DNA from: Halichondria panicea
Taxonomy: Eukaryota > Porifera > Demospongiae > Suberitida > Halichondriidae
Direction: 5' to 3'
Assembly (NCBI RefSeq): GCF_963675165.1
Contig: NC_087386.1
Span: 1,812,669-1,876,668, forward strand
Length of the DNA stretch: 64,000 nt
The notes beneath the pieces were generated by a model. It had not been told where the DNA came from, did not search any database, and saw only the letters and a list, made by a program, of their open reading frames with translations. A program made the position numbers and the translations under genes. This document shows positions 1 through 64,000 of this stretch, piece by piece; position 1 is the stretch's first letter; each line of letters opens with the position of its first letter.

Positions 1-1641
1 CTGGGTGACGGAGCAATCATTCCATCTCCTCCTGATCTCAATAGTTTAAGTTATTTCAGACACTTCATTACTTGGAACAGAGACTCATTGAATAGTTTTC
101 TTGACTTTGACCTCACTACAGCAACGGCTGGGATTACTGCTATAGAATTCAGTTTCTTGAACACTCCTGCCAACAGAATCAGTTTGCCAGAACCTAGACT
201 ATCTGTTATTGAATATTCCCCAGGCCTGACAGATCGAAATGAAACAAATATTACAACCTGGATACTTAACAATCAAGATCTGACTCAGACAGACAACCAA
301 ATCAGAACTATTAGCATTCGGCCATTTCCACCACTTAGTGCTGCGAACCTCAGAATTAGGTTTCAGTTTACAGTATTTCATGATTTTGATTGGGTCTTTC
401 TGAGTGAAATACAATTTTGCACACGGTCTCAACATCCTTTTCAACTTCAGGCTCTAATCTTTCAAACACCATCATCAATTGTTGTTCAGCCAAGTGCAGA
501 CGACCTGAGAAGACGATCAACAGAGTTAGTGTGTACTATTTCCAGTGAAGGATTGTACGTATGGCAGTGGAAGAGAGACAATGCTATCATAATGATGGAG
601 AATAACGGGGACTACAGAATCACCATTGGAGACGGAAGCAGAACTACTAAGAGTTGACGATTAACAATCTGGACTTTAGTGATGCTGATAATTATGAATG
701 CATAGCAACAACAACACACGATGTGGATTTAAGGAACTCAACAGTGTATTTAGTGGAGTTTCCAGGTACCTAATTTACTTGATATATAACTATTAAATTG
801 TTGTTTTTTCCATTCTAGAGCATGTCATTACTACACCTGATGTCAGTGCGTATCTACAGACTGGAGAGGTTACCCTGACCTGTGAGCTCCATGTTTACCA
901 GTCATCACTCTCTCCTCTTGTGTGGCTGGACTTGGGTGGTAGTGAAACAAATTACTCTACCAAACACACTGTATCTGTGTATGAAGGAAACAACACCATA
1001 ATTCTACAAATGGCACTGTCTTCCCTAGTATCATTTTGGACATCACAATTCACAACCTTTCATTAGCTGATGGAGGTACCTACACGTGTCGTGGTGTCAG
1101 AGGAGATAGTGTCACTCAACTCACAATATTAGAAGGGACTGATCCAAACATGTTATCACAAACATGCATCTCTACGTCTATAGAGGGTGAGTAAACTGTG
1201 ACTGAGTTTACTTTCATTATACATTTTATATGCCTATTATCAGTAAAAAATTATGACTTGCTTTCTACTGGTTATTATTCTCTCATATTTACTGCAGGTA
1301 TCACCCCCACTCTACCCCCTGGCAACGAAACTACCATTCGTGTTCCTATAATGAACGAAGCCATTGTCACCACAGCAGCTGCAGTAGGGAGTGTTATTAT
1401 AGTACTCACATTACTTCTCATAATCTTCATCGTTTATCTATTGAGGAAGATCAACAAGATGAAAATACGCTCAACTGAAGCTGTACAAGTACCTAATTCT
1501 CTCTCCATACAAGAAAGGGAGGACACCTCAATTTCTGTGCAGGATGTGACGTATGAAGAGATTGCCGAAAGACACGACATGTTATTGACAAAGAACGAAG
1601 CCTACATGTGTGTGTCGACTCCTCTAGAAAATATAAATTAG
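1..1641 (+). pseudogene. U0: split-type Ig receptor unit, 5'-truncated by window edge, frameshifted
   Basis: The unit starts inside exon 2 (1..765: N-domain from the LGDGAIIPSPPDL segment, then Ig1). Exon 3 is 819..1186 (Ig2) and exon 4 is 1298..1641 (stalk, TM, tail with VTYEEI and EAYMCV). Two lesions are seen by comparison with sister units. A 2-nt insertion near 651 shifts Ig1 just after GDGSRTTK. A 1-nt deletion near 1012 shifts Ig2 in the ILQNGT segment. Both would block a full-length product, so I call a pseudogene; sequencing error is possible but would have to occur twice. The spacer to 2205 holds a conserved proline-rich element (1786..1919) and the next unit's 5' flank. Confidence 0.8.
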
Positions 1642-1785
1642 AAATTAACATTTCACTGAGCAGACCTGTAACATTATCCTGTGTTTGCATACCATTTACC
1701 TGATACTTTAATTTTCTCTATCTGTAAAAACATTTTGTGTGTTACCTGTGTACAATAGTAATTCCATTTAAGAAGCGATCTGAGA

Positions 1786-1919
1786 ATGCTTTATAATAAA
1801 CCACCTGTTCCTGGGAAACCCACAATAGTGACAAAGACGTCCAAACAGCGAGTTAGACCCCCTGTGGGGAGATTAAGCCCAATGTCAAACGAAAGCCTAT
1901 AAAGTCGAAATATCTGTAG
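1786..1919 (+). other. Conserved downstream proline-rich ORF element, U0 copy
   Basis: About 145 nt after the U0 stop lies a short block encoding NKPPVPGKPTIVTKTSKQ followed, after a 1-nt slip, by PPVEIKPNV. An AATAAA hexamer is embedded at its start. The block recurs downstream of most units. It could be a relic or alternative cytoplasmic exon, a conserved 3'UTR/polyadenylation region, or both. Confidence 0.5.
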
Positions 1920-2143
1920 TATAGCGGACATGCATGTTCCATTGAGATCATGTTAGTATGTCTAAGTATTTTGCGGTATTAAATTGAGCAACTGAGAGTT
2001 GACTCATGAACACTGGTGTTTGTGATTGTTTGTCAAACAGTGACATTATTTGTTAAACTTTTCCAATTCATGCGTAATCCTTCCACTATATAATTTGTTC
2101 CATTCTGCATGCCCCCATTCTGAGTAGATACTGCAACTCTTGT

Positions 2144-2205
2144 ACACATATTCATAGCTAAAGTTGTACTAACACAAACTAGCTCTTGCTCTAATCTGAG
2201 CAGTC
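2144..2205 (+). promoter_or_regulatory. Conserved 5' flank, class with TCTTGCTCTAATCTGAGCAG
   Basis: This block immediately before the ATG is shared with U5, U15 and (in part) U7, U19 and the detached U23 half-exon. It contains AAAGTTGTACTAAC, a variant of the AAAGTTGGACTAAC block seen before most other units. Conservation in non-coding sequence may mean a core promoter or 5'UTR, or simply recent duplication. I see no convincing TATA box at a fixed distance. Confidence 0.35.
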
Positions 2206-3971
2206 ATGATTCTATTTCTAACTGCTCTGCTCATCAGTGGCTATTGTGATGCTCTCACTTGTAATCAAACAGGTAAATTTAGGCAGACATTTAAAGACTT
2301 ATTTTCATATTGTATTCCAACCAATTAGTCCTTCCTACACTGTATCGAGGTCTGTGGTTAGATGGTGATCCAATTACATACAACGATGTTCTGATCACCT
2401 ATCCATCAAATTGTACACAGAGGAGCATTCTTGCTAGATATATTGTCTGTGATTACGGTGTTGTACTGGGTGACGGAGCAATCATTCCATCTCCTCCTGA
2501 TCTCAATAGTGCAAGTTATTTCAGACATTTCATTACTTGGAATAGAGATTCATTGAAAAGTTTTATTGACTTTGACCTCACTACAGCAACGGCTGGGATT
2601 ACTGCTATAGAGCTCAGTTTCTTGAACAGTCCTGCCAGTGGAATCAGTTTGCCAGAACCTAGACTATCTGTAGTTGAATATACCCGAGGCCTGAGAGATC
2701 GAAGTGAAGCAAGTATTACAACCTGGATATTCGATAATCAAGATCTGTCTCAGACAGACAACCAAATCAGAACTATTAGCATTCGGCCATTCCCACTATT
2801 AAGTGCTATGAACCTCAGAATTATGTTCCAATTCACAGCGTTTCATGATTTTGATTGGGTCTTTCTGAGTGAAATACGATTTTGCACACAGCCTCAACCT
2901 CCTTTTCAACTTCAGGCTGTAATCCTTCAAACACCATCATTGATTGTTGTTCAGCCAAGTGCAGACGATCTGATAAGAGGATCAACAGAGTTAGTGTGCA
3001 CTGTTTCCAGTGAAGGATTGTACGTATGGCAGTGGAAGAGGGACAACGCTATCATAATGATGGAAAATATAAGCCAATACAGAATCACCATTGGAGACGG
3101 AAGCAGAACAACTAAGTTGAGGATTAACAATCTGGACTTTAGTGATGCTGCTAATTATGGATGCATAGCAACAACAACACACGATGTGGATTTAATGAAC
3201 TCAACAGTGTATTTAGTGGAGTTTCCAGGTACTTAAATTACTTAATACATGACTAATTAACTTGCTGTTCCTTCCATTCTAGAGCGTGTCATTACTACAC
3301 CTGATGTCAGTAGATATCTACAGACTGGAGAGGTTACCCTGACCTGTGAGCTCCATGGTTACCAGTCATCACTCTCTTCTCCTGTGTGGCTGGACTTGGG
3401 TGGCAGTGAAATAACTACCACTACAAAATACACTCTGTCTTTGCGTGAAGGACTCAACACCATAATTCTACAGAATGGCACTCTTGTCCCTAGTATCATT
3501 TTAGACATCACAATTCACAACCTTTCATCAGCCGATGGAGGTACCTACAGGTGTCGTGGTGTCAGAGGAGAGAGTGTCACTCAACTCACAATAGTGGAGA
3601 GTACAGCCCCTCCCACTACACCACCTCCTCCAACCACACCCCATTTGACTACTCGTTCAACGCAGCCTACGTTAGCACCTAATAACCAGTTGCCTCCTGT
3701 ACATATTTTAGTATCCGTAGTAACCATCCTAGTCATTGCATTACTTCTCTTCATTGTCTTTATCGTTTGCCTTCTGAGGAAGATAAAGAAAAAGAAATCG
3801 TTACTGACTGAAGCTGTAAAAGTACCTAATCTACTCTCCGTAAAAGAAAAGTGTTCAATTTCTGTGCAGGATGTGATATATGAAGAGATAGCTGAAAGAC
3901 GTGACATGTCATTGACAAAGAACGAAGCCTACGTGTGTGTGTCGACTCTTAGACAACCAAAAAGTTATTAA
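2206..3971 (+). CDS. U1: intact fused-type receptor with N-domain, two Ig domains, TM and dual-Tyr tail
   Basis: Exons 2206..2272, 2329..3228 and 3283..3971 join in frame (phase 1/1) to 551 aa. Residues 1-16 are a signal peptide (MILFLTALLISGYCDA). Residues 17-215 are an unrecognised Cys-containing domain ending FLSEIRFC. Ig1 spans about 235-320 (LVCT, WQWKRDN, Cys-preceding AANYGC). Ig2 spans about 323-415 (LTCELH, VWLD, GGTYRC). A Thr/Pro stalk follows (TTPPPPTTPHLTT), then a TM helix at about 462-487 and a basic stop-transfer LLRKIKKKK. The 64-residue tail carries Tyr522 in VIYEEI and Tyr539 in EAYVCV. The first fits the ITIM consensus and the Src-family SH2 preference YEEI. A surface receptor is inferred; the ligand is unknown. 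The ATG was chosen because every unit shares this signal exon. The spacer to 4441 holds a TG-rich tract and the next 5' flank. Confidence 0.85.
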
Positions 3972-4128
3972 CATTATCCTGGACTAATTTGTCAATGTCT
4001 GTGTTAATAGTTTGTATTAGTGAATTAGTTTTGTGCAAAATAGCTGTAAACTAGCCTCCTTCTCAGGCCTCTTTTTGAGTAGAGGAAGTGATCACGGGGA
4101 CAAGGCCAGCTGTAAACATATAATGCGT

Positions 4129-4155
4129 GCGTGTGTGTGTGCGTGCGTGTGTGCA
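4129..4155 (+). repeat. Short TG/GTGC-rich tract in 3' flank
   Basis: A GTGCGTGTGTGTGTGC-type tract about 160 nt past the U1 stop. The same tract recurs, with different lengths, after U5, U7, U8, U11, U16, U19 and U20. It marks the 3' flank class that belongs to the units with the VHILV-type TM. Confidence 0.7.
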
Positions 4156-4385
4156 ATAGTTTGTGTTTTAATAATTAAGGAAGAGAATTGAGCAACAGAG
4201 AGTTGACTGTATATCAAACATTGTCAAATTAGTGCTGCAGACTAGCTATATACAGTACACTGATGTCCTTAAGTGCAAATCATTTCAATATTTGTCATTT
4301 AATTGAACCGATTCTCATGCAACTTATTTGCTTTCTAATTCCACTCTTAAAAACATCTCTATATCTGCCTACTTATATATAATCA

Positions 4386-4441
4386 TGTACTTATAATTTA
4401 AAGTTGGACTAACAGGCTCTCGTCTCTATAACTGAACAATC
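4386..4441 (+). promoter_or_regulatory. Conserved 5' flank, class with GGCTCTCGTCTCTATAACTG
   Basis: AAAGTTGGACTAACAGG followed by CTCTCGTCTCTATAACTGAA directly precedes the start codon. It is repeated before U8, U9, U12, U17, U20 and U21. It is probably promoter or 5'UTR, by position and conservation only. Confidence 0.35.
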
Positions 4442-6393
4442 ATGATTCTATTTCTAACTGCTCTGCTCATCAGTGGCTATTGTGATGCTCTCACTTGTAA
4501 TCAAACAGGTAAATGTAAGCATATAGATACTATAAAATTTATAGTATCTGGTTTAAGCTACTATTTTGAAGACTTATTTTCATGTTGTATTATCCAACCA
4601 ATTAGTCCTTCCTACACTGTATCACGGTCTGTGGTTAGATGGTGATCCAATTACATACAACGATGTTCTGATCACCTATCCATCAAATTGTATACGGAGG
4701 AGCATTCTTGAAAGATTCACTGTCTGTGATTACAGTGTTGTACTGGGTGACGGAGCAATCATTCCATCTCCTCCTGATCTCAATAGTGCCAGTTATTTCA
4801 GACATTTCATCTCTTGGAACAGAGACTCGTTGAATAGTTTTATTGACTTTGACCTCACTACAGCAACGGCTGGGATTACTGCTATAGAACTCAGTTTCTT
4901 AAACAGTCCAGTCAATGGAATCAGTTTGGCAGAACCTAGACTATCTGTTATTGCATATGGTCCAGGCTTTAGAGATCAAACGGAAACAAATATCACAACC
5001 TAGATACTTGACAATCAAGATCTGACTCAGGCAGACCACCAAATCAGAACTATTAGCATTCTGCCACTCACACCACTTAGTGCTGCGAACCTCAGAATTA
5101 GGTTTCAGTTTACAGTGTTTCATGATTTTGATTTAGTCTTTCTGAGTGAAATACGATTTTGCACACAGCTTCCTTTTCAACTTTAGGCTCTAATCTTTTA
5201 AACACCATCATCAATTGTTGTTCAGCCAAGTGCAGATGACCTGAGAAGAGGATCAACAGAGTTAGTGTGCACTGTTTCCAGTGAAGGATCGTACATATGG
5301 CAGTGGAAGAGAAATAACACTTTTTTAGAAAATAATGGTGACTACAGGATCACCATTGGAGACGGAAGCAGAACAACTGAGTTGACGATTAACAGTCTAG
5401 ACTTTAGTGATGCTGCTAATTATGAATGCATAGCAACAACAACACACGATGTGGATTTAAGGAACTCAACAGTGTATTTAGTGGAATTTCCAGGTACCTA
5501 AATTACTTGATACAAATTGCCATTCTTCACCCTGCATGTACTCGTGCACATGTTCACCTATTAAATGTATATTACTGTCCTTCCATGTCGTTTCCACATC
5601 TGGAAATAGTGTATGTATACTGGTACCTAAGCATATCTTTCGCAAACTGTTTGTTACTGTCCTCCTTTTTCTTTTTATAGAGCATGTCATTACAATACCT
5701 GATGTCAGTGGATATCTACAAACTAGAGAGGTTATCCTGACCTGTGAGCTCCATGGTTACCAGTCATCATTCTCTCCTCCTGTGTGGTTCGACTTGGGTG
5801 GCAGTGAAATAACCGCATCTACAAAATCAAAATACACCATCACTTCTGATGAAGGAGGGAACACCATCGTTTTTGAGAATGGCACTGCTATCCCTAGTGT
5901 GATTGTCTGGCTTAGAATTCGAGATCTATCATCAGCCGATGGAGGTACCTACATGTGTCGTGGTGTCAGAGGAGGAGAGAGTGTCACTCAACTTGTGATT
6001 ATTGCAGAAGGGAAATCCCCTCCCACTACACCACCTCCCACTACTGCACTACCTGTGACTACTCAGCACACATCAGCATCTAATAATGTTTTGCTACCAA
6101 CAGTACATAGATTAGTATCTGTAGTAACTATCCTAGTGATTGTATTACTTCTCCTCATTGTCTTCATCGTTTACCTACTGAGGAAGAAGATCAACAAGAT
6201 AATACATTCCTTAATACGCTCGACTGAAGCTGTACAAGTACCTAATTCTCTCTCCATACATATACAAGAAAGGGAAGACACCTCAATTTCTGTGCAGAAT
6301 GTGACCTATGAAGAGATTGCCGAAAGAAGCGTTATGTCATTGACAAAGAACGAAGCCTACGTGTGTGTGTCGACTCCTCCTCTAGAAAAATAG
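4442..6393 (+). pseudogene. U2: fused-type receptor unit disabled by three nonsense codons
   Basis: Exons are 4442..4508, 4606..5493 and 5681..6393. The reading frame is continuous except for three stops in exon 2: TAG at 5001 (TGG in the sister U17), TAG at 5184 (CAG) and TAA at 5199 (CAA). All three are C:G to T:A transitions. The TM and tail (VTYEEI, EAYVCV) remain open. Intron 2 is longer than usual (187 nt). If translated, the first stop would release a secreted piece of the N-domain. The alternative is that U2 and U17 are alleles with one inactive. The spacer 6394-7082 holds the proline-rich element from 6600, itself broken by a TAG, and AT-rich sequence without ORFs. Confidence 0.85.
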
Positions 6394-7023
6394 ACAGCCA
6401 AAAAATTAACCTTTTACTGCATGAGCAGCTCTTTAACATTATCCTGGACTTATTTATCATTAAATTTTGTGCATAATTCTATTTAGTACCCTGACACTTT
6501 AGATTTGTCTATATATAGCTTATAAACATACTGTGTGTCATATTGTGTGTGTGTGTACTTCTATATGAGTTGCTTCACACACATTCTAGCAATTTGAGAA
6601 TGCTGTTTAATAAACCACCTGTTCCTGGGAAACCCACAATAGCGGCGAAGCCATTCAAATAGCCATTTATACCCTGTGGAGATTAAGCCCAATGTCAAAC
6701 CAAAGCCTTATTTAACTATATTGCTTGGTATAGCAAAAATGTTCAGATCTACAGGCATGTGATAATGTAGTAGATATATAAGCATTTTTTGAAGTGGGGA
6801 TAATATTGAGCAACAGAGATTTGATTCATGAACACTGATATTTGTTTTTATTGATGTTATCAGCGATATATACCTCAGCACACGTTGATGTTTCTATGTG
6901 ATCATTCGATTTGTCGATTTGTCAATTCATGCATGCATACTTTCCATTCTATATGTCCCGTATTTGCTAATCTACATGAATAGTCCCACCTCTTTTCTAT
7001 ATATCGGCCTCTCATACACATGC

Positions 7024-7082
7024 ATGACTGTACATCACTAATTCATCATGCTGAAGTTGGTCTTGTCTTTAACTGAACAATC
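7024..7082 (+). promoter_or_regulatory. Conserved 5' flank, class with GCTGAAGTTGGTCTTGTC
   Basis: The block upstream of the U3 start recurs before U18 and, in decayed form, before U25 (58550 onward). It is the version associated with units whose N-domain begins VNPTTYRRLWSD. Regulatory role inferred from position only. Confidence 0.35.
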
Positions 7083-9041
7083 ATGATTCTATTTCTAACT
7101 GCTTTGCTCATCAGTGGCTATTGTGATGCTCTCACTTGTAATCAAACAGGTGAGCTTAAACATACATTTGAAGATTAATGTTATATTGTATTCCAACTGT
7201 TTTAGTGAACCCTACGACGTATCGACGTCTGTGGTCAGATACTGGGAATGATTACAATGGTGTTCCCATTACCTATCCACCAAATTGTATGCGGCAAAAT
7301 CTCCATGAAATCTGTAACTACGACCTGGTACTGGGTGACGGAGCAATCATTGCATCTCCTCCTGATCTCAATAGTTCAAGTTATTTCGAGCATTTCATTG
7401 GGATGAGTGCATCAATGAATTCGTATATTGACTTTGACCTCACTACAGTAACCGCTGGGATTACTGCTATAGAGCTCAGTTTCTTGAACAGTCCTCCCAA
7501 CAGAATCAGTTTACCAGACATTGCAATATCAGTAGTTTATTTTGGAACTGTAGCACCTATTGCAAGCTGGATATTTGATAATCAAAATCTTGATCAGACA
7601 GACAACCAAATCAGAACTATTAGTATTCAGCCATTCAGACCATTTAGTGCTGCGAACTTCAGAATTACGTTTCAATTCACAGAATTTCATGATTTTAATT
7701 GGGTCTTTGTAAGTGAAGTACGCTTTTGTACAGACCTTCAACCAAACTTACAACCAGAAGTAATATTTCAAATGCCACCATCAAACAATATCCAGCCAGA
7801 TGCAGAGGACCTGAGAAGAAGATCAACAGAGTTAGTGTGCACTGTTTCCAGTGAAGGTTCGTACACATGGCAGTGGAAGAAAGATAATGTTATAATAGTG
7901 AATAAAGGGGACTACAGAATCACCATTGGAGATGAAAGTAGAACAACTAAGCTGACAATCAATAATCTAGATTTTAGTGATGCTGCTGAATATGAATGTA
8001 CGGGAATGACAAGACGAGATGCGAATGTCATGAACTCAGCAGTGTATGTACTGGAATTTCCAGGTACCTAAACATCTTACCAGGAGTACATTAAGTACTC
8101 CTGCTCTTACTTATATACATATTGTTTGTTGCTGTCTTCCTTTTTTTAGAGGTACCTAAACATCTTACCAGGAGTACATTAAGTACTCCTGCTCTTACTT
8201 ATATACATATTGTTTGTTGCTGTCTTCCTTTTTTTAGAGCGTGTCATTACTACACCTGATGTCAGTGGATATCTACAGACTGGAGAGGTTACCCTGACCT
8301 GTGAGCTCCATGGTTACCAGTCATCACTCTCTCCTCCTGTGTGGCTAAACACAAATGGCAGTGAAATAAATGACTCTGCCAAATACACTGTGTCCGTGTG
8401 TGAAGGAAACAACACCATGATTCTACAGAATGGCACTGTCGTCCCTAGTATCATTTTCAACATCACAATTCACAACCTTTCATTAGCTGATGGAGATACC
8501 TACACGTGTCGTGGTGTCAGAGGAGAGAGTGTCACTCAACTCACAATATTAGAAGGGACTGATCCAAACATGTTATCGCAAACATGCATTTCTACGTCTA
8601 TAGAGGGTGAGTAAACTGTGACTGAGTTTACTTTCATTATACATTATACATGCTTATTATCAGAAACAATTATAACTTAGTTTCGTATTTATTACTGCAG
8701 GCATCACTCCCACTCCATCCCCTGGCAACGAAACTACCACTCGTGTTCCTGTAATGGATGAAACCACTGTCATCATAGCAGCTGCAGTAGTGGCTGTTAT
8801 TATAGTACTCACAATACTTATCCTCATAATCTTCATCGTTTACCTACTGAGGAAGATCAACAAGATGAAAATACGTTTGACTGAAGCTGTACAAATACCT
8901 AATTCTCTCTCCATACAAGAAAGGGAAGACACCTCAATTTCTGTGCAGGATGTGACGTATGAAGAGATTGCCGAAAGAAGCGTCATGTCATTAACAAAGA
9001 ACGAAGCCTACGTGTGTGTGTCGACTCCTCTAGAGAAATAG
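7083..9041 (+). CDS. U3: intact split-type receptor, four exons
   Basis: Exons 7083..7149, 7206..8063, 8238..8606 and 8701..9041 join to 544 aa. The N-domain belongs to a divergent subgroup (starts VNPTTYRRLWSD, has a shorter second variable region SVVYFGTVAPIASW). Its putative Cys-bounded loop is short (C MRQNLHEI C). Ig1 has WQWKKDN and AAEYEC; Ig2 has LTCELH and GDTYTC. Exon 4 gives a short stalk (TPTPSPGNETTTR), a TM rich in Ile/Val, LLRKINKMK and a tail with VTYEEI and EAYVCV. Intron 2 (8064..8237) is doubled by a tandem duplication. Reading through the exon 3 donor gives an immediate stop (EGE), so intron retention would give a soluble form. The spacer to 9761 holds a degenerate proline-rich element (about 9217-9340) and otherwise nothing I recognise. 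Confidence 0.85.
8064..8239 (+). repeat. 88-bp perfect tandem duplication of an entire intron
   Basis: Positions 8064-8151 and 8152-8239 are two copies of the U3 intron 2 sequence plus the two exon bases AG. Each copy has its own GTACCT donor and TTTTTTTAG acceptor. The homologous introns of U16 and U18 have one copy. Using the outer sites keeps the frame; using both inner sites would leave a 2-nt AG exon and shift the frame. Confidence 0.9.
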
Positions 9042-9705
9042 GCAACCAAAAAATTAAACTTTTACTGAGCAGACCTTTAACATTATTCTGGACTAAGTCA
9101 ATGTCTTTGTTTACTATTGTTTGTGCATTTGTGCATAATTATCCATTTATTCTACCCTGACACGTATATGTGTGTACAATAGTAGTTCCATTTGAGTTGC
9201 TTTGAAATGTCTATTATAATAAACCACCTGTTTCTGGGAAAAACCCAGAATAGCGACAAAGACGTCCAAACAGCCAGTTCTACCCCCCCGTTGGGAGACC
9301 CCCTGTGGAGATTAACCAGTGTTAAACCAAAGCCTAAATAAAGCCTTGCCTTGGATAGCGAACACGTTATATTAGTTGAAATCATGGTGTGTATAGATAT
9401 ACGTAGATGTGTTTTGTTAAGTTACAAGAATTGAGCAACAGAGAGATCATTCATGTACACTAATTGTTTGTCAACATTGAAGTTGTCTGCCGGTGTAAAG
9501 TTGCATGCCTATATGGCAGATTATGTATACCATGCGATGTACTTCAGTACACCGTTGACGTCCTATGCCCAGTCATTCAATATTCATTTGTCACTTCATG
9601 TGTGTATGTTTCCATTCTGCATGCCCCATATTTGTTTATCTATACATGATACAAACAAATAATTCCACCCCCTAAACTATATCCGCCTCTCATACCAGTA
9701 TAGCT

Positions 9706-9761
9706 AACCTACATCACTATAATTCATATACTTAAGAAGTTGGATTAACAAAGTATTAGTC
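9706..9761 (+). promoter_or_regulatory. Conserved 5' flank, class with GAAGTTGGATTAACAAA
   Basis: Shared with U16 (36547-36612). It lacks the CTGAACAATC block found just before the ATG in other classes and has CAAAGTATTAGTC instead. Promoter role inferred from position. Confidence 0.3.
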
Positions 9762-11639
9762 ATGATTCTATTTCTAACTGCTCTGCTCATCAGTGGCTAT
9801 TGTGATGCTCTCATTTGTAATCAAACAGGTGAGCTTAAGCAGACATTTGAAGATTAATGTCATAGTAACTGTATTCCTAATGTTTTAGTGAACCCTATGA
9901 CGTATCGACGTCTGTGGTCAGATATTGGGAATGATTACAATGGTGTCCCCATCACCTATCCACCAAATTGTATGCGGCAAAATCTTCAGGAAATCTCCAT
10001 CCTCTGTGACTATGATGTGGTACTGGGTGACAGAGCAATCATTCCATCTCCTCCTGATCTCAATACTTCAAGTTATTTCGAGCATTTCATTGGGATGAGC
10101 AACTCAGTGAATTCGTATATTGACTTTGACCTCACTACAGCAACGGCTGGGATTACTGCTATAGAGCTCAGTTTCTTGAACAGTCCTACCAACAGAATCA
10201 GTTTGCCAGACATTACAATATCAGTAGTTCATTTTGGAGCTGTATCGCTTATTGCAAGCTGGATATTTGATAATGAACATCTTGATCAGACAGACAACCA
10301 AATCAGAACTATTAGTATTCAGCCATTCACACCACTTAGTGCTGTGAACCTCAGAATTAGGTTCCAATTCACAGTGCTTCATGATTTTGATTGGATCTTT
10401 CTGAGTGAAGTACGCTTTTGTACAGACCTTCAACCAAACTTACAACCAGAAGTAACATTTCAAATACCACCATCAAACAATATACAGCCAAGTGCAGAGG
10501 ACCTGAGAAGAGGATCAACAGAGTTAGTGTGCACTATTTCCAGTGAAGGTTCATACACATGGCAGTGGAAGAGAGACAATGCTATGATAGAAAATAAAGG
10601 GGACTACAGAATAACCATTGGAGATGGAAGTAGAACAACTAAGTTGACAATCAACAATCTAGAGTTTAGTGATGCTGCTGAATATGAATGTACGGTAATG
10701 ACAAGACTGGATGCGAATGTCAGGAACTCAACAGTGTATGTACTGGAGTTTCCAGGTACTTAAATATCATACTTACACTACACTATGATTTTTTGTGATG
10801 TTCATTCCATTTTATAGAGCATGTCATTACAACACTTGATGTCAGTGGACATCTACTGACTGGAGAGGTTACTCTGACCTGTGAGCTCCATGGTTACCAG
10901 TCATCACTCTCTCCTCCTGTGTGGCTAAACACAAATGGCAGTGAAACAAACGACTCTACCAAATACACTGTGTCCGTGTTTGAAGGAAACAACACCATAA
11001 TTCTACAGAATGGCACTGTCGTCCTTAGTATTATTCTGAGCATCACAATTCACAACCTTTCATCAGTTGATGGAGGTACCTACACGTGTCGTGGTGTCAG
11101 AGGAGAGAGTGTCACTCAACTCACAATATTGGAAGGGACTGATCCAAACATGGTATCGCAAACATGCATTTCTACGTCTATAAAGGGTGAGTAAACTGTG
11201 ACTGAGTTTACTTTCATTTTACATTTTATATGTCTATTATCAGAAACAATTATAACTTAGTTTCTACTGCATTGTTATTATTCTCTCGTATTTACTGCAG
11301 GCATCACTCCCACTCCACCCCCTGGCAATGAAACTACCACTCGTGTCCCTGTAATGGATGAAACCATTGTCATCATAGCAGCTGCAAGTAGGGAGTGTTA
11401 TTATAGTACTCACAATACTTATCCTCATAATCTTCATCGTTTACCTACTGAGGAAGATCAACAAGATGAAAATACGTTTGAATGAAGCTGTACAAGTACC
11501 TAATTCTCTCTCCATGCAAGAAAGGGAAGACACCTCAATTTCTGTGCAGGATGTGACATATGAAGAAATTGCCGAAAGAAACGACATGTTATTGACAAAT
11601 AACGAAGCCTACGTGTGTGTGTCGACTCCTCTAGATTAA
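9762..11639 (+). pseudogene. U4: split-type receptor unit with a 1-nt insertion in the TM exon
   Basis: Exons are 9762..9828, 9889..10755, 10818..11186 and 11301..11639. Exons 1-3 are fully open and encode signal peptide, VNPMTYRRLWSD-type N-domain, Ig1 and Ig2. In exon 4 an extra A near 11385 (GCTGCAAGTAGG, GCTGCAGTAGG in sisters) shifts the frame before the membrane helix. The shifted frame ends after a polar stretch (LPTEEDQQDENTF). The likely product is therefore a secreted two-Ig protein of near-full ectodomain length, unless this is a sequence error. The original frame downstream still encodes VTYEEI and EAYVCV. The spacer to 12304 has the proline-rich element from 11792, there shifted by one base. 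Confidence 0.75.
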
Positions 11640-12304
11640 AATTAACATTTCACTGAGCAGACCTTTAACACTATCCTGTGTTTACTTTTGTTTGCATATA
11701 CCATTTACCTGACACTTTAATTTTTCTAGCTGTAAACATTTTGTGTGTTACTTGTGTACAGTAGTAACTCCATTTGAGAAGCAATCTGAGAATGCTGTTA
11801 AATAAACCACCTGTTCCTGGGAAACCCACAATAGCGACGAAGACGTCCAAACAGCCAGTTAGACCCCTGTGGAGATTAAGCCCAATGTCAAACGAAAGCC
11901 TATAAAGTCGAAATATCTAATAGCGGACATGCATGTTCCATTGAGATCATATGATATGTATAGTATATGTCGAAGTATTTTGCGATATTAAATTGATCAA
12001 CTGAGAGTTGACTCATGAACACTGGTGTTTGTGATTGTTTGTATAAACTTGTCACTTTAGTGTAGGAAATTATTTAAACCATATCATAATTACTCAGTAA
12101 TACCTCGGTACATTAGTTGTTGACGTCCCTATTATGTGCAGATCATTCACTTTTTCAATTCATGCGTAATCCTTCCACTATATAATTTGTTCCATTCTGC
12201 ATGCCCCCCATTCTGAGTATATACTGCAACTCTTGTACACATAATTATTCATAGCTAAAGTTTTATACTTAAACAAATTAGCTCTTGCTCTAATCTGAGC
12301 AGTC

Positions 12305-14057
12305 ATGATTCTATTTCTAACTGCTCTGCTCATCAGTGGCTATTGTGATGCTCTCACTTGTAATCAAACAGGCAGACATTTTGAAAATTTATTTCATATT
12401 GTAATCCAACTGTTTAGTTAACCCTACGACGTATCGAGGTCTGTGGTTAGATGGTGAACCAATTAAATACAACGATGTTCTGATCACCTATCTATCAAAT
12501 TGTACACAGCCAAACATTCTTGCTAGATACATTGTCTGTGATTACAGTGTTGTACTGGGTGACGAAGCAATCATCCCATCTCCTCCTGATCTCAATAGTG
12601 CAAGTTATTTCAGACATTTCATTGCTTGGAACAGATACTCATTGAGTAGTTATGTTGACTTTGACCTCATTACAACAACGGCTGGAATTACTGCTATTGA
12701 GCTCAGTTTCTTAAACAGTCCAGCCAATGGAATCAGTTTGCCAGAACCTAGACTATCTGTAGTTGAATATATCCGAGGCCTGAGAGATCGAAGTGAAGTA
12801 AGTATAACAACCTGGATATTTGATAATCAAGATCTGGCTCAGACAGACAACCAAATCAGAACTATTAGCATTTGGCCATTCCCACCACTTAGTGCTGCGA
12901 ACCTCAGAATTAGGTTCCAATTCACAGTGCTTCATGATTTTGATTGGATCTTTCTGAGTAAAATACGAGTTTGCACAAAGCCTCAACCACCTTTTCAACA
13001 ACTTAAGGCTGTCATCCTTCAAACACTATCATCTATTGTTCTTCAGCCGAGTGCAGATGACCAGAAAAGAGGATCAACAGAGTTAGTGTGCACTATTTTG
13101 GGAGAAGGATCGTACACATGGCAGTGGAAGAGAGATAACAATATGATAGAAAATAGTGAGGACTACAAAATCACTATTGGAGACGGAAGCAGAAAAACTA
13201 AGTTGACGATTAACAATCTGGACTTTAGTGATGCTGCTAATTATGAATGCATAGCAACAACAACACAGGATATGGATTTAATGAAATCAACAGTGTATTT
13301 AGTGGAGTTCTCAGGTACCTAAATTACTTAATACATGACTAATTAACTTGCTGTTCCTTCCATTCTAGAGCATGTCATTACTACACCTGATATCAGTGAG
13401 TATCTACAGACTGGAGAGGTTACCCTGACCTGTGAGCTCCATGGTTACCAGTCATCACTCTCTCCTCCTGTGTGGCTAAACACAAATGGTAGTCAACCAA
13501 ACGACTCTGCCAAATACACTGTGTCCGTGTTTGAAGGAAACAACACCATAATTCTACAGAATGGCACTGTCGTCCCTAGTATTATTCTGAGCATCACAAT
13601 TCACAACCTTTCATCAGCTGATGGAGGTACCTACACGTGTCGTGGTGTCAGAGGAGAGAGTGTCACTCAACTCATAATAGTAGAGGGTACAGCCCCTCCC
13701 ACTGCACCACCTCCTCCAACCACACCCCATTTGACTACTCGTTCAACGCTGCCTACGTTAGCACCTAATAACCAGTTGCCTCCTGTACATATTTTAGTAT
13801 CCATAGTAACCATCCTAGTCATTGCATTACTTCTCTTCATTGTCTTTATCGTTTGCCTTCTGAGGAAGATAAACAAAAAGAAATCGTTACTGACTGAAGC
13901 TGTAAAAGTACCTAATCTACTCTCCGTAAAAGAAAAGTGTTCAATTTCTGTGCAAGATGTGATATATGAAGAGATAGCTGAAAGACGTGACATGTCATTG
14001 ACAAAGAACGAAGCCTACGTGTGTGTGTCGACTCTTAGACAACCAAAAAGTTATTAA
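12305..14057 (+). pseudogene. U5: fused-type receptor unit, open throughout but exon 1 donor deleted
   Basis: Exon 1 (12305..12371) is followed by GCAGAC instead of GTGAGCTTAGGCAGAC, so about 10 nt holding the splice donor are gone. Exon 2 (12418..13314) and exon 3 (13369..14057) are open and in phase. Retaining intron 1 meets a stop (TTTAGTTAA). A GC-AG intron of 46 nt is conceivable, so the unit may not be dead. The tail is like that of U1 (VIYEEI, EAYVCV, ending LRQPKSY). The N-domain begins VNPTTYRGLWLDGE, a hybrid between the two N-terminal subgroups. The spacer to 14390 holds the short TG tract and 5' flank sequence that runs directly into the U6 fragment. Confidence 0.65.
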
Positions 14058-14390
14058 CATTATCCTGGACTAATTTGTCAATGTCTGTGTTAATAGTGTT
14101 AGTGAATTAGTTTTGTGCAAAATAGCTGTAAACTAGCCTCCTTCTCAGGCGTCTTTTTGAGTAGAGGAAGTGGTCATGGGGACAAGGCCAGCTGTAAACA
14201 TATAATGCGTGCGTGCGTGCATGCGTGTGTGCAATAGTTTGTGTTTTAATAATTAAGGAAGAGAATTGAGCAACAGAGAGTTGACTGTATATCAAACATT
14301 GTCAAATTAGTGCTGCAGACTAGCTATACAGTACACTGATGCCCCTATGTGCAAATCGTCAATTTGTGAACCCGTTCTCATGCAACTTAT

Positions 14391-14662
14391 ACGGATTAGT
14401 ATCCATAGTAACTCTCCTAGTGATTGCATTACTTCTCCTCATAATCTTCATCGTTTACCTACTGAGGAAGATCAACAAAACAAAGAATTCCTTAATACAC
14501 TCGACTGAAGCTTTACAAGTACCTAATTCTCTCTCCATACAAGAAAGGGAAGACACCTCAATTTCTGTGCAGGATGTAATATATGAAGAGATTTCCGAAA
14601 GACGCGTCGTGTCATTGACAAAGAATGAAGCCTACGTATGTGTGTCGACTCCTCTAGAATAA
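14391..14662 (+). pseudogene. U6: orphan TM-tail fragment of a fused-type unit
   Basis: The 5' flank sequence of a missing gene (ending TCTCATGCAACTTAT) is joined directly to the last part of a fused exon, from the GLVSIVTLLVIALLL helix through LLRKINKTK to VIYEEI, EAYVCV and the stop. The signal exon, N-domain and both Ig domains are absent. The closest relative is the 3' end of U13. The U7 start codon lies only 35 nt past this stop. The duplicate block at 44 kb lacks the fragment, so it arose or was lost separately. Confidence 0.8.
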
Positions 14663-14697
14663 TAATATATAGTATAGTTACTATAATCTGAGCAATC

Positions 14698-16298
14698 ATG
14701 ATTCTATTTCTAATTTCTAACGGCTCTGCTCATCAGTGGCTATTTGTGATGCTCTCACTTGTAATCAAACAGGTGAGCTTAGGCAGACATTAATTTTGAA
14801 CATTTATTTTATGCCAATTAGCCCTTCCTACACTGTATCGAGGTATGTGGTTAGATGGTGATCCAATTACATACAACGATGTTCTGATCACCTATCCATC
14901 AAATTGTACACGGAGGAGCATTCTTGCTAGATACATTGTCTGTGATTACAGTGTTGTACTGGGTGACGGAGCAATCATTCCATCTCCTCCTGATCTCAAT
15001 AGTTATTTCAGACATTTCATTGCTTGGAACAGAGACTCATTGAATAGTTTTATTGACTTTGACCTCACTACAGCAACGGCTGGGATTACTGCTATAAAGC
15101 TCAGTTTCTTGAACAGTCCTGCCAGTCGAATCAGTTTGCCAGAACCTAGACTATCTGTAGTTGAATATACCCGAAGCCTGAGAGATCGAACCGAAACAAG
15201 TATCACAACCTGTATAATTTGATAATCAAGATCTGACTCAGACAGACAACCAAATCAGAACTATTATAGTATTCGGCTATTCACATCACTTAGTGCTGCG
15301 AACCTCACACAGCCTCTATCTCCTTTTCAACAACTTAAGGCTGTAATCCTTCAAACACCATCATCAATTATTGTTCAGCCAAGTGCGGACGACCTGAGAA
15401 GAGGATCAACAGATTTAGTGTGCACTGTTTCCAGTGAAGGATTGTACGTATGGCAGTGGAAGAGAAACAATGCTATTATAGAAAATAGTAAGGACTACAG
15501 AATCACCATTGGAGATGGAAGCAGAACAACTAAGTTGACGATTAACAATCTGGACTTTAGTGATGCTGATAATTATGAATGCATAGCAACAACAACACAC
15601 GATGTGGATTTAATGAACTCAACAGTGTATTTAGTGGAGTTCTCAGGTACCTAAATTACTTAATACATGACTAATTAACTTGCTGTTCCTTCCATTCCAG
15701 AGCATGTCATTACAACACCTGATGTCAGTGGGTATCTACAGACTGGAGAGGTTACCCTGACCTGTGAGCTCCATGGTTACCATGCAGTCAACACTCTCTC
15801 CTCCTGTGTGGCTAAACACAAATGGTAGTGAAACAAAATTAATGACTCTGCCAAATACACTGTGTCTGTGTGTGAAGGAAACAAAACAATAATTCTACAG
15901 AATGGCACTGTTGTCCCTAATATAATTTTAGACATCACAATTCACAACCTTTCATTAGCCGATGGAGGTACCTACACGTGTCGTGGTGTCAGAGGAGAGA
16001 GTGTCACTCAACTCACAATATTAGAGGGTACAGCCCCTCTCACTGCACCACCCTAGTCATTGCATTACATCTCTTCATTGTCTTTATCGTTTGCCTTTTT
16101 TTGAGGAAGATAAAGAAAAAGAAATCCTTATTGACTGAAGCTGTAAAAGTACCTAATCTACTCTCTATAAAAGAAAAGTGTTCAATTTCTGTGCAGGATG
16201 TGATATATGAAGAGATAGCTGAAAGACGCGACATGTCATTGACAAAGAACGAAGCCTACGTGTGTGTGTCGACTCTTAGACAACAAAAAAGCTATTAA
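14698..16298 (+). pseudogene. U7: multiply disrupted fused-type unit
   Basis: Exon 1 (14698..14772) has 8 extra nt (a duplicated TAATTTC-like stretch and an extra T), so its ATG frame no longer matches exon 2. Exon 2 (14822..15646) has a frameshift and stop at about 15212-15223, and a deletion that removes the FQFT...FLSEIRF strands (near 15306). Exon 3 (15701..16298) has small insertions near 15783 and 15838, and has lost the Thr/Pro stalk and half of the TM, with an in-frame TAG at 16054. The tail with VIYEEI and EAYVCV is still readable in another frame. Most lesions are shared with U19, so they predate the block duplication. Confidence 0.9.
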
Positions 16299-16440
16299 CA
16301 TTATCCTGGACTAATTTGTCAATGTCTGTGTTAATATTTGTATTAGTGAATTAGTTTTGTGCAAAATAGCTGTAAACTAGCCTCCTTCTCAGGCTTCTTT
16401 TTGAGTAGAAGAGTGGTCATAGGGACAAGGCTAGCTGTAA

Positions 16441-16501
16441 ACATAATAATGTGTGTGTGCATGTGTGCGTGTGTGTGTGTGTGTGCGTGCGTGTGTGTGC
16501 A
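16441..16501 (+). repeat. TG/GC-TG microsatellite in U7 3' flank
   Basis: Alternating GTGTGTGTGC-type repeat of about 60 nt. It matches a slightly shorter tract at 45916-45970 after U19. Confidence 0.85.
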
Positions 16502-16781
16502 ATAGTTTTGTGTTTTAATAATTAAGTAAGAGAATTGAGCAACAGAGAGTTGACTGTATATCAAACATTGTCAAATCAGTGCTACAGACTAGCTATATGC
16601 AGTACACTGATGTCCCTATGTGCAAATCATTTCAATAGTCAATTTGTGAACCCATTCTCATGCAACTTATTTGCTTTCTAATTCCACTCTTAAAAACATC
16701 TCTATATCTGCCTACTTATAATATTATATAACTATAATTTAAAGTTGGACTAACAGGCTCTCGTCTCTATAACTGAACAAC

Positions 16782-18528
16782 ATGATTCTATTTCTAACTG
16801 CTCTGCTCATCAGTGGCTATTGTGATACTCTCACTTGCACTCAAACAGGTATATAAGTTTAAGTAGCATCGAATTATTTTAATGTTGTATTCCAACCGAT
16901 TAGTCCTTCCTACACTGTATCGAGGTCTGTGGTTAGATGGTGATCCAATTACATACAATGATGTTCTGATCACCTATCCATCAAATTGTACACAGTATTT
17001 TTTTGCTAGCTTCACTGCCTGTGATTATAGTGTGGTACTGGGTGACAGAGCAATCATTCCATCTCCTCCTGATCTCAATAGTGCAAGTTATGTCAGATAT
17101 TTCATTGCTTGGAACAGAGACTCATTGAACAGTTTTATTGACTTTGACCTCACTACAGCAATGGCTGGGATTACTGCTATTGAGCTCAGTTTCTTGAACA
17201 GTCCAGCCAATGGAATCAGTTTGCCAGAACCTAGACTATCTGTAGTTGAATATACCCGAGGCCTGAGAGATCGAAGTGAAATAAGTATAACAACCTGGAT
17301 ATTTGATAATCAAGATTTGGCTCAGACAGACAACCAAATCAGAACTATTAGCATTCGGCCATTCCCACCACTTAGTGCTGTGAACCTCAGAATTAGGTTC
17401 CAATTCACAGTGCTTCATGATTTTGATTGGGTCTTTCTGAGTGAAATACGATTTTGCACACAGCCTCTACCTCCTTTTAAACTTTAGGCTCTAATCTTTC
17501 AAACACCATCATCAATTGTTGTTCAGCCGAGTGCAGACGATCTGAGAAGAGGATCAACAGAGTTAGTGTGCACTATTTCGGATGAAGGATTGTACATATG
17601 GCAGTGGAAGAGAGACAAAGCTATCATATCGATGGAAAATATAACCCAATACAGAATCACCATTGGAGACGGAAGCAGAACAACTAAGTTGAGGATTAAC
17701 AATCTGGACTTTAGTGATGCTGCTAATTATGAATGCATAGCAACAACAACACACGATGTGGATTTAATGAACTCAACAGTGTATTTAGTGGAGTTCTCAG
17801 GTACCTAAATTACTTAATACATGACTAATTAACTTGCTGTTCCTTCCATTCTAGAGCATGTCATTACTACACCTGATATCAGTGAGTATCTACAGACTGG
17901 AGAGGTTACCCTGACCTGTGAGCTCCATGGTTACCAGTCATCACTCTCTCCTCCTGTGTGGCTAGACTCGGGTGGCAGTGAAATAAATACCACTACCAAA
18001 TACACTGTGTCTGTGTGTGAAGGAACTAACACCATAATTCTACAGAATGGCACTGTCGTCCCTAGTATAATTTTGGACATCACCATTCACAATCTTTCAT
18101 CAGCTGATGGAGGAGGTACCTACACGTGTCGTGGTGTCAGAGGAGAGAGTGTCACTCAACTCACAATAGTGGAGGGTACAGTCCCTCCCACTGCACCACC
18201 TCCTCCAACCACACTCCATTTGACTACTCGTTCAACGCAGCCTACGTTAGCACCTAATAACCAGTTGCCTCCTGTACATATTTTAGTATCCGTAGTAACC
18301 ATCCTAGTCATTGCATTACTTCTCTTCATTGTCTTTATCGTTTGCCTTTTGAGGAAGATAAGGAAAAAGAAATCGTTTTTGACTGAAGCTGTAAAAGTAC
18401 CTAATCTACTCTCCGTAAAAGAAAAGTGTTTAATTTCTGTGCAGGATGTGAAATATGAAGAGATAGCTGAAAGAAGCGTCATATCATTGACAAAGAACGA
18501 GGCCTACGTGTGTGTGTCGACTCTTTAA
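16782..18528 (+). pseudogene. U8: fused-type unit with a single hinge nonsense codon
   Basis: Exons are 16782..16848, 16904..17800 and 17855..18528. All are open except TAG at 17485, where the sister U20 has CAG (CTT CAG GCT). The stop falls in the linker between N-domain and Ig1, so the product would be a secreted N-domain of about 215 residues. Exon 1 (CDTLTCTQT), intron 1 and the first variable loop (C TQYFFASFTA C) match U22, not U20. The rest matches U20, which suggests a gene-conversion tract. The tail has VKYEEI in place of VIYEEI. The spacer to 19049 has the TG-tract flank class. Confidence 0.75.
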
Positions 18529-19049
18529 AAAAAATAGAAAACCCGAAAGTAATTAACATTATTCTGGACTAATTTGTCAATGTCTGTGTTAATAATTATG
18601 TAACCATTGTTTGTGAATTAGTTTTGTGCAAATCCATTTACCCTAAAACTTTAATTTATCTATAGCTGTAAACTAGCCTCCAGGCGTCTTTTTGAGTAGA
18701 GGAAGTGGTCACGGGGACAAGGCCAGCTGTAAACATATAATGCGTGCGTGCGTGTGTGCAATAGTTTGTGTTTTAATAATTAAGGAAGAGAATTGAGCAA
18801 CAGAGAGTTGACTGTATATCAAACATTGTCAAATTAGTGCTGCAGATCTAGACTAGCTATATACAGTACACTGACCTGCCTATGTGCAAATCATTTTAAT
18901 AGTCAATTTTGTGAACCCATTCTCATGCAACTTATTTGCTTTCTAATTCCACTCTTAAAAACATCTCTATATCTGCCTACTTATATATAATCATGTACTT
19001 ATAATTTAAAGTTGGACTAACAGGCTCTCGTCTCTATAACTGAACAATC

Positions 19050-20871
19050 ATGATTCTATTTCTAACTGCTCTGCTCATCAGTGGCTATTGTGATGCTCTC
19101 ACTTGTAATCAAACAGGTGAGCTTAATTAAGCAGACATCTGAAGACTTATTATTTTTAATTCAATGTTGTATTATCCAACCGATTAGCCATTCCTACACT
19201 GTATCGAGGTCTGTGGTTAGATGGTGATCCAATTACATACAACGATGTTCTGATCACCTATCCATCAAATTGTACATGGAGGAGCATTCTTGAAAGATTC
19301 ATTGTCTGTGATTACAGTGTTGTACTGGGTGACGGAGCAATCATTCCATCTCCTCCTGATCTCAATAGTGCAAGTTATTTCACACATTTCATTGCTGCTT
19401 GGAACAGAGACTCATTGAATAGTTTTATTGATTTTGACCCCACTACAGCAACGGCTGGGATTACTGCTATAGAGCTCAGTTTCTTGAACAGTCCTGCCAG
19501 TGGAATCAGTTTGCCAGAACCTAGACTATCTGTAGTTGAATATAACCCAAACCTTAGTGTTCGAAACGAAACAAATATTATAACCTGGGTATTTGATAAT
19601 CAAGATCTGACTCGAATAGACAACCAAATCAGAACTATTAGGATTCGGCCACTCACACCACTTAGTGCTGCGAACCTCAGAATTAGGTTTCAATTCACAG
19701 CGTTTCATGATTTTGATTGGATCTTTCTGAGTGAAATAAGATTTTGCACACAGCCTCTACCTCCTTTTCAACTTATTAACGCTGTCATACTTCGAACACC
19801 ATCATCGATTATTGTTTAGCCAAATGCAGGCGACCTGAGAAGAGGATCAACAGAGTTAGTGTGTGCTATTTCGGGTGAAGGATCGTACGTATGGCAGTGG
19901 AGGAGAGACAATGCTATCATAATGATGGAAAATGGTGAGTACTACAGAATCACCATTGGAGACGGAAGCAGAACAACTAAACTGATGATTAACAATCTGG
20001 AATTTAGCGATGCTGCTAATTATGAATGCATAGCAAAAACAACACACCATGTGGATTTAATGAACTCAACAGTGTATTTAGTGGAATTTCCAGGTACCTA
20101 AATTACTTGATACAAATTGCCATTCTACACCCTGCATGTACTCGTGTACATATTCACCTATTAAATGTATATTGCTGTCCTTCCTTTCTAGAACATGTCG
20201 TTTCCACATCTGGTGTGTGTGGGTATCTACAGACTGGAGAGGTTACCCTGACCTGTGAGCTCCATGGTTACCAGTCATCACTCTCTCCTCCTGTGTGGCT
20301 GGACTTGGGTGGCAGTGAAATAACCGCATCTACAAAATACACCATCACTTCTGGTGAAGGAGGGAACACCATCGTTTTTGAGAATGGCACTGCTATCCCT
20401 AGTGTGATTGTCAGGCTTAGAATTCGAGATCTATCGTTAGCCGATGGAGGGAACTACACGTGTCGTGGTGTCGGAGGAGGAGAGAGTGTCACTCAACTTG
20501 TGATTGCAGAAGGGACAGGCCCTCCCACTACTGCACTACCTGTGACTACTCAGGGCACGTTAGCACCTAATAATGTTTTGCTACCAACAGTACATGGATT
20601 AGTGTCCATAGTAACTATCCTAGTGATTGCATTACTTCTCCTCCTTGTCTTCATCGTTTACCTACTGAGGAAGAAGATCAACAAGATAATAAACTCCTTA
20701 ATACGTTCGACTGAAGCTGTACAAGTACCTAATTCTCTCTCCATACAAGAAAGGGAAGACACCTCAATTTCTGTGCAAGACGCGACATATGAAGAGATTG
20801 CCGAAAGAAGCAACATGTTATTGACAAAGAACGAAGCCTACGTGTGTGTGTCGACTCCTTTAGAAAAATAG
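19050..20871 (+). pseudogene. U9: fused-type unit with a single hinge nonsense codon
   Basis: Exons are 19050..19116, 19188..20093 and 20192..20871. The only break is TAG at 19817 (CAG in sisters: IIVQP becomes IIV-stop), in the linker just before Ig1. Downstream, Ig1 (WQWRRDN, AANYEC), Ig2 (GVCGYLQTGE start, GGNYTC), stalk, TM and tail (DATYEEI, EAYVCV) remain open. The position before the first tail Tyr motif has changed from V to A (ATYEEI), which weakens the strict ITIM fit. The spacer to 21558 holds the proline-rich element near 21038-21150 and the next 5' flank. Confidence 0.8.
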
Positions 20872-21489
20872 ACAACCAAAAAAATTAAACTTTTACTGAG
20901 CAGCCTTTAACATTATCCTGGACTAATTTGTCACAATGTCTGTATTTACTATTGTTTGTGGATTTGTTATCCATTTACCCTATATACTCTGACACATATA
21001 TTATGTGGTTCCATTTGAGTTGCTTTGAAATGTCTATATAATAAACCACCTGTTCCTGGGAAACCCACATGCAATAGCGACGAAGCCGTCCAAACAGCCA
21101 GTTCTACCCTGTGGAGTTTAAGCCCAATGTCAAACCAAAGCCTAAGCCTCAAAATATGTAATTTGCTTGGTATGTCATAATAACATTGTGTTGAAGTCAT
21201 GCAGTAGCTATAATACGTATTTTTTGTGAGTATTAAAGAGAATTGAGCAACAGAGAGTTGATTCATGAACACCGTATATCAAACATTGACATTATCTGTA
21301 TAAAGTTGTCAAATTATTACTGCAGATTATGCAAACTAGCTATATTATATACCTCAGTACACTGTGACGATGTGCAAATCATTTCAATTTGTCAATTCAT
21401 GGATGTGTTTGATTGAACCCATTCTTATATGCATACCACATATTTACTTTCTATAATTCCACTCTTAAAAACATATCTATTTCCGCCTA

Positions 21490-21558
21490 TAATTTTATAC
21501 ATGTAGTCTACTCATAATTTAAAATCGGTTGGACTAACAGGCTCTTAACTGAACAATC
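21490..21558 (+). promoter_or_regulatory. Conserved 5' flank, class with AAAATCGGTTGGACTAAC
   Basis: Shared with U13, U24 and, inverted, U22. TTGGACTAACAGGCTCTTAA is followed by CTGAACAATC and the ATG. The associated intron 1 (starting GTATAAG or GTATATAAG, with AAGTAGCATCGAATT) is also specific to this class. Promoter role inferred from position. Confidence 0.35.
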
Positions 21559-23438
21559 ATGATTCTATTTCTAACTGCTCTGCTCATCAGTGGCTATTGT
21601 GATACTCTCACTTGTAATCAAACAGGTATATAAGTTTAAGTAGCATCGAATTATTTTAATGTTGTATTCCAATCGATTAGTCCTTCCTACACTGTATCGC
21701 GGTCTGTGGTTTGATGGTGATCCAATTACATACAACGATATTCTGATCACCTATCCATCATTTTGTACACTGCCAAACTTTCTTGTTAGATTCAGTGTTT
21801 GTGAATACAGTGTTGCACTGGGTGACGGAGCAATCATTCCATCTCCTCCTGATCTCAATAGTTTAGATTATGTCAGAAATTTCATTGCTTGGAACAGAGA
21901 CACATTGAATAGTTTTATTGACTTTGACCTCACTACAGCAATGGCTGGGATTACTGCTATAGAGCTCAGTTTCTTGAACAGTCCTGCCAACAGAATCAGT
22001 TTGCCAGAACCTAGACTATCTGTAGTTGAATATGCCCCAGGCTATAGAGATCGAAACGAAATAAGTATCACAACCTGGATATTTGACAATCAAGATCTGG
22101 CTCAGACAGACAACCAAATCAGAACTATTAGCATTCGGCCATTCCCATCACTTAGTGCTGCGAACCTCAGAATTAGGTTTCAATTCACAGTGTTTCATGA
22201 TTTTGATTGGGTCTTTCTGAGTGAAATACGATTTTGCACACAGCCTCAACGTCCTTTTCAGGCTATAATCTTTCAAACACCATCATCAATTATTGTTCAT
22301 CCAAGTGCAGACGACCTGAGAAGAGGATCAACAGAGTTAGTGTGCATTGTTTCCAGTGAAGGATCGTACGTATGGCAGTGGAAGAGAGACAATGGTATCA
22401 TATTAATGGAAAATAATGGGGACTACAATATCACCATTGGAGATGGAAGCAGAACAACTAAGTTGACGATTAACAATCTGGACTTTAGTGATGCTGCTAA
22501 TTATGAATGCATAGCAACAACAACACAGGATGTGGATTTAAGGAACTCAACAGCGTATTTAGTGGAGTTTCCAGGTACCTAAATTACTTAATACATGACT
22601 AATTAACTTGCTCTTCCTTCCATTCTAGAGCGTGTCATTACTACACCTTATGTCAGTAGATATCTACAGACTGGAGAGGTTACCCTGACCTGTGAGCTCC
22701 ATGGTTACCAGTCATCACTCTCTCCCCCTGTGTGGCTAAACACAAATGGCAGTGAAACAAATGACTCTACCAAATACACTGTATCTGTGTATGAAGGAAA
22801 CAACACAATAATTCTACAAAATGGCACTGTCTTCCCTAGTATTATTTTGGACATCACAATTCACAACCTTTCATTAGCTGATGGAGGTACCTACACGTGT
22901 CGTGGTGTCAGAGGAGAGAGTGTCACTCAACTCACAATATTAGAAGGGACTGATCCAAACATGTTATCGCAAACATGCATTTCTACGTCTATAGAGGGTG
23001 AGTAAACTGTGACTGAGTTTACTTTCATTATACATTTTATATGCCTATTATCAGAAACAATTATAACTTGGTTTTGTATTTATTACTGCAGGTATCACTC
23101 CCACTCCATCCCCTGGCAACGAAACTACCACTCGTGTCCCTGTAATGGACGAAGCTATTGTCATCATAGCAGCTGCAGTAGGGAGTGTTATTATAGTACT
23201 CACAATACTTATCCTCATAATCTTCATCGTTTATCTACTGAGGAAGATCAACAAGATGAAAATATGTTTGACTGAAGCTGTACAAGTACCTAATTCTCTC
23301 TCCATACAAGAAAGGGAAGACACCTCAATTTCTGTGCAGGATGTGATATATGAAGAGATTGCCGAAAGACACGACATGTTATTGACAAATAACGAAGCCT
23401 ACGTGTGTGTGTCAACTCCTCTAGAAAATAGAAATTAG
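21559..23438 (+). CDS. U10: intact split-type receptor, 558 aa
   Basis: Exons 21559..21625, 21681..22574, 22629..22997 and 23092..23438 join in frame. The first Cys-bounded loop is distinctive (C TLPNFLVRFSV C, preceded by ITYPSF). The second variable region is SVVEYAPGYRDRNEISI. Ig1 has WQWKRDNGIILMENNGD; Ig2 has the WLNTNGSETND form. A short stalk (TPTPSPGNETTTR) leads to an Ile-rich TM, LLRKINKMK, and a tail with VIYEEI and EAYVCV. The 5' half is fused-class-like and the 3' half is split-class, so the gene is itself a mosaic. The proline-rich element follows at 23572-23700, and the remaining spacer to 24063 shows no ORF. Confidence 0.85.
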
Positions 23439-24063
23439 AAATTAACATTTCTGAGCAGACCTTTAACACTATCCTGTGTTTGCATACCATTTACCTGATA
23501 CTTTATCTGTAAAAACATTTTGTGTGTTACGTGTGTACAATAGTAATTCCATTTGAGAAGCAATCTGAGAACGCTGTTTTAAATCACCTGTTCCTGGGAA
23601 ACCCACAATAGCGACGAAGACGTCCAAACAGCGAGTTAGACCCCCTGTGAAGATTAAGCCCAATGTCAAACGAAAGCCTATAAAGTCGAAATATCTAAAT
23701 ATATTATAGTGGACATGCATGTTCCATTGAGATCTTGTGGTATAGTATGTCTAAGATTAATTTTTAGCGATATTAAATTGAGCAACAGATAGTTGACTCA
23801 TGAACACTGGTGTTTGTGATTGTTTATCAAACAGTGACGTTGTTTGTGTAAACTTGTCACTGTAGTGTGGGAAATTATTTAAACCATATCATAATTACTC
23901 AGTATTACCTCAGTACATCAGTTGTTGACGTCCCTATTATGTGCAGATCATTCACTTTTTATCAATTCATGCGTAATCCTTCCACTGTATAATTTGTTCC
24001 ACTTAACTCTTGTACACAATTATTCATATATAGCTAAAGTTACTACCTCTTGCTGAGCAAATC

Positions 24064-25811
24064 ATGATTCTATTTCTAACTGCTCTGCTTATCAGTGGCT
24101 ATTGTGATGCTCTCACTTGTAATCAAACAGGTGAGCTTAAGCAGACATTTGAAGACTTATTTTCATATATGTATTCCACCAATTAGCCCTTCCTACTCTG
24201 TATCGAGGTCTGTGGTTAGATGGTGATCCAATTACATACAACGATGTTCTGATCACCTATCCATCAAATTGTACAAAGAATATTCTTGCTAGCACTGTCT
24301 GTGATCACAGTGTTGTACTGGGTGACGGAGCAATCATTCCATCTCCTCCTGATCTCAATAGTGCAAGTTATTTCAGACATTTCATTGCTTGGAACAGAGA
24401 CTCATTGAATAGTTTTATTGACTTTGACCTCACTGCAGCAACGGCTGGGATTACTGCTATAGAACTCAGTTTCTTGAACAATCCTGCCAGTGGAATCAGT
24501 TTGCCAGAACCTAGACTATCTGTAGTTGAATATACCCGAGGCCTGAGAGATCGAAGTGAAGTAAGTATAACAACCTGGATATTTGATAATCAAGATCTGG
24601 CTCAGACAGACAACCAAATCAGAACTATTAGCATTCGGCCATTCCCACCACTTAGTGCTGTGAACCTCAGAATTAGGTTTCAATTCACAGCGTTTCATGA
24701 TTTTCATTGGGTCTTTCTGAGTGAAGTACGATTTTGCACACAGCCTCAACCTCCTTTTCAACTTATTAACGCTGTCATCCTTCAAATACCATCATCAATT
24801 GTTGTTCAGCCAAGTGCAAGCAATCTGAGAAGAAGATCAACAGATTTAGTGTGCACTGTTTCCAGTGAAGGATCGTACGTATGGCAGTGGAAGAGAGACA
24901 ATGGTATCATATTAATGGAAAATAATGGGGACTACAGAATCACCATTGGAGACGGAAGCAGAACAACTAAGTTGTTGATTAACAATCTGGACTTTAGTGA
25001 TGCTGCTAATTATGAATGCATAGCAACAACAACACAGGATGTGGATTTAAGGAACTCAACAGTGTATTTAGTGGAGTTCCCAGGTACGTAAATTACTTAA
25101 TACATGACTAATTAACTTGCTGTTCCTTCCATTCTAGAGCGTGTCATTACTGCACCTGATGTCAGTGAGTATCTACAGACTGGAGAGGTTACCCTGACCT
25201 GTGAGCTCCATGGTTACCAGTCATCACTCTCTCCTCCTGTGTGGCTAGACTTGGGTGGCAGTGAAATAAATACCACTACCAAATACACTGTGTCTGTGTG
25301 TGAAGGAAACAACACCATAATTCTACAGAATGGCACTGTTGTCCCTAGTATCATTTTGGACATCACCATTCACAATCTTTCATCAGCTGATGGAGGAGGT
25401 ACCTACACGTGTCGTGGTGTCAGAGGAGAGAGTGTCACTCAACTCACAATAGTGGAGGGTACAGCCCCTCCCACTGCACCACCTCCTCCAACCACACTCC
25501 ATTTGACTACTCGTTCAACGCAGCCTACGTTAGCACCTAATAACCAGTTGCCTCCTGTACATATTTTAGTATCCGTAGTAACCATCCTAGTCATTGCATT
25601 GCTTCTCTTCATTGTCTTTATCGTTTGCCTTTTGAGGAAGATAAGGAAAAAGAAATCGTTTTTGACTGAAGCTGTAAAAGTACCTAATCTACTCTCCGTA
25701 AAAGAAAAGTGTTCAATTTCTGTGCAGGATGTGATATATGAAGAGATAGCTGAAAGAAGCGTCATGTCATTGACAAAGAACGAGGCCTACGTGTGTGTGT
25801 CGACTCTTTAA
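24064..25811 (+). CDS. U11: intact fused-type receptor, 545 aa
   Basis: Exons 24064..24130, 24187..25083 and 25138..25811 join in frame. The N-domain has a shortened variable loop (C TKNILASTV C) and a DHSVVLGD variant. The second variable region is VVEYTRGLRDRSEVSI. Ig1 has WQWKRDNGIILMENNGD; Ig2 has GGGTYTC. The stalk is long and Thr/Pro rich (TAPPPPTTLHLTT). The TM is of the VHILVSVVTILVIALLL type, followed by LLRKIRKKK. The tail has VIYEEI, EAYVCV and ends early at VSTL. Exon 2 uses a GTACGT donor. The spacer 25812-26335 has the TG-tract flank. Confidence 0.85.
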
Positions 25812-26335
25812 AAAAAATAGAAAACCCGAAAGTTATTAACATTATTCTGGACTAATTTGTCAATGTCTGTGTTAATAATTATGTAACCATTGTTTGTGAA
25901 TTAGTTTTGTGCAAATCCATTTACCCTAATACTTTAATTTATCTATATAGCTGTAAACTAGCCTCCTTCTCAGGCGTCTTTTTGAGTAGAGGAAGTGGTC
26001 ACGAGGACAAGGCCAGCTGTAAACATATAATGCGTGCATGTGTGTGTGCAATAGTCTGTGTTTTAATAATTAAGGAAGAGAATTGAGCAACAGAGAGTTG
26101 ACTGTATATCAAACATTGTCAAATTAGTGCTGCAGACTAGCTATATACAGTACACTGACCTGCCTATGTGCAAATCATTTCAATATTTGTCATTTAATTG
26201 AACCCATTCTCATGCAACTTATTTGCTTTCTAATTCCACTCTTAAAACATCTCTATATCTGCCTACTTATATATAATCATGTACTTATAATTTAAAGTTG
26301 GACTAACAGGCTCTCGTCTCTATAACTGAACAATC

Positions 26336-28175
26336 ATGATTCTATTTCTAACTGCTCTGCTCATCAGTGGCTATTGTGATGCTCTCACTTGTAATCAAAC
26401 AGGTGAGCTTAAGCAGACATCTGAAGACTTAATTCAATGTTGTATTATCCAACTGATTAGCCATTCCTACACTGTATCACGGTCTGTGGTTAGATGGTGA
26501 TCCAATTACATACAACGATGTTCTGATCACCTATCCATCAAATTGTACATGGAGGAGCATTCTTGAAAGATTCATTGTCTGTGATTACAGTGTTGTACTT
26601 GGTGACGGAGCAATCATTCCATCTCCTCCTGATCTCAATAGTGCAAGTTATTTCACACATTTCATTGCTTGGAACAGAGACTCATTGAATAGTTTTATTG
26701 ATTTTGACCTCACTACAGCAACGGCTGGGATTACTGCTATAGAGCTCAGTTTGTTGAACAGTCCAGTCAACGGAATCAGTTTGCCAGAACCTAGACTATC
26801 TGTAGTTGAATATAACCCAAACCTTAGTGTTCGAAACGAAACAAATATTATAACCTGGATATTTGATAATCAAGATCTGACTCGAATAGACAACCAAATC
26901 AGAACTATTAGCATTCAGCCACTCACACCACTTAGTGCTGCAAACCTCAGAATTAGGTTCCAATTCACAGTGTTTCATGATTTTGATTGGGTCTTTCTGG
27001 GTGAAATAAGATTTTGCACACAGCCTCAACCTCCTTTTCAACTTATTAACGCTGTCATACTTTGAACACCATCATCAATTATTGTTCAACCAAATGCAGG
27101 CGACCTGAGAAGAGAATCAACAGAGTTAGTGTGTACTATTTTGGGTGAAGGATCGTACGTATGGCAGTGGAGGAGAGACAATGCTATCATACTGATGGAA
27201 AATGGTGAGTACTACAGAATCACCATTGGAGACGGAAGCAGAACAACTAAGTTGACGATTAACAATCTGGACTTTAGTGATGCTGCTAATTATGAATGCA
27301 TAGCAACAATAACACAGGATGTGGATTTAATGAACTCAACAGTGTATTTAGTGGAATTTCCAGGTACCTAAATTACTTAATACAAATTGCCATTCTACAC
27401 CCTGCATGTACTCGTGTACATATTCACCTATTAAATGTATATTGCTGTCCTTCCTTTCTAGAACATGTCGTTTCCACATCTGGTGTGTGTGGGTATCTAC
27501 AGACTGGAGAGGTTACCCTGACCTGTGAGCTCCATGGTTACCAGTCATCACTCTTTCCTCCTGTGTGGCTGGACTTGGGTGGCAGTGAAATAACCGCATG
27601 TACAAAATACACCATCACTTCTGGTGAAGGAGGGAACACCATCGTTTTTGAGAATGGCACTGCTATCCCTAGTGTGATTGTCAGGCTTAGAATTCGAGAT
27701 CTATCGTTAGCCGATGGAGGGAACTACACGTGTCGTGGTGTCGGAGGAGGAGAGAGTGTCACTCAACTTGTGATTACAGAAGGGACAGCCTCTCCCACTA
27801 CACCAACCCCTCCCACTACTGCACTACCTGTGACTACTCAGCACACGTTAGCACCTAGTAATGTTTTGCTACCAACAGTACATGGATTAGTATCCATAGT
27901 AACTCTCCTAGTGATTGCATTACTTCTCCTTATTGTATTCATCGTTTTACCTACTGAGGAAGAAGATCAACAAGATAATACATTCCTTAATACGCTCGAC
28001 TGAAGCTGCACAAGTACCTAATTCTCTCTCCATACAAGAAAGGGAAGACACCTCAATTTCTGTGCAGGATGTGACATATGAAGAGATTGCCGAAAGAAGC
28101 AACATGTTATTGACAAAGAACGAAGCCTACGTGTGTGTGTCGACTCCTAGGAAAATAGACAATCAAAAAAATTAA
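26336..28175 (+). pseudogene. U12: fused-type unit with a hinge stop and TM frameshift
   Basis: Exons are 26336..26402, 26461..27363 and 27462..28175. TGA at 27063 replaces a CGA present in U9 and U21 (AVILRTPSS becomes AVIL-stop). In exon 3 an extra T near 27954 (ATCGTTTTACC) shifts the frame at the end of the membrane helix, giving VLPTEEEDQQDN and a stop at 28001-28003 instead of LLRKKINK. The true-frame tail (VTYEEI, EAYVCV) continues to 28175. It is the counterpart of U9 and U21 in the repeated three-gene block. The spacer to 28869 holds the proline-rich element from about 28329. Confidence 0.85.
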
Positions 28176-28869
28176 ACTTTTACTGAGCAGCCTTTAACAT
28201 TATCCTGGACTAATTTGTCACAATGTTTGTATGTACTATTGTTTGTGCATTTGTGCATAATTATCCATTTACCCTATATACTCTGACACATATATGTGGT
28301 TCCATTTGAGTTGCTTTGAAATGTCTATATAATAAACCACCTGTTCCTGGGAAACCCACATGCAATAGCGACGAAGCCGTCCAAATAGCCAGTTCTACCC
28401 TGTGGAGTTTAAGCCCAACGTCAAACCAAAGCCTAAGCCTCAAAATATGTAATTTGCTTGGCATGTCATAATAACATTGTGTTGAAGTCATACAGTAGCT
28501 ATAATACGTACTGTATGTAATTTTTTGTGAGTATTAAAGAGAATTGAGCAACAGAGAGTTGATTCATGAACACCGTATATCAAACATTGACATTATCTGT
28601 ATAAAGTTGTCAAATTATTAATTACTGCACATTATGCAAACTAGCTATAATATATACCTCAGTACGTATACACTGTGACGATGTGCAAATCATTTCAATT
28701 TGTCAATTCATGGATGTGTTTGATTGAACCCATTCTCATATGCATACCACATATTTACTTTCTATAATTCCACTCTTAAAAACATCTCTATTTCCGCCTA
28801 TAATTTTATACATGTAGTCTACTCATAATTTAAAATCGGTTGGACTAACAGGCTCTTAACTGAACAATC

Positions 28870-30612
28870 ATGATTCTATTTCTAACTGCTCTGCTCATCA
28901 GTGACTATTGTGATGCTCTCACTTGTACTCAAACAGGTATATAAGTTTAAGTAGCATCGAATTATTTTAATGTTGTATTCCAACCGATTAGTCCTTCCTA
29001 CACTGTATCGCGGTCTGTGGTTAGATGGTGATCCAATTACATACAACGATATTCTGATCACCTATCCATCAAATTGTACACGGCCAAATGTTCTTGTTAG
29101 ATTCAGTGTTTGTGAATACAGTGTCGCACTGGGTGACGGAGCAATCATTCCATCTCCTCCTGATCTCAATAGTTTAGGTTATGTCAGACATTTCATTGCT
29201 TGGAACAGAGACTCATTGAATAGTTTTATTGATTTTGACCTCACTAAAGCAACGGCTGGAATTACTGCTATAGAGCTGAGTTTCTTGAACAGTCCTGCCA
29301 ACAGAATCAGTTTGCCAGAACCTAGACTATTTGTTATTGAATATGCCCCAGGCTATAAAGATCGAAACGAAAAAAGTATCACAACCAGGATATTTGATAA
29401 TCAAGATCTGACTCAGACAGACAACCAAATCAGAACTATTAGCATTCGGCCATTCACACCACTTAGTGCTGCGAACCTCAGAATTAGGTTTCCAATTCAC
29501 AGTGCTTCATGATTTTGATTGGGTCTTTCTGAGTGAAATACGGTTTTGCACACAGCCTCAACCTCCTTTTCAACTTATTAAGGCTGTCATCCTTCAAACA
29601 CCATCATCTATTATTGTTCAGCCAAGCGCAGACGATTTGAGAAGAGGATCAACAGAGTTAGTGTGCACTATTTCCAGTGAAGGATCGTACGTATGGCAGT
29701 GGAAGAGCGATAAAAATACAATAGAAATAGAAAAGAAAGGCCACTACACAGTCACCATTGGAGACGGAAGTAGAACTACTAAGTTGAGGATAAACAAACT
29801 GGACTTCAGTAATGCTGCTAATTATGAATGCATAGCAACAACAACACAGGATGTGGGTTTAAAGAACTCAACAACGTATTTAGTGGAGTTTCCAGGTACG
29901 TAAGTATCATACTCACATACTCACCTATTACTGTCCATCCTTTCTAGAGCATGTCGTTTCCACATCTGGTGTGTGTGGATATCGACACACAGAAGAGGTT
30001 ACCTTGACCTGTGAGCTCCATGGTTACCAGTCATCACTCTCTCTTCCTGTGTGGCTAAACACAAATGGCAGTGAAATAACCACCACTACAAAATACACTA
30101 TCACTTCTGGTGAAGGGTTGAACGTAATTGTCTCTGAGAATGGAATTACTAACCCGAGTGTGATTGTCATGCTTAGAATTCGAGATCTATCGTTAGCTGA
30201 TGGAGGTACCTACACGTGTCGTGGTGTCAGAGGAGGGAAGGGTGTCACTCACCTTGCCATTTTAGAAGGAATAGCCCCTCCCAGTACACCACCTTTGACC
30301 TCGTTAGCACCCAGTAATGTTTTGCTACCAACAGTGCATGGATTAGTATCCATAGTAACTCTCCTAGTGATTGCATTACTTCTCCTCATTATCTTCATCG
30401 TTTACCTACTGAGGAAGATCAACAAAACAAAGAATTCCTTAATACGCTCGACTGAAGCTTTACAAGTACCTAATTCTCTCTCCATACAAGAAAGGGAAGA
30501 CACCTCAATTTCTGTGCAGGATGTACTATATGAAGAGATTTCCGAAAGACGCGTCGTGTCATTGACAAAGAATGAAGCCTATGTGTGTGTGTCGACTCCT
30601 CTAGAAAAATAG
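28870..30612 (+). pseudogene. U13: fused-type unit with a 1-nt frameshift in exon 2
   Basis: Exons are 28870..28936, 28992..29895 and 29948..30612. A single extra T near 29490 (AGGTTTCC for AGGTTCC) breaks the N-domain at RIRF and ends translation at about 29510. Everything else is open: signal peptide (ISDYCDALTCTQT), Ig1 (WQWKSDKNTIEIEKKGH, an unusual loop), Ig2, a shortened stalk (APPSTPPLTS), TM, LLRKINKTK, and a tail with VLYEEI and EAYVCV. The lesion is in a short T run, so a sequencing or assembly error is a real alternative and the gene may be functional. The spacer to 31278 has the proline-rich element from 30790. Confidence 0.65.
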
Positions 30613-31278
30613 ACAACCAAAAATTACCTTTTTTTACTTCGTCAATGTGTCTGTGTTTACTATAGTTTGCATTTATGCAAATCCATTTACCCTTAGACTT
30701 TATAGCTGTAAACACCCTGTGTGTTACGTTGTGTGTGTGTATGCACGTACAATGGTATTTTCATTTGAGTTGCTTACAGAAATTCTAGAATGCTGTTAAA
30801 TAAACCATCTGTTCCTGGGAAACCCACAATAGCGACGAAGACGTCCAAATAGCCAGTTATATTCCCCTGTAAGGAGACCCCCTGTGCATGGAAATTAAGC
30901 CCAATGTCATCCCAAAGCCTTTCCTTGCCTTGAAATATAAGTTGCTTGGTATAGCAAACACTTGTTACTCCTTTGAGGTAATGTGATATGTAGTAGCTAA
31001 GTATTTTTGGAAGTTTCAAGAAGAGATCTGATTCATGTACACTGATATTTGTTTTTAGTTGACGTTATCAGTATTTATAGCTCAGTACACGTTGACATCC
31101 CATGTGCAGGTCATTCGATTGTCATTTGTGACTCCATTATCATTATTTCTATTACACATGTCCCATATTTGCTTATCTAATGTTAGTTCCACCTCATTCT
31201 ATACCCGCCTCTTCTATGTACATGTACATAGCTAATTCGCAAAAGTTAGACTAACAAACTATTGTCTCTTGAACAATC

Positions 31279-33420
31279 ATGATTCTATTTCTAACTGTTC
31301 TGCTCATCAGTGACTATTGTGATGCTCTCACTTGTAATCAAACAGGTAAGGCTTAAGCAGACATTTGAAGACTTATTTTCATATTGTATTCCAACCAATT
31401 AGCCCTTCCTACACTGTATCGAGGTCTGTGGTTAGATGGTAGTCCAATTACATACAACGATGTTCTGATCACCTACAGTGCCTTTAGTCTATAGAGTAAA
31501 TAAACGCAATTTGGTACGTGTTAGTACATAAATGTCAATATTTTGAGATTGGAACATTTCTAAGAAAATATGATGATACCATTGTGTTGGTGAACAAATT
31601 ATCTAAAACATATCCAAAAATATTTCCATGGCAACCAAAGGTGGTGGGTATGTGGTGGTTTATAAAACACCAACATTTTTCTATAGTGGACAATCACTTA
31701 GCGACGGAAAAGACCAATTATTTTCGGCTAATGTATGGAACTTTGGCACAACATTCCTGAATAGTTTAGCTAACATATGCATGGTTACGTATAGCTTACA
31801 TAAGTATACGTACTGATTAATACTCAATTATAGGATATTTTAGGTGCCTTTTCGCTTAGCGATGGAACTCAAGCAAATTTGTCGGCTAAGGTCTAATTGT
31901 TTTTGCACATTAATTGTTAATAAATTTTCTATCTTTTGATACAAAAAAGTTGTCCAGAAATACTTTAGTTCCGGAGATATTTCATGTTACACATATATTT
32001 TACGATCACCCCCATTTTTACCTAAAATAATTTCCCACTACAACAAATTTTGGGGAAATATTTTCAAATAAGGTTGTAGCTTATTTATTCACCTACTACA
32101 CAATGGTATCAGCACAATTTCTTAGAAATGTTCCAATCTTGAGATACATTTAAGTACAACTACTCACTCTGTGATTAAATTTACTCTCAAAGCTGAAGGC
32201 ACTGTATCCATCAAATTGTACACAGAGAAACATTCTTGCTAGATTCACTTGTGATTACGGTGTTGTACTGGGTGACGGAACAATCATTCCATCTCCTCCT
32301 GATCTCAATAGTTCAAGTTATTTCAGACATTTCATTATTCCACTATTCCAGGTGAAGGATCATATGTATGGCAGTGGAAGAGAGACAATAGTATCATGAT
32401 TCTAGAAAATAATGGGGATTATAGAATCACCATTGAAGACGGAAGCAGAATAACTAAGTTGATTATTAACAATCTGGACTTTAGTGATGCTGCTATTATG
32501 AATGCATAGCAACAACACACGATGTGGATTTAATGAACTCAACAGTGTATTTAGTGGAGTTTCCAGGTACCTGGTATATATATTTATGATTAAAAAATTA
32601 AATCGCTGTTCCTTAATTCCAGAGCATGTCATTACTACACCTGATGTCAGTGGATATCTACAGACTGGAGAGGTTACCCTGACCTGTGAGCTCCATGGTT
32701 ACCAGTCATCACTCTCTCCTCCTGTGTGGCTAAACACAAATGGCAGTGAAACAAATGACTCTGCCAAATACACTGTGTCCGTGTGTGAAGGAAACAACAC
32801 CATAATTCTACAGAATGGCACTGTCGTCCCTAGTATCATTTTCAACATCACAATTCACAACCTTTCATTAGCTGATGGAGGTACCTACACATGTCGTGGT
32901 GTCAGAGGAGAGAGTGTCACTCAACTCACAATATTAGAAGGGACTGATCCAAATATGTTATCACAAACATGCATTTCCTCGTCTATAGAGGGTGAGTAAA
33001 CTGTGATTGAGTTTACTTTCATTATATGCTTATTATCAGAAACAATTATAACTTAGTTTCGTATTTACTGCAGGTATCACTCCCACTCCATCCCCTGGCA
33101 ACGAAACTACCACTCGTGTCCCTATAATGAACGAAGCCATTGTCACCATAGCAGCTGCAGTAGTGACTGTTATTATAGTACTTACAATACTTATCGTCAT
33201 AATCTTCATCGTTTATCTACTGAGGAAGATCAACAAGATGAAAATACGCTCAACTGAATCTGTACAAGTACTTAATTCTCTCTCCATACAAGAAAGGGAG
33301 GACACCTCAATTTCTGTGCAGGATGTGACATATGAAGAGATTGCCGAAAGAAATGACATGTTATTGACAAAGAACGAAGCCTACGTGTGTGTGTCGACTC
33401 CTCTAGAAAATAGAAATTAA
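31279..33420 (+). pseudogene. U14: split-type unit with transposon insertion and N-domain deletion
   Basis: Exon 1 is 31279..31345. Exon 2 starts at 31403 but is interrupted by a 729-bp element after ITY. It resumes at 32207 (PSNCTQRNILARFTC) and then jumps at about 32337 from the HFI strand to GEGSYVWQWKRDN, losing most of the N-domain and the start of Ig1. A further 1-nt deletion lies near 32493. Exons 3 (32623..32991) and 4 (33074..33420) are intact and end with VTYEEI and EAYVCV. The unit cannot make a receptor. The spacer to 34030 carries the proline-rich element from 33565. Confidence 0.9.
31476..32204 (+). mobile_element. Tc1/mariner-type non-autonomous element (729 bp) in U14 exon 2
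   Basis: The insertion splits an exon that is continuous in every other unit. It is flanked by a TA duplication (31474-31475 and 32205-32206). Its ends are CAGTGCCTTTAG and, on the other strand, CAGTGCCTTCAG. The inverted repeats extend imperfectly for about 100 bp: GATTGGAACATTTCTAAGAA occurs near 31548 and as its reverse complement near 32120. No transposase motif is seen in the short internal ORFs. CAGT termini with TA target sites are typical of Tc1/mariner, which is the basis for the call. Confidence 0.8.
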
Positions 33421-34030
33421 AAATTAACATTTCACTGAGCAGACCTTTAACACTATCCTGTGTTTGCATACCATTTACCTGATACTTTAATTTTCTCTAT
33501 CTGTAAAAACATTTTGTGTGTTACGTGTGTACAATAGTAATTCCATTTGAGAAGCAATCTGAGAATGCTGTTTTATAATAAACCACCTGTTCCTGGGAAA
33601 CTCACAATAGCGACAAAGACGTCCAAACAGCGAGTTAGACCCCCTGTGGAGATTAAGCCCAATGTCATTAGTATGTTAAGTATTTTTGCAAGTTGCAATA
33701 TTAAATCTATCAACAGATAGTTGACTCATGAACACTGGTGTTTGTGATTGTTTGTCAAACATTGACGTTGTTTGTATAAACTTGTCACTGTAGTGTGGGA
33801 AATTATTTAAACCATATCATAATTCTCAGTAATACCTCGGTACATTAGTTGTTGACGTCCCTATTATGTGCAGATCATTCACTATTCATGCGTAATCCTT
33901 CCACTATATAATTTGTTCAATTCTGCATGCCCCCATTCTATATAATGAGTAGATACTGCAACTCTTGTACACATATTCATAGCTAAAGTTGTACTAACAC
34001 AAACTAGCTCTTGCTCTAATCTGAGCAGTC

Positions 34031-35839
34031 ATGATTCTATTTCTAGCTGCTCTGCTCATCAGTGGCTATTGTGATGCTCTCACTTGTAATCAAACAGGTA
34101 AGTTTAGGCAGACATTAGAAAATTTATTTCATGTTGTAATCCAACTGTTTAGTTAACCCTAAAACGTATCGAGGTCTGTGGTTAGATCGTGATCCTATTA
34201 CATACAACGATGTTCGGATCACCTATCCATCAAATTGTACACAGAGAAACTTTCTTGCTAGATACATCTGTGATTACAGTGTGGTACTGGGTGACGGAGC
34301 AATCATTCCATCTCCTCCTGATCTCAATAGTGCAAGTTATTTCAGACATTTCATTGCTTGGAACAGAGACTCATTGAATAGTTTTATGGACTTTAACCTC
34401 ACTACAGCAACGGCTGGGATTACTGCTATAGAACTCAGTTTCTTGAATAGTCCTGCCAATGGAATCAGTTTGCCAGAATCGAGACTATCTGTTATTGAAT
34501 ATGCCCAAGGCCTTAGTGTTCGAAACGAAACAAGTATTACAACCTGGATATTTGATAATCAAGATCTGGCTCAGACAGACAACCAAATCAGAACTATTAG
34601 CATTCGGCTATTCCCACCACTTAGTGCTGCGAACCTCAGAATTAGGTTCCGATTCACAGTGTTTTATGATTTTGATTGGTTTTTTCTAAGTGAAGTACGC
34701 TTTTGCACAGACCTTCAATCTCCTTTTCAACTTAGGGCTGTAATCCTTCAAACACCATCATCTATTATTGTTCAGCCAAGTGCAGACGATCTGAAAAGAG
34801 GATCAACAGAGTTAATGTGCACTATTTTGGGTGAAGGATTGTACGTATGGCAGTGGAAGAGAGACAAATCTATAATCATAATAACAGACAACTACACGAT
34901 CACCATTGGAGACGGAAGCAGAACAACTAAGTTGACGATTAACAATCTGGACTTTAGCGATGCTTTTAATTATGAATGCATAGCAACAACAACACAGGAT
35001 GTGGATTTAATGAACTCAACAGTGTATTTAGTGGAGTTTCCAGGTACTTAAATTACTTGATTGCTTTTCCATTTTGGTATACTCATGCACATACTCACCT
35101 ATTAAATATATGTCCTTCCTATTTAGAGCATGTCGTTTCCACATCTGGTGTGTGTGGATATCAGACTGGAGAGGTTACCTTGACCTGTGAGCTCCATGGT
35201 TACCAGTCATCACTCTCTCCTCCTGTGTGGCTGGACTTGAATGGCAGTGAAATAACCACCACTACAAAATACACTATAACTTTTGGCTCAGGAGGAAACA
35301 CCATTGTTTTTGAGAATGGCACTGCTATCCCTAGTGTGATTGCCAGTCTTACAATTCGAAATCTATCATCAGCCGATGGAGGGAACTACACGTGTCGTGG
35401 TGTCAGAGGAGGAGAAAGTGTCACTCAACTTGTGATTGCAGAAGGGACAGTCCCTCCCACTACACCACCCCCTCTCACTACACCACCCCCTCCCACTACT
35501 GCACTACCTGTGACTACTCAGGGCACGTTAGCATCTAATAATGTTTTGCTACCAACAGTGCATGGATTAGTGTCCATAGTAACTATTCTAGTGATTGTAT
35601 TACTTCTCCTCATTGTATTCATCGTTTACCTACTGAGGAAGAAGATCAACAAGATAATACATTCCTTAATACACTCGACTGAAGCTGTACAAGTACCTAA
35701 TTCTCTCTCCATACAAGAAAGGGAAGACACCTCAATTTCTGTGCAGGATGTGACGTATGAAGAGATTGCCGAAAGAAGCGTCATATCATTGACAAAGAAC
35801 GAAGCCTACGTGTGTGTGTCGACTCCTTTAGAAAAATAG
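34031..35839 (+). CDS. U15: intact fused-type receptor, 556 aa
   Basis: Exons 34031..34097, 34153..35043 and 35127..35839 join in frame. The N-domain starts VNPKTYRGLWLDRDP, has the loop C TQRNFLARYI C and the variable region SVIEYAQGLSVRNETSI, and ends FLSEVRFC. Ig1 has an altered loop (WQWKRDKSIIIITDN). Ig2 has lost one codon at its start (GYQTGE for GYLQTGE). The stalk is extended by a repeated TTPPPLTTPPPPTT stretch. TM, LLRKKINK and a tail with VTYEEI and EAYVCV complete the protein. The signal exon has one Ala for Thr change (FLAALL). The proline-rich element starts at 36016, and the spacer to 36612 is otherwise featureless AT-rich DNA. Confidence 0.85.
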
Positions 35840-36612
35840 ACAGCTAAACTTTTACTGAGCAGTCCTTTAACTTAATCCTGACTAATTTGTCAATGTCTGT
35901 ATTTACTATTGTTATGTGCACTTGCATAATTATCCATTTACTGTATACCCTTTACCCTGATACGTATAATAATTATGTTGTTCCATTTGAAATGTCTATA
36001 TATAGCAATCTGAGAATGCTGTTTAATAAATCACCTGTTCCTGGGAAACCCAGAATAGCGACGAAGACGTCAAAACAGCTAGTTCTACCCCCCCGTTAGG
36101 AGACCCCCTGTGGAGATTAAGCCCAATGTCAAACCAAAGCCTAAAGCCTTGCCTCGAAATATTTAAACTTGGATAGCAAACACGTTATTTTAACATTATG
36201 TTGAACATTATGTTGAAATCATGATATGTATATAGCTACGTTTAGATGTGTTTTGTTAAGTTACGAGAATTGAGCATGCAACAGAGAGATCAGATCATTC
36301 ATGTACACTAATACTTGTAATTATTTGTCAACATTGAAGTTGTCTGCCGGTGTAAAGTTGCATGCCTATTTAGTGTGGCAGATTATGTAAACCATAAAAT
36401 ATTGCGATGTACTTCAGTGCACTGTTGACATAACTATGTCCCGATCACTTCATGTGTGTATGTTTCCATTCTGCATGCCCCATATTTGTTTATCTATACA
36501 TGATAAAAAATACTTCCACCCCCTAAACTATATCCGCCTCTCATACCAGTAACCTACATCACTATAATTCATAATTATACTGAAGAAGTTGGACCAACAA
36601 ACTATTACAGTC

Positions 36613-38594
36613 ATGATTCTATTTCTAACTGCTCTGCTCATCAGTGGCTATTGTGATGCTCTTACTTGTAATCAAACAGGTGAGCTTAAGCAGACATTTG
36701 AAGATTAATGTCATAGTTACCTAATGTTGTAGTGAACCCTCCGACATATCGACGTTTGTGGTCAGATATTGGGAATGATTACAATGGTGTTCCCATCACC
36801 TATCCACCAAATTGTATGCGGCAAAATCTCCATGAAATCTGTGACTACGATGTGGTACTGGGTGACGGAGCAATCATTCAATTTCCTCCTGATCTCAATA
36901 GTTCAAGTTATTTTGAGCATTTCATTGGGATGAGCAACTCAATGAATTTGTATATTGACTTTGACCTCACTACAGTAATGGCTGGGATTACAGCTATAGA
37001 GCTCAGTTTCTTGAACAGTCCTGCCAACAGAATCAGCTTGCCTGATATTACAATATCAGTAGTTCATTTTGGAACTGTAGCACCTATTGCAAGCTTGATA
37101 TTTGATAATGAAGATCTGGCTCAGACAGACAACCAAATCAGAACTATTAGTATTCAGCCATTCAGATCACTTAGTGCTGTGAACCTCAGAATTAGGTTTC
37201 AGTTTACAGAATTTCATGATTTTAATTGGGTCTTTCTAAGTGAAGTACGCTTTTGTACAGACCTTCAACCAAACTAACAACCAGAAGTAATATTTCAAAT
37301 GCCACCATCAAACAATATCCAGCCAGATGCAGAGGACCTGAGAAGAGGATCAACAGAGTTAGTGTGCACTGTTTCCAGTGAAGGTTCGTACACATGGCAG
37401 TGGGAGAGAGACAATGCTATAATAGTGAATAAAGGGGACTACAGAATCACCATTGGAGATGGAAGTAGAACAACTAAGCTGACAATCAATAGTCTAGATT
37501 TTATGATGCTGCTGAATATGATGAATGTATGGGAATGACAAGACGATATGCAAATGTCATGAACTCAGCAGTGTATGTACTGGAATTTCCAGGTACCTAA
37601 ACATCTTACCAGGAGTACATTAAGTACTCCTGCTCTTACTTATATACATACTGTTTGTTGCTGTCTTCCTTTTTTTAGAGCGTGTCATTACTACACCTGA
37701 CGTCAGTGGATATCTACAGACTGGAGAGGTTACCCTGACCTGTGAGCTCCATGGTTACCAGTCATCACTCTCTCCTCCTGTGTGGCTAAACACAAATGGC
37801 AGTGAAACAAATGACTCTGCCAAATACACTGTGTCCGTGTGTGAAGGAAACAACACCATGATTCTACAGAATGGCACTGTCGTCCCTAGTATCATTTTCA
37901 ACATCACAATTCACAACCTTTCATTAGCTGATGGAGGTACACTGTAAAAACAAATGGGTTGAAATAACCCATTTTTGGTTGCCTGAATTGCAATTTTGCA
38001 ATTCAGGCAACCAAAAATGGGTTATTTCAACCAATTTGTTTTTACAGTGTACCTACGCGTGTCGTGGTGTCAGAGGAGAGAGTGTCACTCAACTCACAAT
38101 ATCAGAAGGGACTGATCCAAACATGTTATCACAAACATGCATTTCCTCGTCTATAGAGGGTGAGTAAACTGTGATTGAGTTTACTTTCATTATATGCTTA
38201 TTATCAGAAACAATTATAACTTAGTTTTGTATTTATTACTGCAGGTATCACTCCCACTCCACCCCCTGGCAACGAAACTACCACTCGTGTCCCTATAATG
38301 AACGAAACCATTGTCATCATAGCAGCTGCAGTAGGGAGTGTTATTATAGTACTCACAATACTTATCCTCATAATCTTCATCGTTTACCTACTGAGGAAGA
38401 TCAACAAGATGAAAATACGTTCGACTGAAGCTTTACAAGTACCTAATTCTCTCTCCATGCAAGAAAGGGAAGACACCTCAATTTCTGTGCAGGATGTGAT
38501 ATATGAAGAGATAGCTGAAAGACGTGACATGTCATTCACAAAGAACGAAGCCTACGTGTGTGTGTTGACTCTTAGACAACCAAAAAGTTATTAA
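36613..38594 (+). pseudogene. U16: split-type unit, broken by stop, indel and MITE; chimeric tail
   Basis: Exons are 36613..36679, 36733..37592, 37679..38159 and 38245..38594. TAA at 37275 (TTA in U3 and U18) ends the N-domain. A 1-nt deletion near 37504 shifts Ig1. A palindromic 110-bp element interrupts Ig2. Exon 4 is open but chimeric. It begins like split-type tails (INKMKIRSTEALQVPNSL) and ends like U1/U5 (AERRDMSFTKNEAYVCV, then LRQPKSY), followed by the U1-type 3' flank. Block A2 begins at this switch. The spacer to 39030 matches the one after U1. Confidence 0.9.
37940..38049 (+). mobile_element. 110-bp palindromic MITE in U16 Ig2 exon
   Basis: The inserted sequence is nearly one perfect hairpin. 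CACTGTAAAAACAAATGGGT at the left matches the reverse complement of the right end with a mismatch or two, and the arms meet at a small loop in TTGCAATTTTGCAA. TA is duplicated on both sides (37938-37939, 38050-38051); the uninterrupted sequence in sisters is GGAGGTACCTAC. With the duplicated TA it adds 112 nt and so shifts the frame. It is probably mobilised by a Tc1/mariner-like transposase. Confidence 0.85.
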
Positions 38595-41500
38595 CATTAT
38601 CCTGGACTAATTTTGTGTTAATAGTTTGTATTAGTGAATTAGTTTTGTAAAATAGCTGTAAACTAACCTCCTTCTCAGGTGTCTTTTTGAGTAGAGGAAG
38701 TGGTCACAGGGACAAGGCCAGCTGTAAACATATAATGCGTGCGTGCGTGTGTGCAATAGTTTGTGTTTTAGGAAGAGAATTGAGCAACAGAGTTGACTGT
38801 ATATCAAACATTGTCAAATTAGTGCTGCAGACTAGCTATATGCAGTACACTGATGTCCCTATGTGCAAATCATTTCAATATTTGTCATTTATTTGAACCC
38901 ATTCTCATGCAACTTATTTGCTTTCTAATTCCACTCTTAAAAACATCTCTATATCTGCCTACTATATATAATCATGTACTTATAATTTAAAGTTGGACTA
39001 ACAGGCTCTCGTCTCTATAACTGAACAATCATGATTCTATTTCTAACTGCTCTGCTCATCAGTGGCTATTGTGATGCTCTCACTTGTAATCAAACAGGTA
39101 AATGTAAGCATATAGATACTATAAAATTTATAGTATCTGGTTTAAGCTACTATTTTGAAGACTTATTTTCATGTTGTATTATCCAACCAATTAGTCCTTC
39201 CTACACTGTATCGCGGTCTGTGGTTAGATGGTGATCCAATTACATACAACGATGTTCTGATCACCTATCCATCAAATTGTATACGGAGGAGCATTCTTGA
39301 AAGATTCACTGTCTGTGATTACAGTGTTGTACTGGGTGACGGAGCAATCATTCCATCTCCTCCTGATCTCAATAGTGCCAGTTATTTCAGACATTTCATC
39401 TCTTGGAACAGAGACTCGTTGAATAGTTTTATTGACTTTGACCTCACTACAGCAACGGCTGGGATTACTGCTATAGAACTTAGTTTCTTAAACAGTCCAG
39501 TCAATGGAATCAGTTTGGCAGAACCTAGACTATCTGTTATTGCATATGGTCCAGGCTTTAGAGATCAAACAGAAACAAATATCACAACCTGGATACTTGA
39601 CAATCAAGATCTGACTCAGGCAGACCACCAAATCAGAACTATTAGCATTCTGCCACTCACACCACTTAGTGCTGCGAACCTCAGAATTAGGTTTCAGTTT
39701 ACAGTGTTTCATGATTTTGATTTAGTCTTTCTGAGTGAAATACGATTTTGCACACAGCTTCCTTTTCAACTTCAGGCTCTAATCTTTCAAACACCATCAT
39801 CAATTGTTGTTCAGCCAAGTGCAGATGACCTGAGAAGAGGATCAACAGAGTTAGTGTGCACTGTTTCCAGTGAAGGATCGTACATATGGCAGTGGAAGAG
39901 AAATAACACTTTTTTAGAAAATAATGGTGACTACAGGATCACCATTGGAGACGGAAGCAGAACAACTGAGTTGACGATTAACAGTCTAGACTTTAGTGAT
40001 GCTGCTAATTATGAATGCATAGCAACAACAACACACGATGTGGATTTAAGGAACTCAACAGTGTATTTAGTGGAATTTCCAGGTACCTAAATTACTTGAT
40101 ACAAATTGCCATTCTTCACCCTGCATGTACTCGTGCACATGTTCACCTATTAAATGTATATTACTGTCCTTCCATGTCGTTTCCACATCTGGAAATAGTG
40201 TATGTATACTGGTACCTAAGCATATCTTTTGCAAACTGTTTGTTACTGTCCTCCTTTTTCTTTTTATAGAGCATGTCATTACAATACCTGATGTCAGTGG
40301 ATATCTACAAACTAGAGAGGTTATCCTGACCTGTGAGCTCCATGGTTACCAGTCATCATTCTCTCCTGCTGTGTGGTTCGACTTGGGTGGCAGTGAAATA
40401 ACCGCATCTACAAAATCAAAATACACCATCACTTCTGATGAAGGAGGGAACACCATCGTTTTTGAGAATGGCACTGCTATCCCTAGTGTGATTGTCAGGC
40501 TTAGAATTCGAAATCTATCATCAGCCGATGGAGGTACCTACACGTGTCGTGGTGTCAGAGGAGGAGAGAGTGTCACTCAACTTGTGATTATTGCAGAAGG
40601 GAAATCCCCTCCCACTACACCACCTCCCACTACTGCACTACCTGTGACTACTCAGCACACATCAGCATCTAATAATGTTTTGCTACCAACAGTACATAGA
40701 TTAGTATCTGTAGTAACTATCCTAGTGATTGTATTACTTCTCCTCATTGTCTTCATCGTTTACCTACTGAGGAAGAAGATCAACAAGATAATACATTCCT
40801 TAATACGCTCGACTGAAGCTGTACAAGTACCTAATTCTCTCTCCATACATATACAAGAAAGGGAAGACACCTCAATTTCTGTGCAGAATGTGACCTATGA
40901 AGAGATTGCCGAAAGAAGCGTTATGTCATTGACAAAGAACGAAGCCTACGTGTGTGTGTCGACTCCTCCTCTAGAAAAATAGACAGCCAAAAAATTAACC
41001 TTTTACTGCATGAGCAGCTCTTTAACATTATCCTGGACTTATTTATCATTAAATTTTGTGCATAATTCTATTTAGTACCCTGACACTTTAGATTTGTCTA
41101 TATATAGCTTATAAACATACTGTGTGTCGTATTGTGTGTGTGTGTACTTCTATATGAGTTGCTTTACACACATTCTAGCAATTTGAGAATGCTGTTTAAT
41201 AAACCACCTGTTCCTGGGAAACCCACAATAGCGGCGAAGCCATTCAAATAGCCATTTATACCCTGTGGAGATTAAGCCCAATGTCAAACCAAAGCCTTAT
41301 TTAACTATATTGCTTGGTATAGCAAAAATGTTCAGATCTACAGGCATGTGATAATGTAGTAGATATATAAGCATTTTTTGAAGTGGGGATAATATTGAGC
41401 AACAGAGATTTGATTCATGAACACTGATATTTGTTTTTATTGATGTTATCAGCGATATATACCTCAGCACACGTTGATGTTTCTATGTGATCATTCGATT

Positions 41501-43100
41501 TGTCGATTTGTCAATTCATGCATGCGTACTTTCCATTCTATATGTCCCGTATTTGCTAATCTACATGAATAGTCCCACCTCTTTTCTATATATCGGCCTT
41601 TCATACACATGCATGACTGTACATCACTAATTCATCATGCTGAAGTTGGTCTTGTCTTTAACTGAACAATCATGATTCTATTTCTAACTGCTCTGCTCAT
41701 CAGTGGCTATTGTGATGCTCTCACTTGTAATCAAACAGGTGAGCTTAAACATACATTTGAAGATTAATGTCATATTGTATTCCAACTGTTTTAGTGAACC
41801 CTACGACGTATCGACGTCTGTGGTCAGATACTGGGAATGATTACAATGGTGTTCCCATTACCTATCCACCAAATTGTATGCGGCAAAATCTCCATGAAAT
41901 CTATAACTACGACGTGGTACTGGGTGACGGAGCAATCATTGCATCTCCTCCTGATCTCAATAGTTCAAGTTATTTCGAGCATTTCATTGGGATGAGTGCA
42001 TCAATGAATTCGTATATTGACTTTGACCTCACTACAGTAACCGCTGGGATTACTGCTATAGAGCTCAGTTTCTTGAACAGTCCTGCCAACAGAATCAGTT
42101 TACCAGACATTGCAATATCAGTAGTTTATTTTGGAACTGTAGCACCTATTGCAAGCTGGATATTTGATAATCAAAATCTTGATCAGACAGACAACCAAAT
42201 CAGAACTATTAGTATTCAGCCATTCAGACCACTTAGTGCTGTGAACCTCAGAATTACGTTTCAATTCACAGAATTTCATGATTTTAATTGGGTCTTTGTA
42301 AGTGAAGTACGCTTTTGTACAGACCTTCAACCAAACTTACAACCAGAAGTAATATTTCAAATGCCACCATCAAACAATATCCAGCCAGATGCAGAGGACC
42401 TGAGAAGAAGATCAACAGAGTTAGTGTGCACTGTTTCCAGTGAAGGATCGTACACATGGCAGTGGAAGAAAGATAATGTTATAATAGTGAATAAAGGGGA
42501 CTACAGAATCACCATTGGAGAACAACTAAGCTGACAATCAATAATCTAGACTTTAGTGATGCTGCTGAATATGAATGTACGGGAATGACAAGACGAGATG
42601 CAAATGTCATGAACTCAGCAGTGTATGTACTGGAATTTCCAGGTACCTAAACATCTTACCAGGAGTACATTAAGTACTCCTGCTCTTACTTATATACATA
42701 CTGTTTGTTGCTATCTTCCTTTTTTTAGAGTGTGTCATTACTACACCTGATGTCAGTGGATATCTACAGACTGGAGAGGTTACCCTGACCTGTGAGCTCC
42801 ATGGTTACCAGTCATCACTCTCTCCTCCTGTGTGGCTAAACACAAATGGCAGTGAAACAAATGACTCTGCCAAATACACTGTGTCCGTGTGTGAAGGAAA
42901 CAACACCATAATTCTACAGAATGGCACTGTCGTCCCTAGTATCATTTTCAACATCACAATTCACAACCTTTCATTAGCTGATGGAGGTACCTACACGTGT
43001 CGTGGTGTCAGAGGAGAGAGTGTCACTCAACTCACAATATTAGAAGGGACTGATCCAAACATGTTATCGCAAACATGCATTTCCTCGTCTATAGAGGGTG
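38585..43100 (+). repeat. Segmental duplication block A2 (partner 3975-8600)
   Basis: U16 3' flank, U17, spacer and U18 through Ig2 match block A1, with scattered substitutions and small indels. U17 is open where U2 has stops. U18 has a 10-nt deletion where U3 is open. The two blocks therefore kept complementary intact genes. Confidence 0.8.
39031..40982 (+). CDS. U17: intact fused-type receptor, 555 aa (sister of U2)
   Basis: Exons 39031..39097, 39195..40082 and 40270..40982 join in frame. The loop is C IRRSILERFTV C and the second variable region is SVIAYGPGFRDQTETNI. The N-domain has DFDLVFLSEIRFC, with Leu where others have Trp. Ig1 has WQWKRNNTFLENNGD; Ig2 starts EHVITIPDVSGYLQTRE. The stalk contains SPPTTPPPTTALPVTT. 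TM, LLRKKINK and a tail with a 2-codon insertion (SIHIQERED) lead to VTYEEI and EAYVCV. The three nonsense sites of U2 read TGG, CAG and CAA here. Intron 2 is 187 nt. The proline-rich element starts at 41189 and is followed by the U18 5' flank. Confidence 0.85.
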
Positions 43101-43540
43101 AGTAAACTGTGACTGAGTTTACTTTCATTATACATTATATATATGCTTATTATCAGAAACAATTATAACTTGGTTTTGTATTTATTACTGCAGGTATCAC
43201 TCCCACTCCATCCCCTGGCAACGAAACTACCACTCGTGTCCCTATAATGGATGAAACCATTGTCATCATAGCAGCTACAGTAGTGAATGTTATTATAGTA
43301 CTCACAATACTTCTCCTCATAATCTTTATTGTTTACCTACTGAGGAAGATCAACAAGATGAAAATACGTTTGACTGAAGCTTTACAAGTACCTAATTCTC
43401 TCTCCATACAAGAAAGGAAGGACACCTCCATTTCTGTGCAAGATGTGACATATGAAGAGATTGCCGAAAGACACGACATGTTATTGACAAAGAACGAAGC
43501 CTACGTGTGTGTATCGACTCCTCTAGAAAATATAAATTAG
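41672..43540 (+). pseudogene. U18: split-type unit with a 10-nt deletion in Ig1 (sister of U3)
   Basis: Exons are 41672..41738, 41795..42642, 42729..43097 and 43194..43540. Ten nt present in U3 (around GATGAAAGTA) are missing near 42521, so the frame ends at 42532-42534 after RITIGEQLS. The conserved second Cys of the N-domain loop is also changed to Tyr (HEIYNYD; HEICNYD in U3). Exons 3 and 4 are open, with VTYEEI and EAYVCV. The TM exon and 3' flank resemble U0/U14 rather than U3, marking the edge of the duplication or a conversion tract. The spacer to 44161 holds the proline-rich element from 43685. Confidence 0.85.
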
Positions 43541-44161
43541 AAATTAACATTTCACTGAGCAGACCTTTAACACTATCCTGTGTTTGAATACCATTTACCT
43601 GATACTTTAATTTTCTCTATCTGTAAAAACATTTTGTGTGTTACGTGTGTACAATAGTAATTCCATTTAAGAAGCAATCTGAGAATGCTGTTTTATAAAA
43701 TAAACCACCTGTTCCTGGGAAACCCAATAGCAACGAAGACAGCGAGTTAGACCCCCTGTGGAGATTAAGCCCAACGTCAAACGAAAGCCTATAAAGTCAA
43801 AATATCTGTAGTATAGAGCAGACATGCATGTTCCATTGAGATCATGTTAGTATGTCTAAATATTTTGCGATATTAAATTGATCAACTGAGAGTTGACTCA
43901 TGAACACTGGTGTTTGTGATTGCTTATCAAACAGTGACGTTGTTTGTATAAACTTGTCACTTTAGTATGGGAATTATTTAAACCATATCATAATTCTCAG
44001 TAATACCTCGGTACATCAGTTGTGACGTCCCTATTATGTGCAGATCATTCACTTTTCCATGCGTATATAATTTGCTCCATTCTGCCCCCCCATATTCTAT
44101 ATATAATGAGTACTGCAACTCTTGTACACATAATTATTCAGTTACTATAATCTGAGCAATC

Positions 44162-45766
44162 ATGATTCTATTTCTAATTTCTAACGGCTCTGCTCATCAG
44201 TGGCTATTTGTGATGCTCTCACTTGTAATCAAACAGGTGAGCTTAGGCAGACATTAATTTTGAACATTTATTTTATGTATTCCAACCAATTAGCCCTTCC
44301 TACACTGTATCGAGGTATGTGGTTAGATGGTGATCCAATTACATACAACGATGTTCTGACCACCTATCCATCAAATTGTACACGGAGGAGCATTCTTGCT
44401 AGATACATTGTCTGTGATTACAGTGTTGTACTGGGTGACGGAGCAATCATTCCATCTCCTCCTGATCTCAATAGTTATTTCAGACATTTCATTGTTTGGA
44501 ACAGAGGCTCATTGAATAGTTTTATTGACTTTGACCTCACTACAGCAACGGCTGGGATTACTGCTATAGAGCTCAGTTTCTTGAACAGTCCTGCCAGTGG
44601 AATCAGTTTGCCAGAACCTAGACTATCTGTAGTTGAATATACCCGAAGCCTGAGAGATCGAACCGAAACAAGTATCACAACCTGTATAATTTGATAATCA
44701 AGATCTGACTCAGACAGACAACCAAATCAGAACTATTATAGTATTCGGCTATTCACATCACTTAGTGCTGCGAACCTCACACAGCCTCTATCTCCTTTTC
44801 AACAACTTAAGGCTGTAATCCTTCAAACACCATCATCAATTATTGTTCAGCCAAGTGCGGACGACCTGAGAAGAGGATCAACAGATTTAGTGTGCACTGT
44901 TTCCAGTGAAGGATTGTACGTATGGCAGTGGAAGAGAAACAATGCTATTATAGAAAATAGTAAGGACTACAGAATCACCATTGGAGATGGAAGCAGAACA
45001 ACTAAGTTGACGATTAACAATCTGGACTTTAGTGATGCTGCTGATTATGAATGCATAGCAACAACAACACACGATGTGGATTTAATGAACTCAACAGTGT
45101 ATTTAGTGGAGTTTCCAGGTACCTAAAATTAATTACTTAATACATGACTAATTAACTTGCTGTTCCTTCCATTCCAGAGCATGTCATTACAACACCTGAT
45201 GTCAGTGGGTATCTACAGACTGGAGAGGTTACCCTGACCTGTGAGCTCCATGGTTACCAGTCATCACTCTCTCCTCCTGTGTGGCTAAACACAAATGGTA
45301 GTGAAACAAATGACTCTGCCAAATACACTGTGTCTGTGTGTGAAGGAAACAAAACAATAATTCTACAGAATGGCACTGTTGTCCCTAATATAATTTTGGA
45401 CATCACAATTCACAACCTTTCATTAGCCGATGGAGGTACCTACACGTGTCGTGGTGTCAGAGGAGAGAGTGTCACTCAACTCACAATATTAGAGGGTACA
45501 GCCCCTCTCACTGCACCACCCTAGTCACTGCATTACATCTCTTCATTGTCTTTATCGTTTGCCTTTTTTTGAGGAAGATAAAGAAAAAGAAATCCTTATT
45601 GACTGAAGCTGTAAAAGTACCTAATCTACTCTCTATAAAAGAAAAGTGTTCAATTTCTGTGCAGGATGTGATATATGAAGAGATAGCTGAAAGACGCGAC
45701 ATGTCATTGACAAAGAACGAAGCCTACGTGTGTGTGTCGACTCTTAGACAACAAAAAAGCTATTAA
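44162..45766 (+). pseudogene. U19: multiply disrupted fused-type unit (sister of U7)
   Basis: Exon 1 (44162..44236) has the same 8 extra nt as U7. Exon 2 (44294..45118) has the same frameshift with stop near 44693 and the same deletion of the FQFT...SEIRF strands near 44778. Exon 3 (45178..45766) has the same stalk/TM deletion with TAG at 45522. It lacks the extra insertions near 15783 and 15838 seen in U7, so U7 decayed further after duplication. A GTG-initiated frame could reach LTCNQT but without a signal peptide. Confidence 0.9.
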
Positions 45767-45915
45767 CATTATCCTGGACTAATTTGTCAATGTCTGTGTT
45801 AATATTTGTATTAGTGAATTAGTTTTGTGCAAAATAGCTGTAAACTAGCCTCCTTCTCAGGCTTCTTTTTGAGTAGAGGAGTGGTCATAGGGACAAGGCT
45901 AGCTGTAAACATAAT

Positions 45916-45970
45916 AATGTGTGTGTGCATGTGTGCGTGTGTGTGTGTGTGTGCGTGCATGTGTGTGCAA
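45916..45970 (+). repeat. TG/GC-TG microsatellite in U19 3' flank
   Basis: Counterpart of the tract at 16441-16501, slightly shorter. The length difference is one of the few distinctions between the two spacers. Confidence 0.85.
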
Positions 45971-46255
45971 TAGTTTTGTGTTTTAATAATTAAGTAAAAG
46001 AATTGAGCAACAGAGAGTTGACTGTATATCAAACATTGTCAAATCAGTGCTACAGACTAGCTATATGCAGTACACTGATGTCCCTATGTGCAAATCATTT
46101 CAATAGTCAATTTGCAATTGTGAACCCATTCTCATGCAACTTATTTGCTTTCTAATTCCACTCTTAAAAACATCTCTATATCTGCCTACTTATAATATTA
46201 TATAACTATAATTTAAAGTTGGACTAACAGGCTCTCGTCTCTATAACTGAACAAC

Positions 46256-48010
46256 ATGATTCTATTTCTAACTGCTCTGCTCATCAGTGGCTATTGTGAT
46301 GCTCTCACTTGTAATCAAACAGGTAAGGTTAGGCAGACATTTCAACATTTATTTTCATAATTATTGTATTCCAACCAATTAGCCCTTCCTACACTGTATC
46401 GAGGTCTGTGGTTAGATGGTGATCCAATTACATACAACGATGTTCTGATCACATATCCATTAAATTGTATATGGCCGAACATTCTTAAAAAAATCAATGT
46501 CTGTGATTACAGTGTTGTACTGGGTGACGGAGCAATCACCCCATCTCCTCCTGATCTCAATAGTTCAAGTTATTTCAGACATTTCATTTCTTGGAATAGA
46601 GACTCGTTGAATAGTTTTATTGACTTTGACCTCACTACAGCAACGGCTGGGATTACTGCTATTGAGCTCAGTTTCTTGAACAGTCCAGCCAATGGAATCA
46701 GTTTGCCAGAACCTAGACTATCTGTAGTTGAATATACCCGAGGCCTGAGAGATCGAAGTGAAATAAGTATAACAACCTGGATATTTGATAATCAAGATCT
46801 GGCTCAGACAGACAACCAAATCAGAACTATTAGCATTCGGCCATTCACACCACTTAGTGCTGTGAATCTCAGAGTTAGGTTCCAATTCACAGTGCTTCAT
46901 GATTTTGATTGGGTCTTTCTGAGTGAAATACGATTTTGCACACAGCCTCTACCTCCTTTTCAACTTCAGGCTCTAATCTTTCAAACACCATCATCAATTG
47001 TTGTTCAGCCGAGTGCAGACGATCTGAGAAGAGGATCAACAGAGTTAGTGTGCACTATTTCGGATGAAGGATTGTACATATGGCAGTGGAAGAGAGACAA
47101 AGCTATCATATCGATGGAAAATATAAGCCAATACAGAATCACCATTGGAGACGGAAGCAGAACAACTAAGTTGAGGATTAACAATCTGGACTTTAGTGAT
47201 GCTGCTGATTATGAATGCATAGCAACAACAACACAGGATGTGGATTTAAGGAACTCAACAGTGTATTTAGTGGAGTTTCCAGGTACCTAAATTACTTAAT
47301 ACATGACTAATTAACTTGCTGTTCTTTCCATTCTAGAGCATGTCATTACTACACCTGATATCAGTGAGTATATACAGACTGGAGAGGTTACCCTGACCTG
47401 TGAGCTCCATGGTTACCAGTCATCACTCTCTCCTCCTGTGTGGCTAGACTCGGGTGGCAGTGAAATAAATACCACTACCAAATACACTGAGTCTGTGTGT
47501 GAAGGAACTAACACCATAATTCTACAGAATGGCACTGTCGTCCCTAGTATAATTTTGGACATCACCATTCACAATCTTTCATCAGCTGATGGAGGAGGTA
47601 CCTACACGTGTCGTGGTGTCAGAGGAGAGAGTGTCACTCAACTCACAATAGTGGAGGGTACAGCCCCTCCCACTGCACCACCTCCTCCAACCACACTCCA
47701 TTTGACTACTCGTTCAACGCAGCCTACGTTAGCACCTAATAACCAGTTGCCTCCTGTACATATTTTAGTATCCGTAGTAACCATCCTAGTCATTGCATTA
47801 CTTCTCTTCATTGTCTTTATCGTTTGCCTTTTGAGGAAGATAAGGAAAAAGAAATCGTTTTTGACTGAAGCTGTAAAAGTACCTAATCTACTCTCCGTAA
47901 AAGAAAAGTGTTCAATTTCTGTGCAGGATGTGATATATGAAGAGATAGCTGAAAGAAGCGTCATATCATTGACAAAGAACGAGGCCTATGTGTGTGTGTC
48001 GACTCTTTAA
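46256..48010 (+). CDS. U20: intact fused-type receptor, 546 aa (sister of U8)
   Basis: Exons 46256..46322, 46383..47282 and 47337..48010 join in frame. Its first loop is unique in the window (C IWPNILKKINV C), with intron 1 of the GTAAGGTTAGGCAGAC type. The second variable region is VVEYTRGLRDRSEISI. Ig1 has DEGLYIWQWKRDKAIISMEN; Ig2 has GGGTYTC. The stalk is TAPPPPTTLHLTT, the TM is of VHILVSVV type followed by LLRKIRKKK, and the tail has VIYEEI and EAYVCV and ends VSTL. The hinge codon that is TAG in U8 is CAG here. The spacer to 48529 has the TG-tract flank. Confidence 0.85.
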
Positions 48011-48529
48011 AAAAAATAGAAAACCCAAAAGTAATTAACATTATTCTGGACTAATTTGTCAATGTCTGTGTTAATAATTATGTAACCATTGTTTGTGAAT
48101 TAGTTTTGTGCAAATCCATTTACCCTAAAACTTTAATTTATCTATAGCTGTAAACTAGCCTCCTTCTCAGGCGTCTTTTTAAGTAGAGGAAGTGGTCACG
48201 GGGACAAGGCCAGCTGTAAACATATAATGCGTGCGTGCGTGTGTGCAATAGTTTGTGTTTTAATAATTAAGGAAGAGAATTGAGCAACAGAGAGTTGACT
48301 GTATATCAAACATTGTCAAATTAGTGCTGCAGACTAGCTATATACAGTACACTGACCTGCCTATGTGCAAATCATTTCAATAGTCAATTTGTGAACCCAT
48401 TCTCATGCAACTTATTTGCTTTCTAATTCCACTCTTAAAAACATCTCTATATCTGCCTACTTACATATAATCATGTACTTATAATTTAAAGTTGGACTAA
48501 CAGGCTCTCGTCTCTATAACTGAACAATC

Positions 48530-50348
48530 ATGATTCTATTTCTAACTGCTCTGCTCATCAGTGGCTATTGTGATGCTCTCACTTGTAATCAAACAAGTGA
48601 GCTTAAGCAGACATCTGAAGACTTATTATTTTTAATTCAATGTTGTATTATCCAACCGATTAGCCATTCCTACACTGTATCGAGGTCTGTGGTTAGATGG
48701 TGATCCAATTACATACAACGATGTTCTGATCACCTATCCATCAAATTGTACATGGAGGAGCATTCTTGAAAGATTCATTGTCTGTGATTACAGTGTTGTA
48801 CTGGGTGACGGAGCAATCATTCCATCTCCTCCTGATCTCAATAGTGCAAGTTATTTCACACATTTCATTGCTGCTTGGAACAGAGACTCATTGAATAGTT
48901 TTATTGATTTTGACCTCACTACAGCAACGGCTGGGATTACTGTTATAGAGCTCAGTTTCTTGAACAGTCCTGCCAGTGGAATCAGTTTGCCAGAACCTAG
49001 ACTATCTGTAGTTGAATATAACCCAAACCTTAGTGTTCGAAACGAAACAAATATTATAACCTGGGTATTTGATAATCAAGATCTGACTCGAATAGACAAC
49101 CAAATCAGAACTATTAACATTCGGCCACTCACACCACTTAGTGCTGCGAACCTCAGAATTAGGTTTCAATTCACAGTGTTTCATGATTTTGATTGGGTCT
49201 TTCTGAGTGAAATAAGATTTTGCACACAGCCTCAACCTCTTTTTTAACTTATTAACGCTGTCATACTTCGAACACCATCATCGATTATTGTTCAGCCAAA
49301 TGCAGGGGACCTGAGAAGAGGATCAACAGAGTTAGTGTGTACTATTTCGGGTGAAGGATCGTACGTATGGCAGTGGAGGAGAGACAATGCTATCATAATG
49401 ATGGAAAATGGTGAGTACTACAGAATCACCATTGGAGACGGAAGCAGAACAACTAAACTGATGATTAACAATCTGGAATTTAGCGATGCTGCTAATTATG
49501 AATGCATAGCAACAACAACACACCATGTGGATTTAATGAACTCAACAGTGTATTTAGTGGAATTTCCAGGTACCTAAATTACTTGATACAAATTGCCATT
49601 CTACACCCTGCATGTACTCGTGTACATATTCACCTATTAAATGTATATTGCTGTCCTTCCTTTCTAGAACATGTCGTTTCCACATCTGGTGTGTGTGGGT
49701 ATCTACAGACTGGAGAGGTTACCCTGACCTGTGAGCTCCATGGTTACCAGTCATCACTCTCTCCTCCTGTGTGGCTGGACTTGGGTGGCAGTGAAATAAC
49801 CGCATCTACAAAATACACCATCACTTCTGGTGAAGGAGGGAACACCATCGTTTTTGAGAATGGCACTGCTATCCCTAGTGTGATTGTCAGGCTTAGAATT
49901 CGAGATCTATCGTTAGCCGATGGAGGGAACTACACGTGTCGTGGTGTCGGAGGAGGAGAGAGTGTCACTCAACTTGTGATTACAGAAGGGACAGCCCCTC
50001 CCACTACTGCACTACCTGTGACTACTCAGGGCACGTTAGCACCTAATAATGTTTTGCTACCAACAGTACATGGATTAGTGTCCATAGTAACTATCCTAGT
50101 GATTGCATTACTTCTCCTCCTTGTCTTCATCGTTTACCTACTGAGGAAGAAGATCAACAAGATAATAAACTCCTTAATACGTTCGACTGAAGCTGTACAA
50201 GTACCTAATTCTCTCTCCATACAAGAAAGGGAAGACACCTCAATTTTTTGTGCAAGACGCGACATATGAAGAGATTGCCGAAAGAAGCAACATGTTATTG
50301 ACAAAGAACGAAGCCTACGTGTGTGTGTCGACTCCTTTAGAAAAATAG
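48530..50348 (+). pseudogene. U21: fused-type unit with a hinge stop and tail frameshift (sister of U9)
   Basis: Exons are 48530..48596, 48664..49569 and 49668..50348. TAA at 49245 replaces CAA (PPFQL in sisters). In the tail an extra T near 50246 shifts the frame before YEEI, giving IFCARRDI and a stop. The last base of exon 1 is A instead of G (AAACAA before GTGAGC), which weakens the donor. Ig1 and Ig2 are otherwise open. The proline-rich element follows at about 50509-50630, and the normal 3' flank is cut at 50716. Confidence 0.85.
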
Positions 50349-50716
50349 ACAACCAAAAAAATTAAACTTTTACTGAGCAGCCTTTAACATTATCCTGGAC
50401 TAATTTGTCACAATGTCTGTATTTACTATTGTTTGTGCATTTGTTATCCATTTACCCTATATACTCTGACACATATATGTGGTTCCATTTGAGTTGCTTT
50501 GAAATGTCTATATAATAAACCACCTGTTCCTGGGAAACCCACATGCAATAGCGACGAAGCCGTCCAAACAGCCAGTTCTACCCTGTGGAGTTTAAGCCCA
50601 ATGTCAAACCAAAGCCTAAGCCTCAAAATATGTAATTTGCTTGGTATGTCATAATAACATTGTGTTGAAGTCATGCAGTAGCTATAATACGTACTGTATG
50701 TAATTTTTTTGTAAGT

Positions 50717-50749
50717 ACTGATGAGCAGAGCAGTTAGAAATAGAATCAT
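50717..50749 (-). pseudogene. U23 exon 1, 5' half, detached by the inversion
   Basis: On the minus strand this reads ATG plus the first 11 signal-peptide residues (MILFLTALLIS) and ends at the inversion breakpoint. The rest of exon 1 is at 53607-53640 on the plus strand. The flank at 50750-50885 is the start-proximal class of U1/U5/U15. Any transcript from this promoter would now read antisense into the U21 3' flank. Confidence 0.85.
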
Positions 50750-51405
50750 GACTGTTCAGATTATAGCAAGAGCTAGTTTGTGTTAGTACAACTTTAGCAT
50801 GATGAATATGTGTACAAGAGTTGCAGTATCTACTCATTATATAGTGGAAGGTATGAATGGAAAAAGTGAATGATCTGCACATAGGGACGTCAACAACTGA
50901 TGTACCGAGGTATTACTGAGTAATTATGATATGGTTTAAATAATTTCCCACACTAAAGTGACAAGTTTATACAAATAACGTCACTGTTTGATAAACAATC
51001 ACAAACACCAGTGTTCATGAGTCAACTATCTGTTGCTCAATTTAATATCGCAACTTGCAAACATACTTAGACATACTATACATATCACATGATCTCAATG
51101 GAACATGCATGTCCACTATACTATATTTAGATATTTCAACTTTATAGGCTTTCGTTTGACGTTGGGCTTAATCTTCACAGGGGTCTAAGTGCCTGTTTGG
51201 ACGTCTTTGTCGCTATTTTGGGTTTCCCAGGAACAGGTGGTTTATTATATAACAGCATTCTCAGATTGCTTCTCAAATGGAATTACTATTGTACACACGT
51301 AACACACAAAATGTTTTTACAGATAGAGAAAATTAAAGTATCAGGTAAATGGTATGCAAACAACACAGGATAGTGTTAAAGGTCTGCTCAGTGAAATGTT
51401 AATTT

Positions 51406-53279
51406 CTATTTTCTAGAGGAGTCGACACACACGTAGGCTTCGTTCTTTGTCAATAACATGTCATTTTTTTCGGCGATCTCTTCATATGTCACATCCTGCA
51501 CAGAAATTGAGGAGTCTTTCCTTTCTTGCATGGAGAGAGAATTAGGTACTTGTACAGCTTCAGTCGAACGTATTTTTATCTTGTTGATCTTCCTCAGTAG
51601 GTAAACGATGAAGATTATGAGGATAAGTATTGTGAGTACTATAATAACACTCCCTACTGCAGCTGCTATGATGACAATAGTTTCATCCATTACAGGGACA
51701 CGAGTGGTAGTTTCGTTGCCAGGGGGTGGAGTGGGGGTGATACCTGCAGTAAATATGAGAGAATAATAACCAGTAGAAAGCAAGTCATAATTTTTTACTG
51801 ATAATAGGCATATAAAATGTATAATGAAAGTAAACTCAGTCACAGTTTACTCACCCTCTATAGACGTAGAGATGTATGTTTGTGATAACATGTTTGGATC
51901 AGTCCCTTCTAATATTGTGAGTTGAGTGACACTCTCTCCTCTGACACCACGACACGTGTAGGTACCTCCATCGGCTGACGAAAGGTTGTGAATTGTGATG
52001 TTGAAAATGATACTAGGGACGACAGTGCCATTCTGTAGAATTATGGTGTTGTTTCCTTCACACACGGACACCGTGTATTTGGTAGAGTCATTTGTTTCAC
52101 TACCATTTGTGTTTAGCCACACAGGAGGAGAGAGTGATGACTGGTAACCATGGAGCTCACAGGTCAGGGTAACCTCTCCAGTCTGTAGATATCCACTGAC
52201 ATCAGGTGTAGTAATGACATGCTCTAAAAAAAGGAAGACAATAACAAACAGTATGTATATAAGTAAGAGGTTTAGGTACCTGGAAACTCCAATACATACA
52301 CTGCTGAATTAACGACATTCGCATCTCGTCTTGTCATTACCGTACATTTATATTCAGCAGCATCACTTATAAAGTCTAGATTGTTGATTGTCAGCTTAGT
52401 TGTTCTACTTCCGTCTCCAATGGTGATTGTGTAGTCGCCGTTATTTACTATCATAACATTATCTCTCTCCCACTGCTGTACGAACCTTCACTGGAAACAG
52501 TGCACACTAACTCTGTTGATCTTCTTCTCAGATCACCCGCACTTGGCTGTATATAGTTTGATGATGGCGTTTGAAATGTTACTTCTGGTTGTTGAAGGTC
52601 TGTGCAAAAGCGTACTTCACTCAGAAAAAACCAATCAAAATCATGAAGCACTGTGAATTGGAACCTAATTCTGAGGTTTGCAGCACTAAGTGGTGGGAAT
52701 GGCCGAATGCTAATAGTTCTGATTTGGTTGTCTGTCTGAGCCAGATCTTGATTATCAAATATCCAGGTTGTTATACTTGTTTCGTTTCGATCCCTAAGGC
52801 CTGGGGTATATTCAATAACAGATAGTCTAGGTTCTGGCAAACTGATTCTGTTGGCAGGACTGTTCAAGAAACTGAAGTCTATAGCAGTAATCCCAGTCGT
52901 TGCTGTAGTGAGGTCAAAGTCAATAAAACTATTCAATGAGTCTCTGTTCCAAGCAATGAAATATCTGACATAACTTGCACTATTAAGATCAGGAGGAGAT
53001 GGAATGATTGCTCCGTCACCCAGTACCACACTATAATCACAGGCAGTGAATCTAGCAAAAAAATACTGTGTACAATTTGATGGATAGGTGATCAGAACAT
53101 CATTGTATGTAATTGGATCACCATCTAACCACAGACCTCGATACAGTGTAGGAAGGACTAATCGGTTGGAATACAACATTAAAATAATTCGATGCTACTT
53201 AAACTTATATACCTGTTTGAGTGCAAGTGAGAGTATCACAATAGCCACTGATGAGCAGAGCAGTTAGAAATAGAATCAT
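51406..53279 (-). pseudogene. U22: split-type unit on the minus strand, 4-nt deletion in Ig1
   Basis: Exons on the minus strand are 53279..53213, 53157..52280, 52223..51855 and 51743..51406. The signal exon is of the CDTLTCTQT type and the loop is C TQYFFARFTA C. Near 52486 four nt are missing from TACACATGGCAGTGG, which removes the conserved Trp context (WQW) of Ig1 and shifts the frame. The N-domain is fused-class while Ig1, Ig2 and TM are split-class. The tail keeps VTYEEI and AYVCV, but a 2-nt deletion changes the last residues to DSSRK. The proline-rich element lies at 51258-51140 on the minus strand. Intron 3 (51744-51854) and the 5' flank (53280-53606) match the plus-strand units. Confidence 0.85.
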
Positions 53280-53606
53280 GATTGTTCAGTTAAGAGCCTG
53301 TTAGTCCAACCGATTTTAAATTATGAGTAGACTACATGTATAAAATTATAGGCGGAAATTGATATGTTTTTAAGAGTGGAATTATAGAAAGTAAATTTGT
53401 GGTATGCATATGAGAATGGGTTCAATCAAACGCATCCATGAATTGACAAATTGAAATGATTTGCACATCGTCACAGTGTACTGAGGTATATAATATAGCT
53501 AGTTTGCATAATCTGCAGTAATAATTTGACAACTTTATACAGATAATGTCAATGTTTGATATACGGTGTTCATGAATCAACTCTCTGTTGCTCAATTCTC
53601 TTTAAT

Positions 53607-55430
53607 GGCTATTGTGATGCTCTCACTTGTAATCAAACTGGTAAGCTTAAGCAAACATTTGAAGGCTTATTTTCATATTGTATTTTTACCAATTAGTTCT
53701 TCCTACACTGTATCGAGGTCTGTTGTTGGATGGTGATCCAATTACATACAATGATGTTCTGATCACTTATCCATCAAATTGTACACAGAGAAACTTTTTT
53801 GCTAGATACATCTGTGATTACAGTGTGATACTGGGTGACAGAGCAATCATTCCATCTCCTCCTGATCTCAATAGTGCAAGTTATTTCAGACATTTCATTG
53901 CTTGGAACAGAGACTCATTGAATAGTTTTATTGACTTTGACTTCACTACAGCAACGGCTGGGATTACTGCTATAGAGCTCAGTTTCTTGAACAGTCCTGC
54001 CAACAGAATCAGTTTGCCAGAACCTAGACTATCTGTAGTTGAATATAACCCAAACCTTAGTGTTCGAAATGAAACAAGTATTACAACCTGGATACTTGAT
54101 AATCAAGATCTGGCTCAGACAGACAACCAAATCAGAACTATTAGCATTCGGCCACTCACACCACTTAGTGCTGTGAACCTCAGAATTAGGTTCCAATTCA
54201 CAGTGTTTCATGATTTTGATTGGGTCTTTCTGAGTGAAATACGATTTTGTACACAGTCTCAACTACCTTTTCAAATTAAGGCCACAATCTTTCAAACACC
54301 ATCATCAATTGTTGTTCAGCCGAGTGCAGACGATCTGAGAAGTGGATCAACAGAGTTAGTGTGCACTATTTGGGATGAAGGATCGTACGTACGTATGGCA
54401 GTGGAAGAGGGACAACGCTATCATAATGATGGAAAATATAAGCCAATACAGAATCACTATTGGAGACGGAAGCAGAACAACTAAGTTGACGATTAACAAT
54501 CTGGACTTTAGTGATGCTGATAATTATGAATGCATAGCAACAACACACGATGTGGATTTAATGAACTCAACAATGTATTTAGTGGAGTTTCCAGGTACGT
54601 AAATATAGTTGCGTTATACTGTTTAATCCTTCCATACTATATAGAGCATGTCATTACTGCACCTGATGTCAGTGGATATCTACAGACTGGAGAGGTTGTT
54701 ACCCTGACCTGTGAGCTCCATGGTTACCAGTCATCACTCTCTCTCCTCCTGTGTGGCTGGACTCGGGTGGCAGTGAAATAACTACCACTACAAAATACAC
54801 TCTGTCCGTATGTGAAGGACTCAACACCATAATTCTACAGAATGGCACTGTCGTCCCTAGTATTATTTTAGACATCACAATTCACCACCTTTCATCAGCT
54901 GATGGAGGGAACTACACGTGTCATGGTGTCAGAAGAGAGAGTGTCACTCAACTCACAATATTAGAAGGAACTGATCCAAACATATTATCACAAACATGGA
55001 TTTCCTCATCTATAGAGGGTGAGTAAACTGTGATAATTATGCATAACAATTTTACAATAACTTGGTTTTTGATTCAGGTATCACCCCCACTACATCCCCT
55101 GGCAACGAAACTACCACTCATGTCCCTATAATGGACGAAACCATTGTCACCATAGCAGCTGCTGTAGTGACTGTTATTATAGTACTCACAATACTTCTCC
55201 TCATAATCTTCATTGTTTACCTACTGAAGAAGAAGATCAACAAGATACTACATTTCTTAGTACGCTCGACTGAAGCTGTACAAATACCTAATTCTCTCTC
55301 CATACAAAAAAGGGAAGACACCTCAATTTCTGTGCAGGATGTGACGTATGAAGAGATTGCCGAAAGAAGCGTCATGTCATTGACAAAGAACGAAGCCTAC
55401 GTGTGTGTGTCAACTCTTCTAGAAAAATAG
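53607..55430 (+). pseudogene. U23: split-type unit that lost its start to the inversion
   Basis: Exon 1 retains only its 3' half (53607..53640). Exons 2 (53697..54594), 3 (54645..55018) and 4 (55078..55430) follow. Exon 2 has a 4-nt tandem duplication (TACGTACGTATGG) near 54390, just before WQW. Exon 3 has an extra TC in CTCTCTCTCC near 54742 and an in-frame extra codon in GEVVTLTC. Exon 4 is open: TM, LLKKKINK, VTYEEI, EAYVCV. With no start codon, signal peptide or promoter it is not expressible as a receptor. The spacer to 56099 holds a shortened proline-rich element at about 55690-55760. Confidence 0.9.
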
Positions 55431-56099
55431 ACAACCGAAAAGTTATTAACATTATCCTGGACTAATTTGTGTTAACCATTGTTTGTATTAGTTTGTTTGT
55501 GAATTAGTTTTGTGCAAATCCATTTACCCTAATACTTTAATTTGTCTATAGCTGTAAACTAACCTCCTTCTCAGGCCTCTTTTTGAGTATGGATGAAGTG
55601 GTCACGGAGACAAGGCTATAGCTGTATATAAACATACTGTGTGTTACGTTGTGTGTTGCTTACAGAATATATATAGCTAGCAATCTGAGAATACTGTTTA
55701 ATAAACATGTTCCTGGAAAACCCACTATAACAACGAAGCCCTCCAAACAGCCAGTTCTACGTACTGTATGTAATTTTTATGTAAGTAAGAAAATTGAGCA
55801 ACAGAGAGTTGAAGTTCATGAACACCGTATATCAAACATTGACATTTTCTGTACAAAGTTGTCCTGCAGATTATGTAAACTAGCTATATACCTCAGTACA
55901 CTGTTGACGATGTGCAAATTATTTCAGCACATTCAATTTGTCAATTCAAGCATGTTTTTGATTGAACCCATTCTCATATGCATGCCGCATATTTGGTTTC
56001 TATATGAATAATTCCACTCTTAAAAACACTGCCTATAATTTTATACATGTACTCATAATTTAAAATCGGTTGGACTAACAGGCTCTTAACTGAACAATC

Positions 56100-57902
56100 A
56101 TGATTTTATTTCTAACTGCTCTGCTCATCAGTGGCTATTGTGATGCTCTCACTTGTAATCAAATAGGTATAAGTTTAAGTAGCATCGAATTATTTTAATG
56201 TTGTATTCCAACCAATTAGCCCTTCCTACACTGTATCGAGGTCTGTGGTTAGATGGTGATCCAATTACATACAACGATGTTCTGATCACCTATCCATCAA
56301 ATTGTACATGGAGGAGCATTCTTGAAAGATTCATTGTCTGTGATTACAGTGTTGTGCTGGGTGACGGAGCGATCATTCCATCTCCTCCTGATCTCAATAG
56401 TGCAAGTTATTTCAGACATTTCATCTCTTGGAACAGAGACTCGTTGAATAGTTTTATTGACTTTGACCTCACTACAGCAACGGCTGGGATTACTGCTATA
56501 GAACTCAGTTTCTTAAACAGTCCAGTCAATGGAATCAGTTTGCCAGAACTTAGACTATCTGTTATTGAATATGGTCCAGGCTTTAGAGATCAAACGGAAA
56601 CAAATATCACAACCTGGATACTTGACAATCAAAATCTGACTCAGGCAGACCACCAAATCAGAACTATTAGCATTCAGCCATTCCCACCACTTAGTGCTGC
56701 GAACCTCAGAATTATGTTCCAGTTCACAGTGTTTCATGATTTTGATTTAGTCTTTCTGAGTGAAATACGATTTTGCACACAGCCTCCTTTTCAACTTCAG
56801 GCTCTAATCTTTCAAACACCATCATCAATTGTTGTTCAGCCAAGTGCAGACGACCTGAGAAGAGGATCAACAGAGTTAGTGTGCACTATTTCCAGTGAAG
56901 GTTCGTACGTATGGCAGTGGAGGAGAGACAACACTTTTTTAGAAAATAATGGTGACTACACAATCACCATTGGAGACGGAAGCAGAACAACTAAGTTGAA
57001 GATTAACAATCTGGACTTTAGTGATGCTGCTAATTATGAATGCATAGCAACAACAACACAGGATGTGGATTTAAGGAACTCAATAGTGTATTTAATGGAG
57101 TTTCCAGGTACCTAAATTACTTGATACAAATTGACATTCTACACCTGCATGTACTCGTGCACATATTCACCTATTAAATGTATATTGCTGTCCTTCCTTT
57201 CTAGAACATGTCGTTTCCACATCTGGTGTGTGTGGGTATGACTATCTACAGACTGGAGAGGTTACCCTGACCTGTGAGCTCCATGGTTACCAGTCATCAC
57301 TCTCTCCTCCTGTGTGGCTAGGCTTGGGTGGCAGGGAAATAACCGCATCTACAAAATACACCATCACTTCTGGTTCAGGAGGGAACACAATTGTCTTTGA
57401 AGATGGCACTGCTATCCCTAGTGTGATTGTCAGCCTTACAATTCACAATCTATCATCAGCCGATGGAGGGAACTACACGTGTCGTGGTGTCAGAGGAGGA
57501 GAGAGTGTCACTCAACTTGTGATTGCAGAAGGGACAGGCCCTCCCACTACACCACCCCCTCTCACTACTGCACTACCTGTGACTACTCAGCACACGTTAG
57601 CACCTAGTAATGTTTTGCTACCAACAGTATTAGTATCCATAGTAACTATTCTAGTGATTGCATTACTTCTGCTCATTGTCTTCATCGTTTACCTACTGAG
57701 GAAGAAGATCAAGAATATAGTAAATTCCTTAATACGCTCGACTGAAGCTGTACAAGTACCTAATTCGCTCTCCATACAAGAAAGGGAGGACACCTCAATT
57801 TCTCTGCAGGATGTGACGTATGAAGAGATTGCCGAAAGAAGTGTCATGTCATTGACAAAGAACGAAGCCTACGTGTGTGTGTCAACTCCTCTAGAAAAAT
57901 AG
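56100..57902 (+). CDS. U24: intact fused-type receptor, 550 aa
   Basis: Exons 56100..56166, 56220..57107 and 57205..57902 join in frame. Signal exon: MILFLTALLISGYCDALTCN with a QI end. The loop is C TWRSILERFIV C, the second variable region SVIEYGPGFRDQTETNI, and the strand motif DFDLVFLSEIRFC. Ig1 has WQWRRDNTFLENNGD; Ig2 has an extra codon (GYDYLQTGE) and GGNYTC. The stalk is PPTTPPPLTTALPVTT. TM, LLRKKIKN and a tail with VTYEEI (preceded by SLQD instead of SVQD) and EAYVCV follow. It is the rightmost intact unit. The spacer to 58573 has the best-preserved proline-rich element (58126-58305) and AT-rich DNA. Confidence 0.85.
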
Positions 57903-58125
57903 ACAGCCAAAAAATTAACCTTTTACTGCATGAGCAGCTCTTTAACATTATCCTGGACTAATTTATCATGTCTATTGTTTATCCATTACATTTTGTGCAT
58001 AATTCTATTTAGTACCCTGACACTTTAGATTTGTCTATATAGCTTATAAACATACCGTGTGTTGCATTGTGTGTGTGTTTGTACTTCTATATGAGTTGCT
58101 TCACACACATTCTAGCAATTTGAGA

Positions 58126-58305
58126 ATGCTGTTTAATAAACCACCTGTTCCTAGGAAACCCACAATAGCGACGAAGCCGTCCAAACAGCCAGTTATACCC
58201 CCTGTGGAGATTAAGCCCAATGTCAAACCAAAGCCTTATTTTAACAATATTGCTTGGTATAGCAAAACTGTTCAAATCTACAGGCATGTGATATGTAGAA
58301 GATAA
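58126..58305 (+). other. Downstream proline-rich ORF element, best-preserved copy
   Basis: From the ATG the frame reads LFNKPPVPRKPTIATKP, SKQPVIPPVEIKPNVKPKP and on to a stop at 58305. TTCTAG just upstream could be a splice acceptor. Copies start near 1786, 6600, 9217, 11792, 21038, 23572, 28329, 30790, 33565, 36016, 41189, 43685, 50509, 55690 and, on the minus strand, 51258. Several have lost the frame. The PPVPxKP core resembles an SH3 ligand. It may be an old cytoplasmic exon now in the 3' flank, an alternative last exon, or a 3'UTR with AATAAA at its start. Units with the VHILV-type TM lack it. Confidence 0.5.
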
Positions 58306-58573
58306 GTATTTTTGGAAGTGGGGATAATATTGAGCAACAGAGATTTGATTCATGAACACTGATATTTGACATTATATCAGTGATATATACCTCAGCACAT
58401 GTTGACGTCCCTATAATATGTGCTGATTATTCGATTTGTCGATTTGTCACTTCATGCATGCGTACTTTCCATTCTACATGTCCCATATATTTGGCTATAT
58501 ATTGGCCTCTCATACACATGCATGACTGTATATACATCACTAATTCATCATGCTGAAGTTGGTCTTGTCTTTA

Positions 58574-59893
58574 ACTGCTAACTGCTCTGCTCATCAGTGG
58601 CTATATAATTATTGTGATGCTCTCACTTGTAATCAAGGTAAATATAGAAGTAGACATTTGAAGATTAATGTCATTTTGTATTCCAACTGTTTTAGTGAAC
58701 CCTACGACGTATCGACGTCTGTGGTCAGATATTGGGAATGATTACAATGGTGTTCCCATTACCTATCCACCAAATTGTATGCTGCAAATTCTTTAAGAGA
58801 TCTCCATCCTTTGTGACTATATGATGTGGTACAGAGCAATCATTCCATCTCCTCCTGATCTCAGTTACTGCTCAGTTTCTTGAACAGTCCGCCAACAGAA
58901 TCAGTTTGCCAGACATTACAATATCAGTAGTTCATTATGGAATTTCAAGCTGGATATTTGATAATGAAGATCTGGCTCAGACAGACAACCAAATCAGAAC
59001 TGTTAGTATTCAACCATTCAAACCACTTAAAGCCCTGACCCTCAGAATTAGGTTCCAATTCACAGCATTGCATGATTTGATTGGGTCTTTCTGAGTGAAA
59101 TACGCAACCAACTTTACAACCAGAAGTTTATAACATTTCAAATGACATCGTCAAATATTATCCAGCCAAGTGCAGACGACCTGAGAAGAGGATCAACAGA
59201 ATTAGTGTGCACTGTTTCCAGTGAAGGATTGTACGTATGGCAGTGGAAGAGAGATAATGCTATAATAGAAAATAAAGGGGGCTACAGAATCACCATGTGT
59301 GAAGGAAACAACACCATAATTCTACAGAATGGCACTGTCGTCCCTAGTATCATTTTCAACATCACAATTCACAACCTTTTATCAGCTGATGGAGGTAACT
59401 ACACGTGTCGTGGTGTCAGAGGAGAGAGTGTCACTCAACTCACAATAGTAGAAGGGACTGATCCAAATATATTATCCCAAACGTCTATGAAGGGTGAGTG
59501 TTTAAATAGTGACTGATTTTGTTTTCATTATACACCTATAATGATATCAATAATTATATGTTTGGTTTCAATACTTAATTAACAGCTGTAAACACGATTG
59601 TTTTTACAGTAAATATTACCCCCACTCCACCCCCTGGCAACGAAACTACCACTCGTGTCTCTGGGAGGGACGAAACCATTGTCACCATAGCAGCTGCAGT
59701 AGTGACTGTACTCATCATCAACACTGAAGCTGTACAAGTACCTAATTCTCTCTCCATACAAGAAAGGGAGGACACCTCAATTTCTGTGCAGGATGTGACA
59801 TAGGAAAAGATTGCCGAAAGGAGCAGTATGTTATTGACAAAGAACGAAGCCTACATGTGTGTGTCAACCCTTCTATACCTAGACAGCAACTAA
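58574..59893 (+). pseudogene. U25: most decayed unit, Ig1-Ig2 hybrid without TM
   Basis: Exon 1 (about 58574..58636) has lost its ATG segment and gained several bases. Exon 2 (58696 onward, VNPTTYRRLWSDIGND) has several indels and lacks the first part of the ITAIELSFL segment. At 59291-59296 the Ig1 strand GYRITM runs directly into CEGNNTIILQNGTVV of Ig2, so the second half of Ig1, intron 2 and the start of Ig2 are deleted. Exon 4 (from 59610) has VTVLIINTEAVQ, with the TM helix missing, and TAG at 59801 in place of the tail Tyr codon. It sits at the array edge beside the housekeeping promoter. Confidence 0.9.
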
Positions 59894-59924
59894 CGAATTT
59901 TTGTCAAGCATATCCCACTAGGTC

Positions 59925-60010
59925 CCTACTGCGCATGCGCTATCTGGTAGTGAAGGTGTCACGTGCTTCCATTCTCGTGAGTTATTGTTGTCAAGAAAAG
60001 ATGGCGACAC
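59925..60010 (+). promoter_or_regulatory. Housekeeping-type promoter for the PNUTS homologue
   Basis: Three classic TATA-less promoter motifs lie within 80 bp. They are a GCGCATGCGC palindrome (59931-59940; NRF-1 core), CACGTG (59960-59965; E-box) and AAGATGGCG (59998-60006; YY1-like, often at transcription or translation starts). The region is also locally richer in CpG than the array. It directly abuts U25. From 60011 to 60571 I see only 5'UTR/intron-like sequence with candidate donor GTGAGA near 60230 and acceptor CTACAG at 60544-60549. Confidence 0.65.
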
Positions 60011-60571
60011 TACACAAGACATAAAACTTTTGGATTCTCTCAGGATCTATACTCGTACTCTATAGAGAAGGTCTATGTAGGCAGTCGAAGTGAAACAAGA
60101 AAAAGGACGAAAATTGAACTTGTCAGATTATATCAATATAACTTTTGAGTTGTCTGACTTTTTCTTTGTTGGCCCAAGAAATTTACTTTGTAGTCGAGTC
60201 ATAAACGACTGCAAAACATTGATTATTTGGTGAGAGGTATAGGAGCATTAGTAGTAGCCATTGCATGCTGTGTAGCTGTGTGTGTGTACGTGTAATGTGT
60301 GTTCACTGTGGCTTTTAATATCTCAAGAATTTTGACACGTCAATACAGTACTCCTAACTAGAGTAGGTTTGTTTGAAGACATGAGGGTGACCAGAAATGA
60401 AATGAGGCCAGACCATTAAACAGAGATGCATGAGATATAAGCTCTGTAGATTACTTCGTGTTATTTATAATCAAAAATAAACCTCTCCAAGATGTACATC
60501 GTGTTGATTTTATCCTGTCTAGTTCAACTTGTTTGTCTCCTCGCTACAGAACGTATTGACCGTACGTCACC

Positions 60572-61538
60572 ATGGAAACTAAAGCCGAACCGACACCTAC
60601 CAGTGGACGAACAGATGTGCGTTAGTATCTCGGTTGATTTTGATCCGTTTTGGACACCCCATTATTTTGATAAATCGACTCTTTATAAATTTCAGTTCTC
60701 GTGTGGTCAGTGAAAGATATATCTGGGTTTGGGTTTATTTGCGTACCCCAATTATTATACTGTTACATGCAATGTAATCACTTGAATCTTGCTCTTGCAT
60801 CGTGTAGTCAGTGAAGGAGTATCCCCCGGCACTCTCACTATTGGAGCAGTTGGACCACCTGCTGGGGACCACTGGATCCATTAAGAGCACTAAAGACATC
60901 CCCGAGTTTATCAAGTGAGAGAGACGTTGTGTGTACACGCATGCTCGAGGTCATTCAGTCATCATTTTGATTGGTCCTTGCCTTAAAAGGAAGTACAATA
61001 CAGTGCTCGTTCAGTTCTTTGCAGTGTATGTTGTGTGCTATTGTGTCACCTTTGTTCCTCTAGTTATGGTCTCTTTTGAAAGGAAGCACAGTATCTTTGA
61101 ATCGTTGATAATTGATACTCTATACATGTAGTACAATAAATAGCCTTCACAAAGGAAAGCTTCAACAGTTGTTATTGTTGGGCAAACTGTATAGCCAGAT
61201 ACCCTCAGTTTCAATGTGCTAGAGATTTATGGTTTCAATTAGCCTCCTTCACCGGCCTTCAAAGAGAAAAGAAGCGTTTAATTCCCTGATGTGAATTGCG
61301 GCCTTGAATCAAGGCTAGGTTTCAATGTGCTAGAGATTATGGTTTCAATGTATTAGCTATAATTAATCGTGATGATTAGAGATTGACAGATAATTCAGAG
61401 ACCACTTCTTGTCCTTGTGGTTGATTGTTTGTTGTCTCCAGGGTGATGCAGGTGTCACAGTTTCTAGTGAGTCGATGCATTGTCCTCAACGTCATTAAGT
61501 CAACCAAGTCACAGTCCACGCTGGAGGAGTAAGTCACA

Positions 61539-61626
<88 letters not shown>

Positions 61627-63529
61627 TGATGTTGTTTTATTGCAGTATAGCTTAATAGCCTTCAATGCTTGATAGCCTTCATGCTTGATAGCTTCATGCT
61701 TTGCACAAAATTGAAAGCAAATCTGTACCAATTGTGTGTTACTGTATCTATTTGCCTCTGTATAGTAATACAGTGTACATGTACATGTGTGTGTGTCCCC
61801 TGTGATGAACTACTATACCTGACCAATCACAATGGAGGTTAAATCGATTTAATGAGTCTGAGGGAACCCCTGACTGTAATTAACATGTGCTCCCAATTGA
61901 AAGTTATTATCATTATGTCATTTCCAGGCTGATGCAAGCTGGAGGGTGGACTGTTCTCAACCTGTGGCTGGCCGAGGCTAAGAAAGGACACAACATGGCC
62001 CTCCTAGTGGAACTGTTGCAGGTACTTGTACTCTGTGCCTAGGGGCTGCATGTAGACGATCATTTTAGTGGCTAACTTTTAGGGTCCATAGCTGTAGTTT
62101 AGAAGATCCGTGATTTAAAACGTGTTGGGTAGCTAAGTAAGCCATCACATGACATACGTAATTGATGCAGCCATAATTTGCCGAAACACCAAGGCATAAT
62201 CTCTAATGTGTGACTTTGTACAGTAGCTAGCTTTACTGAAGTCTAGCTCCTATTTACTTGACTGAGTGCTTGACTGACTTTGCAGGTGCTGGAAAGACTG
62301 CCTGTGACGGTGGATGCCCTCAAGCAAGGCAATATGGGGAAGCTAATAAAGCAGCTGTCAAAAGCAGAGAATCCAGGTGAGCTGTTCAGGCAATAACTAC
62401 GTCCAAACGTACAGAGCCTTTTAAGTAGTAGCTGTGAGGATTGCTTCTGTCAAGACAATGTACTGTTCTACTCTATGACCACAGAAGTTTCTATTGTGTA
62501 GTTGGTTATCATGTGGTTTCTATTCACACACAGAGGTGAAGTCGTCTGCCAGTAATATCCTTGCTAAGTGGATGGCCATCTTCAGAGGACCACCAACTCC
62601 TTCAGGTGAGCATAACAGTCTGTCGTAATCTGACACATTGACCTTCCACCCCTTGTTTCTGAACACCCCCTCCATCACACACACTCAACTCCCTCCCCCC
62701 CCCACACACACACACAGCTGGCAAAGTCGAGGCCCCTTCCGAAGAACAACATCGCAGCAACAGTTTCAGTGAAGACGATCCGGCGAAACCATCCAAACCT
62801 AAAAAAGACAAAGCAGACAAGAAATCTTTGAGCACCAAGAAAAAAGAGAGTAAATCCTCCAAGCCCCCCGTAGGTCCTCCTGTGGAGTCCATCCAACCTC
62901 CCCCTGGCCCGATGGTGGCACTGGGTAGACCAAGGGACAAGCCAGTCAAGAGACTCAGAGACCCTCTACTGGCTAAGAGTGGACAGCCCCCACTGGAGAA
63001 GAGAGTCAAGGGGAACAATGGTGAGAGGTGGTTCACCAACCCTATGCCATTTGCAGCTTGTTCATGCAAGTATAGTAACAACAAGAGTATAATTTAGTCT
63101 AAGAGTTGAATAATAGTAGAGGCTGTGGATTTCATGGTGGTAGGTTGGAGCTCTCCCACACTGTACAGCCACCATTGTGTAACTGATTTGTCAACTCTAT
63201 ACTTACAGACCCCAAAGGTATCAAGGGTCCCAAGGAAAGCGAAGGTTTCATGGCCTTCCTTAGCAACCAGGTCGCAACTAAGCAAAAGAAAGTCAAGAAA
63301 ATCCCCAAAATAGCCAAAATGAACCGAACTAATTCTGTGACCAGTGACACGAACGAGGCGAGACCAGAGGTGACCACACCCACTGCAGACACACCCACTT
63401 TACCAGCACCAGAGGAGGAGGAAGAAGAGATGGAGGTTACAAATAGTGCAAAGAAGAAGAAAGTGTCGTGGGCAAGTGATGACAACCTCGCTGTCATGCA
63501 CTACTTTGAGCTCGACGAATCAGAAAGAG
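60572..63529 (+). CDS. PPP1R10: PNUTS-like protein phosphatase 1 regulatory subunit 10 (5' part, runs off window)
   Basis: Proposed exons are 60572..60616, 60808..60914, 61442..61528, 61928..62021, 62286..62376, 62534..62605, 62718..63020 and 63209..63529. All junctions are in frame. Exons 2-6 encode a TFIIS N-terminal-like helical domain (LSLLEQLDHLL, LMQAGGWTVLNLWL, RLPVTVDALKQGNMGKLIKQ, NILAKWMAIFR), as in vertebrate PNUTS. A Lys/Pro-rich linker follows. Exon 8 carries KKKKVSWASDD, with KVSW as the PP1-docking RVxF motif, and YFELDESER, a hallmark of the family. PNUTS tethers PP1 to chromatin and RNA polymerase II termination complexes in the nucleus. The start ATG (CACCATGG context) is an inference: it gives the right phase through a GTGCGT donor. 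The final donor GTGTGT at 63530 implies more exons to the right. Confidence 0.85.
61536..61624 (+). repeat. (CA)n microsatellite, about 44 units, next to a splice donor
   Basis: An uninterrupted CA run starts 7 nt after the donor GTAAGT of PNUTS exon 3 (61529). Expect length polymorphism. The long CVCV reading frames on the other strand are artefacts of it. Confidence 0.95.
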
Positions 63530-64000
63530 GTGTGTAGTGTATGTACATGTAACTAACGAACGTGCATGTACATGTGTCTGCATGGGGAGACAGTTTTGAG
63601 GATGTACACATACATGACTGTACATGTATGTCCCCTTCATTATGAACGGCATCTGTAACTAGAGTTCTCAAATTCAACAATTTTCTAATTAGAAGGAGTC
63701 TGTTCAGATGTTATGCTCAAATTTCAAATTTGGAATGGGCTATGATCGATTTCCCATTCACAATGGGCTATAAGTATAGTCCATTGTATTTTGTCAAAAA
63801 CAGTCCCACATTTGATTTTAGCACAGTATCTAAAAGGCCTATAGATCTATAAGCTTTCAGAAAATTCAATGTTATTGGACCAACGCCACTAAAGTTATGG
63901 CCGTTCTATTTAACGCTAGCTACATTGTAATAAAACGAAATTTCGTACTACATTGTACAACGTGCTGTACATTAATTGTGCCTGTAGAGTAAAAATATGT
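63530..64000 (+). other. Intron sequence of the PNUTS homologue, no exon recognised
   Basis: After the exon 8 donor I find no stretch matching the family's next conserved segment. The sequence has AT-rich tracts and two short similar stretches with AATGGGCTAT (near 63735 and 63763), one preceded by CATTCACA. Nothing else is supported. Confidence 0.5.

Follow-up and report, generated by a model that had tools for sequence, protein, structure and literature searches.

The receptors that underlie graft rejection in sponges are still debated. In Geodia cydonium, a kinase-bearing and a kinase-less form have a common pair of immunoglobulin (Ig) domains; these SAM/RTK proteins, named by their depositors cell recognition molecule and receptor tyrosine kinase (RTK), reportedly respond to grafting and have given results on polymorphism. 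In vertebrates, LILR, KIR, and FCRL are paired receptors that combine common ectodomains with alternative signaling ends, among them tails of the ITIM consensus, [SIVL]xYxx[IVL]. The Hydractinia Alr complex, an invertebrate tandem and diversified Ig receptor family, acts in self-recognition; no DS-like domain or kinase arm is known in Alr. Alr is a 41-gene family, according to a passage of PMC11999971, and the F5/8-type DS domain of DDRs binds collagen, as stated in a passage of PMC6485061. The locus of Halichondria panicea described here, which is defined, tandem, and apparently individually variable, links Geodia SAM/RTK, the DDR family, and vertebrate paired-receptor logic, and makes the question of the graft-rejection receptors testable.

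The window, i.e., the whole stretch of 64,000 nucleotides analyzed (C10:1812669-1876668, C10 being the contig that carries the array), had initially been annotated as a tandem cluster of 26 pieces, eight intact and 18 broken or partial. Searching it by tblastn with the N-domain, Ig1, and Ig2-TM-tail parts as queries bore this out, yielding 25 units and one isolated tail (14465-14659), with 24 units on the plus strand and one on the minus strand (51418-53179). The last piece of the array in the window ends at 59875. Eight units are intact in every exon and splice site (2307, 7202, 21659, 24177, 34131, 39173, 46361, and 56198), and the 17 broken units plus the tail remnant make up the 18. Exon 2 is open in ten units, two of which are damaged elsewhere, by a frameshift in exon 4 (9879) or loss of the GT donor of exon 1 (12396), hence the count of eight. 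Because unit matches share 47-100% identity with the query unit and blocks of up to 6.6 kb are repeated at 97.6%, the array is not a product of chance. Its features are given below in window coordinates; unit spans run from the N-domain match to approximately the end of the tail, and tail classes A, B, and C are short, with K denoting kinase.

1-1641, +, unit 1: broken, Ig1 frameshift, begins 158 bases before the window; class B (separate TM/tail exon)
2307-3971, +, unit 2: intact; class C tail (VKEKCSIS..VIYEEI)
4584-6393, +, unit 3: broken, three stops in exon 2; class A tail
7202-9041, +, unit 4: intact; class B (tail in exon 4); the exon 2-3 intron carries an exact 88-bp tandem duplication, 8062-8239
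9879-11636, +, unit 5: open exon 2, frameshift in exon 4; class B
12396-14057, +, unit 6: exons 2-3 open, exon 1 lacking a GT donor; class C
14465-14659, +, isolated tail remnant (YEEI tail only)
14815-16274, +, unit 7: broken; class C
16882-18528, +, unit 8: exon 2 interrupted by one stop; class C
19166-20871, +, unit 9: exon 2 interrupted by one stop; class A
21659-23429, +, unit 10: intact; class B
24177-25811, +, unit 11: intact; class C
26439-28148, +, unit 12: broken; class A
28970-30612, +, unit 13: exon 2 frameshift; class A
31381-33408, +, unit 14: exon 2 heavily broken; class B
34131-35839, +, unit 15: intact; class A
36723-38570, +, unit 16: broken; class B
39173-40982, +, unit 17: intact; class A
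41791-43528, +, unit 18: broken; class B
44275-45742, +, unit 19: broken; class C
46361-48010, +, unit 20: intact; class C
48642-50345, +, unit 21: broken; class A
51418-53179, -, unit 22: inverted, broken; class B
53675-55427, +, unit 23: broken; class B
56100-56166, +, unit 24 (intact, class A), exon 1: signal peptide
56220-57107, +, unit 24, exon 2: N-domain (putatively DS-like, from the fold of paralog P0068) and Ig1
57205-57902, +, unit 24, exon 3: Ig2, Pro/Thr stalk, TM, and tail with VTYEEI..EAYVCV
58692-59875, +, unit 25: broken, a stop replacing the YEEI tyrosine; class B
60500-63540, +, PNUTS/PPP1R10-like gene: short match at E 0.057; Med26 at E 1.8e-4

The units have the receptor-like anatomy initially proposed, i.e., signal, N-domain, two Ig domains, TM, and tyrosine tail, with exon boundaries compatible with phase-1 introns. 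Exon 1 is a signal exon such as MILFLTALLISGYCDALTCNQ, detected in 18 of the 25 window units, in some without a good donor. Exon 2 encodes the N-domain and Ig1 between an AG acceptor and a donor that is mainly TCCAG|gtacct, and exon 3 encodes Ig2, stalk, TM, and tail, or, in class B, Ig2 alone, with TM and tail in exon 4. A pattern search that fixed the I at +3 and the distal tyrosine and left the first tyrosine free detected 33 tails in a 190-kb stretch; the first tyrosine is retained in 32 (the exception is a stop), V stands at -2 in 30, and tail pN/pS, calculated on 32 tails including those from broken units, is 0.35. The VxYEEI motif fits the ITIM consensus, its I at +3 being set by the search pattern, and the distal YVCV matches neither the ITIM nor the ITAM consensus. 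Tails read by eye at other loci, VTYEEIAERTEMKLKTNESY in a relative at C10 1.667 Mb and DYEVIQEERAATLTRNRSY in an exon downstream of a relative on C6, suggest that the tail is an old module.

The receptors had been called undescribed, a label that is not supported, since their Ig pair is like that of Geodia SAM/RTK and their sister genes encode RTKs whose kinase is DDR-type. Ig1-Ig2 is homologous to Geodia cydonium SAML (PDB 8ovq) and RTK (PDB 8qpx): the alignment of P0068, a paralog, with both spans the two Ig domains and includes a common LTCE..GY....SPP.W. The family profile ranks titin (1e-25) and Robo2 (2e-15) above Geodia RTK (1.4e-14) and SAML (4.3e-14). The Geodia crystal chains contain little ahead of Ig1. 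The tandem arrangement, the reshuffling of exon 2, and the YEEI tails are features described here for Halichondria. The supposed novelty of the N-domain appears to be ruled out by a fold comparison, in which the model of one paralog, P0068, takes a DDR1 DS-like fold. A DS-like Pfam sequence match lies below the Pfam cut-off (at E<=1 it is seen in five of 80 members, the best value being 0.0078), and other models do as well (CCL2-like, nine; DUF2417, five). Plain Foldseek returned only Ig domains and antibody-bearing complexes in its top 50, without DDR1. When only the N-domain was used as a profile against the PDB, there was no match (an unrelated chain scored best, at E 0.24). Pfam PF21114 searched against the genome gave no match in the array and a single one on C1 (E 6.4). 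The F5/8-type DS domain (PF00754; six frames, exon by exon, E<=0.01) has no match on C10; its 11 genome matches lie on C17, C16, and C1. The array resembles DDR1/DDR2 in the modeled DS-like fold and in the DDR-type kinase of its sister genes, but differs in having two Ig domains, in having no F5/8-type DS match on C10, and in window units that carry no kinase.

Among the named database matches, RefSeq entries are predicted models only (LOC135343327, LOC135343285, and LOC135343335), all ‘uncharacterized’, and in the open PMC library we recognized no description of the array. P0069 and P0075, considered as spliced forms, both read through an intron and are therefore taken as genomic, with no bearing on expression. 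A viral or structural repeat found no support either: the array consists of exon-intron genes with host-type domains.

The array extends past the window on both sides. One exon 2 searched against the genome (131 Mb) gave 71 exon-level matches, 63 of them in C10 1.786-1.938 Mb and eight elsewhere (C10 0.196 and 1.67-1.71 Mb; C6 6.15 Mb). The main stretch provided 44 units for analysis, 11 to the left of the window, 25 inside, and eight to the right, and exon 2 is open in 21 of them (15 short-tail and six kinase units; only those >800 bases counted). All eight right-hand units (C10:1911806-1940245) have a tyrosine kinase exon, open to its end in five, and this kinase is DDR-type, with DDR2/DDR1 as best matches. 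A pattern scan and a genome search found no tyrosine kinase in any of the 25 window units, which correspond to the SAM form of the Geodia SAM/RTK family. Six more kinase exons, 45-54% identical, lie at C10 1.70-1.73 Mb, two of them directly preceded by weak N-domain matches (1699245 and 1705456; 32-38%, E ~1e-4), and an array-type ectodomain is joined to an RTK in the relative at C10 1.711 Mb. A fragment of an RTK, P0196, which looks Geodia-like by eye, matches the kinase exon at 47%. Similarity (59-64% over ~55 residues) also links the class B tail exon to the RTK TM exon, so that the short forms and the RTKs have a common ancestry in this part as well.

Exon 2 has moved between these signaling ends. 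For the same 40 units (rows 1791178, 1792359, 1844049, and 1871360 omitted), the fewest tail-class changes are 13 on the N-domain tree, 14 on the Ig1 tree, and five on the Ig2 tree, against a possible minimum of three and a shuffled mean of ~22. On the exon 2 tree, the kinase units require six changes, at least four of them forced by starred branches. The AU test rejected a single kinase clade for exon 2 (p 5.7e-87; p 0.029 without the most divergent row) and did not reject it for Ig2 (p 0.065). The strongest hint that these are paired receptors with ligands in common is that one pool of N-domain and Ig1 exons serves both ends.

The array turns over by birth and death, as initially annotated, and its dynamics indeed resemble those of Alr/LILR-type clusters. 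Near-identical blocks measure 6.6 kb (97.6%), 4.4 kb (97.4%), and 4.5 kb (94.9%). There are also signs of haplotype diversity, for which the initial annotation had proposed a comparison between individuals: among 21 exon-2 clusters with 811764 as longest contig, three match a copy at >=98%, two at 91-93%, and 16 at <90%, a count of unmatched copies and not a fraction, since the protein database, clustered at 90%, hides alleles above that value. The 16 include P0039, which the search marks as encoded in the window although it matches no copy at more than 84.5%; excluding it gives 15 of 20. The comparison did not include P0067 and P0111, which belong to other loci, P0114, which matches part of unit 25 at 97.9%, or two clusters of exon 3. 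As a rough control, the relatives on C6 and at C10 0.196 Mb are found elsewhere at 99.7% (P0083 and P0088). Contig 811764, which also carries seven kinase exons, is either the other haplotype or from another animal. Contigs 612290 (11 ectodomain exons and kinase P0141) and 1850133 (P0120 and kinase P0142) probably come from other sponges, their ectodomains being 45-57% identical to their best-matching place in the loci of this genome; the ectodomain tree, which also contained the exon-3 protein P0127, included ten of the 11 from 612290, and these cluster together. Across the 21 open exon 2 (ratio of means, 210 pairs), dN/dS is 0.62 for the N-domain and 0.50 for Ig1, approaching or exceeding 1 only in a few short segments, and the analysis gave no sign of strong positive selection among them. 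Nine of the 13 most variable columns (50 sequences) fall in two N-domain patches, P0068 residues 57-66 and 145-156.

We consider it probable that the window holds the arm without kinases of a DDR-related sponge receptor locus, whose likeliest job is cell-contact recognition for individual identity or immune reactivity. Each intact gene would be expressed as a type I membrane receptor in which a DDR DS-like domain and two Ig domains like those of Geodia SAM/RTK are followed by a TM and a short tail combining the ITIM-consensus VxYEEI with a distal tyrosine, and the same ectodomain sits on DDR-type tyrosine kinases in the adjoining array. Unequal crossing-over or gene conversion would copy units and shift exon 2 (DS-like plus Ig1) between signaling ends, so that every chromosome would carry its own set of recognition modules, each with either a kinase or a short SH2-binding tail as its signaling end. 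We presume that the kinase end is self-signaling and activating, and that the VxYEEI end binds SH2 proteins and is inhibitory or modulating; unlike in LILR/KIR/FCRL, the activating arm in the sponge would be an intrinsic kinase. The array is a candidate basis for the recognition of self versus other in sponges.

The same repertoire could be a diversified set of pattern-recognition receptors driven by microbes, with no allorecognition locus involved, a possibility we hold to be real but distinctly lesser. Fast turnover and differing gene content fit an arms race, and 62% of the pattern-recognition receptor (PRR) genes identified in H. panicea are expressed in some samples only, according to a part of PMC8242945; in that part, the classes screened are TIR, NACHT, GPS/7TM, C-type lectin, and SRCR, the array family not being among them, and kinases with Ig domains appear only among putative cytokine receptors. 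However, the close Ig relatives are Geodia SAM/RTK, to which depositors gave the names of a recognition molecule and a receptor kinase. A role in the matrix, with kinase forms binding collagen like DDR1/2 and short forms serving as tuning decoys or adhesion molecules, would suit the DS-like fold and the DDR-type kinase, but the collagen-binding F5/8-type domain is without a match on C10 and collagen would leave dozens of diverging exon-2 copies unexplained, which makes this role unlikely.

That 17 of 25 window units are broken could mean that the array is mostly a relic, in which pseudogenes drift around one or a few working genes and reshuffling is neutral gene conversion. Against this stand dN/dS of 0.5-0.6 in open copies, the tail pN/pS, and open exon 2 in units of both the short-tail and the kinase type, and we regard it as quite improbable. 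An array inflated by collapsed or falsely duplicated haplotypes is harder still to credit: two block pairs, of 4.4 and 6.6 kb, are repeated at 97.4 and 97.6%, and contig 800893 duplicates reference copies at 99.4-100% (it may derive from the same reads), but the closest pair of blocks >4 kb is still 2.4% apart, and exon 2 of most units is further apart.

Cell-contact recognition, our preferred reading, might tentatively be extended to a sponge histocompatibility complex of chromosome-specific, DDR-derived Ig receptors, with recognition exons recombined onto kinase or ITIM-like ends, in which case a cell would read its neighbor via matched activating and inhibitory receptors. The PNUTS/PPP1R10-like gene separates the short-tail array from the kinase array, and the human MHC class I region contains both PPP1R10 and DDR1; PNUTS/PPP1R10 beside DDR-type kinases could, by analogy, mark a very old linkage with that region. 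A search with a flotillin model found nothing. With only one of three MHC class I-linked genes on C10, deep linkage is not established and was set aside: the Tfb2/GTF2H4-type gene is on C5, and the ATAT1-type gene is on C10 but 3.5 Mb off.

The boundary of the short-tail array is occupied by a PNUTS/PPP1R10-like gene, with that array on one side and the kinase array, whose units carry a DDR-type tyrosine kinase, on the other. This gene contains a TFIIS-type exon (Med26 E 1.8e-4) and a putative PP1-binding stretch that reads KKKKVSWASDDNL..YFELDESER, and one of its introns harbors a C/D snoRNA. In humans, PPP1R10 and DDR1 are both located in the MHC class I region. The features of the boundary, the sequences around the kinase array (L015 and L017 lie between it and the PNUTS-like gene) and two contigs of the genome (C10, that of the window, and C17) are as follows.

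Window 60500-63540, +: PNUTS/PPP1R10-like gene
Window 61797-61864, +: SNORD57-like C/D snoRNA (47.6 bits; cut-off 47)
L015:7532-8434: fibrinogen-C gene
L017:6646-8614: TRIM-like gene, RING/B-box and filamin exons
C10:1942362-1948320: tandem gene copies (DRNETYQEELWRRS..LRDHLSPEILEKYGPS), immediately right of the kinase array
C10:1701549-1733829: seven additional related kinase exons
C17:349854-376970: eight clustered F5/8 type C domain exons
Window 8062-8239: tandem duplication of an 88-bp exon 2-3 intron

The additional kinase exons share 45-74% identity with the kinase of the array, and one of the seven belongs to a receptor tyrosine kinase (C10, 1713496) carrying the array-type ectodomain. 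Within the short-tail array, the duplicated intron, present as exact copies that each include both splice sites, lies in the otherwise intact unit 4.
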